Part shown: piece after piece, positions 1 through 64,000 of the stretch
Numbering within the stretch: position 1 is the first letter of the stretch
How the letters are laid out: each line of letters opens with the position of its first letter
Source of the DNA: Lewinella sp. 4G2
Lineage (GTDB): Bacteria; Bacteroidota; Bacteroidia; Chitinophagales; Saprospiraceae
Direction of reading: 5' to 3'
DNA: 64,000 nucleotides
Assembly: GCF_001625015.1 (NCBI RefSeq)
Contig: NZ_LVWJ02000019.1
Coordinates: 310,001-374,000 of the forward strand
Translations under genes and position numbers: made by a program
Notes under the pieces: generated by a model
The model's input: only the letters and a program-made list of their open reading frames with translations
The model's database searches: none
What the model was told of the DNA's origin: nothing

Positions 1-39
1 TTATTACTTGCAGTTACGTGCTGGGGTTGGATTCAGCTC

Positions 40-69
40 GGGGCCCGCCTAATTATATAGCCGGGCCCC
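40..69. repeat. GC-rich hairpin near the window edge
   Basis: An 8-bp perfect inverted repeat (GGGGCCCG at 40-47 and CGGGCCCC at 62-69) around an AT-rich loop. There is no T-run on either side, so it is not a standard intrinsic terminator, although it sits just past the 3' end of the minus-strand DUF2382 gene and could protect or end that transcript. Confidence 0.4.
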
Positions 70-119
70 AATGCTAAATTCGATGCTGAGTCATAGGATT
101 AACCTAATCACCTCAGCTT

Positions 120-869
120 TTACTTAGTGGCATTGTACTCTTTGACAATCTCACCTGCCGTTTCAACTACGTCTACCTCCGTTTCGCGGATGGTTTCGTT
201 AATTGTCTCGGTCCGGGTAGTTACCTCCTTACCTACGGCGATCTCCTCGACGACGCGGGCCTCTTTGGCGACCACGGCTTCCTCTGCCGTTTCGGTCATC
301 GTAATGGTGCCGGTGGCATCAGCGAAATCTGCTGCTGTTGCGACTCTATTCACAGGAGTGCGGGTTACGTACACATTTTCGGCACGCAGGCGCAGTTCTT
401 CAACCACTGGCTTCTCGATGATCCGTGAACGGACGGTAGTGGCACCGGTCTGTACTTCACGCTTACCGACGGCGATGTTCTCCTGGATGACCTTAATGGT
501 ATCATCGTTGAGGTCTTTGCCCTCGTAGCCGGCGTAGGCAGTGCGGCGTTCGTCGAAGTCAATGGCTCCATACTGGTCGAGGATTGCGGCGGCTTTCTTG
601 GCGTCCTCCATGGTGTCCGTATATACAGTCACTACGGTACCGCGGCGAGCAACTTCTGCGTATCCTTTAGCGGTTTCCTCGTCAGTGTCGAAAAGGTTAC
701 CGAAGAAAGCGTAGACGCTGTCAGTAGCGCTGGCGTAGCGGTCGTCGTAACGGCCGCTTTCCCCGAAAGTTTGGGTATCAACGTTGGTGAAGGTGGCGGT
801 TTGAAGGGCGGTTTGCGCTTCTTTGGCTTGGGCGGCGGTGTCAAATACACCAATAACGGTCTGATTCAT
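120..869 (-). CDS. DUF2382 (YsnF/AvaK-type) stress protein
   Basis: 249 aa, no signal peptide, so cytoplasmic. Residues 1-110 form an alpha/beta domain like the N-terminal domain of general-stress proteins (starts MNQTVIGVFDTAAQAKEA). From about residue 123 to the end lies a DUF2382 domain with the usual alternating charged/valine pattern (IAVGKREVQTG, RIIEKPVVEEL). DUF2382 proteins are linked to stress or desiccation tolerance in several phyla, but the molecular function is unknown. A second DUF2382 gene lies 123 bp upstream on the same strand, so the two may be co-regulated. The family call is firm; the function is not. Confidence 0.85.
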   Translation of the reverse strand: MNQTVIGVFDTAAQAKEAQTALQTATFTNVDTQTFGESGRYDDRYASATDSVYAFFGNLFDTDEETAKGYAEVARRGTVVTVYTDTMEDAKKAAAILDQYGAIDFDERRTAYAGYEGKDLNDDTIKVIQENIAVGKREVQTGATTVRSRIIEKPVVEELRLRAENVYVTRTPVNRVATAADFADATGTITMTETAEEAVVAKEARVVEEIAVGKEVTTRTETINETIRETEVDVVETAGEIVKEYNATK

Positions 870-992
870 AATGCTTGAATTATTTGGTTAAAAAAATTGA
901 TAGTTTACGACTCATTTTACCGAGACCGTAATGAAATATTCTTCGCCTCCAATCGTGAGATTGGGGTATTAATTATAATATCTACTGGTGAG

Positions 993-1382
993 TTAGACTG
1001 GCTTTCGTTCTACCGTTACCTGGTCCTCCCGCAGCTCAACGGATACCGATTCAGTAGTTGAAATTTCTTCTTCAATAAGATGAATTTCTTCTACTAAAAC
1101 GAGGCGTTTGACGATCACTTCTTCCTCCCGCACAACGGGAATGATGAGGCGATTACCTTCTCTCCTCGTAGAAGGCGCTTCCTGAATAATTATATTCCTA
1201 GGAATCCGTTCCTCCCGGTACTGAATGGATTTGCTCGTCAAGGGCACTTCGACTTCCCGGTAGTTGATTTTCCGGTCCACCGTCACGGTGCCTGTTTTAA
1301 CAACTACGCTACCGACTTTCAACTCCTCTTTAATTACGGGAACAATTTGTTCACCTAAATTAAATTGTTGTTTGTCAGTCAT
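993..1382 (-). CDS. DUF2382 domain protein, single-domain
   Basis: 129 aa from the ATG at 1382; an in-frame ATG at 1448 would add a 22-residue, unfamily-like leader, so I prefer 1382. Almost the whole protein is a DUF2382 domain: GEQIVPVIKEELKVG, then TGTVTVDRKINYREVEVPL, then a long run of alternating Glu/Arg and Val/Ile. It lacks the N-terminal domain of its neighbour and looks like a divergent partial duplicate of it. Function is unknown; a stress role is inferred from the family. A TACCTTGT -7-like box on the minus strand at 1470-1477 is a candidate promoter about 90 nt upstream. Confidence 0.8.
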   Translation of the reverse strand: MTDKQQFNLGEQIVPVIKEELKVGSVVVKTGTVTVDRKINYREVEVPLTSKSIQYREERIPRNIIIQEAPSTRREGNRLIIPVVREEEVIVKRLVLVEEIHLIEEEISTTESVSVELREDQVTVERKPV

Positions 1383-1469
1383 TATGCGTTGCTTCGTCCA
1401 ATAGTCTAAGCGCAAGCTGGCTGCGATTTGTTCGCATTTAGGTTGCATTAACTAATAGACTTTCAGCCA

Positions 1470-1477
1470 ACAAGGTA
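1470..1477 (-). promoter_or_regulatory. Candidate -7 box for the small DUF2382 gene
   Basis: Minus strand reads TACCTTGT, close to the Bacteroidota -7 consensus TAnnTTTG, about 88 nt upstream of the start at 1382. No convincing -33 TTG was found, so support is modest. Confidence 0.35.
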
Positions 1478-1646
1478 GACACGCATAATGGTGATTGTTA
1501 GCTTATTCGACGTAAGTGAGATTTGAGTAACGGTGAACGCTGGCAAATACCATCCTTTCTATCTCACGCTCCGCGGAGAAAATAATTTAGGTATATCCGC
1601 GCAAACTATCGCGTGCACCAGCGTGCTGCATTTAGAACCGGCACCA

Positions 1647-1689
1647 TAAAAAAACGCAGCGCCCGGGAAGATCTCCCAAACACTGCGTT
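1647..1689 (-). terminator. Intrinsic terminator after the DUF2490 gene
   Basis: On the minus strand a 7-bp stem AACGCAG/CTGCGTT (1683-1689 with 1653-1659), loop about 23 nt, is followed directly by seven Ts. It lies 31 bp past the stop of the DUF2490 gene. Confidence 0.8.
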
Positions 1690-1719
1690 CATTCCGTGAA
1701 GAGCGATCGTCAATCCGCC

Positions 1720-2433
1720 CTAAAAACTGTGGTGTAGACTTAATTGCGTCTGCCCTTTCTGCCAGTTGACAGTGGTTTGCTGCATCCAACCCGCCTGCAC
1801 TCTCAGGTTATCCCTCAGGCCGTAACCGAGGCCGAGGTAGGTACGGTTACGGTCGAAGTACTGGACCGTCCGGCCGTCGCCAATATTGGTCTGCCCGTTG
1901 ATAAAGAGTTCATTGTACAGGGCGACGTAGACGGTTTTCCTAGCAAATTCATCCGCGTTCAGTAGGATGTTTACGAACAGGTTGTAACGGTAGCGCGTCC
2001 GAAAATCCTGGTCATCTACGAAACGTTGCTCGTAACGGAAACGGTGCGTTAATCGGATGCGGTTACTTAGACGATGTGGCAACAGGGCCTCCTGGTAAAT
2101 CCGGCTCTCGCCCGTCGTTGCATCCCCGTCGCCGAATTCGCCGGTAGTGATGTTGGCGTATCCCAGGGTCAGTAAAACGTTGGCATTCTCTGGCCGGTAC
2201 GTGAGGCCACCCCGCAAAAGGAGTTGTTCAAGGTCGCCGCCGGCGTCCCAGGCGCGGTACTGCAAATCACCCTGGAGGCCGAAGCGGCTTTCCTCGCTGA
2301 ATGATTTATTGAAAAAGTACATGTACCAACTGCCGAGTTGGTCTTCGTCCGGCCCACTCTGCGCTAGGGTAGCGTGGCTACTCAGGGCGCAGAGCAGGAG
2401 AAGGACGGCGGTGCGGAAATGAAGCATATTCAT
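1720..2433 (-). CDS. DUF2490 family outer-membrane protein
   Basis: 237 aa with a signal peptide (hydrophobic residues 7-22, cleavage near TLAQ). The mature part matches the DUF2490 pattern: a start of the type DEDQLGSWYMYFFNKSF, then amphipathic strands rich in Arg/Tyr and a C-terminal aromatic residue (ends LSLHHSF), as in outer-membrane beta barrels. Role unknown; the family is widespread in Bacteroidota. It follows the carbonic anhydrase gene by 17 bp on the same strand and is closed by a strong terminator, so the two probably form one transcript. A second in-frame ATG two codons later is an equally possible start. Confidence 0.8.
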   Translation of the reverse strand: MNMLHFRTAVLLLLCALSSHATLAQSGPDEDQLGSWYMYFFNKSFSEESRFGLQGDLQYRAWDAGGDLEQLLLRGGLTYRPENANVLLTLGYANITTGEFGDGDATTGESRIYQEALLPHRLSNRIRLTHRFRYEQRFVDDQDFRTRYRYNLFVNILLNADEFARKTVYVALYNELFINGQTNIGDGRTVQYFDRNRTYLGLGYGLRDNLRVQAGWMQQTTVNWQKGQTQLSLHHSF

Positions 2434-2450
2434 ACTTGGTGGATAGCCGC

Positions 2451-3245
2451 TTACTTACCGCCCGCGTTGTTACGAAGGTTGGGATCGACGAAGCCGGGCA
2501 AACTCGTGATGGTTTCCTCGATGAACTCGATCTCACCAGTAGTAAGGTGGTAGACAGCCCCGACGATGAGGACCTCACCCGCCTCAAAACGATTGGCGAA
2601 GACGGGCTCGAGGGCACGCAGCTCCTCCACCTGCTCGACGACGTTACGGAAAACGGCCGTATTCAACTGCTCTTCTTCCGTACCGCCCTTTTTCTTAGCG
2701 TAAAGGCTGGCCGGCTTGATGGCGTTGATGAGCGTCACGACGTGGCCGGGCGGGTTCGGCGGTAGTTTCATGGCCGCGCCGACGGCTCCACAGGATTCGT
2801 GGCCCAGCACGACGATCAGGCGGGTGTCGAGCACCTCAGTGGCATATTCGATCGTACCGTAGCTGGCTTCCGCCATAACCTGGCCGGCCGTGCGGGTGAT
2901 GAAGAGGTCTCCGACACCCTGGTCGAAAATGATCTCGTTCGGTACCCGGCTATCGGCACAGCCAATGATGGTAGCGAAGGGCTTCTGACCGAGTTCGTTG
3001 TTCTTCAGGTCGGCATCCGTCTGCCGGGGTTTGATGGACTTGTTCTCGGCGAAGCGGCGGTTGCCGTAGATCAGTTTTCTCAACGCGTAGTAGGGGTCGA
3101 GATTGGCACTGTCGCGGTCGGCGAAGTACTGGCCGTCTTCCAAACCGAGGAGTTCGGAAACTTTGGCGGACTGCTGTGCGGCAAGGGTAATCGTTCCGAA
3201 ACACAGCAGGGAGAAAAGCGCGAAGCGCAAGAGTATGGGGGTCAT
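2451..3245 (-). CDS. Periplasmic beta-carbonic anhydrase
   Basis: 264 aa. Interconverts CO2 and bicarbonate. The beta-class zinc site is complete: C96-A-D98-S-R100 and H149-x-x-C152 (motifs GCADSRVPNE and GHESCGAV). A signal peptide (residues 1-23, ending LAAQQ) places it in the periplasm, which differs from the usual cytoplasmic beta-CAs. It is probably co-transcribed with the downstream DUF2490 outer-membrane gene, suggesting an envelope CO2/bicarbonate or pH role (inference). Confidence 0.92.
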   Translation of the reverse strand: MTPILLRFALFSLLCFGTITLAAQQSAKVSELLGLEDGQYFADRDSANLDPYYALRKLIYGNRRFAENKSIKPRQTDADLKNNELGQKPFATIIGCADSRVPNEIIFDQGVGDLFITRTAGQVMAEASYGTIEYATEVLDTRLIVVLGHESCGAVGAAMKLPPNPPGHVVTLINAIKPASLYAKKKGGTEEEQLNTAVFRNVVEQVEELRALEPVFANRFEAGEVLIVGAVYHLTTGEIEFIEETITSLPGFVDPNLRNNAGGK

Positions 3246-3506
3246 AAGGAACTTGTTTTAGTCCGTGATTGAATGTGCCAGTAGTACCTGATTTTCTTAT
3301 TGTATGTGCGGTTCGGAAGATCGGTATGACGCAAATCTGACCATAGATGTTTCCACATCGGTTGTCGTGGCAACAATCTTGAAAATGTTCTTCGCTGCGT
3401 CCTAATAATTGCCTAACGTGAGCCACAATCCTGCTAGTGAGCCCTCGGCAGTTGAAGTTGTTGGACGCATCCAATAAACTGGTTGCCAGCCATTGTTCAC
3501 CATTAA

Positions 3507-3524
3507 TGCGCTGCCGCGGGTGCC
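3507..3524 (+). repeat. 18-bp dispersed repeat, intergenic copy
   Basis: Reads TGCGCTGCCGCGGGTGCC; two differences from GGCGCTGCCGCAGGTGCC. It lies in the 347-bp spacer between the carbonic anhydrase and the GH57 gene, where nothing else except the downstream -7 box was recognised. Confidence 0.75.
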
Positions 3525-3578
3525 GTAGTTAAGGATAAATGAGCCGGGTGACTTACGGGGTATTGAAATGCGCCTCCG

Positions 3579-3586
3579 TATCTTCG
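3579..3586 (+). promoter_or_regulatory. -7 box directly before the GH57 start
   Basis: TATCTTCG, six nt before the ATG at 3593. A -7 element here would start transcription within a few nt of the start codon, giving a leaderless or nearly leaderless mRNA. It also argues for 3593 as the start. Confidence 0.55.
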
Positions 3587-3592
3587 GTACCT

Positions 3593-5992
3593 ATGTCTGT
3601 AAGCCCCAAGAAATTCATCACCATCCACGGCCACTTCTACCAGCCCCCGCGCGAGAACGCCTGGTTGGAAACCATTGAAGTCCAGGAATCCGCAGCGCCC
3701 TACCACGATTGGAACGAGCGGATCAACGAGGAATGTTACGCCCCCAACGCCACGGCACGCGTACTGACGGACAACCAACTTATCGGGGAGATTCGCAACA
3801 ACTACGCGGGCATTTCCTGGAACCTCGGCCCCACCCTCCTATCCTGGCTGGCCGAACACGATGCCGCTACCTACCAGCGGGTGATCGCTGCGGATAAAGA
3901 AAGCCAGTCCCGCTTCGGTGGCCACGGCAACGCCATCGCCCAGTCCTACAACCACATCATCATGCCCCTGGCCAACGCCCGGGATAAGCAGACGCAGATT
4001 CGCTGGGGCATCGCCGACTTCCAGCACCGGTTCGGGCGCCTCCCCGAAGCGATGTGGCTCTCCGAAACGGCGGCCGATACGGATACCCTCGAAGCTCTCG
4101 TGGACAACGGCATCCACTTCACCATCCTCGCGCCGCGGCAGTGTAAGAGTGTCAAGCACGAGAATGAGGAGCACTGGCACGATGTCCACGGCGGCGTGGA
4201 TAGCCGGCGGGCCTACCGCTGCCCGCTGCCCTCAGGCCGGTCGATCAATATCTTCTTCTACGATGGCGACGTCAGCAAGGGCGTCGCTTTCGAAGGCTTA
4301 TTAGAAGACGGCAAACGGCTGGCTAATCGCCTCATGAATACGCTCGATGCCAACGACGAAATTCAGATCGCCCAGATTGCTACCGACGGGGAAAGCTACG
4401 GCCACCACCACGCGAAAGGAGAGATGGCCCTGGCTGCCTGCCTCGCCCACGTGGAGGAGAACCCCGACTTCCAACTGACCAACTACGGCCACTTCCTGGA
4501 ACTGCACCCGCCGACCTGGGAAGCGCAGATTTACGATAATTCTTCCTGGTCCTGCGTCCACGGCGTGGAAAGGTGGCGGAGCGACTGTGGCTGCTCCACA
4601 GGCGGCGGCCCCGGTTGGCACCAACGCTGGCGGCAACCACTACGGGAATCCCTTGACTTCGTGCGCGAAAAACTCATCAAGGTATTCGAGAAGGAAGGTG
4701 GCAAATACTTCACCGACGTCTGGGTCGCCCGCGACGCTTACATCGCACTGGTCCTGAACCGGGACGAAGCTGCAGCGGAAGCCTTTCTCACCAAACACGG
4801 CAAAAAGAAAGAGACCAGCCGCGAAGACCGCGTCACCATGCTCCGCCTGCTGGAGATGCAACGCCACGCGATGCTCATGTACACCAGTTGCGCCTGGTTC
4901 TTCAATGAGGTAACGGGCATTGAAACCCTGCAGGTACTCCAATACGCTAACCGCGCACTGCACCTTTGCCTGGTGATTACTGGCGACGACTACCACCCCG
5001 AGTTCGCCGCTTTATTGGATAATATCCCTTCCAACGTGCGGGAAAACGCCGGCGTCGCTTACCGGGAGGCCATTGTACCCGCCCGCGTCGGTCTTCACCG
5101 CGTGGGGATGCACTTCGCAGCGAGTAGCCTATTCGAAGAGGACATGGACAACCTGGAGCTCTTCAACTACCGCTCTGAAACCCACTTCCTGCGGCGGGCC
5201 CGCGCCGGCTCCTACAACCTAGCGCTGGGGCGGATGACCATCACCAGCCGCATCACCCAGAGTTCGACGACCTTCACCTTTGCCGTCCTCTATCTCGGCC
5301 AACAGACGATGATTGGTAGTTTGCGGGACGATATTAAGGAGGCCGACTTCATGGCCATTGCGCCGGTCATGGAACGGGAGTTCCGGGTCGGCCACGTCGG
5401 TGAGGTCATTACCATGATGAGCGCCAATTTTGGTTCCGAGACCTTCTCCATTTGGAACCTCTTCAAGGATGAGAAGCAGCGCATCCTGATGATGATGACC
5501 GATAAGACCATGCGCCTGGCGGCCAAGAACTTCAACGACATCTACTACGACAATTATCAGTTGATGGGCACCCTCCGGGCCAACAATATGCCCCTGCCGG
5601 ACGCCTACAAAGCCGCCATCCGCTACACCCTCCACCGCCGCCTCGCCGAAACTTTGCGCGACGAAGACCCCATCGACCAGGAAAGAATGGGCCGAATCGT
5701 CGCCGACTTCAGCCACTGGCAACACGAATGGCGCGAGGATGCACTAAAGCTCCAAAAGGCCGCCGAAGAAAAAACAAAACTTCTCGTCACCGAAGCCTTC
5801 GCCGACCCAGCCCAGTGGAGTGATCTCGTCTTCCTCCTCACCTCGCTGAGCCAGCTGCAATTGAACCCCAATTACTACCGGGCGCAGACGCTGTTCGTGG
5901 AGGGGTGGTCGTCAGATTATGCTGCTTCTCTTTCTGAGGCGCACCGGGAAGCGGGGTTGGCGGTGGCGGAGGCGTTGGAGTTGGTGGTGTGA
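3593..5992 (+). CDS. GH57-like DUF3536 protein
   Basis: 799 aa, cytoplasmic. The N-terminal motif KKFITIHGHFYQPPRENAWLE is the hallmark of glycoside hydrolase 57-like proteins that carry a C-terminal DUF3536 region; related enzymes act on alpha-glucans. Residues about 10-300 form the GH57-type barrel and the rest the DUF3536 domain. The start at 3593 is chosen because homologues begin just before this motif and a -7 box ends six nt upstream; an ATG at 3539 would add 18 atypical residues. It is monocistronic, flanked by genes on the opposite strand. The substrate cannot be told from the sequence. Confidence 0.85.
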   Translation: MSVSPKKFITIHGHFYQPPRENAWLETIEVQESAAPYHDWNERINEECYAPNATARVLTDNQLIGEIRNNYAGISWNLGPTLLSWLAEHDAATYQRVIAADKESQSRFGGHGNAIAQSYNHIIMPLANARDKQTQIRWGIADFQHRFGRLPEAMWLSETAADTDTLEALVDNGIHFTILAPRQCKSVKHENEEHWHDVHGGVDSRRAYRCPLPSGRSINIFFYDGDVSKGVAFEGLLEDGKRLANRLMNTLDANDEIQIAQIATDGESYGHHHAKGEMALAACLAHVEENPDFQLTNYGHFLELHPPTWEAQIYDNSSWSCVHGVERWRSDCGCSTGGGPGWHQRWRQPLRESLDFVREKLIKVFEKEGGKYFTDVWVARDAYIALVLNRDEAAAEAFLTKHGKKKETSREDRVTMLRLLEMQRHAMLMYTSCAWFFNEVTGIETLQVLQYANRALHLCLVITGDDYHPEFAALLDNIPSNVRENAGVAYREAIVPARVGLHRVGMHFAASSLFEEDMDNLELFNYRSETHFLRRARAGSYNLALGRMTITSRITQSSTTFTFAVLYLGQQTMIGSLRDDIKEADFMAIAPVMEREFRVGHVGEVITMMSANFGSETFSIWNLFKDEKQRILMMMTDKTMRLAAKNFNDIYYDNYQLMGTLRANNMPLPDAYKAAIRYTLHRRLAETLRDEDPIDQERMGRIVADFSHWQHEWREDALKLQKAAEEKTKLLVTEAFADPAQWSDLVFLLTSLSQLQLNPNYYRAQTLFVEGWSSDYAASLSEAHREAGLAVAEALELVV

Positions 5993-6026
5993 GACGCGCT
6001 CTCCTGACAATTCCCGGACGCCAACC

Positions 6027-6899
6027 CTACAACCGAAAAACCCTGCCTGAGTAAAGCAACTCATCGTCCTCGGACAACAGTTCATAGTGAAACCACCGAG
6101 GTTGATAGTCCGCTACGTCGATGCTGATGCCATTCACGCCCGCTTTGGTATTGGCTTGCGCCAGGTCGAGGAAGTTCATCTCTTCGTCGTACAGTTCGAT
6201 GGTGACCGCCGCCGCCTCCGTGCTGCTGAACGTCAGAAATAGTTCCTCTCCGGTCATGCCCAGGTCAGCCTTTAGATCCGTGATGGTACTGCCCTTGGCA
6301 ATTTTTTCGCATTCGTGGCAGGTGGGGTGAAAGTTGATTTGTTCCCCCGAACGTCGGTATTCGATCGGTTCGGGTAAAGTATAGGGCGGGGGCACCTTAG
6401 GGCTGAATTTTCCGCTTTCCAATTTGAATTTTATCGGTAGGCTCCACTGTACCCGCACTGCTTCCCCGTCCATAAGCCCGGGCGTCCACCGGTGACCATC
6501 CGCCATCATTTGGCGGCCGATACGTAGCATTTCGTGTTCAAATTGGCCACCGGGGTTGCGGGTTACTTTAAAGGAACTAAGGCAACCGTCTTTTTCTACG
6601 ATAAATGACAGGATAGCCATTCCTTGAAAACCGCCGTCTCTAGCCGCTTTTGGATAGGCTAAATCCTGATAGGTGTATTTCAATAAGGCTTTATCGGCAA
6701 TCTTTTTTCGCTCAAAATAGGGGAGGTCATTTTCCTCTTCGGAAACGGGGAAGGTCGGCATTTCCGTTACGACTTTAAACACTTCGCCCAGCGTATCCAC
6801 TTGGCAATTACAGCTCAGCATTTCGCTACTCTGTCCGAGGAGGGGTGCCCAACAGGTATTGAGAATAAATAGGAAGATTAGGGGTAGGGTGCTTTTCAA
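6027..6899 (-). CDS. Secreted TonB C-terminal domain protein
   Basis: 290 aa with a signal peptide (residues 1-23). Residues about 70-160 form a TonB-C domain (LAYPKAARDGGFQGMAILSFIVEKDG followed by a W-x-PG turn: RWTPGLMDGEAVRVQW). Unlike a true TonB there is no N-terminal anchor and Pro-rich spacer, so it is probably a periplasmic protein rather than an energy transducer. The last 100 residues hold a CHEC motif and a beta-sandwich-like tail (FLTFSSTEAAAVTIELYDEE) like the bacteroidetal C-terminal beta-domains. Function unknown. Confidence 0.75.
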   Translation of the reverse strand: MKSTLPLIFLFILNTCWAPLLGQSSEMLSCNCQVDTLGEVFKVVTEMPTFPVSEEENDLPYFERKKIADKALLKYTYQDLAYPKAARDGGFQGMAILSFIVEKDGCLSSFKVTRNPGGQFEHEMLRIGRQMMADGHRWTPGLMDGEAVRVQWSLPIKFKLESGKFSPKVPPPYTLPEPIEYRRSGEQINFHPTCHECEKIAKGSTITDLKADLGMTGEELFLTFSSTEAAAVTIELYDEEMNFLDLAQANTKAGVNGISIDVADYQPRWFHYELLSEDDELLYSGRVFRL

Positions 6900-6986
6900 G
6901 GGGTTTGTTTTAATCGTTCGTAAGGTACGCCGGCTTAGATGGTTGTATAGTTCTTGGCGGTAAGTCCTTTGTTTCCCCCATTTTAT

Positions 6987-7004
6987 GGCACCCGCGGCAG
7001 CGCC
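6987..7004 (-). repeat. 18-bp dispersed repeat, intergenic copy
   Basis: Plus strand GGCACCCGCGGCAGCGCC; the minus strand reads the consensus with one change (GGCGCTGCCGCGGGTGCC). It sits 5 bp from the long inverted repeat at 7010-7083. Confidence 0.8.
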
Positions 7005-7009
7005 TTTAT

Positions 7010-7083
7010 TAGTCTATAGTCTGTAGTCTATAGTCGTGGCGGCCACTCCACACTGTAGACTGTAGACTACAGACTATAGACTA
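7010..7083. repeat. 26-bp inverted repeat built of TAGTCTA words
   Basis: Arms 7010-7035 and 7058-7083 are reverse complements except for one base and enclose a 22-nt loop. Each arm is itself made of repeated TAGTCTATAG/TAGTCTGTAG words. It lies between divergent genes (TonB-C protein and htpG), so it is not at a transcript end. It could form a cruciform or RNA hairpin, or hold paired protein sites. Confidence 0.8.
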
Positions 7084-7155
7084 CATTCTCCCGCCAAAAA
7101 GTCACCCCCACCCCCCTGGAATACCCTTTGCCCATTCACCAGCCCAAACCAAAAC

Positions 7156-9054
7156 ATGACAACTATGCAGACAGGAAATATCTCGGTCCAAACCGAAAAC
7201 ATCTTTCCCATCATCAAGAAGTTCCTCTACTCCGATCAGGAGATCTTTCTGCGGGAACTCGTCTCGAACGCCGTGGATGCCTCTTCGAAGCTGAAGACCC
7301 TCAACCGGAAGGGTGAATTCAGCGGCGATATTGGCGAGGACACGATCGACATCATCATCGATAAGGAAGCAGGTACGCTGACGATCCGCGACCGTGGTAT
7401 CGGCATGACCAAGGAAGAAGTGGAGAAATACCTGAACCAGGTGGCCCTCTCTTCCGCCCAGGACTTCGTGGATAAGTACCAGGACGACGCTAGCATCATT
7501 GGCCACTTCGGTCTCGGTTTCTACTCCGCTTACATGGTCGCCGACAAGGTGGAAGTGCAAACGCTGAGCTGGAAAGACGGCGCCGAACCCGTGCGCTGGA
7601 TCTGTGAAGGTGACCCGACCTACCAAATCGGTGAGGGCGACCGCGACTTCCGCGGCACGGACGTGATCCTGCACATTTCCGAGGACAGCAAGCAGTACCT
7701 CGAGGAAGACGAAATTGAAGGCCTGCTGAACAAGTACGCCCGCTTCCTCCCCATCCCGATCCGTTTCGGTACCCGGACGGAAACGACCTACGAAGAATCC
7801 GACGTGGCCGTCCTCGAAGGCGAGGAGAAGCCCGAGCCCGTCAAGGTGGAGACCGAGGTGGACAACATCGTCAACAACACCCACCCTCTCTGGAAAAAGA
7901 ACCCATCGGACCTGACGGACGAAGACTATAAGGACTTCTACCGCGAGCTCTACCCCGCGAGCCAGCCACCGATGTTCTGGATCCACCTCAATATCGACTT
8001 CCCCTTCAACCTGACGGGCGTGCTATACTTCCCCAAACTGGCGGGCGGTATGGAACTGCAGCGGAACAAGATCCAACTCTACTCCAACCAGGTTTATGTG
8101 ACTGACGACGTGAAGGAGATCGTACCCGAGTTCCTCACCCTGCTCCACGGCGTGATCGATAGCCCGGACATCCCCCTCAACGTCAGCCGCTCCTACCTGC
8201 AGGCGGACACGAACGTGAAGAAGATCACCGGCTACATCACCAAAAAGGTAGCGGAGAAGCTGAACGACCTCTACAAATCTGACCGCGAAGACTACGAAGC
8301 GAAGTGGGCCGACCTCGGCGTATTCGTAAAGTACGGTATGATCTCCGAGGACAAGTTCTACGACAAGGCGAAGAAGTTCGTCCTGCTGGAAAACACCGAC
8401 GGTAAGAAGTTCACGCTGAAGGAATACCGCGAGCGCATCACGGAAAACCAGACCGACAAGCACGACCGCACGGTGGCCATCTACACCGCCGATAAGGAAA
8501 AGCAGCACACCCTGATCTCCGGCGCAACGGACCGTGGCTACGACGTCCTCGTCCTGGAACACGCCATCGACGCGCCCTTCATCCAGTCCCTGGAGCAAAA
8601 GGAAGACAAGATCACCTTCGTACGGGTCGACAGCGCCACGCCCGACCAACTCGTACAGAAAGACGAGGAGAAGGAAAACCTACTGAGCGAGAACGAGACG
8701 ACGACCGTCAACGACCTCTTCAGCGGCATCGTCGGCGAGAAAGGCTCCGTAGAAGTGAAGCCGCTCGACACGACGGACGCGCCGGTACAGATCGTTCGCC
8801 CCGAGTTCATGCGCCGCATGAAGGAGATGCAGATGCTGCAGGGCATGGACGCTTCGATGTTCCCCGACATGTACAACGTGATCATCAACGCCAACAACCC
8901 CGTCGTGAAGGAGAATATCCTTTCCGTTGAAGACGAAGGCGCCCGCGCGGAAAACGCCACCCACCTCTACCAACTCGCCCTCCTCAGCCAGCAGATGCTG
9001 ACGGGTAAAGAGCTGACGGAGTTTGTGGCACGGAGCGTAAAAATGATGAAGTAG
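7156..9054 (+). CDS. htpG: Chaperone HtpG (bacterial Hsp90)
   Basis: 632 aa. ATP-dependent chaperone, cytoplasmic homodimer. The N-terminal GHKL ATPase is plain: ELVSNAVDASSKL (the Asn-box), DRGIGM and GHFGLGFYSAYMV. The middle domain carries LNVSRSYLQ with the Arg that contacts ATP, and a C-terminal dimerisation domain follows. Length equals that of typical HtpG (610-635 aa). It is monocistronic and followed 47 bp later by a strong terminator. Confidence 0.97.
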   Translation: MTTMQTGNISVQTENIFPIIKKFLYSDQEIFLRELVSNAVDASSKLKTLNRKGEFSGDIGEDTIDIIIDKEAGTLTIRDRGIGMTKEEVEKYLNQVALSSAQDFVDKYQDDASIIGHFGLGFYSAYMVADKVEVQTLSWKDGAEPVRWICEGDPTYQIGEGDRDFRGTDVILHISEDSKQYLEEDEIEGLLNKYARFLPIPIRFGTRTETTYEESDVAVLEGEEKPEPVKVETEVDNIVNNTHPLWKKNPSDLTDEDYKDFYRELYPASQPPMFWIHLNIDFPFNLTGVLYFPKLAGGMELQRNKIQLYSNQVYVTDDVKEIVPEFLTLLHGVIDSPDIPLNVSRSYLQADTNVKKITGYITKKVAEKLNDLYKSDREDYEAKWADLGVFVKYGMISEDKFYDKAKKFVLLENTDGKKFTLKEYRERITENQTDKHDRTVAIYTADKEKQHTLISGATDRGYDVLVLEHAIDAPFIQSLEQKEDKITFVRVDSATPDQLVQKDEEKENLLSENETTTVNDLFSGIVGEKGSVEVKPLDTTDAPVQIVRPEFMRRMKEMQMLQGMDASMFPDMYNVIINANNPVVKENILSVEDEGARAENATHLYQLALLSQQMLTGKELTEFVARSVKMMK

Positions 9055-9100
9055 TTCCTCGCTTCTTCTTGCAGCCACCCAGCTGACTGCGACTGATGGA

Positions 9101-9133
9101 ACGGCCATCCTCTTTGGAGGGTGGCCGTTTTTT
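9101..9133 (+). terminator. Intrinsic terminator of htpG
   Basis: A 12-bp stem (ACGGCCATCCTC with GAGGGTGGCCGT, one G-T pair), TTTG loop, then six Ts at 9128-9133. Confidence 0.92.
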
Positions 9134-9434
9134 GTATTGGGGTTGCTTCAATTCGCAGATGTCGCGTATCCCTCACCCCAAAACCTTCACACTCTCTTAA
9201 CTTAAAAAAAAAAGCAAACCAGCCCAAAAGTTGTGACCATCCAAATTTCCCACGTCCTAAAGGCAGTTAAACGATAAAAAAGAACCTTCCCGATCAACCC
9301 CAATCCAAGTCTTCTAGTGCAAACAAAATAAATACCGGACAACAACTCCATTTTCTCTTTTCGTCCAGAAATAACGCCGAGGAGAAATACCGGCCCAGTG
9401 ATTAAGTAATGTGTGTGTATAAGTGAAATTTTCT

Positions 9435-9468
9435 GCCACGAGTGCTTTTCAGCGCTCGTGGCCTTTTT
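9435..9468 (+). terminator. Orphan intrinsic terminator, possible small RNA 3' end
   Basis: GCCACGAG/CTCGTGGC stem (9435-9442 with 9455-9462), extendable through GC pairs, followed by CTTTTTT. It is 300 nt past the htpG terminator and no plus-strand gene lies between them. The rest of the 9055-9633 spacer holds no supportable gene; 9479-9598 holds short degenerate direct repeats (GATCCCGG at both ends, ACCACGnAGTAG twice). Confidence 0.7.
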
Positions 9469-9620
9469 TATTACTGTCGATCCCGGAAGGACCACGCAGT
9501 AGACGCGAAGCGCATCACCAAGATAGCCCGGACCACGAAGTAGCTGCGTAGCAAATCAGATTTGTCCGAAGGACAAAGCAGATCCCGGCGACGTGATGCC
9601 ACGAGTGCCACGATTTTAGC

Positions 9621-9628
9621 TACCTTCA
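9621..9628 (+). promoter_or_regulatory. -7-like box directly before the Dabb lipoprotein start
   Basis: TACCTTCA ends 5 nt before the ATG at 9634, the same geometry as the other near-leaderless genes here. The match to TAnnTTTG is partial. Confidence 0.4.
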
Positions 9629-9633
9629 AATCC

Positions 9634-10062
9634 ATGAGATACCTCCTCCCCCTCCTCTTCCTCCTAGCCTGCAACACCCCCGACCAACCGGGCACCAACG
9701 ACGCACTCACCGAAACCACCACCACAACCGCTCCCATGATGGCTGAAACCCCGGATTCCCTCTTGCGCCACGCCGTTCTTTTCTCGTTCAAAGAAAGTGC
9801 TTACCCCGCCGGCGCTAAAGCAGTAGAGGATGCCTTTCGGGAGTTGCCCAATAAGATTCCGGAGATTCATGATTTCGAATGGGGCACCAACAACAGCCCC
9901 GAAGGCTTGGACCAGGGCTATACCCACCTCTTTTTCGTCACCTTCAAATCGGAAGAGGACCGCGCGGCCTACCTCCCCCACCCCGATCACTTGGCATTTG
10001 TGGAGGCGCTTAAGCCTCACTTGGACCAAGTCCTGGTGCTCGATTACTGGACGCAGCGGTAG
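9634..10062 (+). CDS. Lipoprotein with stress-responsive Dabb domain
   Basis: 142 aa from ATG 9634. The first residues form a classic lipoprotein signal (MRYLLPLLFLLAC, lipid-modified Cys13), which selects this start over the in-frame one at 9562. After a Thr-rich linker, residues about 45-142 are a Dabb (dimeric alpha/beta barrel) domain: LLRHAVLFSFKESAY, VEDAFRELPNKIPEI, and THLFFVTFKSEEDRAAYLPHPDHLAFV. Dabb proteins are small dimeric barrels of varied or unknown function; a membrane-anchored form is typical of Bacteroidota. Likely first gene of a plus-strand run through 12.8 kb. Confidence 0.85.
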   Translation: MRYLLPLLFLLACNTPDQPGTNDALTETTTTTAPMMAETPDSLLRHAVLFSFKESAYPAGAKAVEDAFRELPNKIPEIHDFEWGTNNSPEGLDQGYTHLFFVTFKSEEDRAAYLPHPDHLAFVEALKPHLDQVLVLDYWTQR

Positions 10063-10140
10063 GGAACTTCAGGCTACCCACCTTTCGCACGCAACAATGC
10101 GGCCACTTTTGGGGTATCATGGGCCAACTCATTCCCCACA

Positions 10141-10764
10141 ATGGCCACTCCCCTCCACACGGCGTTACTCTCCGCCCGCCCCTACCCTGTCTACCGGCAA
10201 TTTCTGACGGACCTGCTCGAAAAAGAAGGCCGCACTACGGGCGATAACCAGTCCGAACTCTACGTCAGCATCGCCAAACTGAACCAGGCAAGGATGGGCC
10301 GGCTCGACCGCAAGAACCGCCTTACCGATGAGTTTCGGGAGTTGCTTACTGGTCTCACCAAAAATTACACCATTCTCGTCCTCACCGAAGGTTGGTGTGG
10401 GGATGCGGCGCAGATCGTCCCGGTCCTGAACTGGATGGCGGAGGCCAGCCCACGCGTCCAGCTCTTCTGCGCCCTCCGCGACGCTAACCTGCCGTTGATG
10501 GATCAGTTCCTGACCAACGGCGGCCGCTCCATCCCCAAGGTTTTCTTCCTGGAGGCCGGCACCGAAAACATCCTCGCTACCTGGGGGCCGCGGCCGCTCA
10601 TCGCCCAGACGATCTCGATGGCTTACAAACGCAAGCCCGAACCGAAGGAGAGTTACGAAGTCCACCACGCGGAATTACACAAATGGTACGCGCGGGATAA
10701 AACCCTTTCCACCCAGGCGGAATTACAATCCATACTCACTTGGCTGGAAAGTAGTGGCCAGTAA
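10141..10764 (+). CDS. Thioredoxin-like protein with WCGD site
   Basis: 207 aa, no signal peptide. The central part (about 75-165) is a thioredoxin fold: YTILVLTEGWCGDAAQIVPVLNWMAE with a single Cys86 in W-C-G-D, then cis-Pro region SIPKVFFL. Because the second Cys of CxxC is Asp88, it cannot form the usual redox pair and is more likely a monothiol or binding protein. A family of such cytoplasmic thioredoxin-like proteins is common in Bacteroidota; its partner is unknown. It precedes ubiX by 28 bp and is probably in one operon with it. Confidence 0.8.
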   Translation: MATPLHTALLSARPYPVYRQFLTDLLEKEGRTTGDNQSELYVSIAKLNQARMGRLDRKNRLTDEFRELLTGLTKNYTILVLTEGWCGDAAQIVPVLNWMAEASPRVQLFCALRDANLPLMDQFLTNGGRSIPKVFFLEAGTENILATWGPRPLIAQTISMAYKRKPEPKESYEVHHAELHKWYARDKTLSTQAELQSILTWLESSGQ

Positions 10765-10792
10765 TGTTTACCACGGCCCCAAACCGCATCCC

Positions 10793-11359
10793 ATGAAAAA
10801 ACACAAGATCGTCGTCGCCATCGGCGGAAGTTCCGGTAGCCTCTACGCCAAATTATTGCTGGACCGACTGGCCGGACTATCCGACCAGTGGGAGGCCGTC
10901 GGCGTCGTCATGACGGATAATGGGCGTTACAACTGGGAGCTGGAGTTGGGGGAGTTTTCCGAGGCGCTTTACCCCGACTTTACCTTTTACCAGAAGATGG
11001 ATTTCATGGCCCCCTTCGCCTCCGGTTCGGCGAAGTACGGCACGATGATCGTCTGCCCCTGTTCCATGGGTTTGCTGGCCCGCATCGCTACCGGCGTCAG
11101 CGCGGACCTCATCACGCGGGCAGCGGACGTCGTGATGAAGGAGCGCCGCCGCCTCATTATTGTTCCCCGGGAGACGCCCCTTAGTTTGATACACCTCCGC
11201 AACATGGTGGCCATCACCGAAAGTGGCGGGATAATTTGCCCCGCCATCCCTAGCTTCTACGGCAGCGCCGCTACGCCGAATGAATTAGGCCTGACCGTCG
11301 TCGACCGCGTCCTCGACCTAGCCGGATTTGAACTAGACACCTTCCGTTGGGGAGAATAA
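10793..11359 (+). CDS. ubiX: Flavin prenyltransferase UbiX
   Basis: 188 aa. Joins a dimethylallyl group to FMN to make prenylated FMN, the cofactor of UbiD-type decarboxylases. The N-terminal FMN-binding Rossmann motif IVVAIGGSSGSLYAKLLLDRL is present, followed by FASGSAKYGTMIVCPCSMGLLARIATG and the RRLIIVPRETPLS segment characteristic of the family. The start at 10793 matches family N-termini; the in-frame start at 10754 overlaps the preceding gene. No ubiD is in the window. Confidence 0.93.
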   Translation: MKKHKIVVAIGGSSGSLYAKLLLDRLAGLSDQWEAVGVVMTDNGRYNWELELGEFSEALYPDFTFYQKMDFMAPFASGSAKYGTMIVCPCSMGLLARIATGVSADLITRAADVVMKERRRLIIVPRETPLSLIHLRNMVAITESGGIICPAIPSFYGSAATPNELGLTVVDRVLDLAGFELDTFRWGE

Positions 11360-11388
11360 AATAGATATAACTGACTAATTAATTTGAT

Positions 11389-11745
11389 ATGGCCAAAGTA
11401 TTCCAATTAAATACCTGCACCACCTGTCAGCGCATTCTCGGCGAATACGGCGAGCGCCCCGACATGGAAGTGATCAACATCAAGGACCGCCCGGTCACCG
11501 AAGCCGAACTGGACCACATGCGCGACCTTGCGGGTAGCTACGAAGTCCTCTTCAGCCGCCGCGCCATGAAGTACCGCAGCCTGGGCCTCGCCGATAAAGT
11601 ACTGGCCGAGGAAGACTACAAACGCCTGATTCTCGAAGAATACACCTTCCTGAAACGCCCCGTCACCATCATCGGCGACCAGATTTTTATCGGTAATTCC
11701 AAAAAGCAGGTAGCCGCCGCGATTGCCGCTATGAATGAGGAATAA
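11389..11745 (+). CDS. ArsC/Spx-like protein
   Basis: 118 aa, cytoplasmic. Thioredoxin-related ArsC/Spx fold with C10-T-T-C13 near the N-terminus (VFQLNTCTTCQRIL) and the C-terminal PVTIIGDQIFIGNSKKQV segment with its cis-Pro. Members include arsenate reductases and the Spx regulator; the CxxC and short length fit the uncharacterised YffB/Spx-like branch better than a classic ArsC. An AT-rich -7-like box (TTAATTTG, 11379-11386) ends 2 nt before the ATG, so this gene may have its own leaderless transcript. Confidence 0.8.
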   Translation: MAKVFQLNTCTTCQRILGEYGERPDMEVINIKDRPVTEAELDHMRDLAGSYEVLFSRRAMKYRSLGLADKVLAEEDYKRLILEEYTFLKRPVTIIGDQIFIGNSKKQVAAAIAAMNEE

Positions 11746-11773
11746 TAAAGACGCTCTCAAACAGATTATTTAG

Positions 11774-11791
11774 GGCGCTGCCGCAGGTGCC
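11774..11791 (+). repeat. 18-bp dispersed repeat, intergenic copy
   Basis: An exact GGCGCTGCCGCAGGTGCC, 28 bp past the stop of the ArsC-like gene and about 70 bp before the hemF promoter. Confidence 0.9.
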
Positions 11792-11858
11792 AAGAAATTG
11801 GAAAAATGAGGACCGCAATTTGACAACGGACCCACCCAGTAACGAAGGACGACGCCCT

Positions 11859-11866
11859 ACCTTGCG
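11859..11866 (+). promoter_or_regulatory. Candidate -7 box for hemF
   Basis: TACCTTGC lies 20 nt before the hemF ATG, implying a leader of roughly 15 nt. Confidence 0.4.
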
Positions 11867-11886
11867 GACCAACCCAAGTAAGGACC

Positions 11887-12792
11887 ATGGCCCCCAACAA
11901 ACAGGAAATAACCGACTACTTCCGTACCCTCCAGGACAACATCTGTACCGCCCTCAGCGCCGCCGATGGTAACGATTTTGTGGAGGACAGCTGGGAACGC
12001 CCCGGCGGTGGCGGCGGCCGGGCCCGCGTCCTGAATGGTCACCACATCCAGAAGGGAGGCGTGAACTGGAGCGCCGTCCACGGTAACCTCCCCCCCGCCG
12101 CGGCGCAGAGCCTGAAAATTGGGACGGAGGAAACCAACTTTTACGCCACGGGCGTGAGCATCGTGCTCCATCCCCGTAACCCCCACGTGCCGATCATCCA
12201 TATGAACGTCCGCTACTTTGAGCTGGACGGTGGCCGCTTCTGGTTCGGTGGTGGGATTGATCTGACGCCCCACTACGTCGTACCCGAGCAAGCCGCCTAC
12301 TTCCACCAGCAGCTCAAGGACACCTGCGACCGTTTTGACGGCGCCTACTACGACCGTTTCAAGACCTGGGCGGACGATTACTTCTACATCCCCCACCGCC
12401 AGGAGACCCGCGGCGTGGGCGGTATTTTCTTCGACCGCCTCGAGCCAGTCACCGAAGGCAAATCGAAACGCGAACTGTTCGATTTCACTGCGGCCGTCGG
12501 GGAAACCTTCGTCCCTACCTACCTCCACCTTCTGGGTCTGAACCAGGATAAGCCCGTCACCGAGGACGAACTTCGCTGGCAGGAACTCCGCCGCGGCCGC
12601 TACGTGGAATTCAATTTGGTCTGGGACCGGGGCACCAAATTCGGCCTCACCACCAATGGCCGCACCGAATCCATCCTGATGAGCCTTCCCCCACTCGCCG
12701 GTTGGACCTACGATTACCAACCCACCCCCGAAAGCCGGGAAGCCTTCACGTTGGCCAACCTGAAAAAGGGCGTGGACTGGCTGGCGGGATAA
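11887..12792 (+). CDS. hemF: Oxygen-dependent coproporphyrinogen III oxidase
   Basis: 301 aa. Oxidatively decarboxylates coproporphyrinogen III to protoporphyrinogen IX in haem synthesis, using O2. Family motifs are continuous: WERPGGGGGRARVL, HPRNPHVPIIHMNVRYFE, FWFGGGIDLTPHY, RGVGGIFFDRL and YVEFNLVWDRGTKFGLTTNGRTESILMSLPP. Length is that of a typical HemF. The aerobic enzyme points to an aerobic lifestyle, in line with the di-haem peroxidase at 59 kb. Confidence 0.97.
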   Translation: MAPNKQEITDYFRTLQDNICTALSAADGNDFVEDSWERPGGGGGRARVLNGHHIQKGGVNWSAVHGNLPPAAAQSLKIGTEETNFYATGVSIVLHPRNPHVPIIHMNVRYFELDGGRFWFGGGIDLTPHYVVPEQAAYFHQQLKDTCDRFDGAYYDRFKTWADDYFYIPHRQETRGVGGIFFDRLEPVTEGKSKRELFDFTAAVGETFVPTYLHLLGLNQDKPVTEDELRWQELRRGRYVEFNLVWDRGTKFGLTTNGRTESILMSLPPLAGWTYDYQPTPESREAFTLANLKKGVDWLAG

Positions 12793-12841
12793 TTCCTGCG
12801 GTCGGGCTCGGACACGGCACGTGCAAATTGCGCCAAGCGTA

Positions 12842-12849
12842 TATCTTTA
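12842..12849 (+). promoter_or_regulatory. -7 box directly before the DUF58 gene
   Basis: TATCTTTA, ending 6 nt before the ATG at 12856; one base from TAnnTTTG. Predicts a start of transcription at or next to the start codon. Confidence 0.55.
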
Positions 12850-12855
12850 CCCTCA

Positions 12856-14208
12856 ATGCGTGAGCACCTCAATTCCTTTTACGACCACCTGCGCTATTTC
12901 TACCTGGGCAACCGCTTCTTCTACGCGGTAGCCGGAGTGATCTTGCTATCCGTAATTGGTTTTTCCGCAAACTGGGTTTTCTACCTGGCCGTGCTGGGCC
13001 TTGTCGCATTGGTGATTGCCACGCTATACGATGTCTACTTACTCTACCGGGCGGCCAGCGGTATCTCCGCTACCCGACGGACACCCAAGGTCCTTTCCCT
13101 GAGCGATGAGATGGCCATCCGCGTAAAGGTGCGCAACGATGGGGCCGCCCCCGTCGCCGCCACGCTGGTGGATGAACTCCCCGCCCAACTACAAATCCGC
13201 GATCATCGAATTGCCTTTACCCTCGATCCGGACCAGGAGAAAGAACTGACCTACCCCGTCCGCCCCATGTCGCGGGGTGAATACGCCTTTGGCAACATCA
13301 ATATCTTCCTGACGAGCAATCTGGGTTTGGGCGAACGACGCGTGGAGGTACCCGCTGAGGAAGTCGTCCCCGTCTACCCCAGTATTCTGCAAATGCGGCA
13401 GTTTGCTCTGAAGGCGAAAACGACAATCCCCGCCCCCGGCATGCGGAGGATGCGCCGCCTGGCCAAGAGCTACGAATTTGACCAGATCAAGGACTACGTG
13501 CTGGGTGATGACTTCCGCAGCATCAACTGGAAGGCCACCGGCCGCCACCAAAAACTGATGGTCAATCAGTACGAAGACGAACGCGCCCAGCGGGTATTCT
13601 GCGTAATCGATAAAGGCCGGACCATGCTGATGCCCTTTGACGGGCTGAGTTTAATGGATTACTCCATCAACGCCACGCTGGCCCTCAGTAATGTTATCAT
13701 TAATCGTCAGGACCGGGCTGGCCTCCTCACCTTCTCCGACAAGATCGGGAACGTCCTCCCCGCCGACAGCAAACCAGACCACATCCGGCGGCTGCTCGAC
13801 GTACTGTACCGGCAGCAGGAAAGGCAGAAAGAATCCAATTACGACCTGCTTTACTATGCCAGCCGGCGTTTGCTGGGAGGACGGAGTCTCCTGATCTTAT
13901 TCACCAATTTTGAGAGCAATTACGCACTGGATCGGGTGTTACCGGGCTTGCGAAAGATCACCAAGGCCCACCAGTTGGTCGTGATCATGTTTGAAAATAC
14001 GGAGGTCGCCGACAAACTGGAGGGGCGCGTAGAAACCGTTGAGGAGCTGTACCAACAGTCCACCGCCCGCCACTTCATTCAGCAAAAGCAACTCATGGCT
14101 GCCCGGCTACGGCAGAACGGAGTTAAAGTGATCCTCACCCGCCCGGAAAACCTGACTGGCGACGTCATTAATAAGTACTTGGAACTGAAGGCTCGGGGAG
14201 TAATCTAG
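12856..14208 (+). CDS. DUF58 domain membrane protein
   Basis: 450 aa. Two membrane segments at about 22-65, an immunoglobulin-like stretch (about 75-160), then the DUF58 signature (MRRLAKSYEFDQIKDYVLGDDFRSINWKATGRHQKLMV is the conserved core, near 195-235) leading into a vWA-like domain with VFCVIDKGRTM. DUF58 proteins usually act with MoxR AAA ATPases as chaperone-type complexes; no moxR is adjacent, which is unusual. The -7 box ending 6 nt before the ATG supports this start. Confidence 0.88.
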   Translation: MREHLNSFYDHLRYFYLGNRFFYAVAGVILLSVIGFSANWVFYLAVLGLVALVIATLYDVYLLYRAASGISATRRTPKVLSLSDEMAIRVKVRNDGAAPVAATLVDELPAQLQIRDHRIAFTLDPDQEKELTYPVRPMSRGEYAFGNINIFLTSNLGLGERRVEVPAEEVVPVYPSILQMRQFALKAKTTIPAPGMRRMRRLAKSYEFDQIKDYVLGDDFRSINWKATGRHQKLMVNQYEDERAQRVFCVIDKGRTMLMPFDGLSLMDYSINATLALSNVIINRQDRAGLLTFSDKIGNVLPADSKPDHIRRLLDVLYRQQERQKESNYDLLYYASRRLLGGRSLLILFTNFESNYALDRVLPGLRKITKAHQLVVIMFENTEVADKLEGRVETVEELYQQSTARHFIQQKQLMAARLRQNGVKVILTRPENLTGDVINKYLELKARGVI

Positions 14209-14231
14209 GTGGCCCAAAGCCCAACCTTCGT

Positions 14232-14600
14232 TCAGTGAAGGCCCGGAAAAAAGGCATCTTCCAAGTGCTCCAGATCGTACTGCCCGTTTGGGTGCAGGAC
14301 GATGGAGATTACGTCGAAGCGAAAGGCGCCCTCGTGGTTGGCGGTGTACATGAAGTGAGCAGCAGCCTTAGCGAGAAGCTTTTTCTTGGCATCGGTAAAG
14401 GCAACTGTTGGGTGCCCGTGGCCCAATCCCCGCCGGGTTTTTACCTCGATGAAGTAATAGGTTTCATCCTTTAAAGCGATCAGGTCGATCTCCGCCCGCC
14501 GGTAGCGATAGCTGCTTTCCACGATGGTGAAGCCGCGTTGGTGCAGGTACCCCTCCGCGATCGCCTCCCCTAGCTGGCCCGTCTGCTGGCTGTCTTTCAC
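14232..14600 (-). CDS. YraN/UPF0102 endonuclease-like protein
   Basis: 122 aa. Restriction-endonuclease-like fold of the UPF0102 family: GQLGEAIAEGYLHQRGF, then the catalytic pattern with Glu37/Asp39 and E52-V-K54 (AEIDLIALKDETYYFIEVKTR). Usually near ribonuclease HII or signal peptidase genes; here it stands alone and converges with the DUF58 gene. Its role, probably in DNA or RNA processing, is not settled. Confidence 0.9.
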   Translation of the reverse strand: MKDSQQTGQLGEAIAEGYLHQRGFTIVESSYRYRRAEIDLIALKDETYYFIEVKTRRGLGHGHPTVAFTDAKKKLLAKAAAHFMYTANHEGAFRFDVISIVLHPNGQYDLEHLEDAFFPGLH

Positions 14601-14693
14601 GGTTGAAAGGTAAGGGTTGCACCATCAGATGCCATTTGCGCGAGAAAACACCAGCCCGGCATCCGTCGTTACGTTGGCAAGCTAAAAGGACGT

Positions 14694-14701
14694 TAATTTT
14701 A
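14694..14701 (+). promoter_or_regulatory. Candidate promoter of the outer-membrane protein gene
   Basis: TAATTTTA at 14694-14701 with a TTG at 14674-14676, 17 nt apart, resembling the -33/-7 pair of Bacteroidota. The leader to the ATG at 14806 would be about 100 nt. Confidence 0.4.
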
Positions 14702-14805
14702 GCCCCCGAGCCAACGTGTGCTTCGTTGCTGGCGTCCTCCGCTACGCAAGGCGACGGCTGCTTCGAGGCGCCCAGTTTTACTTTACCAAACTCCAAGCAA
14801 AGGTT

Positions 14806-15429
14806 ATGAATAAGTCCCTTCTCTTTCTTCTTCTCCTGATATTCAGTTGTTCCACCACCGCCTTCGCCCAAACTTCGGAGGAAGAAGCACAGGACGATCT
14901 TGACTACTATAACAACTCCACCACTAGCGACTACAGTGGAGATCGTAGTGGTAAACTGTGGTACGGTACGGGGGCAATCCTGGGCTTCAATTCCAATACC
15001 GTTCAGAGCAACTTCGTGTTGGGGCTTACCCCGATCGTCGGGTACAAACTCAATAATTGGTTAAGCGTTGGCCCTCGCGCTGGCATCACTTACAATCGGA
15101 TCCGTTTTGCCAGCTTCAACAGCGCGCCGGATGAAAAGTACAGTTTCATTGAGTGGAGTGCAGGTCCCTTTGCTCGTGCTCTTGTCTACCGCGGCATCTT
15201 CGTGCACGCAGAATACAGCGTCACCAGCGAAGCAACGGGGATTGACCAGAATACCAATGAAGTAGTGAAGAGTACTCGCTTCACACCCTTCCTTGGTGCA
15301 GGACTCCAACAGGGCGGTGGCATTGGCGCGACGGGTTTTGAAGTTCTGATTCTATTCCGTCTCTCTCAGGCGGAATTGATTGGTGACCGCCCATTTGAAA
15401 TTCGGACGGGGATCAATTACAACTTCTAA
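14806..15429 (+). CDS. Outer-membrane beta-barrel protein
   Basis: 207 aa from ATG 14806, with signal peptide MNKSLLFLLLLIFSC...AFAQ. The rest alternates short strands (LWYGTGAILGFNSN, FVLGLTPIVGYKLNNWLSVGPRAGITYN) and ends in an aromatic residue (IRTGINYNF), as small OmpW/porin-type barrels do. The in-frame start at 14716 would put 30 residues before the signal peptide and is rejected. No specific function recognised. Confidence 0.75.
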   Translation: MNKSLLFLLLLIFSCSTTAFAQTSEEEAQDDLDYYNNSTTSDYSGDRSGKLWYGTGAILGFNSNTVQSNFVLGLTPIVGYKLNNWLSVGPRAGITYNRIRFASFNSAPDEKYSFIEWSAGPFARALVYRGIFVHAEYSVTSEATGIDQNTNEVVKSTRFTPFLGAGLQQGGGIGATGFEVLILFRLSQAELIGDRPFEIRTGINYNF

Positions 15430-15505
15430 GAAACCAGCCAACCTTAGTAGACCTCACCTACTTGGCTAGACCCAAAACCGGGCTATGGAAGTGCGTAATT
15501 AGTAA

Positions 15506-16333
15506 TTACTCTCCAATCCCCCCAAGCTCCACTCCTTCGCTGTAAGCCATTTTGATGCCGTTAGCGGACATGGCTGCCTTTACCCGCTCATTCACGGCGA
15601 AGGTCGCATCCCAGAAATCGTTCGGCTTCACAAATGGCCGAATGGCAACGATGATATTATGGGTATCATAAGATTCAATCCCCACCTGCGGGATGGGATC
15701 GTTCAGGATGATATCTAAATCCTGCAAGCACTCCAGAATAATTGATTTCAGCCGTGGAAATGATTCTTCGTAAGCCATCAGGATAGACAATTCCAACCGG
15801 ATGTAACCCTGTGTACTAAAGTTCGTCACTACGCCTCCGATGACATTGGCATTGGGCACAATCAGTGTTTTCTCACCGGGCGTCCTCAGGATGGTATTAA
15901 ATATCTGGATCTCTTCCACCCGGCCAAAATAGCTGTCGGGAATCTGCACCCAGTCTCCAATTCGGTAGGGCCGAAATAATATGATAATGATGCCCGCCGC
16001 AAAATTGGACAGGCTTCCCTGCAGAGCAAGACCGATCGCAAAACTAGCAGCCGCCAGCACCGCTACAAAGGAGGCTACGTCGATACCCAGGACTCCCGCA
16101 ACCGTGAAGAGTAAGAGGATCTTCAGTAAAATCCCCACGACGGAACCAAGGAAAGGCGTCAAATCCTGACCGATGCCCCGCGCCGACATGGCTTTCACGG
16201 CAATAGTTACCAATTTATTGATGATCCGTATGCCGACCAACATGATCACGATGGCGGCCAGTACCTTGGGGGCGTACTCCATTGCCATGGTGACCGCCGT
16301 ATCGAGGTAATTCGTCATTGTTTCCGTCTCCAT
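15506..16333 (-). CDS. Small-conductance mechanosensitive channel (MscS family)
   Basis: 275 aa. Three membrane helices (about 14-38, 58-80, 88-118); TM3 carries the Gly/Ala-rich packing pattern VAVLAAASFAIGLALQGSLSNFAAGI. Then the beta domain (FRPYRIGDWVQIP, RTPGEKTLIVPNANVIGGVVTNFS) and alpha/beta tail. It releases solutes under hypo-osmotic shock. A TATCTTGC box three nt before the ATG supports the METETMTNYL start rather than the internal ATG at 16318. Confidence 0.93.
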   Translation of the reverse strand: METETMTNYLDTAVTMAMEYAPKVLAAIVIMLVGIRIINKLVTIAVKAMSARGIGQDLTPFLGSVVGILLKILLLFTVAGVLGIDVASFVAVLAAASFAIGLALQGSLSNFAAGIIIILFRPYRIGDWVQIPDSYFGRVEEIQIFNTILRTPGEKTLIVPNANVIGGVVTNFSTQGYIRLELSILMAYEESFPRLKSIILECLQDLDIILNDPIPQVGIESYDTHNIIVAIRPFVKPNDFWDATFAVNERVKAAMSANGIKMAYSEGVELGGIGE

Positions 16334-16336
16334 ACC

Positions 16337-16344
16337 GCAAGATA
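16337..16344 (-). promoter_or_regulatory. -7 box directly before mscS
   Basis: Minus strand TATCTTGC, three nt before the ATG at 16333; predicts a leaderless mRNA. Confidence 0.5.
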
Positions 16345-16387
16345 AAAAGTGGCCGGAAAGAGCACCATTAAACTGGAGTAAGGAAGC

Positions 16388-17671
16388 TTACTTAGTCTTC
16401 CGCTTCTGCTTCTTCGCCGCAGGGAATAGGATATTATTCAAAATTAGCCGATACCCGGGGCTATTGGGGTGCAGGCTGAGGTCCGTCTCCGGGTCATTTA
16501 CGAAGTGCTGGTAATCCGCCGGGTCGTGACCGGCGTAAAAGCTGAAGAAGCCCTCCCCAAAATTACCGTGCAGGTAGCGTACTTCCTTGGCGGGTTTATT
16601 CTCTCCCAGGATCAAGATATCCGATTTGATCGTCCGCTTCTGGAAGGCCGTCGTCTGGCCCATGAACCCTTTAACCGTGCGGAAGTGATTCTGGGTGAGC
16701 ATCGTCGGTACCGGGTCCCACTTAGCGCTGAAGTCGAACAGCGTGAAGTAATCCTGGTCCTTACTCACCTTGCGCGGGTTGTGGTCGATATCGCTGAACT
16801 CGTATTCCAGCGGATTACGTCGCAGCTTAAAATCCTGGAAAGCAAAGGTCTTCGAGAAATCCAACTTGGATTGTGCCGTCGGGTCGATCGGGTCGCCGTC
16901 GTACATCTCGGCACAGATGTCGAGACCCTCAGCGGCCAGGGCGATGTCGTAGCTATCCGTCGCCGAACACATGGCAAACATGAAGCCGCCGCCACCGACG
17001 AACTCACGGACTTTCTTCACGACGGCCAACTTGCTCTGGCTGACTTTATCGAAACCATTTTCTTTGGCGAGTTTCTCCTGGTAGGCCACCTGCCGGCGGT
17101 ACCAACCAGCGGTGTGGTAAGCCTTGTAGAAGCGGCCGTGCTGCCCCGTAAAGTCCTCGTGGTGGAGGTGCAGCCAGTCGTACTCGGCCAGGTTATCCTC
17201 CAGCACTTCGGTATCGTAAACCGTTTCGTAGGGGATTTCGGCGTAGGTCAGCACGAGCGTTACCGCGTCGTCCCATGGTTGCACTTCGGTGCCTTCCCGG
17301 AAGTTGAACTCGGGCGTGTAGACGGCGATCTTCGGCGCCTTCTCCAGTTTCATCGCGTCCATGTTCTTCTCCGGGTTGGCGATCTCAGCGATGATGGCGT
17401 TGAACTTCCCGTCCGGAATCACCTCGTACTTCACGCCCCGCGTCAGGCACTCCCGCTCGAAGGCCCGGCTGTGTTGGAAGGCAAAACTGCCGCCCCGGTA
17501 GTTCAGTAACCACCAGGCCTCGATCTCATTGGAAAGCACCCAGTAGGCGATACCGTAAGCTTTCAAATGGTCCGTCTGCGATTCGTCCATCGGGATCAAA
17601 ATCGTAGATGCCCGTGCGGTCACGGAGCTAACGAGTAACAGGAGAATAAAGGATAGTTTGCGTAAAGACAT
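16388..17671 (-). CDS. Secreted GATase1-like protein (often labelled asparagine synthetase B)
   Basis: 427 aa from the ATG at 17671, just before the signal peptide MSLRKLSFILLLLVSSVTARA. The protein begins STILIPMDESQTDHLKAYGIAYWVL and holds GGGGFMFAMCSATDS, a turn-then-Cys like a class I glutamine amidotransferase nucleophile elbow. As I recall, homologues in Bacteroidota are often named asparagine synthetase B, but I see neither the N-terminal Cys2 glutaminase nor the AsnB synthetase ATP site, and the protein is exported, so that name looks wrong. Function unknown. Upstream, GAACTTTA ends 6 nt before the ATG, similar to the near-leaderless pattern. It lies 65 bp downstream of the BNR lipoprotein gene and may be co-transcribed. 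Confidence 0.7.
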   Translation of the reverse strand: MSLRKLSFILLLLVSSVTARASTILIPMDESQTDHLKAYGIAYWVLSNEIEAWWLLNYRGGSFAFQHSRAFERECLTRGVKYEVIPDGKFNAIIAEIANPEKNMDAMKLEKAPKIAVYTPEFNFREGTEVQPWDDAVTLVLTYAEIPYETVYDTEVLEDNLAEYDWLHLHHEDFTGQHGRFYKAYHTAGWYRRQVAYQEKLAKENGFDKVSQSKLAVVKKVREFVGGGGFMFAMCSATDSYDIALAAEGLDICAEMYDGDPIDPTAQSKLDFSKTFAFQDFKLRRNPLEYEFSDIDHNPRKVSKDQDYFTLFDFSAKWDPVPTMLTQNHFRTVKGFMGQTTAFQKRTIKSDILILGENKPAKEVRYLHGNFGEGFFSFYAGHDPADYQHFVNDPETDLSLHPNSPGYRLILNNILFPAAKKQKRKTK

Positions 17672-17736
17672 ACTCAGTAAAGTTCTGTTAGCCCTAACGT
17701 TTTTACCAACCATTTAGGTGTGCTTCTCTTCGGTAT

Positions 17737-20331
17737 TTACTCCACGATCAGGCGTTGGCCAAGACCGGAGGGTTGACCGTTTTCGTCCAGGGGCTGCACA
17801 AAATACAGACCAGCCTTTACATCCTGCAGCGACAGTTCGGTTTTCATGCCCCGTGCTTTCGTCCGGACAATCTCCCTGCCAGCAATGTCGTACAAACGGT
17901 ATCCGTCTGCTTCCCCCTCAAGGGTAACCTGCCCGCGCGCGGGGTTCGGGTAAATAGCAATGGGCGCTGCCGCGGGTGCAGTGTCAGGACCGAATAAAGA
18001 GACCAACTCGTCCACCCGGAAGTCCCAAGCGCCACGGCCGTAGGTACCGAAACGGGCGATGCCCTTCTCCGGGACGAACTCCACCGAGTAGTAACGCATC
18101 GTGGGGGCGAACTGCCCCGTAAGGTCAAACCACCGCTCTTCACTTTCCAGGTAAACAAACGGGCCGGATTCCGTTGCCGCAAAAAGCATGGTCTCATCTT
18201 CGTTCGAAGCTAGACCGTGCACCACCGTGGGCGGCAAGCCTTCGCTGATGGGTTCGAAATTGTCACCTCCATCCTTCGATCGCCAGACCGGTGGATTGCT
18301 GTAGCCAGAACCACCTAACCACACCGTTTCGGCCTCCGTCTTGGAAGCGTGGATGGCCTGCCCGTAGAGGTACCATCCTTCGGGGATGAAGTTGAGCGTT
18401 CGGTCCCAGGTCTGCCCGCGGTCGTCGGAAGCAAAGAAGTTCCCTTCTTCCGTTGCCACGTAGAAGCGGTCCGGATTGAGCGGTGAGTAGGTCATGGCGG
18501 AGAGCTTCCCAGCTGCCGCGTCGATAAAGTCAAAGGGAAGGTCCGTGGCTTCGATCTCGCCGATGGCACGATTCAGTTTCAGTTCCACCAGAAACGATCC
18601 GGGGCGCTCGGAATTAGCACTACCACCAGCCAGGTAAGCAACGAGTTGCCCGTCCGTTCGTGGTGCGGACATCAGCGGGTTGATCCAGATAAATTCATCC
18701 GGGCTGTTGAGCTCGTAGCGATCAAAACCATTGTAGTACTTTCCGGCATCGTCCCAATCGTAAAACCCATAAACTACTCCCCGAGGATAAACGGTAAACA
18801 TGGCTTCCCCTTCGTTGGCAAAATCAATGTGTCCAAAGTCACCCCCGAACCACTTGTAGCCGCCCGTGATGCTTTCAGCTCCATTCTCCAGGTCGTTCAG
18901 TACCTGGAAACCCTGGTCCTGCGAGCCCGCGAAGATCTCGTCGGGGTTCCGAGGGTTGGTTCGCACGTCGTAATACTGGGCTACATTCAGGCCCCGCTGG
19001 GCAATGCTGTACCACAGGCTATCGGTGGGGTTGAGCTGATTCAAACCGCCGTGGTTACTTACCAGCATCTGCTTTTCACCCGTTTCATCTTCCACCTCGA
19101 GGAGGCGCATGATGTCAGCGTGGAGGTACTTGACCGGGTCTTCGCGGTTCTGGAACCACTCGTTGGGGAAGTAAAAGGTCTGTCCACCATCGCGGCTCAC
19201 CCATAGTTCTACTGCGCCCCAGGCTACGAAATCCGGGTCGGAAGGCCGTACGTAGATGGACTGGTAACGCCAGGGCACTTTCTCAAGATCCGGCAGGCGG
19301 CTCCACGTTCCACCGTCGTCGTCACTGCGGTGTAGTTCCTGTCCGGACTGCAGGTAAAAGCGCAGGCTATCCACCGTTCCCGGCTCGTTGGTTGCGGTGA
19401 TGCGCGAGCGTAGGTCCGCATCCACGGGGATATTCGCTAATTCGGTAAAGTCACCGTTCGGTGAGTTCTGGTCCAATTCATAAAGCCCGATGCTAAACGT
19501 TAAGTTGGGGCTTGTTCTCCGGGTGGCGTAGAATAGCCGATTAATTCCCACGGGGCTGTACAGGTGGGTGATGGTCTGCACGTAATCTGGTGTCGCTTCC
19601 GCCGGGGTATTCATACTCGTGTAGGTCCGCCCTCCATCAGGTGATTGAAAAAGGAGGTACCGTAAGCGATCCACCTGCATAGATGCGTAAGCCATATTTC
19701 CCACTACTTGCGGGGAGAAGAAGCGAGTGATTTGCTCGGGCCGCAACGTTTGCCCGTTTAAAGAAACGGTCGCAAATTCCCAGGTAAGGCCATCGTCCTC
19801 CGAGTACATCGGCCGGTTGTCTGCGTACGCGATCAGGTTACGCCCGGTTGTCGTCGGCACCAGCCCTAGGTATTCCCGGCTGAAGTAGATATCGTGGTTG
19901 ACGAGGCTATACTCTTGTTTCGGGTAGTCCATCTCCCAAATCGCACCGCCGGCGGACATGATGAAAAGCCGGTCCGGGTTTTCCGGGTCCTGAATCACGT
20001 CGTGGATGCTTCCGGCAATCGTGTTGCTGCCGCGCTCAAACCACTCGCCACTCAGGAGACCGTCGGCGAATGTTTCCACGCTTTTCTTCCGTGGGCCGTT
20101 TTTACGCTTGCGGTGGCGGGCCATGGCGTTTTCGGCTTCCAGCTTTTCCCAGTCCGTACCGGGCGCGGCGCGGTGGATCGCCTCCAGCCAAGCCTCGCGG
20201 TATTCGTGGTTTTCCTCGCCTTCGCCCATGGGTTCGGCGGGGATGGAAAGTAGGTTGTCCGGTTGGACCTGGGCGCTGTCGCAGGATGCGAGGCAAAGAC
20301 TAAGAAAAAGGAATAGGGCAAGGTTCTTCAT
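17737..20331 (-). CDS. BNR/sortilin-type beta-propeller lipoprotein with T9SS domain
   Basis: 864 aa from the ATG at 20331. N-terminus is a lipoprotein signal (MKNLALFLFLSLCLASC, Cys17). The body holds repeated Asp-box turns (SEDDGLTWEF, SPDGGRTYTS, SDDDGGTWSRL, SRDGGQTFYF, SDDRGQTWDR, SKDGGDNFEP), as in VPS10/sortilin or exo-sialidase-like propellers. The last ~75 residues are a type A T9SS sorting domain (IAIYPNPARGQVTLEGE...GLYFVQP). Carrying both a lipobox and a T9SS domain is odd, since the two anchor a protein by different routes. The linker just before the sorting domain, APAAAP, is encoded by an 18-bp repeat copy. Substrate unknown. Confidence 0.85.
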   Translation of the reverse strand: MKNLALFLFLSLCLASCDSAQVQPDNLLSIPAEPMGEGEENHEYREAWLEAIHRAAPGTDWEKLEAENAMARHRKRKNGPRKKSVETFADGLLSGEWFERGSNTIAGSIHDVIQDPENPDRLFIMSAGGAIWEMDYPKQEYSLVNHDIYFSREYLGLVPTTTGRNLIAYADNRPMYSEDDGLTWEFATVSLNGQTLRPEQITRFFSPQVVGNMAYASMQVDRLRYLLFQSPDGGRTYTSMNTPAEATPDYVQTITHLYSPVGINRLFYATRRTSPNLTFSIGLYELDQNSPNGDFTELANIPVDADLRSRITATNEPGTVDSLRFYLQSGQELHRSDDDGGTWSRLPDLEKVPWRYQSIYVRPSDPDFVAWGAVELWVSRDGGQTFYFPNEWFQNREDPVKYLHADIMRLLEVEDETGEKQMLVSNHGGLNQLNPTDSLWYSIAQRGLNVAQYYDVRTNPRNPDEIFAGSQDQGFQVLNDLENGAESITGGYKWFGGDFGHIDFANEGEAMFTVYPRGVVYGFYDWDDAGKYYNGFDRYELNSPDEFIWINPLMSAPRTDGQLVAYLAGGSANSERPGSFLVELKLNRAIGEIEATDLPFDFIDAAAGKLSAMTYSPLNPDRFYVATEEGNFFASDDRGQTWDRTLNFIPEGWYLYGQAIHASKTEAETVWLGGSGYSNPPVWRSKDGGDNFEPISEGLPPTVVHGLASNEDETMLFAATESGPFVYLESEERWFDLTGQFAPTMRYYSVEFVPEKGIARFGTYGRGAWDFRVDELVSLFGPDTAPAAAPIAIYPNPARGQVTLEGEADGYRLYDIAGREIVRTKARGMKTELSLQDVKAGLYFVQPLDENGQPSGLGQRLIVE
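17963..17980 (+). repeat. 18-bp dispersed repeat inside the BNR lipoprotein gene
   Basis: GGCGCTGCCGCGGGTGCA; read on the minus strand it encodes APAAAP exactly between the propeller and the T9SS domain. Confidence 0.85.
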
Positions 20332-20505
20332 AGTGCAATAGGGTGTGTGTGGAAATACTTGACAGTCAAGGTAATACCTGGGTAAGTTGTACCGCAAAAT
20401 TTTGTTGCGATACTGATGTTTCAATTAGTGTGAATTCATCTTCGGTCGGCGGGATTACGCACCGCCCGCCCAATTCAACAATTTGTTTTTACTCGAATCA
20501 CGACC

Positions 20506-20513
20506 TACTTTTA
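20506..20513 (+). promoter_or_regulatory. Candidate promoter of the 230-aa hypothetical
   Basis: TACTTTTA at 20506-20513 with TTTG at 20482-20485, a 20-nt spacer as in Bacteroidota promoters. The ATG candidates are at 20528 and 20546. Confidence 0.45.
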
Positions 20514-20545
20514 CGTGGTATTCCTTTATGTACGCTGATCCCAAG

Positions 20546-21238
20546 ATGAAAAAGCAAAAAGTAAACCGCAAGTATAATTTCCCCGACGCTGACCTCTATC
20601 AGATGTGTATGGACGCCATCCGGCTGGCTAAGCGGGACCTCGCCCACTTCAAGGAATACAACTACGATGGCCGCCGGCTGAAGGGCTTCCACGACCGCTG
20701 CGCCAAATTCATCGAAGGCCCCGACGACGATGAATTACTGGGTGACCAGATGATCGTTACCGACAAAAAGTACGAGGCCGCCGACCAGGTCCGCCACGCC
20801 GTCCGCTCCGTGATGACCCGCGTGCGAATGAAGTTCAGCAACCGAACGGGACGCTACCGCAAATTCGGCACCGCTAAAATTGGTGACATGACGGACGCCC
20901 AACTCCTCTTCTGTGGCCGCCGCGTAATTCGTGTCGCCCGCGCCCAGTGGCCCTTCCTGGAGGAGACCGGCCTCAACGAGGGCCACCTCGAAAAGCTCGC
21001 TAACGCCTGCAAACGGTTTGAACAAGCGATGAACATCCAGCAGGATAAGGTCGCGGATCGGGACATCGCCGTCGAATCTCGTATCGACATCGGCAACCTA
21101 CTTTACGACGAGATGATCAAAGTCTGCGACATAGGAAAGGACATCTGGGCCGAGACCGACCGGGCCAAGTACGATGCTTATTGCATCTACGAGAGCAACA
21201 ACGAGCAGAAGATCATCGCCAAGTCCAAACAGTCCTGA
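20546..21238 (+). CDS. Hypothetical cytoplasmic alpha-helical protein
   Basis: 230 aa (start 20546; ATG 20528 would add six residues). It begins MKKQKVNRKYNFPDADLYQ and is Lys/Arg/Asp-rich, mostly helical, with two similar halves each containing a D-A-x-x-L/Y-x-x-C/G-R-x-A/V-x-R helix (DADLYQMCMDAIRLAKRD; DAQLLFCGRRVIRVARAQW), which suggests an internal duplication. No signal peptide or membrane segment. I do not recognise the family. Confidence 0.7.
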   Translation: MKKQKVNRKYNFPDADLYQMCMDAIRLAKRDLAHFKEYNYDGRRLKGFHDRCAKFIEGPDDDELLGDQMIVTDKKYEAADQVRHAVRSVMTRVRMKFSNRTGRYRKFGTAKIGDMTDAQLLFCGRRVIRVARAQWPFLEETGLNEGHLEKLANACKRFEQAMNIQQDKVADRDIAVESRIDIGNLLYDEMIKVCDIGKDIWAETDRAKYDAYCIYESNNEQKIIAKSKQS

Positions 21239-22110
21239 GTTACATCCTCCTTACCACCGACACGATCTTAGTACTCCTTTGCTGTCCATTCTTCTGCTGG
21301 TGGGCCGTTCGCCGAGGGAGCCTGACGCTTGGTGGTGCCCTGGCGGCAGTGGCCATTGCACTGAGCGTGACGTTCAGTATCGGTTCCTTTTACCTCCTTC
21401 CCCTCCTTGTATTTTTCGGCTCGAGCACGCTGATTGGAAAATTCCTCCCCTCCCAGCAGGTAGCAGCAGATGATAACCACGGAAAGGCACGAAACGCAAT
21501 TCAAGTTTTGGCGAATGGCGGGCTGTACGCAATTGTGGCAATACTGTCCTACTTACACGTACTACGCGCTGATAAAGAACTTGGTGATATCATTTTAATG
21601 GTCCCGACAACTCCGGATGATGCGTACTATTACGCCCTCTACGTTCTAGCCGCCATCGCCACGGCGGATACCTGGAGCAGCGAAGTTGGCCAGTACTTCA
21701 GCCAACCGACCTACGACTTGCTTCGCGGGAAGAAAGTACCGCCTGGCCTCAGTGGTGGGGTAAGTGTATCCGGAAGCGTGGCTGGTTTAGCGGGTTCCTT
21801 CCTCATTGCCTTACTAAGCCTGATCGATCCCAGGCTGACTGGAAGCCAAGTACTCATGATCACTTGTGCTGGCTTCCTCGGGATGTTGATTGATAGCTTG
21901 CTGGGCGCTTCGCTCCAGTCCACCTATTACGATAGTCAACGCGACTTGCTGCTGGATAGCCAGCTTACGGGATCGACCCTGGCGCGTGGCTACGCCTGGA
22001 TGACGAATGATCTAGTTAATCTCCTCGCCCTGGCTATCGGTCTTCTTGTGTGGTACTTTTTATTGTATCCCTTCTTCCTCGGTTTCTCCTCTCCTCCCGT
22101 CGTCCTGTAA
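21181..22110 (+). CDS. DUF92 family integral membrane protein
   Basis: 309 aa as given from ATG 21181, but this overlaps the previous gene by 58 bp, so the true start is probably later, near LSYILLTTD at 21234-21260, possibly a CTG. About seven membrane helices. DUF92 marks: RKA-like AxQVLANGGLYAI, then TADTWSSEVGQ and PPGLSGGVSVSGSVAGLAGS and GMLIDSLLGA. The family includes human TMEM19 and the plant phytyl-phosphate kinase VTE6, so an isoprenoid/lipid phosphate kinase role is possible but unproven. A DUF2064 gene follows 61 bp downstream. Confidence 0.8.
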   Translation: MHLREQQRAEDHRQVQTVLSYILLTTDTILVLLCCPFFCWWAVRRGSLTLGGALAAVAIALSVTFSIGSFYLLPLLVFFGSSTLIGKFLPSQQVAADDNHGKARNAIQVLANGGLYAIVAILSYLHVLRADKELGDIILMVPTTPDDAYYYALYVLAAIATADTWSSEVGQYFSQPTYDLLRGKKVPPGLSGGVSVSGSVAGLAGSFLIALLSLIDPRLTGSQVLMITCAGFLGMLIDSLLGASLQSTYYDSQRDLLLDSQLTGSTLARGYAWMTNDLVNLLALAIGLLVWYFLLYPFFLGFSSPPVVL

Positions 22111-22130
22111 ACCTTACGTTCTGGCCGTTG

Positions 22131-22138
22131 TACTTTGG
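22131..22138 (+). promoter_or_regulatory. Weak -7-like box before the DUF2064 gene
   Basis: TACTTTGG, one base from TAnnTTTG, 33 nt before the proposed ATC start. No clear -33 element. Confidence 0.25.
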
Positions 22139-22171
22139 CGAGCAGTGAGCCACTCATCTAAAGACTGATCC

Positions 22172-22792
22172 ATCAAGCCCTACCCTACTTCCCCCGCCCT
22201 CATTTTATTCGTAAAGAACCCGATACCGGGAAAAACGAAAACGCGCCTGGCAGCCAGTGTTGGTGACGACATGGCCCTTAAAATGTACGGCATCCTCACC
22301 CGCTGGACGCGTGACCAGGCGGCCGGCCTGGGGGATGCCGTAACCCGCTACGTTTACTATTCCAGCTTTATTCCTGATAACGATGATTGGCCGGAAGTGG
22401 ATTTCAGCAAACGATTGCAGCAGGGGGATGACTTAGGTAGTAGAATGCAGGCAGCCTTCAGTGAAGTGTTCGCCGCCGGCCACGATGCCATAATAGTCAT
22501 TGGAAGTGATTGTCCGGGCATCACGACGGCGTACCTAGAGCAAGCTTTTGCTGCGTTAACCTTACATGATGTTGTAGTAGGTCCAGCGTTGGACGGCGGT
22601 TATACCCTGCTGGGCACCAGAAAAGAGGACGCCGACCTGTTTAGTGATATTAGTTGGAGCACCAACACGGTGTTACGAGAGACACTAACTAAGGCCACTC
22701 AACAACAACTAACCTACGTAGAACAAGAAACGCTTTCTGACGTTGATTATCTTGAAGACTGGCAAAGTTACGGCTGGCCCTTACCCAAGTAA
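22172..22792 (+). CDS. DUF2064 (TIGR04282-type) glycosyltransferase with no usual start codon
   Basis: The first ATG (22271) would give 173 aa, but the 5' flank encodes, in frame and without a stop, the conserved N-terminus LILFVKNPIPGKTKTRLAASVGDD. Reading back from there reaches a TGA at 22166-22168 with no ATG, GTG or TTG between, so initiation must use a rare codon such as ATC (22172) or ATT (22202), or the start has been lost by mutation. The rest fits a GT-A fold: VIGSDCPGITTAYLEQAF, VVVGPALDGGYTLLG and DVDYLEDW. Members are putative nucleotide-sugar-type transferases. Given as 206 aa from ATC; the exact start is uncertain. Confidence 0.75.
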   Translation: MKPYPTSPALILFVKNPIPGKTKTRLAASVGDDMALKMYGILTRWTRDQAAGLGDAVTRYVYYSSFIPDNDDWPEVDFSKRLQQGDDLGSRMQAAFSEVFAAGHDAIIVIGSDCPGITTAYLEQAFAALTLHDVVVGPALDGGYTLLGTRKEDADLFSDISWSTNTVLRETLTKATQQQLTYVEQETLSDVDYLEDWQSYGWPLPK

Positions 22793-22867
22793 GCTAGTTA
22801 AACCGTCAGTTGTTAACATTTTGCGCTCATTTTGGATTGTTTCCTTTTATAACAATTCTTTAGGGCA

Positions 22868-22875
22868 TACATTTG
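22868..22875 (+). promoter_or_regulatory. -7 box of a probable small RNA
   Basis: TACATTTG matches TAnnTTTG exactly and lies in a gene-free spacer about 95 nt before an intrinsic terminator. A clear -33 TTG at the right distance is not seen. Confidence 0.45.
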
Positions 22876-22879
22876 CATT

Positions 22880-23012
22880 CACAGTTTATACACACTAGTC
22901 TTACGCTCTCAAGAAAAACAACCTTATACCACCCATCTCCAAGAATTTTGACAGTGTGTTTTCCGCGTGTCCCGGAGTCTCGATGTTCTATCGACTCCGG
23001 GATTTTGCTTTT
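22880..23012 (+). ncRNA. Candidate small RNA of about 130 nt
   Basis: Bounded by an exact -7 box (22868-22875) and a strong terminator hairpin (22971-23001 plus T-rich tail). It lies between the end of the DUF2064 gene and the convergent AI-2E gene and holds no credible ORF; the only frame (63 aa) would run through the terminator. The 5' part is unstructured and pyrimidine-rich, as in base-pairing RNAs. Ends are estimates. It could instead be the long 3' UTR of the DUF2064 gene. Confidence 0.45.
22971..23012 (+). terminator. Intrinsic terminator of the candidate small RNA
   Basis: CCCGGAGTC (22971-22979) pairs with GACTCCGGG (22993-23001), with an inner CGAT/ATCG extension, followed by ATTTTGCTTTTT. 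The T-rich side is on the plus strand only. Confidence 0.8.
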
Positions 23013-23101
23013 TAGCGCGATTGGCAGAACAATCATCTCACATTGCCCCTCCAGGCACTTGTGATTGAGGCACTGCTTTAAGGCAAACAAATTTCACTGG
23101 A

Positions 23102-24376
23102 TCAAGCCGGTCGCTTCCCAATCTCAACCCGTCCGTTCCGGCTTAGCAGAATGGCGACATTCCGCGTGGTGGGGAATTGAGCGCAGACGATGATCGTCGC
23201 CACGGTGATCGGCACACTCAGCAACATGCCTACTATTCCCCACAGCATGGACCACAAGATCAGGGAAAGGACGACCACTAAGGGGCTGATGTTAAGGGTA
23301 TTGCCCATCAAACGGGGCTCTAAGATATTTCCTACGGCCACCTGAATAGCGGAAACGCCAATCACAATGACCAAAAAAGGCGTCAAGGTATCAAACTGGA
23401 TGAGCGCCAAGGTCCCCGGCAAAAAGGTGGCCACGACCGATCCCACCGTAGGGATGTAGTTGAAAATGAAGATCAGGAAAGCCCAGAACAAGGCAAAGTC
23501 TACCCCCACGGCAACGAATACGATGTAGCTCAATACCGCCGTGATGAGGCTGGTCAAGGTTTTCACCCCCAAGTAGGTTCGCATGGCGGAGTTCACTTGC
23601 CTTAGCGTGATGGATAGTCGGTTAGCTTCTGTCAGGTCTAAGCCAAGGGCTGCCATCTTGCGGCCAAACATCCCTTGCTCAAGGAGAAAGAAAAGTACGT
23701 AGAGCAGGACAAGTAGTAGCGTCTTTGCGAAATTGGTTAGGCTCGCTAATACCTCAGAACTGTACTCCCACAAGAATTCATTCAACCGCAACTCTTCAAT
23801 GGTGGGAGGTGTGGCGCTCGGACGTACCATCGCGTAAACGCGTGCAATTTGGGCGTCTACACGCGGTAAGTACTTCCCGCTGTCGTCGACAAATCCCTGT
23901 ACGGTGGCTACGATGGAGTCCCCAATAAAGTAAAGCGCCAGGCCTATGAATAGTAAGGACATCCCTTGCGCCAGTGCCTCCGGAATTTTACGTCCTAACA
24001 GTGGTAGCCGCTCAAACTGCTCACTAAGCGCAATCACGAGGTACCAAACTACCAGCGCCAGAAAAATAGGCACGAGGTAAGATTTGCCCACAACGATCAG
24101 GACAAACATCAAACTGATGGTAATCAGCCATGCAGCCACCCTCGTAATCTTCAGGGAGACTGGCTTACGAATAATCGACTTGATATCCGTCTGCTGGCTA
24201 TCGATCGATACGTTATCAGTACTAATGTTAATATCACCGTTGGCGGATTCCTGGCTTTGCTTCCCCAACTCTCTGTGAGTTGATTCAGCGCCCGAATCTT
24301 CGTTCACACGAATGACGACCGACTCTTCGCGTGCCGCTCCCTCGCTGGGGCTTATGTCAGTCGGATCTTTCGCCAC
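23102..24376 (-). CDS. AI-2E/PerM family transporter
   Basis: 424 aa. After a charged N-terminal tail of about 75 residues, eight hydrophobic segments match the AI-2E family (formerly UPF0118). Recognisable are LVLLYVLFFLLEQ, a segment around 255-300 with GVKTLTSLITAVLSYIVFVAVGVDFALFWAFLIFIFNYIPTVGSVVATFLP, and LEPRLMGNTLNISPLVVVLSLILWSMLWGIVGMLLSVPITV. Members export autoinducer-2 or act as Na+/H+ antiporters; the substrate here is unknown. The gene lies 14 bp downstream of a lipoprotein gene, so they probably share a transcript. Confidence 0.9.
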   Translation of the reverse strand: MAKDPTDISPSEGAAREESVVIRVNEDSGAESTHRELGKQSQESANGDINISTDNVSIDSQQTDIKSIIRKPVSLKITRVAAWLITISLMFVLIVVGKSYLVPIFLALVVWYLVIALSEQFERLPLLGRKIPEALAQGMSLLFIGLALYFIGDSIVATVQGFVDDSGKYLPRVDAQIARVYAMVRPSATPPTIEELRLNEFLWEYSSEVLASLTNFAKTLLLVLLYVLFFLLEQGMFGRKMAALGLDLTEANRLSITLRQVNSAMRTYLGVKTLTSLITAVLSYIVFVAVGVDFALFWAFLIFIFNYIPTVGSVVATFLPGTLALIQFDTLTPFLVIVIGVSAIQVAVGNILEPRLMGNTLNISPLVVVLSLILWSMLWGIVGMLLSVPITVATIIVCAQFPTTRNVAILLSRNGRVEIGKRPA

Positions 24377-24390
24377 GGTATGGGTGTTTG

Positions 24391-25200
24391 CTAGTTCTCG
24401 TAAATTATCAGCCCATCAGAAAAGCTCTCGATAAAACTAAGGCAATTCTTACGGGGCCGGCAAATCAGGTACCCACGGCAGTCGTAGAGGTACTGCCCTT
24501 CGGCAGATTCGATCAGGTAAACGTACCGGCCTTCCTTCCAGGGAAAGCGGGTAATGTAGGTGGCACCGACACTTTTGGCGGCGTCCAGCAACCACTGCGC
24601 TGGGCGGTCGTACGCTTCACAAACGACCGGCCGGGGTAGTCCGCTGCTCACCCGCAAGAGACGCATACACGTAATTCTGATGACGGCATCTACGTTCTGG
24701 CAGGGGCTGCTTTCGAAGGATCTCATGTATTCAAAACCAATGCTGATCCGCGTTCCGGCTTCCAGCGGTTCCCCCCGGGGCTTGATCCCGACGCGCAATA
24801 GCGCACCACTATCCGTTTCCAGGAGGATACCGCAACCGTCCAGGCCATCGTAATTTCTTACCTCCACGGCCAGTGAACACTTGTTGCGGGGCCGGGGCAT
24901 GATGGGTTTCGGCGTTACCGAACGCTGAATGAAAGGCTCGTACCGCGTTGGAGGGATAACCGGCGGCAGGTACGGCCCGGTAGGTGAAGGGTCATCCTCC
25001 CTTCCTCTGACTGGCTCCGGATCAGTAGTAGTCGTTGTTCCGGGGTCAGTACCGGTAGTCGTGGACCCACTGTCACCGACGATGACGGGCACCTCCGTAT
25101 CATCGTAACGGTCATCATCACCGGGGTCGACGACCGGGCGTAGGGACCGGCAGGACGCGATCAGGATGACGAGTAGAAATAGGGGCCAAAGGGATTTCAA
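24391..25200 (-). CDS. Hypothetical lipoprotein
   Basis: 269 aa if translation begins at the TTG at 25200, which gives a textbook lipoprotein signal (KSLWPLFLLVILIASC). A TTG at 25239 is also in frame and would add 13 residues. There is no ATG at a suitable place. After the Cys comes a Thr/Asp/Pro-rich linker (about 30-80), then a Cys-containing globular domain (MRSFESSPCQNVDAVIRITCMRLL, YLYDCRGYLICRPRKNC) whose end resembles extracellular enzyme-inhibitor or trypsin-inhibitor-like cores, but I do not recognise the family. Co-oriented with the AI-2E gene. Confidence 0.65.
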   Translation of the reverse strand: MKSLWPLFLLVILIASCRSLRPVVDPGDDDRYDDTEVPVIVGDSGSTTTGTDPGTTTTTDPEPVRGREDDPSPTGPYLPPVIPPTRYEPFIQRSVTPKPIMPRPRNKCSLAVEVRNYDGLDGCGILLETDSGALLRVGIKPRGEPLEAGTRISIGFEYMRSFESSPCQNVDAVIRITCMRLLRVSSGLPRPVVCEAYDRPAQWLLDAAKSVGATYITRFPWKEGRYVYLIESAEGQYLYDCRGYLICRPRKNCLSFIESFSDGLIIYEN

Positions 25201-25280
25201 AAGCTTGGTATTACTGATGAGTAAGTCAGGTACAGGCAAACGCCCTGAGAGAACACAAATATCGCTGCGCCAAAAATGCT

Positions 25281-25288
25281 TATTTTTG
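25281..25288 (+). promoter_or_regulatory. Candidate -7 box upstream of icd
   Basis: TATTTTTG matches TAnnTTTG exactly, 138 nt before the icd ATG. No good -33 TTG is visible. Confidence 0.4.
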
Positions 25289-25426
25289 CACGCCCGAACG
25301 GTAAAGATCGGAAGATTTACCCACCTTCGGGCTTAATTAGTGGTCCGCAGCCAGAACGCATTCAGTTTTGCACGGTTACCCCTAGCGATAATCCAATCTA
25401 AATCAACCAGAATAACCCTCCAACCA

Positions 25427-26653
25427 ATGAGCGGAACCAAAATCACCATCTCCGGCGGTAAACTCAACGTCCCTAACGACCCCATTATTCCCTTCATTGA
25501 GGGAGACGGCATTGGCCCCGATATCTGGGCAGCCGCCAGCCGGGTACTGGAAGCCGCCGTGGAAAAAGCCTACAACGGTGAAAAGTCCATCGTCTGGAAA
25601 GAAGTCCTCGCTGGCCAGAAGGCCATGGACCAAACCAATGAGTGGCTACCCCAGGCAACGCTGGATGCCATCGAAGAGCACCTCGTTTCCATCAAAGGTC
25701 CCCTTACTACCCCCATTGGTGGTGGTATCCGCTCCCTCAACGTGGCCTTGCGCCAGAAGCTGGATCTCTACGCTTGTGTACGCCCCGTACAGTACTTCGA
25801 AGGCGTTCCCAGCCCGGTCAAGCACCCCGAAGACGTAGACATGATCATCTTCCGGGAAAATACGGAGGACATTTACGCCGGCATCGAATTCGCCGAAGGC
25901 ACCGATGAGAACAAGCAGTTCCTCAGCTGGCTGAAGGAGAACTACCCCGAGCGCTACGCGAAGGTCCGCTTCCCCGACACGGTTGGCATCGGCATTAAGC
26001 CCGTATCTCAGGAAGGCACCAACCGCCTCGTGAAGGCTGCCATCCAGTACGCAATCGATAATAATAAGGATAGTGTGACCCTCGTCCATAAGGGTAACAT
26101 CATGAAGTTTACGGAAGGCTCCTTCCGCGACTGGGGTTACGAAACCGCTGCGCAGGACTTCGACGGCACCGAACTCGACGGTGGCCCCTGGCACACCATC
26201 AAGGTGGGTGACCGTACCATCACCATCAAGGACGTTATCGCTGATGCCATGCTGCAGCAGATCATCCTCCGCCCGAAGGAGTACAGTGTGATCGCTACCC
26301 TTAACCTCAACGGTGATTACATCTCCGACGCCCTCGCCGCTCAGGTTGGTGGTATCGGTATCGCTCCCGGCGCCAACATTAACTACAGCACCGGAGTCTC
26401 CATCTTCGAGGCTACCCACGGTACGGCACCGAAGTACACGGGCCAGGACAAGGTGAACCCATCTTCCGTCATCCTTTCCGGAGAAATGATGTTCCGCTAC
26501 CTCGGTTGGCCGGAAGCTGCCGACCTCATCATTAAAGGCATCGAAGGATCTATCGCCAAGAAACGCGTTACCTACGATTTCGAACGCCTGATGGACGGCG
26601 CTACCCTCCTCAAGTGTAGCGAGTTCGGTGATGAGATCATCGCCAACATGTAA
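25427..26653 (+). CDS. icd: NADP-dependent isocitrate dehydrogenase
   Basis: 408 aa. Oxidatively decarboxylates isocitrate to 2-oxoglutarate in the TCA cycle, cytoplasmic homodimer. Typical motifs: [14 protein letters not shown] at the N-terminus, the substrate site [19 protein letters not shown] with Ser103 (the residue phosphorylated by AceK in E. coli), [12 protein letters not shown], and [26 protein letters not shown]. The start at 25427 matches family N-termini (the track's earlier in-frame start adds 29 unlikely residues). Followed by two tandem terminators. Confidence 0.97.
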
Positions 26654-26706
26654 ACCAGCTTCGGCTTACAAGAACCGGTATTCGTAGAAGCCTGAGCTGG
26701 TTTTTT
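26653..26706 (+). terminator. First intrinsic terminator of icd
   Basis: AACCAGCT (26653-26660) pairs with AGCTGGTT (26695-26702), loop of 34 nt that may hold inner structure, then six Ts. The stem overlaps the icd stop codon. Confidence 0.7.
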
Positions 26707-26719
26707 ATCAGAATACCCT

Positions 26720-26754
26720 ACGCTCGGTCCCTCCCCAGGGATCGGGCGTTTTTT
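26720..26754 (+). terminator. Second, tandem intrinsic terminator after icd
   Basis: ACGCTCGGTCCCT pairs with AGGGATCGGGCGT (G-T pairs allowed) around a CCCC loop, followed by TTTTTT. Confidence 0.8.
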
Positions 26755-26787
26755 ATTTGGTGCGATAAAGAATGATGGTGTGATTCC

Positions 26788-27366
26788 TTACTCGAATTCT
26801 ACTACCTCTATTCCTTCCATCGATTCCTCAAACCAAATGAGGGGAGCCGGATTTTTGTCCCCCGTACAGGTATCACACTTGAAGAACAGGTAAAAGAACT
26901 GGAGTAACGGACCCGTCTTTTCCCGGATGAGGTCGAGACGTTGTTCACTCTCGTTAAACTTGCGGTACAAGAAGCGCAATCGCCAGGCGTAGTAGGCATC
27001 ATCGTGAAATTCTACTACGTTCAGCAGGTGCTTTTCCTCCTCAGTATCGACGTACCGCTCCAAGAATTGACGGGCGTAGACGGCGTGGTGCTTGGTCCAA
27101 TCCCGCGGGTTGCCCTTGTGCTCAATGTTCTTAAAGGTGTCGTGGACCCAACTCACGATGCGGAGTCGCTCTCTCGTTTTTGCGTCCACTGGCAAACGGT
27201 CGATGTTGGCGTTCACCTCAATGATATGGGCGAGAATCGTCCCTTCCGGGTGGCCGTACCGCGGCACCCCCCAGAGTAAGCCTTTGCAAAAACCTTCATC
27301 CTTCAGGAAACTCAGTTCCAGTGGGGTTTCGGGTTGTAGGGCGGCGATGAATTCCTGGCGGGTCAC
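26788..27366 (-). CDS. HD-superfamily phosphohydrolase-like protein
   Basis: 192 aa from a GTG start at 27366. A His/Asp pattern fits an HD domain: RYGHPEGTILAHIIEV, then SWVHDTFKNIEH (the HD pair), WTKHHAVYARQFL and NVVEFHDDAYYAW. HD proteins are metal-dependent phosphohydrolases of nucleotides; the substrate is not predictable. Single gene, convergent with icd. Confidence 0.7.
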   Translation of the reverse strand: MTRQEFIAALQPETPLELSFLKDEGFCKGLLWGVPRYGHPEGTILAHIIEVNANIDRLPVDAKTRERLRIVSWVHDTFKNIEHKGNPRDWTKHHAVYARQFLERYVDTEEEKHLLNVVEFHDDAYYAWRLRFLYRKFNESEQRLDLIREKTGPLLQFFYLFFKCDTCTGDKNPAPLIWFEESMEGIEVVEFE

Positions 27367-27522
27367 GAAGGGTGGTCTAAATTCAAGTGCAATACTAAGG
27401 TAAACGATTGAAATGCAGCGAACGGCTTACCCCCGAGATAATCGGTAGCGCGGGCAACCTTCCTACCAGTAACTACGCCCTCCGTACAACCGATCCGACC
27501 GCGTTGCCGTTAGCAAACTCGT

Positions 27523-28698
27523 ATGCGCCACTTCCTCAACTTACTTTCCGCCGCTCTTTTGGGGGGCATTCTGGCTGCGTTGATCGTGTTGTCCGTACTT
27601 CCCGGTATCGGGCTTAGTGGAAACCCAGTCCCCGCCCAACTTACCCCGGCACCTGCGGCAGCGCCCTATTCAGCATCGAACCCTCCTGTTTATTTGGCTA
27701 GCTACGACGGTGAAGAAAAAGTATTGGACCTGCCCAGCCCTCCCGATCTACGAACCGCCGCCAAGCGAGCGACCCCCAGCACGGTTCACATCACGGCCCG
27801 GCCCGAGAACCTATCTCGCAACGCCGTAAAATCGCTATTCAGCGAGCGAGATGAGCGGCAGCCGGCCGACGGAGAAGGCTCCGGTGTGATCTACAGTAGC
27901 GATGGATACATCGTGACGAACCAACACGTAGTGCGAGGTGCCGGCGAGATCATCGTCCGTATGACGGACCGCCAAACCTTCCCCGCCCGCCTGGTGGGAG
28001 AAGACCCGAAATCGGACCTGGCCGTACTGAAGATCGAAGCCGGGCGCAAACTCCCAACCCTCCTGATTGCGGATAGCGACCTCGCCCAACCGGGAGAATG
28101 GGTGCTCGCCGTCGGTAGCCCGCTCGGCCTGGCGAGCACCGTGACCGCCGGCATCGTGAGTGCCAAAAGCCGGAACATCAGCCTTTTGCGCGACCTCGAC
28201 GCCATCGAAAGCTTCATTCAGACCGATGCGGCCGTGAACCCCGGCAACAGCGGCGGACCACTCGTAACGGCGGACGGAAAACTACTCGGCATCAACACGG
28301 CCATTGCAACCCGGAACGGGCGCTTTTCGGGCTACAGTTTCGCGATACCCAGTAATCTCGTGCGGCGGGTTGCGGATGACATTATTGAATTTGGCTCCTA
28401 CCAACGGGCCTTCCTGGGCGTTGGTATCTCTACGCTGACCGGTGCCGACATTGAACGGCTCCGGCCCGGCCGAACCGAAGGCGTACTCGTGGACGAAGTA
28501 TTTACGGAAGGCTCCGCTGCCGCCGCGGGCATCCTGGTCAACGATCTGATCGTGCGCATCGGTGACCGTAAGATCAGAGACATCCCCGAACTGACGGAGA
28601 TCATTGGCCGGGCTAAAGTTGGGGAAACGTTAAAAGTAAGCGTAGTCCGGAACGGAAAACTGCTCGAAGTCATCGTTCCTTTGCTGAGCGGTAAGTAA
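27523..28698 (+). CDS. HtrA/Deg-family serine protease
   Basis: 391 aa. Envelope quality-control protease with an N-terminal membrane anchor (residues 4-30), trypsin-like domain (about 75-275) and one PDZ domain (about 290-385). Catalytic triad: His135 (TNQHVV), Asp165 (SDLAVLKI), Ser243 (NPGNSGGPL). One PDZ and an uncleaved anchor resemble DegS more than DegP. The linker after the anchor, APAAAP at 43-48, is encoded by an 18-bp repeat copy. It lies 55 bp upstream of lptB on the same strand, which fits a shared envelope role. Confidence 0.93.
   Translation: MRHFLNLLSAALLGGILAALIVLSVLPGIGLSGNPVPAQLTPAPAAAPYSASNPPVYLASYDGEEKVLDLPSPPDLRTAAKRATPSTVHITARPENLSRNAVKSLFSERDERQPADGEGSGVIYSSDGYIVTNQHVVRGAGEIIVRMTDRQTFPARLVGEDPKSDLAVLKIEAGRKLPTLLIADSDLAQPGEWVLAVGSPLGLASTVTAGIVSAKSRNISLLRDLDAIESFIQTDAAVNPGNSGGPLVTADGKLLGINTAIATRNGRFSGYSFAIPSNLVRRVADDIIEFGSYQRAFLGVGISTLTGADIERLRPGRTEGVLVDEVFTEGSAAAAGILVNDLIVRIGDRKIRDIPELTEIIGRAKVGETLKVSVVRNGKLLEVIVPLLSGK
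27648..27665 (-). repeat. 18-bp dispersed repeat inside the HtrA gene
   Basis: Plus strand GGCACCTGCGGCAGCGCC, an exact inverse copy of the consensus. It encodes APAAAP in the periplasmic linker after the membrane anchor. Confidence 0.9.
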
Positions 28699-28753
28699 AA
28701 CCGCAACCTTGCTCATCTCCCCAGCTGCGAGAGACCGAACCAACCCCTGAACC

Positions 28754-29503
28754 ATGCGCCTGAAGTCGGAACAACTTATCAAAAAATACGGTAGCCGGAC
28801 GGTCGTAAAGGGCGTCAGCCTACACGTAGACCGGGGGGAGATCGTCGGACTACTCGGCCCAAATGGCGCGGGGAAGACGACCACCTTTTACATGACAGTG
28901 GGTTTCATCCAACCTAACGACGGTCGGGTTTACCTGGACGATGCCGACATCACCGAGTTACCCATGTACAAACGGGCCCAGCGCGGGATTGGCTACCTAC
29001 CCCAGGAACCTTCCGTGTTCCGGAAGCTATCCGTCGAAGATAACATCGCCGCCGTTCTGGAAATGACTGACCTCAGCAAGGCCGAGCAAAAGGATAAACT
29101 GGAGTCGCTGATCAGTGAGTTTCGCCTCGAAAAAGTCCGCAAGGGTAATGGCGACACCCTTTCCGGCGGTGAACGCCGCCGGACCGAAATCGCCCGAGCG
29201 CTGGCCACGGACCCAAAATTCATCTTGCTGGACGAACCCTTTGCCGGCATCGACCCGATTGCCGTAGAGGACATTCAGTACATCGTAGCCAAACTAAAGA
29301 CGAAGAACATCGGTATCCTCATCACGGACCACAACGTGCAGGAAACGCTGAGCATCACGGACCGGGCCTACCTCATGTTCGAGGGCAACATCCTCAAAGC
29401 CGGCACCGCCGAAGAATTGGCGGCCGACGAGATGGTGCGTAAGGTCTACCTGGGTAAGAACTTCGTCCTCCGCCGAAAGAAGATCGACCTGGACGCGGAC
29501 TAG
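28754..29503 (+). CDS. lptB: LPS export ABC transporter ATPase LptB
   Basis: 249 aa. Powers extraction of lipopolysaccharide from the inner membrane with LptFG. Walker [10 protein letters not shown] (35-43), LSGGE signature (136-140), Walker B FILLDEP (157-163), and the LptB-type sequence [20 protein letters not shown] and [19 protein letters not shown]. LptF/G are not in the window. Its stop overlaps the end of the convergent His-rich lipoprotein gene by 4 bp. Confidence 0.96.
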
Positions 29504-30012
29504 TGGTTGTGGCCAGAATGGTCGTGCCCGTCGTGGTCGTGCCCATCGTGGCTGTGGCCGGAGTGGTCTCCCACTAATTCTTTGGCCATGGCGACGGAAG
29601 AATTGATGGCCGTCTCGACGTCCGCGATGTCAGCGGATTCTTCGCGGATGTAGGTGATGATGGCGTCGTTATCCATCGTTTCGCGGAGTTCTTCGAGCGG
29701 CTTCATGCCCTGCATCCATTCCATCATGCCGTCGTTGGCGTCTTCGAGCTGTTCGTAGGCGGCTTCCAGTAGTTCCTTCTTGTCTTCGGCGAGGCCGTCC
29801 ATTTCCAGCTGTTCCTTGATGGCGCGCTGGGCGGCGGTGATTTCTCCCATCCGTGGCATGATGCGGTCGTGGGCTTCGTTCATTCCTTCGTAGGCGGCTT
29901 CCTGGGCAACTCGGGCGGCTTCCATGGCTTCGAGGCTGGCGTCAGAACTGACTTCTCCGTTGCCACAGGCGGCGAAGAAAGCTATGGCAAAGAGGAGGGT
30001 GAGGATTCTCAT
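29500..30012 (-). CDS. Helical lipoprotein with a His-rich C-terminus
   Basis: 170 aa. Lipoprotein signal [16 protein letters not shown] (Cys16). Residues about 25-145 are a long acidic, Met-containing coiled coil ([35 protein letters not shown]). The last 22 residues hold ten His in [16 protein letters not shown]-type spacing, a likely Zn/Cu/Ni-binding tail. Such proteins are common in Bacteroidota and usually annotated as unknown. A periplasmic metal buffer or delivery role is inference. The gene ends head-on into lptB with a 4-bp overlap. Confidence 0.8.
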
Positions 30013-30072
30013 AGTTCAATAATTTAAGCGTGTAACGTTTGGGGGCGGAGGGTGTTTATCGGCGACGTGAAG

Positions 30073-32157
30073 CTACCAGGCGATCCGGTAACTGAGGACG
30101 GGGATGATGCCTAGTTGAAAGCGGTCATTGGGCCGCTCCAGCAGGGCGTCGTAATAGACGTTGCCTACGTTCTGGATACTGGCCACGTTCTGAACGTCCA
30201 GGGCCAAGGTAGTGGTCGTTTTCGCCCGTACCTTAGTTTTGTACAGGCGGAGGTCGGGCCGGAAGTAGGTGCCAGTGCTAAGGATGAAGCCTTCGCTCAG
30301 GTTAGTTGGTGCAAAATAGGTAAACTCGTTTTCCGAGGCTTCCACGCGCCCGTAGCGTTCGCCGCCGTGGGCGATGAGTGCCAGGTTCAGACCGTAGGTG
30401 CGGTCGCGTTCCTTCTTGTCCATTCCGGCCCATTCACGGCCCAGGGTTAGTTTGCCGATGTAGTCGGCGGCGTAGCGGTCGTCCGCCCAATCACCCTCAT
30501 CCTGTTGGGTTTGTGCACTTAGCAGGGTGAGGCTTCCGCGGTAGTACCAGCCATCTGATTTGCGGCCACCGCCGACCTCCAGCTCCACCCCAAAGCGACG
30601 GGTGTTAGCGGACTCCGTAAAGCTGAGGGTAGAAATGGGTTCCAACAGGTTGTTGGCCGAAACGAGAAATTCCCCGTCCCGCGCGGCTACTTCATCCGGC
30701 GTCCGTTGGAAGAAGCCGGTGATCTTAGTTTGTACTGGCCCCACTTTATTGGCGTGGCTGAGTAATAACTGCTGGGTCTGGTACGCTGCCTCGGGCACGA
30801 TACTCGCTGTCAGTTGCTGAATCAGCAGCGGCGTGACGTACAGCATAGAGTTGATTTCCGCCGCCAGCGTCGTCCGGGAACCATCCCCGAGATAGCTGAA
30901 GGAGAGGCGTGGTTCGGTAAAGGATACATCAATTGCGCCGATGGCTTCGTAGATAGAATGGCGCAGGCCCGCGGATAACTCCAGTCGCTCCTTTTGGTAT
31001 TCTACGCCCAGGTAAGGACTGACGCTCGTTTGGTCCAGGTTCCGAAGATTAGCGAATTGGGAAGTACTGGTCAGGCTATTTAGGACCGTCAGGCCATCAA
31101 CTTGCTGGAGAAGCACTTCGGTACCCGCCAGGAGGCGCAGCTCATCGTTCAGGGCGTAGTCGTACGTCACTCGGGCGGAGGTATGTCGTTGGTCGTAGAT
31201 ACTTTCCGCAATAAAGAAATCTCCTTCGCGCAAGGATTGCCTGCGTTCTGGGGTGGCCACCGAGTGCGCTACCCCCAACTTAAAGACTGAAGATTTCCCG
31301 CGGTAAGCGTAATCCGCCCCAACGATGAAGAGGCCGGAGTTGAAGTCGATATCAAAGAGTTCTTTCTGTTCTTCCAGGTCATTCTCTTCGGGGTCGGGGG
31401 CCAAGAACTTATTGCTGCTCTGCCCCAGTATCGAAAATACACTCAGGGAGGATCGTTCTCCGCCGTAGTGCAGGTGGGCGTTGACGTCGGCGAAGCGAAT
31501 CTCTTCCCCGCCAAAATCGACCCCGGCGTCCCCCAACAGACCGGTAAAACTGTAGCGGCCGTTCACGAGGTAGCTGATTCTCCCAGCCCGGTCAATCGGC
31601 CCTTCCGCCGCCAGGTCGAAGCCAATGAATCCGGCCTGTACTTGTTGCCGGTGCTTAATCTTGCTGCCGGGGCGAAGTTGCAGGTCGAAGGTGCCGCCGG
31701 TCGCGTTTCCGTATTCCACCGGCAGGCCGCCCGCGTAGAAACCGGAGTTGTCCAGCATTTGGGCGGAGATGGCGTTGACGCCGCCACCGTTCAGGGTGGG
31801 GAAATCGTAGAAAGTACCAGCGTTGGCCGTGTGGTTGGGGTTCACGATGGCCAGCCCGTTCAGCCGCCATAGGTTTTTATTAGGAGAGTTCCCCCGCACG
31901 CTCAGGTGGTTGGCCTGGTCGTTCGTCTGCACCACGCCGGGTAGTAGGGCCACCAGCCGGGCGGGGTCGTAGAAGGTGCCCGGCAGCCGGTAGACCTCCT
32001 CAATCGTAAACCGTTGCGCGAGTGGGCTGACGGCTTTGTATTCGGCCCGCACTTCCGCCCCGGGCAGGTCGTAGCTGCCTCCAAAACTCAGGCTATCCTG
32101 CCCCGTAAGGCTACCACTCAGGCAAAATAGGACCAAGGCAAATAATCTCCAGATCAT
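30073..32157 (-). CDS. TonB-dependent outer-membrane receptor
   Basis: 694 aa with a signal peptide (1-19). A plug domain follows (TIEEVYRLPGTFYDPARLVALLPGVVQTNDQANHLSVRGNSPNKNLWRLNGLAI), then a barrel of about 520 residues. It lacks the N-terminal carboxypeptidase-regulatory-like domain frequent in SusC receptors and has no SusD partner, so it is more likely a metal-chelate, vitamin or peptide receptor than a glycan one. It lies 60 bp upstream of the His-rich lipoprotein on the same strand; together they suggest metal uptake (inference). Confidence 0.85.
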   Translation of the reverse strand: MIWRLFALVLFCLSGSLTGQDSLSFGGSYDLPGAEVRAEYKAVSPLAQRFTIEEVYRLPGTFYDPARLVALLPGVVQTNDQANHLSVRGNSPNKNLWRLNGLAIVNPNHTANAGTFYDFPTLNGGGVNAISAQMLDNSGFYAGGLPVEYGNATGGTFDLQLRPGSKIKHRQQVQAGFIGFDLAAEGPIDRAGRISYLVNGRYSFTGLLGDAGVDFGGEEIRFADVNAHLHYGGERSSLSVFSILGQSSNKFLAPDPEENDLEEQKELFDIDFNSGLFIVGADYAYRGKSSVFKLGVAHSVATPERRQSLREGDFFIAESIYDQRHTSARVTYDYALNDELRLLAGTEVLLQQVDGLTVLNSLTSTSQFANLRNLDQTSVSPYLGVEYQKERLELSAGLRHSIYEAIGAIDVSFTEPRLSFSYLGDGSRTTLAAEINSMLYVTPLLIQQLTASIVPEAAYQTQQLLLSHANKVGPVQTKITGFFQRTPDEVAARDGEFLVSANNLLEPISTLSFTESANTRRFGVELEVGGGRKSDGWYYRGSLTLLSAQTQQDEGDWADDRYAADYIGKLTLGREWAGMDKKERDRTYGLNLALIAHGGERYGRVEASENEFTYFAPTNLSEGFILSTGTYFRPDLRLYKTKVRAKTTTTLALDVQNVASIQNVGNVYYDALLERPNDRFQLGIIPVLSYRIAW

Positions 32158-32265
32158 TAATTGTTTTTTAAGGCAGCCGCGAGTAGTCCGGTCTAGGCAA
32201 CTTCGAGTAAGCCTTGTCCAGGCACCCTCTAAAATCTAATGTCTAAAATCTAACGTCTCAAAATG

Positions 32266-32283
32266 GGCGCTGCCGCAGGTGCA
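32266..32283 (+). repeat. 18-bp dispersed repeat, intergenic copy
   Basis: GGCGCTGCCGCAGGTGCA, one change from the consensus at the last base. Confidence 0.85.
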
Positions 32284-32412
32284 AGGTAAGGACCACCGTA
32301 CCCCTCACCACTAGGACGAAGCTCAATCCCCCTCCCCCATCCACAACTTGACGACCGACTGACACGCAGCTACGGGGGCCAGGACGGTACGGATAAAAAA
32401 ATATTGAAACGC

Positions 32413-32444
32413 TTGCGTAAGTTTAAATCCCTGTGCTATCTTTG
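32413..32444 (+). promoter_or_regulatory. Promoter of tRNA-Val
   Basis: TTG at 32413-32415 and TATCTTTG at 32437-32444, 21 nt apart, a near-ideal Bacteroidota -33/-7 pair; transcription would begin about 10 nt before the tRNA. Confidence 0.7.
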
Positions 32445-32460
32445 CGGTCCCTTACACGAA

Positions 32461-32538
32461 GGGCGGTTAGCTCAGTTGGTTTAGAGCACCTCGTTTACAC
32501 CGAGGGGGTCGGGGGTTCGAGCCCCTCACTGCCCACCA
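32461..32538 (+). tRNA. tRNA-Val (anticodon UAC)
   Basis: Complete cloverleaf: acceptor stem GGGCGGT/ACTGCCC, D-arm with TAGCTCAGTTGGT, anticodon stem CCTCG/CGAGG around loop TTTACAC with anticodon TAC at 32496-32498, T-arm GGGGTTCGAGCCCC, discriminator A and an encoded CCA (32536-32538). Confidence 0.97.
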
Positions 32539-32541
32539 AAC

Positions 32542-32580
32542 AACGCCAGTTTTCGCATCGCGGAAGCTGGCGTTCGTGTT
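32542..32580 (+). terminator. Terminator of tRNA-Val
   Basis: A 15-bp imperfect stem (32542-32556 with 32560-32574, AACGCCAG/CTGGCGTT at its base) and a short, T-rich tail CGTGTTTCT. Confidence 0.65.
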
Positions 32581-32648
32581 TCTACCCGGCCCATTTGAGT
32601 GACTCAGTCTGACGGTATTCAAAGTCGTTGCCAGCTCGCCACCCACGC

Positions 32649-33080
32649 TTATTCATTGATCCGCAGCGTAGTATCCGCTCCCTCGATCGTGAGAATGGTC
32701 GGTTCAGATCCCACGTAGAGTTCCACGTCAAACGTATCCCGCCGCTCAAAAAAGGCCAGGCAACTGATGGCCTGGGTAGAATCCTGGTGCAGCGCCACCG
32801 ATGTTTGGGTAGGTAAACTCTCGGCCACTTCCCCCGTGGTAAATAGAAAAGCCCGGGCGCTTTCGCTGTCGCAGCCGCTCACCCCGTAGCTGATATCGAT
32901 ACACGTCCCCTCTACCCCGTTGACGGTCAACCTAGTAACCTGCGGCCCGTTGCGCCAATCACCGGAAGGGTCAATGCGCACTTCTGTCCCGCAACTCGGG
33001 GGAGGCACGCTGATATCATCGTCATCACAATTACAGCAGGGAACGACGGAGGCGAAGAAGAGTAGAAGGAGGTATTTCAT
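32649..33080 (-). CDS. Hypothetical Cys-rich lipoprotein
   Basis: 143 aa. Signal MKYLLLLFFASVVPCCNC offers several Cys; Cys15 or Cys16 is the likely lipidation site, followed by an Asp run (CDDDD). The mature part has four more Cys (PSCGTEV, EGTCIDISY, SGCDSES, AISCLAFF), probably two disulfides, and a beta-rich pattern. Similar small lipoproteins occur in Bacteroidota with no assigned function. Confidence 0.7.
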   Translation of the reverse strand: MKYLLLLFFASVVPCCNCDDDDISVPPPSCGTEVRIDPSGDWRNGPQVTRLTVNGVEGTCIDISYGVSGCDSESARAFLFTTGEVAESLPTQTSVALHQDSTQAISCLAFFERRDTFDVELYVGSEPTILTIEGADTTLRINE

Positions 33081-33353
33081 GCTTGGGTGGTTTCAGTGAG
33101 TAGACGGTCACAGAGGGACTTGGCGTTGGGGATTTTAGAAGATAGATTTTAGATTTTAGATGGGATACCTGAGGCCTTGGACGTTATCCGTCCCTTAACC
33201 GTGGTAGTGATTTCAGAGCCGTTGAGCGTGAAGAAATTTGTACTGTTCGAGCACGCGAAAGATTGGTTAATTGACCACCGAATCACGTAATCAAATAACT
33301 CAGGCTTAGCATCAAGGACGATTGGCGAGTTTGCAGATTTTTGCCTTCCACCG

Positions 33354-33607
33354 GAAAATCGCGTTAAGCCACGGTTACAGGACAAAGCTTTTGCTTCTTT
33401 TAGCTGCGCTGCTACTGCGTGGTGGCTACAAAAGAAGTGCCAGAAAAGTGTGCCAAAATAGAGAGTACCAAACAACATTAAAACCCGGCCTGGAGGCCGG
33501 GAGCCGGGAAGGGCGAAATCGCATTAAGTCACGGTTACAGAACAAGATTTTTGCTTCTTTTAGCTACGCTGCTACTGCGTGGTCATCTGACAAGAAGTGA
33601 TAGAAAA
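33354..33607. repeat. Two tandem copies of an imperfect ~95-bp repeat, 180-bp period
   Basis: 33354-33447 and 33513-33607 align over about 95 bp with a constant offset of 180 bp at their centre (shared TTGCTTCTTTTAGCT and GCTACTGCGTGGT). Each copy carries an inverted pair GCTTCTTTT/AAAAGAAG-like. The spacer 33081-34007 holds no supportable gene. Confidence 0.75.
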
Positions 33608-33678
33608 GACACCACGTTAAGCATCGACTAAAGGTCGACGTACCGGAAGTAAGCCCGGCCTGGAGGCTGGGAGCCGGG
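33484..33678. repeat. Pair of GC-rich palindromic units (CCCGGCC-TGGA-GGCCGGG)
   Basis: 33484-33509 and 33653-33678 share the sequence CCCGGCCTGGAGG(C/T)C(G/T)GG followed by AGCCGGGA. The first forms a perfect 7-bp hairpin with a TGGA loop. They alternate with the 95-bp repeat and look like REP-type elements. Confidence 0.65.
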
Positions 33679-34007
33679 ATAGCACCGAGAAACACTAAAT
33701 ACAACATACTAAAATCAACGAAGCACAGCAACCAACGTTACCGTGCTTCGAAACTACGCAACCAAAGCTGCGCAACTATTCCAAACTACCACTCCTCAAA
33801 GCACCAGATCGAACGTCGAAACGCCGTGGCTCTTGGTGAGGGAAGCATCGCTGTGAAAAACGAGTTGGAATAAGGCGACTAAAGAGAACATGTGTAACAG
33901 GATTTGGTGAGCTTCTAAAATAAGGGGACGAGGCAGTACTGCGCAAGTCCCCACCCTGATTTACAAGGAGTTAGCCCACAAAAAACAGCGCTTTACAAGA
34001 CGCCAAC

Positions 34008-35375
34008 CTAAAATTTTCGATAATCACCTTCCAAATACGAATTAGCCTTCTCCTCCCGAAACCGCCCCGCCGCACTATCCCAGTGTAACGTCTCTCCCGG
34101 AAAGCGGCCGGCAATCGTGCCCAACAAAATGGTTTCCGTCAACCGAGCGGCGTAGCTGAAGGGAGCGGTGGTTTCCCCTTTACCTAAACAGGCATCCACG
34201 AATTGGTGGTAGTGCTTCGGCGATTCTAGCGCGTAATCCCGCACCGGCTCCGCCATGTCCGGGGTGGAGACGGCGGCGATCTCCGCCTCAATATCGACGA
34301 AGGCCCCATCCACAATCTTTTGGGGCAGCAACTGGAAGTGGGGTAAGTACAGATTCCCCTCCTCCCCAAAGAAAATAGCCCCCTGATCGTGTAATTCCGT
34401 CCCGTCGGGCAGGGCCAGCTCGGGCACGGCGCCCGGTGCGCCCGGGCCATCGTACCAGACCCATTTAAAATCATCCGTCGTGTAGGGGGTGCCGGGGAAT
34501 TCGTAGGTCACCATGTTGTTCTCCGGGAAGCCAACACCGTTGGGCGGCCGACATTCCGTGGTGATGGTCTCCGGCACGTCGAGGGCCAGCGCGTTGTAGG
34601 GCGTATCAAAAATGTGGACGCCCATATCACCTAAAGTACCGCAACCAAAGTCGACCAGTTTGCGCCAGTTCATGGGGTGGTAAAAGTCTTTGACGTAGGG
34701 GCGTTCCGCGGCCGTGCCGAGCCAGAGGTTCCAATCGAGGCTATCCGGAACGGGGTCACTCCCCGCCGGCGCCAGCCCGTCGTAGCCCCAGTTTTTGGGT
34801 GACCAGGCCCGTACGGTATGCACCTTCCCGATGATGCCCGACTGGATCAACAGAGTCGCCAATTTGTAGTCGTAGAAAGAGTGGACCTGGATCCCCATTT
34901 GCGTCACCAGCCCTTTCTCTTCGGCCACCCGCCGCATCTCCCGCGCTTCGGATACGTGATGGGTGAGCGGCTTCTGGCAGTAAACCGGCTTGCCCAGTTC
35001 CATCGCCGCCAGGGAAGCCGGGGCGTGGGTGTGGTCCGGCGTGGAGACAACCACGGCGTCTACTTCATCCCCCAATTCTTTGAGCATCACGCGGTAGTCA
35101 CTGTACGTTTTTGCATCGGGGAAGAGGGCGGCCGCGGCGGCCAAATAGCCGGCATCGACGTCGCAAAGCGCAGATACCGTTACCCGGTCGTGGGAGGCGA
35201 CGGCTTGCAGGTCTTCCAATCCCATGTTTCCCACGCCGATGTGGGCAGTGCGTAGTTGGGCTGCTGCCGTTTCCGCGCCTTCACCAGCCGGTTTTGTTTC
35301 CGGGTTACACGAAGGCAGCGCCGTCGCGGCGGCCAGCACGGCGGAGGCTTGCAAAAATTTCCTTCTCTTCATCAT
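34008..35375 (-). CDS. Gfo/Idh/MocA family oxidoreductase, exported
   Basis: 455 aa. Twin-arginine type signal with a lipobox (MMKRRKFLQASAVLAAATALPSC, Cys23), so folded and exported with its NAD(P). N-terminal Rossmann domain (IGVGNMGLEDLQAV, DAVVVSTPDHTHAP), catalytic-region CQKPLTHH (Lys of the E/QKP motif), then the substrate-binding beta-sheet domain. Such enzymes oxidise or reduce sugar hydroxyls, often at C3. Its ATG overlaps the stop of the DUF1080 gene by 4 bp (ATGA), so the two are translationally coupled and probably act on the same glycoside. Confidence 0.92.
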   Translation of the reverse strand: MMKRRKFLQASAVLAAATALPSCNPETKPAGEGAETAAAQLRTAHIGVGNMGLEDLQAVASHDRVTVSALCDVDAGYLAAAAALFPDAKTYSDYRVMLKELGDEVDAVVVSTPDHTHAPASLAAMELGKPVYCQKPLTHHVSEAREMRRVAEEKGLVTQMGIQVHSFYDYKLATLLIQSGIIGKVHTVRAWSPKNWGYDGLAPAGSDPVPDSLDWNLWLGTAAERPYVKDFYHPMNWRKLVDFGCGTLGDMGVHIFDTPYNALALDVPETITTECRPPNGVGFPENNMVTYEFPGTPYTTDDFKWVWYDGPGAPGAVPELALPDGTELHDQGAIFFGEEGNLYLPHFQLLPQKIVDGAFVDIEAEIAAVSTPDMAEPVRDYALESPKHYHQFVDACLGKGETTAPFSYAARLTETILLGTIAGRFPGETLHWDSAAGRFREEKANSYLEGDYRKF

Positions 35376-36166
35376 AGCTCTCTGATCTTAATGTTCCGAA
35401 ACCACAGGGCACTGTCGTGGTCCTGTAAGCCGATGTAGCCGGATTTGAACTTCCCGTAGTCCGGAGCGTGGCTCCATTTTCCACTGTCGCGCCGCTTTTG
35501 CCAATCGTCGGACCAAGGCACGAAATTCACCACCAACTTACCGTTGAGCCAGTATTCCGCACGTTCCGGCGTGAAGAGAATGCGGCTGGTATTCCACTCC
35601 CCCGCGGGCTTCAGATTTCGGCCCTCCATTGGGGCCGGGTACATGGCGTAGTCGGCGCCCGTGCTTTGCCAATCCTGCAGTTCTGGGCCGTAGCCGAGGC
35701 CGGCGTTGTAAGCCGAGATGTCGTGAATCTTAGTGTAGTTTTCGTCGTCGATCAACTGGTACTCCGGTGCTACTTCGGGTGGGCCGCCGTAGCCTTCCTT
35801 CACGTGGTAAAAGATGCCGCTGTTGCCGCCGGCGGGGATCTTCCAGTCCAGTACCAGTTCAAAATTATCGAATTCCCGCGCGCCGTAAATGATGTCTTTT
35901 CCCCCTTCGTACTCGGCGTCACTCGTCTTGGCGCCATCGTCGAAGGTCAGTACGTCACCTTCGATCTTCCAGCCGGGGGGCATGGTTTCGGCGTTGTAGC
36001 CCCGCCAGCCATCCAGCGAGCTTCCGTCGAATAAGACCGTCCAATCGTCTTCTGTTGCAGCGGATTCGGGCGCTGCCGCAGGTGCCGTGGAAGAGGAATC
36101 CCCACCCCCAGGCGAAGAACACGCGACTAACATCATCAGGAACAGTAAACCGGGGGACCACCTCAT
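35372..36166 (-). CDS. DUF1080 (3-keto-disaccharide hydrolase-type) lipoprotein
   Basis: 264 aa from ATG 36166, which begins a lipoprotein signal (MRWSPGLLFLMMLVAC, Cys16); an in-frame start 30 codons earlier gives no signal. Residues about 42-264 are a DUF1080 concanavalin-like domain: WTVLFDGSSLDGWRGYN, GGKDIIYGAREFDNFELVLDWKIPAGGNSGIFYHVKEG, EYQLIDDEN and the C-terminal SGYIGLQDHDSALWFRNIKIREL. Family members cleave 3-keto-glycosides. The linker APAAAP at 28-33 comes from an 18-bp repeat copy. Coupled with the Gfo/Idh gene downstream. Confidence 0.9.
   Translation of the reverse strand: MRWSPGLLFLMMLVACSSPGGGDSSSTAPAAAPESAATEDDWTVLFDGSSLDGWRGYNAETMPPGWKIEGDVLTFDDGAKTSDAEYEGGKDIIYGAREFDNFELVLDWKIPAGGNSGIFYHVKEGYGGPPEVAPEYQLIDDENYTKIHDISAYNAGLGYGPELQDWQSTGADYAMYPAPMEGRNLKPAGEWNTSRILFTPERAEYWLNGKLVVNFVPWSDDWQKRRDSGKWSHAPDYGKFKSGYIGLQDHDSALWFRNIKIREL
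36069..36086 (+). repeat. 18-bp dispersed repeat inside the DUF1080 gene
   Basis: Exact consensus on the plus strand; encodes APAAAP on the minus strand in the linker between the lipid anchor and the DUF1080 domain. Confidence 0.9.
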
Positions 36167-36212
36167 CGTCGATTGTTTTAACGGACCGATAAGATAGGAA
36201 TTCCCCCTCAAC

Positions 36213-38240
36213 CTACCGGACGAAGGCCACCGTCCGGATATCCCCCCGCCGGCCAATAACGACCAGGCGGTAGGTTCCCGAAGCCAGGTGGCTGACCGGT
36301 ACGGACGTCAACGGCGCCACCGCCATCCCCCGGCCAAACAGTTGCCCGTCGGCGGCGTACAATCGGTAGGCACCCCGCTCCGCCATCCGGAAGTTGAGGA
36401 GTTCGGTCGTCGGGTTGGGGAAGACGACCACATCTTCAGTATCCGCCACTCGCCGGAGGGTCAGCGCATCGCTCATCGCTTCGCTTCCATCGAGGTCTAC
36501 CATCTTGAGTTGGAAGGTACGTTCCGTGGGCCCGGTGGTCCAGTCCACCAATAATTCGTACCGGTCCCGGTCCCCATTGTATGGCACCTGCGCCAGCGCC
36601 AACGTGCCTTCGGTCGTGAGTTCCAGCACCTCGAAGTGGGAGAAATTGCTGGCGTTGGCCACCGACCACTGCAAACGCGCGGCCTCCTTTTCGGTCTGAC
36701 CGGAAAAGGCTAGCAACTCAATGGGTAACGCGGCCGCCACGTATTCGTAGGCGCCGATGTCGGGCGCAGCGCCCTCAAAGGGAAAGCCAACGTCGACGCC
36801 CCGATCCACCACGAAACTGGTCGCGGAAGCGGGGGCAAAAAACGTATCCGGCATGGCTCCGGATTCGTTGAGGCCGGGGTCTTCGTCGAGGTAATTGCCC
36901 GCGGGCAAGCTAGCGTCGAGTGCGTTAACGGCCAGGTTTGCCTCAAATTCGGTGGACGGTCCATTCATCACCGCCCCCACGAGGCGCGGCTGATCAGCGG
37001 GGCTCACAAGGAGGTTATTCTTGATGTTCCAGCCAGTAACCGTGGACCGAACGGCGATCATCGCCCCCGCTCTGTTGTCGGCGTTCTCGTAATAGAGGGT
37101 ATTGTTGTAAAAATCCACGGTGTCCAATCCGCCGTTGACCCAGAAGAACGACCGATCGACGCCTACCGCCACGTTGTGGTGGATGGAGTTGCGGCCGATA
37201 ATATTCGTACTGCCGAACTGGGCGTAACAGCGGCCATTGTCGTTCTGCACGTCGAAGAAATTGTGGCAAACCTCCATGTATTCCCGTGGCCCCTCGATGT
37301 CGTAACCGTTGGTAAAATAGTTGTCGCGGATACGCATGGAGTAGGTAAAACCACGGCTGGCCGGGTCGCCGTTCGCCCCACCTTTGGGCACGCTGACGGT
37401 GCGGTTGAAGGTATTGTTATAGATATCCACCCCAAATTCTTGCTCAAAGGGAATCTCAATGTCGAACCCGGATCCAGTACTGAAATCGCTGTCGTAGATC
37501 TGCACGTTCGTGTGGCCGCCGCCCTTGTACCCAACGCCCCACTGGCGGTCGCCGGGCACGGTATTGCGGTAAATGATATCGTGAAATTTGGCGTCGCGCA
37601 GCCAGGCGGTGTGGATATTACCACTGAAAAAATCGTCTTCCGTCCGGTTGGCGTTCTCGATGTAGCACCCGCGCACCTCGATCTGCTCACCGAACTGTAT
37701 CGCGATGCCCGCCCAGCCAAAATCGACGATCTCGAGGTTCTCGATCAGGATGGAATCAACGTCGCGGAAATAAATCCCACCGTGGGTAAGGTTATCCAGC
37801 GTGGACTCCAAACGCAAGTTGCGCACGGTCATATTCGTTGTCTGAATCCCGTTGTAGCCGAGCGGAAATTTCTCGAAGGAGATGATGTAATCCTGCCAGG
37901 CTTCGTCTTTCGGCCGGTTCGTCATCACCCAATCGGGGCCACTGCGCAGAATGGTCTGATCCGCTCCTTCTCCCTGTATGGCCACCCCCGGTTCGGGCGT
38001 GGCGGCCTCGGTCACGATGAAGGTACCGGCCCCAATTTGAATGGTATCGGGAGCATTGATATCGCCCGGCACGCGCTCGCAGGCGTAGGCCAGGGAAGCC
38101 CAGGCAGTGGCGGTAGAAAGCCCGTCGCGGGTGTCGTCATCTACTCCGTCGGTAGCAACAAAATAGGTCGTTTGGGCGCTGACGCAGGTGCCGGGTAAAG
38201 CAGCAAGCAACAGTACCAGGAGGTACGGCAATCGGAACAT
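36213..38240 (-). CDS. Secreted parallel beta-helix protein with T9SS sorting domain
   Basis: 675 aa, signal peptide ending VSAQ (about residue 23). Residues 24-500 form a right-handed parallel beta-helix of the pectate-lyase/PbH1 type: repeated short turns such as GIQTTNMTVRNLRLES, ILIENLEIVDFGWAGIAI, IEVRGCYIENANRTEDD, VDFYNNTLYYEN. A C-terminal T9SS type A domain follows (VVVFPNPTTELLNFRMAERGAYRLYADGQLFGRG). Probably a polysaccharide lyase or hydrolase exported by T9SS. Two 18-bp repeat copies lie in this gene, one in the signal peptide. It is upstream of the DUF1080/Gfo pair by 46 bp and likely in the same unit. Confidence 0.85.
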   Translation of the reverse strand: MFRLPYLLVLLLAALPGTCVSAQTTYFVATDGVDDDTRDGLSTATAWASLAYACERVPGDINAPDTIQIGAGTFIVTEAATPEPGVAIQGEGADQTILRSGPDWVMTNRPKDEAWQDYIISFEKFPLGYNGIQTTNMTVRNLRLESTLDNLTHGGIYFRDVDSILIENLEIVDFGWAGIAIQFGEQIEVRGCYIENANRTEDDFFSGNIHTAWLRDAKFHDIIYRNTVPGDRQWGVGYKGGGHTNVQIYDSDFSTGSGFDIEIPFEQEFGVDIYNNTFNRTVSVPKGGANGDPASRGFTYSMRIRDNYFTNGYDIEGPREYMEVCHNFFDVQNDNGRCYAQFGSTNIIGRNSIHHNVAVGVDRSFFWVNGGLDTVDFYNNTLYYENADNRAGAMIAVRSTVTGWNIKNNLLVSPADQPRLVGAVMNGPSTEFEANLAVNALDASLPAGNYLDEDPGLNESGAMPDTFFAPASATSFVVDRGVDVGFPFEGAAPDIGAYEYVAAALPIELLAFSGQTEKEAARLQWSVANASNFSHFEVLELTTEGTLALAQVPYNGDRDRYELLVDWTTGPTERTFQLKMVDLDGSEAMSDALTLRRVADTEDVVVFPNPTTELLNFRMAERGAYRLYAADGQLFGRGMAVAPLTSVPVSHLASGTYRLVVIGRRGDIRTVAFVR
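36583..36600 (-). repeat. 18-bp dispersed repeat inside the beta-helix gene
   Basis: Plus strand GGCACCTGCGCCAGCGCC, one change. On the minus strand it encodes ALAQVP in the loop between the helix and the T9SS domain. Confidence 0.7.
38175..38192 (+). repeat. 18-bp dispersed repeat in the signal-peptide coding region
   Basis: GGCGCTGACGCAGGTGCC, one change. Read on the minus strand in the beta-helix gene it encodes GTCVSA, the cleavage-site region of the signal peptide. Confidence 0.65.
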
Positions 38241-38377
38241 CGGAACGTTGGTTTAAAGCAGGTCTGAAAGGAAATGGGTAAAAGGGCAGCCACCGATGGG
38301 GCCGTGCAAGGCCGGTGATCGGTAGGTAATAGTTCAACCCAAAGTTACGACGAGGGAAAGGAAAAGGGAACCGGACT

Positions 38378-39715
38378 CTACACGACGTAGCTCAGGGCTA
38401 GTGTGCCCAGCAATCCCGTCACCGAAACGATCATCTCCATCACGCTCCAGGTCTTCAGTGTATCGCGTACGGAGAGGTTGAAATACTCTTTGAAGAGCCA
38501 GAATCCGGTATCGTTGATGTGGGAAAACATCAGGCTGCCCGCCCCGGTAGCGAGGACCATCAGGCTCGGGTCTGCCCCCGTCTGCACGATGAGTGGCGCA
38601 ACGATGCCCGCACTCGTCAACCCCGCCACCGTAGCCGAACCAACGCAGAAACGAATCAGCGAAGCAATCCCCCAAGCGAGGATGAGCGGGGATACGTTCA
38701 GCCCGTTGAGCAGGGAACCGATATACAGGCTCACCTCACTCACGATAAGCACCTCCTTAAGCGCCCCCGCCCCGGCAATGATGAGCAGGATCATGGCAAT
38801 GTCCTTCACCGCCGTAACCAGGGAAACGGACACTTCGGCCATCTTCTTCCCCCGGCCAACGCCCAGCGTCAGTATGGCGATGCAAATACTGAGGACCATC
38901 GCAATGATGGGGTCCCCCATAAAATCCAGGACCGGCGCCAGCGGACTATCCCCACCAATCAAAAGCCGCAGCGCCGCGGCTCCCCCCAGCAGAATGACGG
39001 GTAGCAGGGCCGTAAAAATGGATACGCCAATCCCCGGCATCTCCGCATCGGTGAATTGCTTTCCACTGAATAAGGACTTCAACGGTACCGGATTGTACTG
39101 CTTGAGCGTGGACCCAAAAACCGGCCCACCCAGAATGATGGCGGGGATGGCCACGATCAGCCCAAGCATCAACGTCCGCCCAAGATCCGCTCCGAAGTCG
39201 CCTACCAGAGCCGTCGGTGCCGGGTGTGGCGGCAGGTAGCCGTGGGTAACGCTCAGCGCCGCCAGCATCGGTAGCCCGACGTAGACGAGGGGTAGCTTCG
39301 TCCGGGCCGCCACCGTAAAGACGAGGGGCAGCAACACCACGAACCCTACTGAATAGAACATAGGTATCCCCACAATAAATCCCGTCAGCACCACCGCCCA
39401 GTGAACGTATTTATTCGGGAAGATGCGAATCAACGTATCCGCGATCCGTTGCGCCGCCCCGCTATCGGCAACCAACTTCCCCAGCATCGCCCCGCAGCCG
39501 AGAATGATGACGAGAAAACCGAGCGTCCCCCCAATCCCGTTCTTAATGGCTGCGGTGAGCGTAGTCACCGTCGGGTCCTCCGAAAAAACGGGAATGCCCA
39601 ACGCAATCCCCAACCCCAACGAGACCAGGATGAAGGACAAAAACGTATCCAATTTCACGTAGGCGATCAAACCGATGAGCACGGCAATCCCGATCAGGAC
39701 GATAACAATTTGCAT
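38378..39715 (-). CDS. GntP-family organic acid permease
   Basis: 445 aa, about 12-13 membrane helices. GntP hallmarks: GIPVFSEDPTVTTLTAAIKNGIGGTLGFLVIILGCGAMLGKLVADSGAAQRIADT near the N-terminus and SHINDTGFWLFKEYFNLSVRDTLKTWSVMEMIVS at the C-terminus. These carry gluconate or related sugar acids with protons. Its position upstream of the beta-helix/DUF1080/Gfo genes fits uptake of an acidic sugar product (inference). A TATCTTGG -7 box lies 20 nt before the ATG. Confidence 0.93.
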   Translation of the reverse strand: MQIVIVLIGIAVLIGLIAYVKLDTFLSFILVSLGLGIALGIPVFSEDPTVTTLTAAIKNGIGGTLGFLVIILGCGAMLGKLVADSGAAQRIADTLIRIFPNKYVHWAVVLTGFIVGIPMFYSVGFVVLLPLVFTVAARTKLPLVYVGLPMLAALSVTHGYLPPHPAPTALVGDFGADLGRTLMLGLIVAIPAIILGGPVFGSTLKQYNPVPLKSLFSGKQFTDAEMPGIGVSIFTALLPVILLGGAAALRLLIGGDSPLAPVLDFMGDPIIAMVLSICIAILTLGVGRGKKMAEVSVSLVTAVKDIAMILLIIAGAGALKEVLIVSEVSLYIGSLLNGLNVSPLILAWGIASLIRFCVGSATVAGLTSAGIVAPLIVQTGADPSLMVLATGAGSLMFSHINDTGFWLFKEYFNLSVRDTLKTWSVMEMIVSVTGLLGTLALSYVV

Positions 39716-39734
39716 GGGGGTGACTTGTGGAGGG

Positions 39735-39742
39735 CCAAGATA
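39735..39742 (-). promoter_or_regulatory. -7 box of the gntP-like gene
   Basis: Minus strand TATCTTGG, one base from TAnnTTTG; predicts a leader of about 14 nt. Confidence 0.5.
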
Positions 39743-39828
39743 GAAGGTTTGGTGGGAGAGCGCCTAGAGTACTTTGGTTTCGCAGGAGAGGTAGAGTAGA
39801 AGAGATAGAGAGGCCTGAGGCGCTTCTA

Positions 39829-40090
39829 TTTCGCAGGAGCAGGAGAGGTTGGGGAGGCCTGCGGCGCTGTGTGACTACCCGTCCCGAAGGGCCGGCCTGC
39901 GTAGCGGTGGCACACCGTCAGGTGGCCCACCCTACTCCGAGATGCCTGCGGCGCACCGTTTGTCGCACTACGTCATGGCGTGTCTGTTTCGCAGGAGTAG
40001 GTGAGGTTGGGGAGACGGAGAGGCCTGCGGCGCTGCGTGACTACCCGTCCCGAAGGGCCGGCCTACGTAGCGGTGGCACACAGTTAGGTG
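39829..40090. repeat. Imperfect ~100-bp direct repeat, two copies, in a 740-bp spacer
   Basis: Copies at 39829-39932 and 39988-40090 share GACTACCCGTCCCGAAGGGC and flanking sequence, with extra fragments (TTTCGCAGGAG at 39778; TCAGGTGGCCCAC at 39918 and 40107). The 39716-40455 spacer has no credible gene; the frames seen through the repeats are artefacts. Confidence 0.75.
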
Positions 40091-40268
40091 ACACACTCTA
40101 CTTTGCGTCAGGTGGCCCACTTTACACAGCCGGGATTGGCCTGTTACGTATTGCCCCGAAGGGGTAAACCTCGTAGCCCGGTGTTCGTCGAAGACGCGCT
40201 CCGGGTTTTCGTTATCCACACCACGCCCGCCCTCAAGAATCAGTGTCCCGGAGGGACACGCAAGTTAG

Positions 40269-40311
40269 CCCGGGGTCAAGGAGGCCAAAGGCCGAACGAC
40301 CCCGGGTTTTT
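40269..40311 (+). repeat. Perfect 9-bp hairpin with T-run in the repeat-rich spacer
   Basis: CCCGGGGTC (40269-40277) pairs with GACCCCGGG (40298-40306), with an inner GGCC-AAA-GGCC stem, followed by TTTTTG. It looks like a terminator on the plus strand, but no plus-strand gene lies upstream. Confidence 0.6.
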
Positions 40312-40421
40312 GTTCCCACCCCGGGTTTTCGTTCCGACCACGGGATTCCGTTCCCACCCAATTTTCCATTCCCACCCAATTTTCCGTTCCCACCCAATTT
40401 TCCGTTTCACCCCAAAATTTC
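40312..40421. repeat. 18-bp tandem repeat array (3 near-perfect units plus degenerate ones)
   Basis: Units of GTTCCCACCCAATTTTCC at 40350-40367, 40368-40385 and 40386-40403, with a degenerate unit after (40404-40421) and two 19-bp related units before. It lies just past the 3' end of the adenine deaminase gene. Not CRISPR: there are no spacers. Confidence 0.8.
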
Positions 40422-40455
40422 GTCAGACGCAAATTTTCGTCAAACCCAGCCTCCC

Positions 40456-42165
40456 CTACCCCACCTCCCACAAATCCACCAACCCAAACGCCTCCGCCCC
40501 AAACAAACCCTTATCCGATAATTTCAATTCCGGAATCACCAGCAACGCCAAAAAGCTCAAAGTCATGAACGGAGCCTCGAGGCTACAACGCAGTTTCCGC
40601 CGGGCAAAACCGGTGAGTTCGGCGTAGCGGGCGGCCACCTTTGGGCCAGATTCCGCCGTCATGATACCGGCGATGGGGAGGGGGAGGATTTCTAGGTATT
40701 CCCCCCGGGTAGCAGCGATGCCCCCCTTTTCGTTGATGATGGCGTTGGCTACGCGGGCCATCGATTCATCGTCCACGCCCACCACAACGATGTTGTGGCT
40801 ATCGTGGGCGACCGAGCTGGCGATGGCGCCCAGTTGCATCTTCATGCCCGTGACGAACCCCAACGCCACTGGAGCATCTTCGTAGCGGTTGATGACGGCG
40901 ATCTTCAACAGATCGCGTTCGGGGGCGGCTACCGGTTCGCCCCGCTCATTGAGGATAGGGTCCATCAGTTTTTTGCCGGTCACGAGTTCGCCGTCGAAGA
41001 CTTCGATGACGCGCAGGCGGCCACCATCCGGGCCGGGCGCAATGCGGAAGTCTTCCACTGTTTTGGGGGAGCAATTAAAGCGGTTGATCGGTTCCGGGCG
41101 GTGATCCGGCAGGTTGTGGTGGCCGGCTTCGGCGACCATCTGTCCCTTGATGTAGGTTGCGTACACGGCCATGAATCGGAAGTCGTCGATGAGGATGAAG
41201 TCCGCCCGGTCCCCTACGCGAAGTTGGCCAATATCGAGCCCGTAGTGCTCCACCGGGTTACGGCAGGCGATTTGGAGGACGTCGTATTTATCGTGCCCCT
41301 GCCGGATGGCCCGCATCACCAGTTGGTTGATGTGGCCAGCCATCAGGTCGTCCGGGTGGCAATCATCGGTACAGAACATGAGGCGGTCCGGGAACTCATC
41401 AATCAGCCCGTGGAGGGCGGCGTAATTTTTTGCGGCGGAGCCTTCGCGGATGAGGATTTTCATGCCCGAATCCAATTTGCCACGAGCCTCTTCTTCGGTG
41501 GTGCACTCGTGGTCGGTAGAGGGGCCAGCCTGGGCGTAGCGGAAGGCTTCTTCTCCCAGTAGCCCCGGCGCGTGGCCGTCGACGGGTTTACCGCGTTCGA
41601 TGGCGGCGGAGATCTTGGCCAGCATCTCCAAATCACCGTTCAGGACGCCGGGGTAGTTCATCACTTCGGAGAGGTACTTGATGTCGTCGCGTTCCAGCAG
41701 GGCGGCGACGTCCTTTACCCCGAGGGTAGCGCCGGCGGTCTCCATCGTGGTCGCCGGCACGCAGCTCGGGGCGCCAAAATTGATGCTCAGGGGAGTGTGC
41801 CGGGCATTATCGATCATGAATTCCACGCCCTCCATCCCCATCACGTTGGCGATTTCGTGAGGGTCGGATACGGTGGCTACCGTTCCGTGGGTCACGGCGA
41901 GTTTGGCGAATTCCACCGGCAGCAGCATGGATGATTCGATGTGGACGTGCGCATCCACGAAGCCGGGCAGGATGAAGTGGCCCCGCTTATCTCGGCTCGG
42001 GTCCCTGTCGATGGCCGCGATGTAGCCTTCGTCATTTACGGTGATGATGGCGCCGTAGGTTTCGCGGGCGTCCAGGTCTACGAGGCGGCCTTTTACTTCA
42101 ATCATGGGGTGCGGGGTTTTGGGCAATCGCCCGTCCTCCTCCCAAAGGCGTTCACCCGGCTGCAT
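40456..42165 (-). CDS. ade: Adenine deaminase
   Basis: 569 aa (start 42165; an ATG at 42105, giving MIEVKGRLVDLDARETYGA, matches family N-termini as well). Converts adenine to hypoxanthine in purine salvage. Amidohydrolase metal site HVHIESSML, the motif TDDCHPDDLM, and the adenine deaminase C-terminal domain with NAIINEKGGIAATRGEYLEILPLPIAGIMT. Cytoplasmic. It lies 56 bp downstream of the hybrid sensor gene on the same strand. Confidence 0.93.
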   Translation of the reverse strand: MQPGERLWEEDGRLPKTPHPMIEVKGRLVDLDARETYGAIITVNDEGYIAAIDRDPSRDKRGHFILPGFVDAHVHIESSMLLPVEFAKLAVTHGTVATVSDPHEIANVMGMEGVEFMIDNARHTPLSINFGAPSCVPATTMETAGATLGVKDVAALLERDDIKYLSEVMNYPGVLNGDLEMLAKISAAIERGKPVDGHAPGLLGEEAFRYAQAGPSTDHECTTEEEARGKLDSGMKILIREGSAAKNYAALHGLIDEFPDRLMFCTDDCHPDDLMAGHINQLVMRAIRQGHDKYDVLQIACRNPVEHYGLDIGQLRVGDRADFILIDDFRFMAVYATYIKGQMVAEAGHHNLPDHRPEPINRFNCSPKTVEDFRIAPGPDGGRLRVIEVFDGELVTGKKLMDPILNERGEPVAAPERDLLKIAVINRYEDAPVALGFVTGMKMQLGAIASSVAHDSHNIVVVGVDDESMARVANAIINEKGGIAATRGEYLEILPLPIAGIMTAESGPKVAARYAELTGFARRKLRCSLEAPFMTLSFLALLVIPELKLSDKGLFGAEAFGLVDLWEVG

Positions 42166-42221
42166 GTTTCAATCGGGAGTTGAAGATGCTTCGAGGGTAA
42201 GCGGATCGGTCCCCCTTCCCA

Positions 42222-45032
42222 TTACCTTGCACCCGCGTCAGCGCCCCCGTTCTTGCGGTACTGACCGGGCGTCATGCTAAACTTGTCGCGGAAGGATTTG
42301 ATGAAGTAACTCGCGCTGCGGAAGCCCACGGCATCGGCGATCATCGCGACCGTATCCTGGGTTTTGAGCAGCATATCCGCGGCGCGTTCCAGCCGAATGG
42401 ACTGGAGGAATTGGTTGCTCGACTGGTCGAGCAGCGCCCGGAATTTCTTGTTCATACTCGGCCGGCTTACGCCAAGTTGTAGCGCCAGTTCGTCGATGCC
42501 AAAATTCTCGTTTTCCATGTTATCCTCGACGGCCTGGACGGCGGCGAGCAGAAATTCCTGGTCCACCGAAGAAGCCGTCACCTCTTCCGGTTTCAGGGTC
42601 AGGGACTCCGCAAAACGCTCACGCAACAACCGGCGGCCACTGATGAGATTGCGGGCCCGGGCGCGTAATTCCGGCACCTCGAAAGGCTTGGTCAGGTAGT
42701 CATCGGCACCCGTATCGAGGCCCTGGATGCGGTCCTGAGCCGCCGCGCGGGCCGTGAGTAAGATGATCGGAATATGGCTCGTTTCCAGGCTGGTTTTGAG
42801 GTCGGCGCACAGTTCGAAGCCGTCCATTTCTGGCATCATCACGTCGCTGATGATGAGGTCGGGCAACAGCTTTTTCGCCATTTGCGTGCCCTCGCGCCCG
42901 TCCCTGGCCTCCTCAACCCGGTAGCTGCCGGACAAGCCGATGCGCAGGTAAGTCCGCATGTCCGCGTTGTCTTCCACGATGAGGACGACCGGTCCGGTCG
43001 GGAGCGATTCTTCTTCGTAATTCTCGGTAAGTGCTGATGCTCCAAGCGCTAGTTCAGCGTCATTTTTGGGCGCTCGCGCAGGTGCGGAGGAATGGGTAGT
43101 GGACACCGCCTTGTAGGGAAGGCGCACCGTGAATACCGTTTCCAGTTCCTCCTCACTTTCGACGCTGATCTGCCCGCCGTGTAAGAGGACGAGTTCTTTG
43201 GTGAGGGCCAAACCGATCCCATTGCCGAAGGTGCCTTCCCTACTCTTACGCTGGTCGGAATAGTAGCGTTCAAAAACGTGGGCCAGTGCCTTTTTGGGTA
43301 TCCCGACGCCCGTATCGCGGACCTTGATCACGAGGTCGTTTTCTTCCCGCTGCAGGGTGACCCCGATCTCCCCACCGTTGAGGGTAAACTTGAAGGCGTT
43401 GGTGAGGAGGTTGTAGACGATGGTCTCCAACTTCTCCCGATCCACCAGCGTGACGAGGCTATCCTCGCTGGCTTTGAACTGAAGGTCAATCTCGTGCTGC
43501 TCGGCCAGGGAAGCGTAACTGTAGGTGAGCCGCCGGAGCATTTGGACGGTATCGACGGCTTCCAATTGCAGGCGTAGCCCCTCCCTTTTGGTATCCGAGA
43601 GATCCAGGATCTGATTGACGAGCTGCAGCTGGCGCTCCGCGTTCCGGTGGGCAATCTGGAGCAATTCCCGGTCGGCGGCGGGCGGCTCCCGGTCGAGCAG
43701 TTGGCGGAGGGGGCCGAGGATGAGCGTCAGCGGCGTCCTGAATTCGTGGGTGATGTTGGCGAAGAAGCGGGAGCGAAAGGTAAACTGGTCCTTCAGCTGC
43801 CGGGCTTCAGTGTTGACGGTGCTGACCTTATCGTACACCCCGTAGAACAACAGGCTCGTGAAGATGAGGAAGGCGTACTCGAAGAGCCTGCCAATCAACG
43901 GGGAGCGGTATTCCGTAATGATGTTGATGATGAAGACGACCGTAGCGAGCGCGAGCAATCCGGTTGAAGCCAGTAGGACGCGTTCCGGCCGGCCACCATT
44001 CCAGGCGGCGGCAATGGTCAACCCAATGGACGCCACTACCCAACCCATGGTTGTGATGTTGGACAGCACGAAGAGCACCTCGATCTCGAGTGAGATAATC
44101 GAGAACCAGGCGCTGAAAAAGAGGGTAAAGACGGTCCAGCCAACATAAAATCGCCAGGCCCGGGGAAAGCGTGTGGGTAGATCCAGGTAATAATAGAGGA
44201 AGCCCGTCATGCCTGCCACTATCAGGCCACCCGACAGGTTGACGGCGTTGATGCCAAGCATGCGAATCTGATCATAACTAGGTAGCAGACCCGATATCTG
44301 CGACTGAAAGTAGAAGTAGTTAAAGAAGCCGAATAGCAAAAGCAATAAGTACATAAAGGTGCGCTCCCGGAAAAGGAGGTAGACGATCAGCGTCACCACC
44401 ATCAAACAGATCAGGAAGCCCGAAATGAAGTAGCCATCCCCGTAGCGCTGGGAGGTAATGTTTAGGTGAGTGGTGGCCTCCGTCACGTAGAGCGTCCCGG
44501 TGATGATCCCAACCCGGCTTTCCGTGACGCGGGCCCGGTGCAACACGGTTACTACTTCCCCGGGCTGAGTATTTAGGGTGATCGCTACTGGTTCTGTGGG
44601 GAGAATGGCGAGTTCCTTTCCCTTGAAGGTGGTCCTTTCTCCAGACTGCCGGATGATGTGGGCGGATACTTCGCTAGCGCAGCAGTGAAAGACTACGTAG
44701 TCAGAGCGCGGCTCGTCGGTACTATTCCGGAAAATGGTCTTCGTCCACAGGTAATCACCCACGGAGAGTGCAGGCCGGTCGGACCAGGCACTGACTGAGT
44801 CCGGGCCGGATAGGCCAAGCACATCGTTGACGGAAAGAATACCATCAGCATCCTTGAGAAACTTCTGGGAAGGTTGTACCCGCGCCGCGGTGGCGTACTG
44901 GGCACCGGACAACTCAAAATAAGCCTGCTCCTCCTGAGCGGCAACTGCGGCAGTAACCGTGCACCAAAATACCACCAGGAGCAACCTGGCGCAGGAGGAA
45001 GCAAAAAATGTCGACTTAACGGAACGCGTCAT
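42222..45032 (-). CDS. Hybrid two-component system protein (7TM-HK-REC-AraC)
   Basis: 936 aa from ATG 45032 (signal peptide follows; 45077 would add 15 residues before it). Order: signal peptide, extracellular 7TMR-DISM domain (about 35-195), seven membrane helices (200-400), HisKA with His429 (FFANITHEFRTPLTLILGPL), HATPase_c (NLLTNAFKF, DTGVGIP, GNGIGLALTKEL), REC with Asp730 (LIISDVMMPEMDG), AraC DNA-binding domain (845-935). Sensor and regulator are thus one chain, like Bacteroides HTCS proteins but with a 7TM sensor instead of a propeller. Two 18-bp repeat copies lie in the gene, one in the HATPase-REC linker, one at the C-terminal end. Likely controls adjacent genes. Confidence 0.94.
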   Translation of the reverse strand: MTRSVKSTFFASSCARLLLVVFWCTVTAAVAAQEEQAYFELSGAQYATAARVQPSQKFLKDADGILSVNDVLGLSGPDSVSAWSDRPALSVGDYLWTKTIFRNSTDEPRSDYVVFHCCASEVSAHIIRQSGERTTFKGKELAILPTEPVAITLNTQPGEVVTVLHRARVTESRVGIITGTLYVTEATTHLNITSQRYGDGYFISGFLICLMVVTLIVYLLFRERTFMYLLLLLFGFFNYFYFQSQISGLLPSYDQIRMLGINAVNLSGGLIVAGMTGFLYYYLDLPTRFPRAWRFYVGWTVFTLFFSAWFSIISLEIEVLFVLSNITTMGWVVASIGLTIAAAWNGGRPERVLLASTGLLALATVVFIINIITEYRSPLIGRLFEYAFLIFTSLLFYGVYDKVSTVNTEARQLKDQFTFRSRFFANITHEFRTPLTLILGPLRQLLDREPPAADRELLQIAHRNAERQLQLVNQILDLSDTKREGLRLQLEAVDTVQMLRRLTYSYASLAEQHEIDLQFKASEDSLVTLVDREKLETIVYNLLTNAFKFTLNGGEIGVTLQREENDLVIKVRDTGVGIPKKALAHVFERYYSDQRKSREGTFGNGIGLALTKELVLLHGGQISVESEEELETVFTVRLPYKAVSTTHSSAPARAPKNDAELALGASALTENYEEESLPTGPVVLIVEDNADMRTYLRIGLSGSYRVEEARDGREGTQMAKKLLPDLIISDVMMPEMDGFELCADLKTSLETSHIPIILLTARAAAQDRIQGLDTGADDYLTKPFEVPELRARARNLISGRRLLRERFAESLTLKPEEVTASSVDQEFLLAAVQAVEDNMENENFGIDELALQLGVSRPSMNKKFRALLDQSSNQFLQSIRLERAADMLLKTQDTVAMIADAVGFRSASYFIKSFRDKFSMTPGQYRKNGGADAGAR
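42228..42245 (-). repeat. 18-bp dispersed repeat at the 3' end of the sensor gene
   Basis: Plus strand TGCACCCGCGTCAGCGCC, three changes. On the minus strand it encodes GADAGA, part of the C-terminal tail GGADAGAR. Confidence 0.6.
43069..43086 (+). repeat. 18-bp dispersed repeat in the HATPase-REC linker
   Basis: GGCGCTCGCGCAGGTGCG, two to three changes; on the minus strand it encodes APARAP in the linker between the kinase and receiver domains. Confidence 0.6.
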
Positions 45033-45077
45033 GAGTCTATCATTGGCCGGCGTGGTGGAACCCAATCCGGTGACCAT

Positions 45078-45656
45078 AAAGAGCGGCGGGTGGTGGCCCG
45101 CGAAGATATCAGAAAGCTACGCACCGGCGCTGGGCACGCTGAATGGCGGAAATGAAATCTTTGAAAAGGAGGGCGCCCTCCATCCGGAAGGCGCCCAGCC
45201 CAAATTGGGATTTGCCATCAAATCCTCTTCGGAGAAAAAATTAAATCAAGCTATCACGTCACTAATTCTGGACTGATCATCATACGTAGGAGTGTGTTTT
45301 TCGCGAGTCAGATGTCAAGTTGCCGGCGAAGCCAGCCTTCGTACTGCCGCCCCAAATTCGTCAAGGGGGAAGGAGGATGCTGATGGCTCCGTCGAACGGT
45401 GGCAAAGGTGGGCTGGCGTGGGGTTGGAGGGATAGTAAAATCGGATCCTAAAGTGTTACAATTGGCTACAGCACGTTGCATTTGCTAGGTTTATGGGGAT
45501 TAAAGGCGGAATACCAGTACTTGCACAACTAATCCTTTCCATTGGGGTATCTAGAGTACCCGTTACTTGATGTGACACTGTCATGGTGAGTAAGGAGCGC
45601 ATCTTTTATCAGAGGTAAGTGCACTTCTTTCACCCCGTTCTCCCAAATTTCCACGC
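45078..45656. other. Gene-free spacer between the sensor gene and a lipoprotein gene
   Basis: No gene is supported. The only structure is GGGCGCC/GGCGCCC (about 45168-45195) with a T-rich stretch on its minus-strand side, and GGGTATCTAGAGTACCC near 45546, a short palindrome that might be a regulator site. Confidence 0.5.
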
Positions 45657-47174
45657 TTGATTCGTCCCCAGTTTCTCCTTTGCATCTTAGTTAGCTCACT
45701 CCTGTTCTTAGTTGGATGCGAAGAGCCGATGGTGTCCGCAGAAGTAGGCCCCGTAACCATCCCCGCCGAAATAACTACCCACCGGTTTGGGGCGGACTTT
45801 GCCTTTGATTCCAATTCGGACACTTACGATCCCTCACGGTTTCACGGCATCGAGGCGGCGCATTTTAGCGCTGGATTGGGCTTCACCCTATTTTCCGGAA
45901 AGGTGAACGAGCCGGACGTCTCCCAAATCGAAATGGGTGGCCGCGGTGAAGTGCAGGCTTACCTACTGACAGACCGTTGGAACCAGGCCACCACTATTCC
46001 GGATTACTACAAGACTGTCTGGACGGCCTCCGGCGCCGAGCACTTCACCAACGCGCGGGTGGGGGCAACAAAACCGGAGCGCTACCCCAACCACGGGGAA
46101 GAGATGTATGACGTATCCGGCGGACTCTACGGTCATAAAAACGGGATGGCAGGGACCAATCGGGGGGAAGAATGTTATGAATTAATCCGCAACCAGGAGG
46201 GAAGAACGACGGGCACCGAAATCGTTGCCGCCTACCGAAATGGTAAGCGGGGTGTAACGGAAATGCTGCGGGACGGAAAGTCCTACCTCGGTTCCAGAAA
46301 TAGCCGGGCATCTATCAGCCTGGACGACCTTGAGAACGATTATGACGGGCAGTCCAGATACGACCGCCCTTCCACCACCCGCCTCTTCAATGATGCCAAT
46401 CCGGAAAAGATCTGGGGCACCCGTAACGTCAATACCAACCCCGCGCTGGAGGCCAGGTTTCAGGACGCGGTGCTGCTTACCGCCGAGGCGGGAGGCTTCT
46501 TCAGCAACTTCTCCCACTTCCACCTGATCTATAATGGCATCGACCAAACGGTTGCCTACCAGCAAATTCTGCAGCAGGTACGGGAGGCAATCGACCGGGA
46601 CGGCTATTTCGTTCACGCCAACGGCTACGGAGCCATTCTGCAATACCTCGCCCTGCGGGAAACGACTACCGTGAAAGCTTACCGGGAGGAGGATCTTATC
46701 CGCATTGAAACGACCTTCAGCGGTGCAGACCTACCACGTTTTGAGGATTTTGACCAGCCGTACGTCACCGTAAAGATTTCCGTACCCGAATGGCCGGGTG
46801 TCCGGTGCGACGTTTGCGCCGGCATCAGAAAAGAGGGTACGGAGTACTACGTGGACGTTACACCCGGCCGCATTACGCTATTGCAACCGGACGTTGATGC
46901 CAATTACTACAATTTCACCCCACCAGCCGTGCTTCGGCAAACACGCAGGAATGGAGGGATCGCAGTTACTACTGACCGACCAACGCGGGTGACCGTATTC
47001 AGGGCCCCATCGGATACACCGGTCTTCAGCACTCGTCTACCGCCAGTACGGTCTGCGGAGGTTGGTACGGAACACTTTTTTAGCGCGTCGCAACTGACGG
47101 AGGCAGGGCACGACCTGTACTTCGGCCTGATGGGAGAAGCTGGGAGCAGTAGTCTCGTTAAGGCGGAGCTTTAA
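45657..47174 (+). CDS. Lipoprotein of unknown function
   Basis: 505 aa from a TTG start (MIRPQFLLCILVSSLLFLVGC, lipid Cys21), the only start that keeps the signal. The N-terminal half is rich in Asp, Asn, aromatic residues (FAFDSNSDTYDPSRFHGIEAAHFSAGLGF, PNHGEEMYDVSGGLYGHKNGMAG), the middle has GGFFSNFSHFHLIYNG (reminiscent of hydrolase active-site His turns), and the last ~150 residues look like a beta-sandwich. I do not recognise the family. Single gene. Confidence 0.65.
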   Translation: MIRPQFLLCILVSSLLFLVGCEEPMVSAEVGPVTIPAEITTHRFGADFAFDSNSDTYDPSRFHGIEAAHFSAGLGFTLFSGKVNEPDVSQIEMGGRGEVQAYLLTDRWNQATTIPDYYKTVWTASGAEHFTNARVGATKPERYPNHGEEMYDVSGGLYGHKNGMAGTNRGEECYELIRNQEGRTTGTEIVAAYRNGKRGVTEMLRDGKSYLGSRNSRASISLDDLENDYDGQSRYDRPSTTRLFNDANPEKIWGTRNVNTNPALEARFQDAVLLTAEAGGFFSNFSHFHLIYNGIDQTVAYQQILQQVREAIDRDGYFVHANGYGAILQYLALRETTTVKAYREEDLIRIETTFSGADLPRFEDFDQPYVTVKISVPEWPGVRCDVCAGIRKEGTEYYVDVTPGRITLLQPDVDANYYNFTPPAVLRQTRRNGGIAVTTDRPTRVTVFRAPSDTPVFSTRLPPVRSAEVGTEHFFSASQLTEAGHDLYFGLMGEAGSSSLVKAEL

Positions 47175-47217
47175 TCCTGCAAATGCTGGAATCAATACGG
47201 TCAAGCCAATACCGTTC

Positions 47218-49383
47218 TTACACCAAACTCTGGTACACCACCATCGCGCTCACGTAAGCCAGCACCGTCATGAAAACGAATTGGATGATGGGCCACTTCC
47301 AACCCCCGGTTTCCCGTTTAGTGACGGCGGTGGTGGACATACACATCATTGCAAAAACGTAGAAGACGAGGAGGCTCCACGACGTTGCCTGGTTGTACAC
47401 CGGTTGGCCGGTTTGGGGGTTGACCTCTTCGGCCATCCGGTCACGGATCCGTAACTCGTCGTCCGAACTGCCGATGGAGTAGATGGTGGCCATCGTTCCC
47501 ACGAAGACCTCCCGGGCGGCGAAGCTGGTGAAGAGGGCGATCCCGATCTTCCAGTCGTACCCCAAAGGCCGGATGACGGGTTCGATCGCCTTCCCAATGT
47601 GCCCGGCAAAGCTGGCCTCCAGTTTTTCGCCGGCCAGTAGATCGGCGGCTTGTTCTTCGTCCAGGCCCTGTTGTTCTACCTGACTTTGCACCCGCGACAG
47701 CGCCGCATCCATCTCGCCCGGAGGGCCAAACGTGGAGAGGCCCCACAGGATGATGCTGATGAGCAGAATGATCTTGCCAGCCTCGACGATGAAGGCCTTG
47801 ACCTTTTGCCAAACCGTGACCCCAACGTTGCGCCACACGGGGCTGCGGTACTCGGGCAACTCCAACATGAGGAAGCTGCGCTCGGGCGTTTCCAGCACCA
47901 GTTTGAAGACAAGTGCCGACAGCATGGCCGCCAGGATGCCCAGGAAGTACAAGCCGGCGAAGGCCAGGCCCTGCAAGCCAAAGCCAGCGACGGTCTTCTC
48001 CGGTACCGCGAAGGAAATGAGGATTACGTAAACGGGGATCCGCGCCGAACAACTCGTGAGTGGTGTGACGAGAATGGTAAGCAAACGCTCCTTCCAGTTG
48101 GCGATCGTCCGCGTACTCATGATGGCCGGGATGGCGCAGGCGTGGCCACTAATGAGGGCCACCACCGAGCGCCCGTTGAGGCCGAAACGCTGCATGATGC
48201 CATCAAACATGTAGGCCGCGCGGGCGAGGTAACCGACCTCCTCCAGCAGGGCGACGAAAAAGAACAGGATCGCAATCTGGGGCACGAAAACGAGGACGCC
48301 ACCAAGGCCGGCGAGGACGCCATCCACGAGCAGGTCCGTCAGCCAACCGGCACCGAAGCTTTCGCGGACGGTTGTCCCGAGCGTTTCGAAGAACCACTCG
48401 ATACCGTCCATCGGCCAGCCGGACCAGGCAAACAGGGCCTGGAACAACAGCGTCATGATGACGACGAAAATCACGGGGCCGAAGAAGCGGTGGGTCAGCA
48501 CGTCATCGATCCGGTCCGAAAAACTGGAGTTGGCACCGCCGCGGCGGACGCTGTCCTTGACAATCGGCTCGAAGGTGTCGTAGCGCTCCATTGTCTCCTC
48601 TACCTGGGCGCGGAGGGAATGGAACTCGTGCTTGACGCGGCTCTGCTGCACCAAATGGCGCGTCTTTTCCGGGATGTGCTTGAGCCAACTTGCGTGATGG
48701 GCGAGCAACAGCGCGTGGTAATCATTGCGCGCGGGCAGTTCCTGGCGGAGGTCCGCCAACACGTCGCGGGCGCTGGCACCGGGCTCGTAAAATGATTCCT
48801 GGGGGCGGTAAGCCTGGGGGTTCCGCAGCAGGTCGGCAATGGCTTGTTTGAGGTCTTCCACCCCGGTATTCTCCCGGGCGGAAAGGGCCACGACGGGAAC
48901 GCCGAGGCGGGAAGACAGCCGCTCCTTATCCACCTTCAATCCATTCTCTTCGATGAGGTCGGCCATATTGAGGACGAGCACCATCGGCAGGTCCAAGTCG
49001 CGCAGCTGAGTAAAGAGGAGGAGGTGTTTATCGAGTTTCGTGACGTCGGCCACGTAGATGATGGCATCGGGGTAGAGGTCTCCTTCCGGGTTAGTGAGTT
49101 CCTGCACGACGAGACGTTCGTCCAAACTCGTGGGGTAACAGGAGTAGGCGCCGGGGAAGTCGACCAGTTCGATGTCGGGGATGCGGTCGCCGTCCACGTC
49201 GATCTCTTCGGTGCGGGCCACGTCGCTGAGGCGGAGGGTACCGGACTTCTTTTCCACCGTTACTCCGGGGAAATTGCCGATCCGCTGGCGCAGGCCCGTT
49301 AGTAGGTTGAAGAGGGAGGATTTACCGCTATTGGGGTTCCCGACGAGGCCGACGATGGCCGTTCTTTGTTCCGTTCCGATCAT
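47218..49383 (-). CDS. feoB: Ferrous iron transporter FeoB
   Basis: 721 aa. Fe2+ import. N-terminal G domain: G1 GNPNSGKSS (15-23), G3 DFPGAYS, NMAD (G4), then a helical spacer and a membrane domain with two Gate motifs (LEEVGYLARAAYMFD...GRSVVALISGHACAIPAIMSTRTI). A loop near the C-terminal third (LSRVQSQVEQQGLDEEQAAD) is partly encoded by an 18-bp repeat copy. It overlaps feoA by 4 bp (ATGA), so the two are translationally coupled; feoC is absent. Confidence 0.96.
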   Translation of the reverse strand: MIGTEQRTAIVGLVGNPNSGKSSLFNLLTGLRQRIGNFPGVTVEKKSGTLRLSDVARTEEIDVDGDRIPDIELVDFPGAYSCYPTSLDERLVVQELTNPEGDLYPDAIIYVADVTKLDKHLLLFTQLRDLDLPMVLVLNMADLIEENGLKVDKERLSSRLGVPVVALSARENTGVEDLKQAIADLLRNPQAYRPQESFYEPGASARDVLADLRQELPARNDYHALLLAHHASWLKHIPEKTRHLVQQSRVKHEFHSLRAQVEETMERYDTFEPIVKDSVRRGGANSSFSDRIDDVLTHRFFGPVIFVVIMTLLFQALFAWSGWPMDGIEWFFETLGTTVRESFGAGWLTDLLVDGVLAGLGGVLVFVPQIAILFFFVALLEEVGYLARAAYMFDGIMQRFGLNGRSVVALISGHACAIPAIMSTRTIANWKERLLTILVTPLTSCSARIPVYVILISFAVPEKTVAGFGLQGLAFAGLYFLGILAAMLSALVFKLVLETPERSFLMLELPEYRSPVWRNVGVTVWQKVKAFIVEAGKIILLISIILWGLSTFGPPGEMDAALSRVQSQVEQQGLDEEQAADLLAGEKLEASFAGHIGKAIEPVIRPLGYDWKIGIALFTSFAAREVFVGTMATIYSIGSSDDELRIRDRMAEEVNPQTGQPVYNQATSWSLLVFYVFAMMCMSTTAVTKRETGGWKWPIIQFVFMTVLAYVSAMVVYQSLV
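47687..47704 (-). repeat. 18-bp dispersed repeat inside feoB
   Basis: Plus strand TGCACCCGCGACAGCGCC, three changes. On the minus strand it encodes ALSRVQ in a non-conserved loop of the membrane domain. Confidence 0.6.
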
Positions 49384-49613
49384 TTAATCAGGATGCTGGC
49401 CAGTTCTTGTTTGCGCAGGGCGATGCAGTGGCGGTCGATCTTCACGTACCAGCAACCACCGAAGGGGGATTTGCGAATGATGCTGAGGCGCGAACCCGGG
49501 CGGACGCCAATGTCGAGCAGTTTCCCGGCCAGGTTCTCGTTGGTAAAGCGTTCGATCTCGCCCGTCATACCAATCTGGTAGTTCGAAGCGGGGGAGTTGC
49601 GGGGGAAGGGCAT
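49380..49613 (-). CDS. feoA: Ferrous iron transport protein FeoA
   Basis: 77 aa, SH3-like FeoA domain: GEIERFTNENLAGKLLDIGVRPGSRLSIIRKSPFGGCWYVKIDRHCIALRKQELASILI. It assists FeoB. Its 3' end overlaps feoB. A TACCTTCG -7 box and a palindromic operator lie upstream. Confidence 0.93.
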   Translation of the reverse strand: MPFPRNSPASNYQIGMTGEIERFTNENLAGKLLDIGVRPGSRLSIIRKSPFGGCWYVKIDRHCIALRKQELASILIK

Positions 49614-49637
49614 GGGCGGATGGCTACTGAAGAAGCA

Positions 49638-49645
49638 CGAAGGTA
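49638..49645 (-). promoter_or_regulatory. -7 box of feoAB
   Basis: Minus strand TACCTTCG, 24 nt upstream of the feoA ATG. Confidence 0.5.
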
Positions 49646-49662
49646 CGGCGCGGGCGGATTAT

Positions 49663-49677
49663 TTAGACCCAGTCTAA
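49663..49677. promoter_or_regulatory. Palindromic operator upstream of feoAB
   Basis: A perfect 6-3-6 palindrome, TTAGAC-CCA-GTCTAA, in the -33 region of the feoAB promoter (17 nt before the -7 box). The half-site TTAG(A/G)C resembles the TTAGG-type half-sites of metal-dependent DtxR/MntR repressors. Fe- or Mn-dependent repression is therefore likely (inference). Confidence 0.6.
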
Positions 49678-49764
49678 GCCAAATGACGGAAAGATGGAAT
49701 TGGTTGGCGCTCTATGCCCTTCTTAAATCAATACATCATTTAAGCAGCCAACTTATTCTGTGTG

Positions 49765-49772
49765 TATCTTAC
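49765..49772 (+). promoter_or_regulatory. -7 box of the sugar dehydrogenase gene
   Basis: TATCTTAC, 17 nt before the ATG at 49790; gives a leader of about 12 nt. Confidence 0.45.
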
Positions 49773-49789
49773 ACGGAATAAACATTAGT

Positions 49790-51448
49790 ATGGCCTCCAC
49801 GAATATTCTTTCCACCCTGGTTCACGGCTTCACGCTGATCCTGCTACTATTTCTCCCCCAAACGGCAAATGCACAGGATGGAACCTTTAGCATGGAACTG
49901 CTGGTGCCCGAGAATTCATTAACCCGAGCGTGGGACATCCACTACGCCCCCGACGACCAATTGTGGATCACCGAGCGTTCAATTGGTCGCCTGCTACGGC
50001 TGGACCCCGAGACCGGAGCGGAGGATGAGTTACTCGTCATTCCGGGTGCCTTTTCCGCTTCCGGGCAGGATGGGCTACTGGGTTTTGCCCTCCACAAAGA
50101 CTTCGATGATGGGTCGCCATTTGTTTACCTTTCTTACACTTACCTGGAATTTTTGGAACGTCGCCAGGCCATTTTGCGCTACACCTTTACGGAAGTGGAC
50201 GGAGACGGAAGTTTAGTGGATGCCGTGCTGCTGATGGACGGGCTCCCCGCCAGCAACGACCATAATTCCGGCCGGCTGGTCTTCGGCCCCGACCAGAAGC
50301 TGTACTACACCATCGGTGATCAAGGGAACAACCAGAACCGGAATTATTGCTCCGAAGTCGTATCCCAATTTTTGCCGACCCAGGAGCAGATCGACCAGAG
50401 TAACTGGATCAACTACCCCGGCAAAACGCTACGGTTGAATCTGGATGGGTCCATTCCGGAAGACAACCCGGTCCTCGGGGGCGTACGGAGCCACATCTTC
50501 ACGCTGGGCCACCGGAACGCGCAGGGCCTGGCCTTCTCGGCCAGCGGCTTGCTCTATTCTTCCGAACACGGCCCCAACACGGATGACGAGGTGAACTTGC
50601 TGACGGCCGGTAGCAATTACGGCTGGCCACGGGTGGTTGGGATGCTCGACGACCAGGCTTACGACTACTGCAATTGGTCGTCCCTGGATAACTGCAGTGA
50701 CCTCACCTTCAGTAAGACCGAATGCCCACCGGGAGCGGAATTCTTTGAGGAGAGTAGTTTTACCGACCCTACTTACCGGGACCCTCTGATGGCTCTCTTC
50801 GCGGTGACGGACGATTACGATTTTGAAAACCCCATCTGTGAAGATTCCTATACCTGCCGGCCCAACATTGCCCCGTCCAGTTTGGCGATCTACGAGAGTG
50901 ATGCCATTCCTGGCTGGAAGAATTCCTTACTCATCCCCAGCCTCAAGCGGGGCCGGCTTTACCGCCTGAAATTAGACGATTCCGGACAGGCCATTGTGGG
51001 AGATACGACCCACCACTTTTACTCCGGCAACCGGTACCGCGATATCGCCCTGGCGCCCGATGGCAAGACCTTTTACCTACTGACGGATCAGGCCGGCCCG
51101 GTCACGGATGAATCCGGCCTTAACCGGCTGACTGACGTACGCAACCCCGGCACCATCATGAAGGTCACCTACGAGGCGAGCGTTAGCGTTCCTTCCGTCC
51201 TGGATGCCCGCGAAGTCAGCATCTACCCTAATCCCGCTACGGACCTTATTCGTTTAAATCCACAACGTCCGGACATTACCATTGCTTCGGTCACCTTACT
51301 GGATGCGCGGGGAGCCGTTGTTAAGCAAGTCGACCAATTGGGTGGCGGGCCGGTGACTTTGGCCGTCGATGAGGTGGCGGCTGGGGTGTACTTCGTCAAG
51401 GTGGTGACCGATCGGGGTTCGCTTACGCGGAGGGTGGTGGTGAGGTGA
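49790..51448 (+). CDS. PQQ-type sugar dehydrogenase with T9SS sorting domain
   Basis: 552 aa. Signal peptide (MASTNILSTLVHGFTLILLLFLPQTANAQ). Six-bladed glucose/sorbosone-dehydrogenase propeller: VPENSLTRAWDIHYAPDDQLWITERSIGRLLRLDP, GQDGLLGFALHKDF, NDHNSGRLVFGPDQKLYYTIGDQG, GHRNAQGLAFSASGLLYSSEHGPNTDDEVN. It oxidises sugars at the cell surface; PQQ synthesis genes are not in the window. C-terminal T9SS domain (VSIYPNPATDLIRLNPQ...GVYFVKVVTDRG). The ATG at 49790 is chosen over 49760 because it begins the signal peptide. Confidence 0.9.
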   Translation: MASTNILSTLVHGFTLILLLFLPQTANAQDGTFSMELLVPENSLTRAWDIHYAPDDQLWITERSIGRLLRLDPETGAEDELLVIPGAFSASGQDGLLGFALHKDFDDGSPFVYLSYTYLEFLERRQAILRYTFTEVDGDGSLVDAVLLMDGLPASNDHNSGRLVFGPDQKLYYTIGDQGNNQNRNYCSEVVSQFLPTQEQIDQSNWINYPGKTLRLNLDGSIPEDNPVLGGVRSHIFTLGHRNAQGLAFSASGLLYSSEHGPNTDDEVNLLTAGSNYGWPRVVGMLDDQAYDYCNWSSLDNCSDLTFSKTECPPGAEFFEESSFTDPTYRDPLMALFAVTDDYDFENPICEDSYTCRPNIAPSSLAIYESDAIPGWKNSLLIPSLKRGRLYRLKLDDSGQAIVGDTTHHFYSGNRYRDIALAPDGKTFYLLTDQAGPVTDESGLNRLTDVRNPGTIMKVTYEASVSVPSVLDAREVSIYPNPATDLIRLNPQRPDITIASVTLLDARGAVVKQVDQLGGGPVTLAVDEVAAGVYFVKVVTDRGSLTRRVVVR

Positions 51449-51510
51449 GTTACTTAGGTAAGTGGCGGCCTTTGCCGATACTTATGAACCCGAATAGCTT
51501 TTCCTGCTGA

Positions 51511-52062
51511 TCAGGAGGCAAAGGGGCTCACCCACGGTTTGGCCAATAGGATTTCCCGGACCTTCTCCAGGCTGACGGGGTGGCCCGAAAAACAGTCCAC
51601 TCCTACATCGATACTGCGTTCAGTGGGTAAGTCCGGAAGCGTCCCGTGAGAATGGCCGTAGAGGTGAAACGTGCCGTGGTGGGAACCATTCCATACGCGC
51701 ATGGCGTAGTGAAAGAGCACGTAATGGCGCTGGCCGCGGTGGGCGTCGGGGTCGGGCACGGATAGCTCGTAGTAGTCCTTCACCCAGGCGAACTGATCCG
51801 CGCAGGCGTGTGCGGAGCTCTCGTGGTTACCCGAGATAAGGTGAATGGTGCCGTTCAGGCGGGCGATGATCTTCCGGGTTTTGGCTGGGCTCGTCAGACT
51901 GAAGTCCCCCAGGTGATACACGGTATCGTCAGGCCCAACGGTATCATTCCAGTTTTGGATGAGGGCTTCGTCCATTTCCTGGGCGTTGGCGTAGGGGCGG
52001 TCGGTGTATTTAAGGATATTGGCGTGGCCGAAGTGGGTATCGGCGGTGAAGTAGATGGCCAT
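51511..52062 (-). CDS. Calcineurin-like phosphoesterase
   Basis: 183 aa. Metallophosphoesterase motifs in order: FTADTHFGHANIL (D-x-H), YHLGDFSL (GD), LISGNHESS (GNHE), LFHYAMRVW (H) and YGHSHGTLPD (GHxH). Small, single-domain, cytoplasmic. Substrate unknown; related proteins are phosphodiesterases of unknown target. Confidence 0.92.
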   Translation of the reverse strand: MAIYFTADTHFGHANILKYTDRPYANAQEMDEALIQNWNDTVGPDDTVYHLGDFSLTSPAKTRKIIARLNGTIHLISGNHESSAHACADQFAWVKDYYELSVPDPDAHRGQRHYVLFHYAMRVWNGSHHGTFHLYGHSHGTLPDLPTERSIDVGVDCFSGHPVSLEKVREILLAKPWVSPFAS

Positions 52063-52250
52063 TAGTTTGATCTTGTTTTAGTGGCTGGGAAATGAGTGTT
52101 CGTCAATTCCCAGGCACGTTGAGAAAAGTTGATCGGCGGGAAACGGCTGTACTTCATGGAAAGTTGCGGCCGTCTATTATAATGGGTCATTAGTTCAGGT
52201 AAACCATCATTTTAAGAAGACCACGTCCCCACCCCCTCCCCCAAAACTTA

Positions 52251-52268
52251 GCACCCGCGGCAGCGCCA
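52251..52268 (-). repeat. 18-bp dispersed repeat, intergenic copy
   Basis: Plus strand AGCACCCGCGGCAGCGCC, two changes, in the spacer between the phosphoesterase and the membrane-protein gene. Confidence 0.75.
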
Positions 52269-52315
52269 AACAGTCAAACCCGTTCCCAACCAGCCCCCCC
52301 GATATAAAGCTCTGC

Positions 52316-53083
52316 TCAATTCAATAACCAAACCAAAATTGCCGCCAGGCCACCAAACACCGCAAAAAACAGCAGCACCGGCGCCTGCACCACGCGCATG
52401 GCCACCTTGAGGATCTGACCGGTAGTGCGCTCTAAGGCAGTGACGGATTCGAGGTACATGGGCAGGATCTTGCCCTCACTGCCGGCCGCATACTTGGCGT
52501 CCATGCGGTTCATTTCCGGCCACTTGAAGATATTGGCGATGCGGCGGAGGATGCGCGTCAGCAACCCGGAAACGTAACCACCGATAAAAGGGATCTTTTT
52601 GGCCACGATCGATGCCGCCGCCGGGATAGTAACGATGTGGAGCACGCCGGCGAAAAGCAGCGTCAGGTTTTCCTGAAGGTTCGCCTTATTAGTGCCTTTA
52701 TTCACCTTATCAACGTCCGCGACGATATTGCGGAGGATCTCCATGGAGTAATTGAGCATCGAATTGATGTCGTTCCGGAACCGAATGGACAAGTAGAGAA
52801 TACCGGCAAAAAAGCCCGCCACGGCGAACAGGACGAAACCGGGGATGACGTAGAGCAGGTACTCGAGGTGCACGAGATCCCACAACCAGAAGCCCGCAAT
52901 CCAGAACAACAGGAACAAACCGATCGGCCGCAGGACCGACTCGAGCGCGTACATCGGAAACACGATGAGCTCCGCCAGTTTATCGATGACTTCCTGATCG
53001 CGGTAGGCACTAATGTCGACACCCATCTCGCTCAGAATCTTGGCGTTGAGCGCATCAGCTTCAGCCTGGGTTTTGATTTTCAT
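52316..53083 (-). CDS. Hypothetical membrane protein
   Basis: 255 aa. A 40-residue cytoplasmic helix-rich N-terminus (MKIKTQAEADALNAKILSEMGVDISAYRDQEVIDKLAELI), then four hydrophobic segments at about 50-72, 76-100, 142-165 and 228-253. The loop between segments 2 and 3 (RFRNDINSMLNYSMEILRNIVADVDKVNK) is helical and conserved-looking. I do not recognise the family. Confidence 0.65.
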   Translation of the reverse strand: MKIKTQAEADALNAKILSEMGVDISAYRDQEVIDKLAELIVFPMYALESVLRPIGLFLLFWIAGFWLWDLVHLEYLLYVIPGFVLFAVAGFFAGILYLSIRFRNDINSMLNYSMEILRNIVADVDKVNKGTNKANLQENLTLLFAGVLHIVTIPAAASIVAKKIPFIGGYVSGLLTRILRRIANIFKWPEMNRMDAKYAAGSEGKILPMYLESVTALERTTGQILKVAMRVVQAPVLLFFAVFGGLAAILVWLLN

Positions 53084-53160
53084 CTTTCACGTCTTTGAAG
53101 GAATAGTAAGGACTTACAATTAAAAGTAATATGGGAAGCGTAGCTACCAAAAAGGCAGGC

Positions 53161-53201
53161 AACGCCTGTAACGCCTGTAACGCCTGTAACGCCTGTAACG
53201 C
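53161..53201. repeat. 9-bp tandem repeat (AACGCCTGT) x 4.5
   Basis: Four perfect copies and a half of AACGCCTGT between the membrane-protein gene and the tdk 3' end. Probably a variable-number locus. Confidence 0.9.
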
Positions 53202-53238
53202 AAGCACTACCCGACTACGCTACTACCCGGCTACCCAA

Positions 53239-53826
53239 CTAATTCCGTAAATCTAAAATATTTCCCATCCCATAACACTTGCGGCAGCGCGCCTCGTAAA
53301 GATCCTTCTCACCGAGAACGACCGTACTTTGATCCTGCACCAAACGGTAAGAATGGGTAGCCAAATTCCCACAGTGCGAGCAGATGGCGTGGACTTTCGT
53401 GATGTATTCCGCCACCGAAAGCAAGTGGCACATGGGGCCGAAGGGCTCACCCCGGAAGTCCATATCCAATCCAGCGATGATGACCCGTTTGCCCTGGTTA
53501 GCCAGTTCCTGGGCGTGTTTGACGACGATCATGTCGAAGAACTGGGCTTCGTCTAAACCCACGACGGTGGTTTCTTTCGGCAGATCGAGCAATACCTTTG
53601 TGTCGGAAATGGGAGTCGCTTCGAGGGAGTTGCTATCGTGGCTTACCACCTCGTTTTCGCCGTAACGGGTGTCGATGAGGGGCTTGAAGATCTCCACTTC
53701 CTGGCCGGCGATCCGGGCCCTCTTTAGCCGGCGGATGAGTTCTTCCGTTTTGCCGGAAAACATGCTCCCGCAGATTACTTCGATCCATCCGCTGCGTTGG
53801 CCGCTAAAGTGGGGTTCTAAAAACAT
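53239..53826 (-). CDS. tdk: Thymidine kinase (type II, zinc-binding)
   Basis: 195 aa. Phosphorylates thymidine with ATP. P-loop GSMFSGKTEELIRR (20-33), DE box VVGLDEAQFF, the FRGEPF lasso-region segment, and two zinc Cys pairs (CSHCGN and CRKCY). Cytoplasmic tetramer in homologues. Divergent from the hypothetical gene at 53.9 kb; ends near the 9-bp repeat array. Confidence 0.96.
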   Translation of the reverse strand: MFLEPHFSGQRSGWIEVICGSMFSGKTEELIRRLKRARIAGQEVEIFKPLIDTRYGENEVVSHDSNSLEATPISDTKVLLDLPKETTVVGLDEAQFFDMIVVKHAQELANQGKRVIIAGLDMDFRGEPFGPMCHLLSVAEYITKVHAICSHCGNLATHSYRLVQDQSTVVLGEKDLYEARCRKCYGMGNILDLRN

Positions 53827-53892
53827 TAAGCGCCGTATTTTGCGTTAACAACTCGAATTTCGCCGCGCCAGCCAGCGGTGCGGGACGCGAAG

Positions 53893-54837
53893 ATGCCCCA
53901 AAACAAACCGGACCACCAAAAGAAACTACCAACACGCATGCCTCAGACGAACGCCGACCGCCTCCTGAACCGAATTTCCGCCCTCCACAAATCTTTGCAA
54001 CTCGACGAAGGAGGCCACATCAGTAAAATGGAGCGAGATCTGATGCTGAATTACCTGCGTGAATTTTACGAAATCTACGCCTCCGGAACCGTCGCGCCAC
54101 CCGCGCCCCGGTCCAGCCGGGAGGCCATTATGGAAACGCCCGTTAAGCCGGCTCCGGTAGTCACGCCACCCGCTCCTCCCGTGGCGCCTAGTCCCCCACC
54201 GGCATCGTCCGCGCCACCGGCATCCGTCGTCGCCCCCCCTTCCGTTGGCGTCCCGCCGACGCCACCGCCACCGGCGCCCGACTCCATGGTTTCCCGGTCC
54301 GCTGAGCCGGAGGTAAAATACCAACCGGCGCCTGCTACTCCGAGCCAGCCAGTTCACCGTGCCCCCGACCCCGTGGTGCAAAGACCAGTTGCTCCGGAAC
54401 CCGTGGCCCGGGTCACGCCACCACCCGCGCCTAAGCCGGCCCCCAAACCCGCGCCCGCCGCGGTCCAGAAAGCGCCGGATTACAAGATTTTGCTGGAAGA
54501 AGAGCCCTCCGTCCCTCAGACGCCTACACATGCTGAGGACCCCGAGGTGGCGGCCCTCTTCGAAGACAATGGCGTCACCAGCCGCTTCGGCCGCCAGCCC
54601 ATCAGTGACCTCACGCGCGCATTAAGCATCAATAACCGCATCCTTTTTACCCGAGACCTGTTTGGCGGTGACAACACGTTACTCAATACTACCATGGAGC
54701 AGCTCAATGCTTCCGGCTCTATGCGCGAAGCCCGCCCACTCGTAAATAGTCTCATCCGCCGTTTTGGTTGGACGGAGGAAAACAAACAAGAGAGCGCCCG
54801 CGAATTCATCGAGCTCATCCGCCGCCGCTATGTTTAA
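53893..54837 (+). CDS. Hypothetical protein with a long Pro-rich spacer
   Basis: 314 aa from ATG 53893 (an ATG at 53938 is also possible; the GTG at 53878 is less likely). N-terminal helices (about 15-60, DRLLNRISALHKSLQLDEGGHISKMERDLMLNYLREFYEIY), then about 130 residues of Pro/Ala/Val, then a C-terminal helical domain (ISDLTRALSINNRILFTRDLFGGDNTLLNTTMEQLNASGSMREARPLVNSLIRRFGW). The C-terminal part is a common unnamed domain of Bacteroidota. It overlaps the next gene by 8 bp. Confidence 0.75.
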   Translation: MPQNKPDHQKKLPTRMPQTNADRLLNRISALHKSLQLDEGGHISKMERDLMLNYLREFYEIYASGTVAPPAPRSSREAIMETPVKPAPVVTPPAPPVAPSPPPASSAPPASVVAPPSVGVPPTPPPPAPDSMVSRSAEPEVKYQPAPATPSQPVHRAPDPVVQRPVAPEPVARVTPPPAPKPAPKPAPAAVQKAPDYKILLEEEPSVPQTPTHAEDPEVAALFEDNGVTSRFGRQPISDLTRALSINNRILFTRDLFGGDNTLLNTTMEQLNASGSMREARPLVNSLIRRFGWTEENKQESAREFIELIRRRYV

Positions 54838-55318
54838 AAAAATTCTCGCTGGGTTCCTCCTTCTTTCCCTGCTGTTTTCCGGTTACCTGGTCCTGCAGGC
54901 TCAACAATCCGCTGACCCCGCCATGGCCGAATTTGGTCTTCAGGAAACCGCTGCATTTAGTATGACGAAGACGCTCAAAGCCTGCCCCAACAAACCCAAC
55001 TGCGTTAGCACCCAGGCTACGGAGAAACAACACCAGGCGGATCCTATTCCCTATACTGGCAGCAAAGAAGAGGCTAAAACACGGCTCCTTTCCATCCTTG
55101 ACGATACGAAGCGCACCACCCGCCGGACGGTGGAGACGGATTACATCCACTATACCTTCAAAACCTGGCCAATCCCCTTTACGGACGACGTTGAGTTCCT
55201 TTTCGACGATGCCAACAAGGTCATCCACTTCCGCAGTGCCAGCCGCGTGGGCCACTCCGACCTGGGCGCCAACCGCAAGCGCATGAACAAGATCGTCAGC
55301 GCTTTCTCGGCCAAATGA
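54830..55318 (+). CDS. DUF1499 family protein
   Basis: 162 aa from ATG 54830, inside the end of the previous gene. N-terminal membrane anchor or signal (MFKKILAGFLLLSLLFSGYLVLQAQQ), then a DUF1499 domain: CPNKPNCVSTQA, IHYTFKTWPIPFTDDVEFLFDDANKVIHFRSASRVGHSDLGANRKRMNKI. DUF1499 proteins have no settled function. Its TGA overlaps the rnpA ATG, so expression is coupled. Confidence 0.87.
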   Translation: MFKKILAGFLLLSLLFSGYLVLQAQQSADPAMAEFGLQETAAFSMTKTLKACPNKPNCVSTQATEKQHQADPIPYTGSKEEAKTRLLSILDDTKRTTRRTVETDYIHYTFKTWPIPFTDDVEFLFDDANKVIHFRSASRVGHSDLGANRKRMNKIVSAFSAK

Positions 55319-55695
55319 GTTTCAAGTTGCACAACGGGGAGCGCTTGAAATCGCGCAAGGAGATCGGCCGATTATTCAGCCGTAAGTCAAAGTCCGCCAC
55401 CAGCTATCCCATCCGCGCCGTCTACGGTTGGGCCGGTGAGCCCCGTAGCGAATTTCCGGTGCAGGTCACCTTCGTCGTCCCCAAGCGCCGCTTCAAGCGC
55501 GCCGTCGATCGCAACCGGATCAAGCGCCTGATGCGGGAAGCCTACCGCCTCCATAAAGACGAGTTGGCGCTGCCGCAGGTGCCAGGAGATGGGGAGCAAT
55601 TAGCCGTCCTCTTCATGTACACGGGCAAGGAAGAAATGGATTTCAGCTACCTGGAACGGAAGATGGTAAAGGTGCTGAAGGGCATAAAGGGCTAA
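55315..55695 (+). CDS. rnpA: Ribonuclease P protein component
   Basis: 126 aa. Protein subunit of RNase P, binds the RNA and pre-tRNA leader. The RNR motif is present (FKRAVDRNRIKRLMREAYRLH). The segment after that helix, DELALPQVPGDGEQLAVLFMY, contains ALPQVP encoded by an exact 18-bp repeat copy, so the repeat has extended a loop between the conserved helix and the last strand. rnpA normally sits beside rpmH; here it is translationally coupled to DUF1499 instead. Confidence 0.93.
   Translation: MSFKLHNGERLKSRKEIGRLFSRKSKSATSYPIRAVYGWAGEPRSEFPVQVTFVVPKRRFKRAVDRNRIKRLMREAYRLHKDELALPQVPGDGEQLAVLFMYTGKEEMDFSYLERKMVKVLKGIKG
55566..55583 (+). repeat. 18-bp dispersed repeat inside rnpA
   Basis: Exact consensus GGCGCTGCCGCAGGTGCC in frame, encoding ALPQVP in a loop of the RNase P protein. 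Confidence 0.9.
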
Positions 55696-55760
55696 ACGGG
55701 CTCACGTACTACGGGGCAACTATCCTGGCGGGAATTAAAGGACGGTCTCCATCATTCCAA

Positions 55761-56294
55761 TTACTCAAATAAGCGAAACATCCCCGTCTCCTCGTCCGTC
55801 GACCGAGCAATCTCGTAGCTATCTCGGACGCTACGCCCCCGCACGAGGTACTGATAACAAAAGCTTATCGCAAAGTACAGTGCGGAACTCCCCTCCGGAT
55901 AATCACCGGGCCCAAGGTATTGCTCAACTCCCCGACTCAGGAAGGCATCCGCCATTGCGTCCGTCCCACTCATACAGGCCGTTGATAATACCAGGGAATT
56001 GTTGAACTTCAGGTGAGCCTCGACTTCCGCCGAGCCTAAATACTTATTGAAAGCCTGGCCGGCCCGTAGCGACTCACCTAGTTCCTCCAAGTGGATACCT
56101 CGTTCATCGCCGTGCCCACACAGGATGATGAAGCCGGACCTTTTCTCCTGACCGTCCAGCAAGGCTACCAGGTGATTGGGTTGGCCGATACCGTACAGAT
56201 TCACTTTGACGGACCAATTCTCCAGGCAGGCACGGAGGGCGGTACATTCCATGAAGTCGCCCAGATCAATGATATCTACTTCGGCCAGGTGCAT
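55761..56294 (-). CDS. Small stand-alone caspase-fold (CHAT/C14-like) protein
   Basis: 177 aa. Has the His-Cys dyad arrangement of caspase-fold peptidases: a strand ending in His61 (GFIILCGHGDERGIHLEE) and a strand ending in Cys107 (NNSLVLSTACMSGTDAMADAFLSRGV), followed by the typical C-terminal region with small residues and helix (SSALYFAISFCYQYLVRGRSVRDSYEIA). There is no fused sensor or effector domain. It starts 21 bp downstream of the DEXH helicase stop on the same strand, so the two are probably one operon. Protease activity and role (for example a defence effector) are inference. Confidence 0.7.
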   Translation of the reverse strand: MHLAEVDIIDLGDFMECTALRACLENWSVKVNLYGIGQPNHLVALLDGQEKRSGFIILCGHGDERGIHLEELGESLRAGQAFNKYLGSAEVEAHLKFNNSLVLSTACMSGTDAMADAFLSRGVEQYLGPGDYPEGSSALYFAISFCYQYLVRGRSVRDSYEIARSTDEETGMFRLFE

Positions 56295-56315
56295 AGGTTT
56301 CCGGTTGGTAATTCA

Positions 56316-58874
56316 CTAATCCCGGACCAAAGCCACCCGCATCCGCTTAATGCGGTCCTCCAGTTTTTCGCTGGACATCTTTTCGCGGAGGCGATCCACA
56401 ATGAGGGCAAAACTGAAGGGCGTAGCCTTCGCCGGCTTCTCGAAAAGAATGGTTTGGTTATTGATACGGTCCAAAGCGGCACGCAACCGCTCCTCCTGTA
56501 GCTGAAAGGTCACGATCTCATCGTAGGCCTGGGTGAGGAGCAGGTTATTCGGCTCATAATCAGTGAAGACGTCGAAAAAAAGTTTGCTACTGCTCTGGAG
56601 GTGTTTCTCCTTCTTCTGTTTTCCGGGGTACCCCTTAAAGATGAGCCCGGAAATGGCGGCAATGTCCCGAAAGCGTCGGCTGGCCATTTCCGTAGCGTTG
56701 ATGCCGGCTTCCAGGTCTTCGGTAAGTGTTCCAGCGTCAAAAAGACCAGAACCAAGGGCTTCCTCGATGGGTATGGGCTGGTCGCTCAGCAACTCGAACC
56801 CATAATCGTTATTGGCAATCGTAAAGGTGAGCGGCGCAAACTGCCCGATCCGGTATGCAAAGAGACTGGCCAGCCCTTCGTGGATGCCCCGCCCCTCGCA
56901 AGGGTACATCAGCAAGTGGTATCCTTCCCGGTCGACGAAGTACTCGATCAGCAATTCGTCAGAGCCAGGGATGGCAGAGCGTTGGGCTTGGATATCCCGC
57001 AGCGGTTTCAATTTGGCCAACTCGGCGTCGTGGTAGTTCTCCGTCTTGAGGTGGGTCATGGCTTCCCGGAGCCGCGTCGATAGCTGGCTGGAAAGTTGCA
57101 TCCGTCCTCCTTTCCAACTGGGGATTTTGCCCTTCTTGGCGTTGCTCTTGCGGACGAGGGCCTCCGTCCCCTTCACTTTGACGAGCTTGAGTGAGCGGCC
57201 GGCAAACCAAAAGGTATCCCCCGTCTTCAGGCTGGAGATGAAGTATTCCTCGATCGTCCCTATATAGCCGCCCCGGAGGTACTTGACCATCATCACCTGC
57301 TCGCTGACGATGGCACCGATACCCATCCGGTGCATCATCGCCACCCGTTTGCTGGTGACCTTATATACACCGTCTTCCACGACGACCTTGTGGTACTCAT
57401 CGTATGCGCCGAGGCTGTTGCCACCGGTGGTGATGAATTCCAGGCACCAGTTGAACTCCTCCCGCGTGATGGAAGAGAAACAATAGGTCTTCTTCACTTC
57501 GGCAAAAATCTCATCCGGCCGGAAGCCTTCACTCACCGCTAGGGTAACGAGGTACTGAATCAGCACGTCGAAACTGCGGATGTACGGGATCCGTTGTTCG
57601 ATCTGCCCCTCCGCAATGCACTGGCGCAGGGCCGAGGCTTCCAGCAATTCCAGACTGTGGGTGGGGACGAAATGAATAATGGATTTCGCCCCGGGCCGGT
57701 GGCCGGACCGTCCCGCTCGCTGCATGAACCGGGCCACCCCCTTCGGGCTCCCGATCTGGACGATGGTTTCAACCGGGCGGAAGTCCACCCCCAAGTCAAG
57801 ACTGGCCGTACAGATGACGGCCTTGAGGGAGCCTTCGTGGAGGGCGTTCTCCACCCAGTCCCGCAACTCCCGGCCGATACTACCGTGGTGCATCGCAATG
57901 GCGCCGGAGAGATCCGGGTCCGCATCCAGAATGCGTTGGTACCAAATCTCGCACTGGCTCCGCGTATTCGTAAAGACCAGCGTGGAGCCGGAGGAATGAA
58001 TGATCGGGATGACTTTCTGCAGCAGCTTGATCCCCAGATGGCCGGCCCAGGGGAAGGTCTCGATCTCGTCCGGCATCACCGTCGTGATTTCAATCTCCTT
58101 GGCGATCCCCGCCCGCACGATGACGCCGCGGGAACGGCCGTCCAGCAGGGTTTTGCCGTTTTCCAGACTCAGTTCGTGGGGGATTCCCTGGAGGACGTCC
58201 AGCGCTTCGGGTAGGTTACCGATGGTGGCCGATATGCCCCAGGTCCGGAATTCCCGTCCGCGAAAGCCTCTGAGGCGGGAAAGAGCGGTCTCCAGCAAAA
58301 CGCCCCGTTTTGTTCCTACGAGTTCGTGCCACTCATCCGCCACGAGGACGCGGAGGTTGCCGAAGTAATCTTCGTAACCCTTACTCGCCAGCAGCAGGTG
58401 CAGCGACTCTGGGGTAGTGATGAGAATTTGCGGGGGCGACTTCTTTTGCTTAGCTCGTTCCGAAGTCGAGGTATCACCCGAGCGGATGCCGATCTTCCAA
58501 TCCAGCCCCAGGTCTTCGGCGGCGCGTTGGGCGGCACCCTGAATTTCGCGGGTCAGGGCACGGATGGGAGTAATCCAAATGGCGCGGAGTCCGGACTTCT
58601 TTTTGGTGGTAGCCTTTGCTTGCTTGCCCTCTTCCCCGGCACCTGCGGCAGCGCCCATCTCCTTCTCCCGCAAACCTTCGAGCAGGATGGGCATGATGAG
58701 GGAGTAGGTCTTGCCGCTACCGGTGGGAGCATTGACGAGGCCGTTCTCCCCGTCGAGGTAAGCGTTCCAGGCTTCAAGCTGAAAGGGAAAGGGCTTCCAC
58801 CCCTGCTGGGTGAACCACTTTTTACCGCGGCCGATGAGTTCTCGGCGGGCCTGTTTTGTTGATGTCTTTACCAC
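56316..58874 (-). CDS. Lhr-type DEXH helicase (ligase-associated type)
   Basis: 852 aa. Opens FTQQGWKPFPFQLEAWNAYLDGENGLVNAPTGSGKT (Walker A Lys55) as in ligase-associated DNA-damage-response DEXH helicases; DEWH at 180-183, helicase C domain with QRAGRSGHRPGA, then the Lhr-type winged-helix and core regions. These usually sit with an ATP-dependent DNA ligase and a beta-lactamase-fold nuclease; neither is here. A variable linker GAAAGA (74-79) comes from an 18-bp repeat copy. A small caspase-fold gene follows 21 bp downstream. Confidence 0.9.
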   Translation of the reverse strand: MVKTSTKQARRELIGRGKKWFTQQGWKPFPFQLEAWNAYLDGENGLVNAPTGSGKTYSLIMPILLEGLREKEMGAAAGAGEEGKQAKATTKKKSGLRAIWITPIRALTREIQGAAQRAAEDLGLDWKIGIRSGDTSTSERAKQKKSPPQILITTPESLHLLLASKGYEDYFGNLRVLVADEWHELVGTKRGVLLETALSRLRGFRGREFRTWGISATIGNLPEALDVLQGIPHELSLENGKTLLDGRSRGVIVRAGIAKEIEITTVMPDEIETFPWAGHLGIKLLQKVIPIIHSSGSTLVFTNTRSQCEIWYQRILDADPDLSGAIAMHHGSIGRELRDWVENALHEGSLKAVICTASLDLGVDFRPVETIVQIGSPKGVARFMQRAGRSGHRPGAKSIIHFVPTHSLELLEASALRQCIAEGQIEQRIPYIRSFDVLIQYLVTLAVSEGFRPDEIFAEVKKTYCFSSITREEFNWCLEFITTGGNSLGAYDEYHKVVVEDGVYKVTSKRVAMMHRMGIGAIVSEQVMMVKYLRGGYIGTIEEYFISSLKTGDTFWFAGRSLKLVKVKGTEALVRKSNAKKGKIPSWKGGRMQLSSQLSTRLREAMTHLKTENYHDAELAKLKPLRDIQAQRSAIPGSDELLIEYFVDREGYHLLMYPCEGRGIHEGLASLFAYRIGQFAPLTFTIANNDYGFELLSDQPIPIEEALGSGLFDAGTLTEDLEAGINATEMASRRFRDIAAISGLIFKGYPGKQKKEKHLQSSSKLFFDVFTDYEPNNLLLTQAYDEIVTFQLQEERLRAALDRINNQTILFEKPAKATPFSFALIVDRLREKMSSEKLEDRIKRMRVALVRD
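58638..58655 (-). repeat. 18-bp dispersed repeat inside the helicase gene
   Basis: Plus strand GGCACCTGCGGCAGCGCC, exact inverse. On the minus strand it encodes GAAAGA in the non-conserved segment after the Walker A helix. Confidence 0.9.
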
Positions 58875-58924
58875 TGCCCGTTGGAACGGAAGCGGCGCGG
58901 GATGGTTCTGGGAACTAGAAGTAG

Positions 58925-60277
58925 CTATTCACAACCCATGTCGATCTTGCTCTGCGCGTCGCTGTTGGGGAAGCACTCGCCGCTGAGCACGGCATCGGGC
59001 ACGAAACGCTTGAGATTGGGGTCGTACAGACCTTCGGCGAGGAACTCCGTAAGGTCGGTCACTTCCTCATCGGTGAGGTAAAGTGGGTGGAAGAATTCGG
59101 ACACGTTGGCCGCCGGAACGCGGTCGTTTTCAACGACTCCGGCGTTAAAGTATTCCACCACGTCGCGGAGGTTATCCTTACTGCTGCCGTGGAAGTAGAA
59201 CGGCATATCCTTGGTGTTGTACACCTGCGGAACCTTGAACTTATAAAGGTCTTCCTCTCGGCGGGTAAAGTCACCCCGGCCAAGGTTACGTGTATCGTCC
59301 AAACCAGTGCGAAGAGCGCCGCCGGGGATGTCGCAGAGATCGTTTACACCAACGGCGTGAAAGGTGTTTCCGTTTAGCGCGGGGCCATTGTGGCAGCGGT
59401 AACAGCCGGCTTTTCCGAAGAAAAGTTGCGCGCCTTTTTTCTGCTGGTCCGTGAGTGCATCTTGGTCACCCTTCAGCCACTTTTGCCACGGTGCATCGCT
59501 GGGCAACAGCGTGCGGATGTAGGCTGAGAGGGCAAAACTCATCGCCACGCGGCCGTAGCGAGCGTCGCCCTCAAAATCGGGAAAAGCGCGGTCGAAGAGT
59601 GGACGGTAATTGAGGGTGTCGAGCAGGTACTCGTCGGTGCTCATCCGGTGGGTGATGGTGCCTTCGATGTTCTGCGCTTCGAGTCCGTCAAGGCCCAGGA
59701 AATTAACTTCCGTGGCGGGGTCGAAAACACCCCAGACGTCTTCAACTTCGGCGTTGGCGCCATTAGCCCCGAAACGGCCGGCCCACATACTATTGGTCAC
59801 GTACGCAACGCCGAGCATGGAAAGCGGGCGGGCGCCCTGGGCGTCGATGTCGTCTTCGTCGTAATTCTGGTCCATGACACGGCCGCTGCCGAACGTACCG
59901 AAACCTAATCCACCATCGGCGATACCCTGGGCGGCACCGGCGGTAAAGCCAGCCTCTGGCACGTGGCAAGTGGCACAGGAGAAAGTCCGTAACTGACTGG
60001 TTTGCAGCGCGTCGCGGCCGAGGGCAGTTTCGAAGAAGAGCATTTTGCCCAGTTCGATCTTTTCTTCCGTGAGGGGGTTGCCCACACCGGCGGGGATGCC
60101 GGCCAGGTTGCTGCCGTCGGGTAACTTGTAGGAATTCAAGGAGTTGTCTTCGCTCAAACGAATCAACGTGCGCTCCAGCTCGGCGTCGAGCGGAGACATT
60201 GCCTCATCCTGAATGCACCCGGAAAGGAGCACCGCGAACAGGGCTAGGGCCGTCAAATGGGGTAAAAACAATTTCAT
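58925..60277 (-). CDS. Di-haem cytochrome c peroxidase, lipoprotein
   Basis: 450 aa. Lipoprotein signal MKLFLPHLTALALFAVLLSGC (Cys21). Two haem c sites: C101-A-T-C-H105 and C292-Y-R-C-H296, the pattern of MauG/CcpA peroxidases. It reduces H2O2 in the periplasm with electrons from a cytochrome. A TATATTTG -7 box lies on the minus strand 50 nt before the ATG. Confidence 0.94.
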   Translation of the reverse strand: MKLFLPHLTALALFAVLLSGCIQDEAMSPLDAELERTLIRLSEDNSLNSYKLPDGSNLAGIPAGVGNPLTEEKIELGKMLFFETALGRDALQTSQLRTFSCATCHVPEAGFTAGAAQGIADGGLGFGTFGSGRVMDQNYDEDDIDAQGARPLSMLGVAYVTNSMWAGRFGANGANAEVEDVWGVFDPATEVNFLGLDGLEAQNIEGTITHRMSTDEYLLDTLNYRPLFDRAFPDFEGDARYGRVAMSFALSAYIRTLLPSDAPWQKWLKGDQDALTDQQKKGAQLFFGKAGCYRCHNGPALNGNTFHAVGVNDLCDIPGGALRTGLDDTRNLGRGDFTRREEDLYKFKVPQVYNTKDMPFYFHGSSKDNLRDVVEYFNAGVVENDRVPAANVSEFFHPLYLTDEEVTDLTEFLAEGLYDPNLKRFVPDAVLSGECFPNSDAQSKIDMGCE

Positions 60278-60329
60278 ATAGGAGACTATGGAAAACTAAA
60301 ACTCAAGTATTAACGCGCACTCTAAAGCA

Positions 60330-60337
60330 CAAATATA
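60330..60337 (-). promoter_or_regulatory. -7 box of the peroxidase gene
   Basis: Minus strand TATATTTG, an exact TAnnTTTG match; leader about 45-50 nt. Confidence 0.55.
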
Positions 60338-60390
60338 CGTCATTGCGGGTTAGTCGATACTTCAAATAATTCTCACAAATTGGCGACAAA

Positions 60391-60423
60391 TTGAACACAA
60401 TTTGTTTAAATACATTATCTTTG
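60391..60423 (+). promoter_or_regulatory. Promoter of dprA
   Basis: TTG at 60391-60393 and TATCTTTG at 60416-60423, 22 nt apart. The predicted dprA leader is about 115 nt, pyrimidine-rich. Confidence 0.6.
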
Positions 60424-60548
60424 TCAACATCCACGCATACGGTGGCTAACGGCAATTTATCGTGCCTGGTTTAGACCACCCCTCCCCCTTTTTTCCTTCG
60501 CCTCCTCCCGTTTTTTTCGTGGCTCCCATCACTTGCTAATTTATTGTT

Positions 60549-61649
60549 ATGCATTCGGACACGCACGCCCGGGTAGCACTCAGCCGCGTACCGGGTATTG
60601 GCGCGAAACTTTTCCGTTCCTTAATCCATCACTTCACCTCGGCCGACGATGTTTTGCGGGCGCGGCCGCAGGAGCTATGCGAAGTGGAGGGGGTAGCCGA
60701 AAGGACGGCCCACGCCTTTACCTCGGAGCGGCACCTGAAAGAGGCGGACGCCATCCTTCACCACGCAGAAAAGAGCGAGGTGCACATCCTGTGTTGTGTG
60801 GATGATGATTATCCAGGACGGCTAGCCAAGCTCGCGGGGTCTCCCCCGATCCTTTATCACCTCGGGCAAACGGATCTACAAAACAAACGCACGGCGGCCG
60901 TAGTCGGCACCCGGGAAATGAGTAGCCGTGGGAGCCGGCAGATCGACCTGCTACTGGATCCACTGGCGGAATACGACCCTCTGATCGTCAGCGGCCTGGC
61001 TTACGGAGTAGACATTTACGCCCACCGCCGTTGCTTGCAAATCGGTCTACCGACGCTTGGCGTGATGGGTTCCGGCTTTGGCCACGTCTACCCCGCCGCC
61101 CACGCCCGCACGGCCTTAAAGATGGTGGAAGCGGGCGGCGGCATCCTGACGGAATATCCGTACTGGATGAAACCCAACCGGGAGCACTTCCCGGCCCGCA
61201 ACCGAATCGTAGCCGCCCAGAGCGATGTTACTGTTGTGGTGGAATCAGCCACCCGGGGCGGCTCCATGATCACGGCTCGAATGGCCCACGACATGGGCCG
61301 CAAAGTAGGGGCCTGTCCCGGCCGGGGTGGCGACCCACTGACGGCCGGTTGCAACGCCCTCATTAAAAAAGGAAAGGCCCACCTGATTGAAGAGGGGCAG
61401 GACCTGATTGACCTCATGAAGTGGAAAGGAGCGGTGAAGGGTACCCAACGCCGGCTATTCGATGATCTTTCCGCGGCCGAACAGCAGTTGGTTTCCTGCT
61501 TGCGGGACCAGGAAGCCGTTGATATCGATACGCTGCATCACCTGATGTCGGAGCCACCGGCCCGGCTGGCGGGCACCCTGCTCATGCTGGAAATGAAGGG
61601 GCACATCGTTTCGCTACCCGGCCACCGTTACCGGCTGGCTGGTGGGTGA
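60549..61649 (+). CDS. dprA: DNA processing protein DprA
   Basis: 366 aa. Loads RecA on incoming single-stranded DNA in natural transformation. N-terminal helix-hairpin-helix (ALSRVPGIGAKLFRSLIHHF, VEGVAERTAHAF), then the DprA Rossmann-like domain: AVVGTREMSSRGSRQ, IVSGLAYGVDIYAHRRCL, PTLGVMGSGFGHVYPAAH, FPARNRIVAAQSDVTVVVES and GACPGRGGDPLTAGCNALIKKGKAHLIE. A winged-helix-like tail ends the protein. Confidence 0.95.
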   Translation: MHSDTHARVALSRVPGIGAKLFRSLIHHFTSADDVLRARPQELCEVEGVAERTAHAFTSERHLKEADAILHHAEKSEVHILCCVDDDYPGRLAKLAGSPPILYHLGQTDLQNKRTAAVVGTREMSSRGSRQIDLLLDPLAEYDPLIVSGLAYGVDIYAHRRCLQIGLPTLGVMGSGFGHVYPAAHARTALKMVEAGGGILTEYPYWMKPNREHFPARNRIVAAQSDVTVVVESATRGGSMITARMAHDMGRKVGACPGRGGDPLTAGCNALIKKGKAHLIEEGQDLIDLMKWKGAVKGTQRRLFDDLSAAEQQLVSCLRDQEAVDIDTLHHLMSEPPARLAGTLLMLEMKGHIVSLPGHRYRLAGG

Positions 61650-61717
61650 GAATGGAGTGCGCAATATTGAACTGCCAACATTTAACCTGGGCTTCACTTG
61701 CGGCCCAACGGAGACCT

Positions 61718-61725
61718 TATCTTCG
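61718..61725 (+). promoter_or_regulatory. -7 box directly before the alkaline phosphatase start
   Basis: TATCTTCG with a TTG at 61698-61700 (17 nt apart); it ends 4 nt before the ATG at 61730, giving a leaderless mRNA. It lies within 70 bp past the dprA stop. Confidence 0.6.
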
Positions 61726-61729
61726 CCGT

Positions 61730-62884
61730 ATGAAACCAGCCTACCTGATCTGCACCCTGCTGAGCCTAGTTTTCCTGACCTCCTGCCCTCCGGCACCGAC
61801 CACGACCACCGGGACGAAACCCACCGTTCGCTTACCAACGATCAAACGAGCCGCCGTTAACTATACCGGGAAAAAGCCAAAAAACATCATCCTGATGATT
61901 GGGGACGGGATGGGCATCAGCCAGATCACCGCTGGTATGTACATGAATAATAACCGGTTGAACCTGGAGCAATTCAGGAGCCTGGGTTTGCACAAATCCT
62001 ACAGTGGGGATAACCTCATAACTGATTCCGCTGCGGGAGCCACGGCCTTTAGCGCGGGGGTGAAGACCTACAACGGAGCGATCGGCGTGGGCATGGACAA
62101 GAAACCCGTCAGGACCATTCTCGAAATGGCCGAAGACGCAGGGATGCCAACCGGGCTGGTCGCCAGTAGCTCAATTGTCCACGCTACGCCCGCCAGCTTC
62201 GTGGCTCACAATGAGTACCGTAAGAACTATGAAGCCATCGCGGCCGACTTCCTAAAAACTGACGTAGACCTCATCATCGGCGGTGGCGTCAAGTTCTTCG
62301 AACGCCGTGAGGTCGACAAGCGCAACCTCTCGGAAGAACTTCGTGCGAAGGGCTACGACGTGGACAACTTCGTCAAGAAAGACATGAAGGACGTCAAGCC
62401 CAATGTATCCAAAAACTACGCCTACCTCACGGCGGATGGTGAGCCCCTCCCCTTCTCTCAGGGCCGGGACTACCTGGTGGGTGCCGCCCGGTTGGCTCCC
62501 GACTTCCTTAACCAGCGGGATAAAGAGAATAAGGGATTCTTCCTCATGATTGAAGGCTCCCAAATTGATTGGGGTGGCCACGCCAACAATAGCGATTACA
62601 TCATCTCTGAAATGTTGGAGTTCGACCAGGCGATTGGGGAGGTTCTCAAGTTTGCGCAGCAGGACGGAGAAACACTCGTCATCGTTACGGCGGACCACGA
62701 AACCGGTGGCTACGCGATTCAGAACGGTTCCGAGATGGGCCGAATTGATGGAGCCTTTACGTCGGATTACCACACGGCGGCGATGATTCCCGTATTTGCC
62801 TACGGGCCCGGGGAGGAGTTGTTCCGGGGCATCTACGAAAACACGGCCATCTTTGACAACATGAAAGCGCTCTACGGTTTTTGA
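61730..62884 (+). CDS. Alkaline phosphatase (PhoA-type), lipoprotein
   Basis: 384 aa from ATG 61730; lipoprotein signal MKPAYLICTLLSLVFLTSC (Cys19), which together with the -7 box fixes the start. Catalytic Ser100 in ITDSAAGATAFS, metal ligands Asp59 (MIGDGMG), EGSQIDWGGHANN, TADHETGGYA and the C-terminal HTAAMIPVFAYGPG. Releases phosphate from esters in the periplasm. No pho-box-like site was recognised. Confidence 0.95.
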   Translation: MKPAYLICTLLSLVFLTSCPPAPTTTTGTKPTVRLPTIKRAAVNYTGKKPKNIILMIGDGMGISQITAGMYMNNNRLNLEQFRSLGLHKSYSGDNLITDSAAGATAFSAGVKTYNGAIGVGMDKKPVRTILEMAEDAGMPTGLVASSSIVHATPASFVAHNEYRKNYEAIAADFLKTDVDLIIGGGVKFFERREVDKRNLSEELRAKGYDVDNFVKKDMKDVKPNVSKNYAYLTADGEPLPFSQGRDYLVGAARLAPDFLNQRDKENKGFFLMIEGSQIDWGGHANNSDYIISEMLEFDQAIGEVLKFAQQDGETLVIVTADHETGGYAIQNGSEMGRIDGAFTSDYHTAAMIPVFAYGPGEELFRGIYENTAIFDNMKALYGF

Positions 62885-63043
62885 CCAAGCCATTTAATCG
62901 ATGTTAGTCGGCGAGGGGCGTAACTAACGGGATGCTACCGGGTTAGAATGACGCTGGAGTTGAACCTCTGCCTAATAATTCTTGACCGGGCGCGTTTAAA
63001 GCTTCCTAGCTATTCACTCAACTCGTTTACAATCACAACTACC

Positions 63044-63367
63044 ATGAGGCGAATCTTTCTCTTTGCGTTGCTCTTTTGTTTTGCAGTAGCACTACCCGCT
63101 CAATCCACTACTGCTACGACGGTAAAAACCACGGCCGTGGAAAAACTGGACCTTCGTCCGAAGCAGGAAAAAGCACTACTAGCAATCGCCAAAGTGGTGA
63201 AGAAAGAGATTGCTTTACTACGTGAGCAGGGGGAGTTCTACGTGGGGTCACCTGCGTTGCGAGACCTTCGCCATAAGGAAGAGCGGATGATCAGTGAAGT
63301 GCTCACCGAGAAGCAGTACGCGAAGTATAAAGAGTTGGAGGCATCCTCGGCACTAGAGAAAAAGTAA
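63044..63367 (+). CDS. Small secreted helical protein, unknown
   Basis: 107 aa from ATG 63044. Signal peptide MRRIFLFALLFCFAVALPAQ, then a Lys/Glu-rich helical part (QEKALLAIAKVVKKEIALLREQ, KEERMISEVLTEKQYAKYKEL). The ISEVLTEKQYAKYKEL segment resembles the end of Spy/CpxP-like periplasmic chaperones (LxxxQxxxY). Not certain enough to name. Confidence 0.65.
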   Translation: MRRIFLFALLFCFAVALPAQSTTATTVKTTAVEKLDLRPKQEKALLAIAKVVKKEIALLREQGEFYVGSPALRDLRHKEERMISEVLTEKQYAKYKELEASSALEKK

Positions 63368-63450
63368 CTGAGGCAGTTCCACTACGCAAGTTCATTTGTC
63401 GGCAAACCGTAAACATTGTGGGGTGCTCATTTCATCTACCGATGCTTACG

Positions 63451-63458
63451 TATCTTGC
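63451..63458 (+). promoter_or_regulatory. Candidate -7 box of the desaturase gene
   Basis: TATCTTGC, 120 nt before the desaturase start. No convincing -33. Confidence 0.3.
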
Positions 63459-63577
63459 GTGGCTTTTAGTCGGTTGGTGGAAGCCTTGTTAGTAACGGCC
63501 TTGCCATTCCGGTTTTATGACACAACAATAAGTGAGGTACGGCCTTTCATCATCCTACCAGTTTAAACAATAAGATT

Positions 63578-64000
63578 TTGGATACTACCCCGAACACCAG
63601 CGTTGAAGAAATCAATTCCAGTCTCCGCCACTGGAAGTCCATCGTAGCTAAGTACCAGGAGTCCAACACGCCACGGGCGATTGGCCAGCTGTTCAGCAGT
63701 TTTGGGCCGTTTGTGGCCCTTTGGATTGCGATGTATTTCAGCGTGGACTACAGCATCTGGCTGACCCTAGCGTTGGGCGCCGTCAATGCGTTCTTCCTCG
63801 TGCGCATCTTCATCATTCAGCACGATTGCGGCCACTATTCCTTCCTGCAGAAGCGGAAGGTCAATGATGCCATTGGCTTCATCTGCTCTTTCTTCAGCTC
63901 CATTCCCTACACTTACTGGGCCCGCGTCCACAGCTATCACCACGGCCACACCGGCCAGTTGGAGCACCGCGACATTGGTGACATCGACTTCCTGACGGTG
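63578..64000 (+). CDS. Fatty acid desaturase, 3' end outside the window
   Basis: Partial: 141 codons seen. There is no ATG, and the frame is open back to a stop at 63533-63535; TTG at 63578 is the best start (LDTTPNTSVEEINSSLRHWKSIVAKY). Two membrane segments precede the His boxes HDCGH (residues about 86-90) and HSYHHGHTGQLEHRDIGD, the di-iron ligands of membrane desaturases of the delta-9/12 type. It inserts a double bond in acyl chains. The third His box lies beyond the window. Confidence 0.85.
   Translation, partial: MDTTPNTSVEEINSSLRHWKSIVAKYQESNTPRAIGQLFSSFGPFVALWIAMYFSVDYSIWLTLALGAVNAFFLVRIFIIQHDCGHYSFLQKRKVNDAIGFICSFFSSIPYTYWARVHSYHHGHTGQLEHRDIGDIDFLTV

What the first reader, a model, noticed from the sequence alone, without database searches (positions are those of the whole stretch)
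3507..58655. An 18-bp dispersed repeat, GGCGCTGCCGCAGGTGCC, about one copy per 4 kb
Seen directly: exact or near-exact copies at 3507, 6987, 11774, 17963, 27648, 32266, 36069, 36583, 38175, 42228, 43069, 47687, 52251, 55566 and 58638, in both orientations. Four are exact 18-mers (one per orientation pair or more), which chance does not explain in 64 kb. As RNA it can fold as a GGCGCU/GGUGCC hairpin with a 6-nt loop. It is too short for a transposon and lacks flanking hallmarks, so spread by a RAYT-like enzyme or gene conversion, or a role as a protein binding site, are possibilities.
Basis: seen in the sequence. Interest (0 to 1): 0.85.

Follow-up and report, generated by a model that had tools for sequence, protein, structure and literature searches.

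The report
Probable DNA-uptake tag in Neolewinella
A marine bacterium carries about a thousand copies of a short DNA tag, and a close relative carries a slightly altered version at many of the same places; this looks like the self-recognition tags that Haemophilus and Neisseria use when taking up DNA, but in a different phylum.

Summary
In detail: 16 copies (<=3 mismatches) in the window against 0.15 expected, and 959 (<=2) in the 5.2-Mb genome against 1 for the reversed control. The unit is not an 18-bp hairpin but an asymmetric ~40-bp motif: AT-rich lead, core GGCGCTGNCGCRGGTGC, two purine-rich patches. It lies in both orientations, in and between genes, in several frames, and is spaced more evenly than chance. 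It is confined to the genus: 2 to 1137 copies in 20 relatives, 0-4 in 19 other genera. Species differ by dialect: position 6 G or T, a 3- or 5-bp spacer, and in G011 an unrelated motif with 829 copies. Of 15 T6 sites that stay in register in the nearest relative, 14 read G6: an in-place dialect change. Best reading: a DNA uptake sequence (USS/DUS-like). ComEC, DprA and ComF-like genes are present; no genuine type IV pilus ATPase was seen. DUF5689, a domain of a transformation-essential Riemerella protein, is found in the genus only in G011. Uptake itself is untested.

The parts
3507..3524 (+). motif copy, 2 mismatches, intergenic, upstream of a glycosyl hydrolase 57/DUF3536 gene (3539-5992)
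6987..7004 (-). motif copy, 1 mismatch, intergenic between a TonB_C gene and an HSP90 gene
11774..11791 (+). exact copy, intergenic, upstream of coproporphyrinogen oxidase; not kept at the aligned place in G019
17963..17980 (+). copy, 2 mismatches, just before a Por_Secre_tail domain (encodes TAPAAAP on the gene strand)
27648..27665 (-). exact copy in the N-terminal part of a trypsin/PDZ gene; G019 has TGCGCGGTCGCGGGTGC at the aligned place
32266..32283 (+). copy, 1 mismatch, intergenic; G019 has TGCGCGGCCGCGGGTGC at the aligned place
36069..36086 (+). exact copy in a 294-aa ORF, encodes TAPAAAP at residue 57
36583..36600 (-). copy, 1 mismatch, in a 675-aa beta-helix protein gene
38175..38192 (+). 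copy, 1 mismatch, at codon 17 of the same 675-aa gene
42228..42245 (-). copy, 3 mismatches, in the last codons of a hybrid histidine kinase gene; degenerate in G019
43069..43086 (+). copy, 3 mismatches, between HATPase and receiver domains of the same gene; G019 has GGCGCGGACGCGGGTGC
47687..47704 (-). copy, 3 mismatches, in feoB (residue 560, after the FeoB_C match); G019 has GGCGCGGACGCAGGTGC, aligned without gap
52250..52267 (-). copy, 2 mismatches, intergenic
55566..55583 (+). exact copy in rnpA (residue 84 of 126); at the aligned place G019 has the motif split by a 33-bp unit
58638..58655 (-). exact copy in a length-variable loop of a Lhr-type helicase; G002 and G008 carry the motif in this loop too, in the G6 form
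60659..60676 (+). doubtful copy, 3 mismatches, inside dprA; identical in G019, perhaps coding constraint
60549..61649 (+). dprA, DNA-processing protein of natural transformation (TIGR00732, over its cut-off)

Best explanation
The repeat is a DNA uptake sequence: a tag recognised by a surface receptor during natural transformation, so that cells preferentially take up DNA of their own kind. Uptake bias plus recombination drives point mutations toward the preferred sequence wherever the genome tolerates it, so copies pile up in intergenic DNA and in tolerant parts of proteins. When receptor specificity shifts, tags are rewritten in place and species end up with dialects. Shown here: abundance, asymmetric extended motif, genus restriction, dialects, in-place change at orthologous sites, even spacing, presence of ComEC, DprA and ComF-like genes, no genuine pilus ATPase seen. 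Inferred: competence, biased uptake, a receptor and its identity.
For: 959 copies <=2 mm against 1 control. A 17-bp core with soft flanks to about +36, like the Haemophilus USS with its core plus two downstream AT-rich segments (PMC1626085 section 9, read). Dialects: G6 form commonest (982, 865, 853 ... exact copies), T6 in the window's genome (228 T: 16 G: 2 C in 1.264 Mb), 5-bp-spacer form (G007 431; G001 426 with a related pattern), G011's own motif 829 copies against 1 in the other 20 genus genomes together. De novo k-mer search finds the motif family as leading dispersed word in G000, G019, G001, G011, weaker in G007, not in G004 nor in 40-100 kb of five other genera. In-place change: 17 of 25 aligned sites keep the motif in G019; of the 15 of these with T6, 14 read G6; among the 8 whose context is at least 60% identical, 5 of 6 T6 sites do. 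Even spacing: CV 0.738 against 0.987, P 0.0006, 116 sites. 169 of 290 copies (58%) in called genes against 83% coding. No copy in one 20-kb slice of GC 0.37. ComEC in 21 of 22 genomes, 15 of 15 of the genus; comF-like in 39 of 40; dprA in the window. R. columbina, of the same phylum, prefers its own DNA (PMC7965970 section 16, read).
Against: No uptake or transformation data for this genus were found or could be made here. The ComEC profile also rings in 10 of 14 control genomes and the ComF profile in 14 of 14, so these genes are only permissive. Haemophilus and Neisseria take up DNA with type IV pili (PMC7965970, passage), and no genuine pilus ATPase was seen in the genus. The insertion-or-substitution test is small: of 169 coding sites only 6 gave spanning alignments; 3 of 11 alignments (2 sites) are gapped against 6.9% of control windows. 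At intergenic places the alignment register may be set partly by the motif itself. Copy number falls to tens in G004 and G017 whichever pattern is used, and no dialect was found for G004. The density, about one per 4 kb, is lower than in Haemophilus or Neisseria (recalled). Four sampled genera that carry DUF5689 (G022, G023, G024, G026) showed no tag.
Confidence: 0.7

Rival explanations
1. Binding site of an intracellular protein that organises, segregates or repairs the chromosome, or of a global regulator, spread by selection and changing with its protein.
For: Long asymmetric binding-site-like motif with soft flanks, even spacing, trans-acting recogniser implied by concerted dialect change.
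Against: No orientation bias (143 + / 147 - over all sampled sites; both orientations in 37 of 40 slices along the 4.17-Mb contig), unlike polar replication-linked sites. 58% of copies lie in genes, unlike typical regulator sites. Complete replacement of the motif in one species is hard for an essential chromosome function.
Confidence: 0.15
2. Self-mark of a defence or restriction-modification system: the host's copies protect or label its DNA.
For: Bipartite core with a spacer of 3 or 5 bp between GGCGC-like and CGCRGGTGC halves resembles bipartite type I recognition sites (recalled); species-specific forms.
Against: Recognition sites of such systems are usually shorter, and flanking preference to +36 would be unusual (recalled). 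No defence or methylation scan was done.
Confidence: 0.07
3. Mobile mini-element (REP/RAYT-like, MITE or palindromic element) copied by a transposase.
For: Hundreds of dispersed copies in both orientations; the copy in the Lhr helicase loop coincides with a longer loop in six genomes; 3 of 11 alignments gapped against 6.9% of control windows.
Against: No target-site duplication in 228 exact copies; 8 of 11 protein alignments across the core have no gap; orthologous copies change base 6 together in place, which dead insertions would not do.
Confidence: 0.06
4. Coding or compositional by-product (a favoured peptide such as APAAAP, or biased codons).
For: Several copies encode Ala/Pro-rich stretches.
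Against: Reversed-pattern control near zero; 42% of copies outside called genes; five of six frame and strand combinations are common, the sixth (1 copy) puts TGN, hence possible stops, in frame.
Confidence: 0.02

Closest known systems
Haemophilus/Pasteurellaceae uptake signal sequence (USS)
   Same: Very many copies, strong core with weaker downstream segments, coding and non-coding, subclade-specific cores (PMC1626085: abstract and sections 7 and 9 read).
   Different: Unrelated core, about twice as long; lower density; phylum Bacteroidota; no genuine pilus ATPase seen; uptake not shown.
Neisseriaceae DNA uptake sequence (DUS) and its dialects
   Same: Single-base dialects between related species, one genome with two dialects, one dialect with an inserted base (PMC3630211: abstract and section 6 read); here also single-base and spacer-length dialects and genomes with two forms (G002, G013, G016, G020).
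   Different: Neisserial DUS is a 10-12-mer (10-mers in section 6; 12 recalled) bound by the minor pilin ComP (abstract starts in the listing); here 17-19 bp and no known pilus.
Natural transformation of Riemerella (Bacteroidota)
   Same: Same phylum; a gene set with ComEC, DprA, ComF, RecA and surface proteins unlike known machines (PMC8459023: abstract and sections 19 and 21 read); own-DNA preference in R. columbina (PMC7965970: section 16 read).
   Different: Only A-run or A/T-rich words were listed there as candidate tags; DUF5689, a domain of its essential surface protein, was not found by profile in 20 of 21 Neolewinella-genus genomes.
HIP1 of cyanobacteria
   Same: Very abundant short word (PMC4390886: abstract start in the listing).
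   Different: HIP1 is an 8-bp palindrome linked to methyltransferases; this motif is asymmetric and longer.

Membership tests
DNA uptake sequence (USS/DUS) | Copy number far above chance, both orientations | tested here: met
   959 against 1; 1197 against 15; 143/147 strands
DNA uptake sequence (USS/DUS) | Strong core plus weaker flanking segments | tested here: met
   195 copies (chosen for a core with <=1 mismatch; flanks not chosen); for other species
DNA uptake sequence (USS/DUS) | Dialects shared by related species, absent outside the group | tested here: met
   single-gene tree
DNA uptake sequence (USS/DUS) | Arises by point mutation, not insertion | tested here: inconclusive
   8 of 11 spanning alignments ungapped, only 6 sites; in register at 17 of 25 sites in nucleotide alignments
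DNA uptake sequence (USS/DUS) | Poor in recently acquired DNA | tested here: inconclusive
   0 copies in one 20-kb slice of GC 0.37; only one such slice seen among 40
DNA uptake sequence (USS/DUS) | Organism is naturally competent | not testable with these tools
   ComEC, DprA, ComF-like present, which is only permissive
DNA uptake sequence (USS/DUS) | Motif raises uptake of DNA that carries it (the defining test) | not testable with these tools
   needs an uptake competition assay
Known USS/DUS systems | Type IV pilus uptake machine | tested here: not met
   PF00437: genus matches are at most 24.9 bits (25.5 with neighbours; 11 of 21 genomes just over the cut-off) and cover about 80 of 370 positions inside ~950-aa frames, which I read as another P-loop protein; true ones score 423 and 410 bits in G034 and G029. 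Pilins and secretins were not searched.
REP/RAYT element | Palindromic hairpin unit | tested here: not met
   positions 1/18 and 6/13 do not covary
REP/RAYT element | RAYT (Y1 transposase) gene in the genome | not tested
Transposed mini-element | Target-site duplication | tested here: not met
   no enriched direct repeat of 4-9 bp for the bounds scanned in 228 exact copies

The most novel reading that the evidence does not exclude
Neolewinella has a pilus-independent, sequence-specific DNA uptake system with a visible genomic tag, in a phylum for which my searches found none described. A change of receptor specificity rewrote about a thousand tags in place in the window's species (G6 to T6), and in G011 a change of receptor, associated with a DUF5689 protein next to a TonB-type barrel, replaced the whole tag vocabulary.
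Probability: 0.4. Interest if true: 0.92.

Novelty: new variant of a known kind. Interest (0 to 1): 0.82.

Why it matters
Genomic uptake tags are known from Pasteurellaceae and Neisseriaceae, where uptake goes with type IV pili. Another, independent case in a phylum whose competent members have a different and largely unknown machine would show that self-recognition in transformation evolved with different hardware. The genus offers a natural series of dialects (one base, spacer length, total replacement), so co-evolution of receptor and tag becomes testable from sequence, and DUF5689 with its barrel partner is a concrete candidate.

Tried and rejected
RNA hairpin: rejected for lack of covariation. 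Transposition: no duplications, 8 of 11 alignments ungapped. Replication-polar site (KOPS/Chi-like): no orientation bias. Rfam at gathering threshold: only a tRNA in the window. Gap test in G011: 20 of 22 motif places lay in no ORF with a match in the sets compared; the other two lie in one ORF with low-identity (29-35%) alignments, uninformative. Structure of the G011 DUF5689 protein: mean pLDDT 30.7 from a single sequence, unusable, no fold search made; no chain of solved structure at E <= 1. G004 gave no clear dialect. The tally of 20 pairs was preselected for similarity and is not used. Paper searches with Lewinella, Saprospira or Neolewinella terms gave nothing on point.
Full report
OBSERVATION. 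The 18-mer has 16 matches with at most 3 mismatches in the window; 100 dinucleotide-preserving shuffles gave a mean of 0.15 and a largest value of 2. In the whole genome (G000, 5,213,657 bp, 21 contigs) there are 484 + 475 copies at <=2 mismatches against 0 + 1 for the reversed pattern.

ANATOMY. In 864 kb of the genome, the 195 copies with at most one core mismatch (of 214 with at most two) give an asymmetric motif: A/T-rich at -4 to -1, G at 0 (72%), a core GGCGCTGNCGCRGGTGC in which 15 positions are 96-100% one base (partly because the core was the search pattern), then purines at 19-21 with G21 (86%), A23 A24, G-rich 25-29, and a weak A/G patch at 31-36. In 1.264 Mb, 290 copies fall on both strands (143/147), 169 (58%) inside genes called by a home-made caller that puts 83% of the DNA in genes; in genes they lie on either strand (92 same, 77 opposite); five of the six frame and strand combinations are common and the sixth, which would place a TGN codon in frame, occurs once. 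In the window, several coding copies fall between domains, near signal regions, at a gene end or in a loop. Counts in 20-kb bins are under-dispersed (index 0.67, P 0.02, 63 bins) and spacing along 464 kb is more even than random (CV 0.738 against 0.987, P 0.0006, 116 sites). One 20-kb slice with GC 0.370 holds none; another with a 6376-aa open frame holds one at <=2 mismatches.

DISTRIBUTION. With GGCGCTGNCGCRGGTGC at <=1 mismatch, the 20 same-genus genomes have 2 to 1137 copies, the 19 other genera of the family and order 0 to 4.

DIALECTS. Low-count relatives were sampled for their own words. G019 uses GGCGCGGNCGCNGGTGC (134 copies <=1 mismatch in 565 kb). This G6 form is the commonest in the genus: exact copies G006 982, G018 865, G005 853, G019 668, G014 646, G003 605, G002 548, G008 415, down to G001 0. 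The window's species has T6 (228 T, 16 G, 2 C in the sampled 1.264 Mb), G019 69 G, 15 T, 2 A. G001 and G007 use a form with two more bases in the middle, GGGCGSCGGAGCGCRGG (G001 426 copies; G007 431). G011 has almost none of these but GCAYTGCTACTTTGYTAGYC followed by an A-rich tail: 829 copies at <=2 mismatches, against 1 in the other 20 genomes together. An untargeted k-mer search returned the motif family as the leading dispersed word in G000 (220 kb used), G019, G001 and G011, weakly in G007, and nothing comparable in G004 or in 40-100 kb of five other genera. G004 and G017 have only tens of copies of any form, still above their controls. On a single-gene tree (Lhr helicase, 18 genomes) G000 is sister to G019, with G6 species around them, so T6 is likely derived; the 5-bp-spacer genomes fall mostly in one nine-genome group, G015 aside. 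The root is a drawing convention, and the program warns that the long branches of G011 and G005 meet.

IN-PLACE CHANGE. In 128 kb of aligned G000/G019 sequence there are 25 G000 sites. In 17 the G019 sequence holds the motif in register with at most one mismatch (three of them with an alignment gap at the first one or two bases), in 3 the motif is split by a 33-bp unit, in 2 it is degenerate, in 3 it is gone. Of the 15 in-register sites with T6 in G000, 14 read G6 in G019. The 78-base contexts range from 30 to 81% identity; at the poorly conserved places the register may be set partly by the motif itself, but among the 8 sites with at least 60% identity the count is 5 of 6 T6 sites. Dead insertions would not change one base together; a recogniser whose taste changed would cause it.

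ORIGIN OF COPIES. Of 169 coding copies, 6 gave alignments that span the core: 11 alignments, 8 with no gap in the core and 3 (2 sites) with one, against 6.9% of 260 control windows. The Lhr helicase copy sits in a loop that is longer in G000, G019, G008, G006, G002 and G015 than in the other 12 genomes, which include copy-rich G005 and G014. So substitution is seen, but insertion is not excluded at every site. Redfield and colleagues found gaps in 24% of alignments of USS-coding segments, mostly outside the core, and argued for substitution (PMC1626085, section 7 read). No target duplications were found in 228 exact copies.

MACHINERY. dprA is in the window. ComEC was found in 21 of 22 genomes, 15 of 15 of the genus, and comF-like genes in 39 of 40, none over the family's cut-off; the ComF profile also rings in all 14 control genomes. 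PF00437 gave only marginal partial matches in the genus. In Riemerella anatipestifer, transformation needs ComEC, DprA, ComF, RecA and, among others, an adjacent pair: a surface protein with DUF5689 and DUF5017 and a predicted outer-membrane protein with a carboxypeptidase regulatory-like domain (PMC8459023, sections 19 and 21 read). DUF5689 is found in 15 of 19 other genera but in only 1 of 21 genus genomes: G011, the species with the unrelated motif. There it is a 695-aa protein with three such domains (no DUF5017 match) beside a 933-aa protein with CarboxypepD_reg and Plug matches, an adjacency like that in Riemerella. This is one correlated event, the profile may miss diverged homologues, and four sampled genera that carry DUF5689 (G022, G023, G024, G026) showed no tag; it is a lead, not proof.

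MECHANISM. Most likely a DNA uptake sequence kept by uptake bias and recombination (0.7). Shown: the sequence facts above. Inferred: competence, uptake bias, receptor. Frye and colleagues describe comparable dialects, including one with an inserted base and one genome with two dialects (PMC3630211, section 6 read).

LITERATURE. No tag sequence for Bacteroidota turned up in the listings seen from searches; several of these listed only the best 10-15 of many papers. R. columbina prefers its own DNA, but only A-run or A/T-rich words were listed as candidates (PMC7965970, section 16 and passages read). PMC12616744: outline and abstract only. PMC1939737: passages only. Other papers named here: search listing only.

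Noticed in passing
G019 and G000, e.g. G019:C3:477755-477777 and G000:C19:390059-390081: A ~33-bp unit with an imperfect dyad, CCCGACTNAGTNCGGGACTNRCT..., lies inside or just left of the motif in most of the copies read: 87 copies in G019, 24 in G000, 4 in G009, 1 in G012, 0 in 17 other genus genomes. At three aligned places G000 has the plain motif, so it was gained in G019 or lost in G000; two pairs in G019 lie exactly 33 bp apart. It may be a mini-element that targets the tag or a long-spacer form (about three helical turns).
   Followed up: partly
L309:1673-6601 (G011:C115): Gene with three DUF5689 domains beside a CarboxypepD_reg/Plug (TonB-type barrel) gene, an adjacency like that of Riemerella's transformation pair; two copies of G011's own motif lie in this 10-kb piece.
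   Followed up: partly
L175 (G000:C14:3300001-3320000): Slice of GC 0.370 with 15 ORFs of 120 aa or more, all on one strand; of 9 tested, 4 had Pfam matches (MCU, SH3_3, MORN, PP2C); no motif.
   Followed up: partly
L163:90-19220 (G000:C14:2100001-2120000): Open frame of 6376 aa; its first 2000 aa carry DUF11, SdrD_B and SprB matches.
   Followed up: no
window about 7005-7045 and 32220-32265, and G000 slices: Short tandem words such as ACTATAGACT / ACTACAGACT and TAGATTTTAGA are strongly over-represented in the genome and seen beside two motif copies.
   Followed up: no
G007:C1, slices L193 and L196: Local repeat GAGCGCTAGCTCGTCTGCCCAGG, 5 copies in two places.
   Followed up: no
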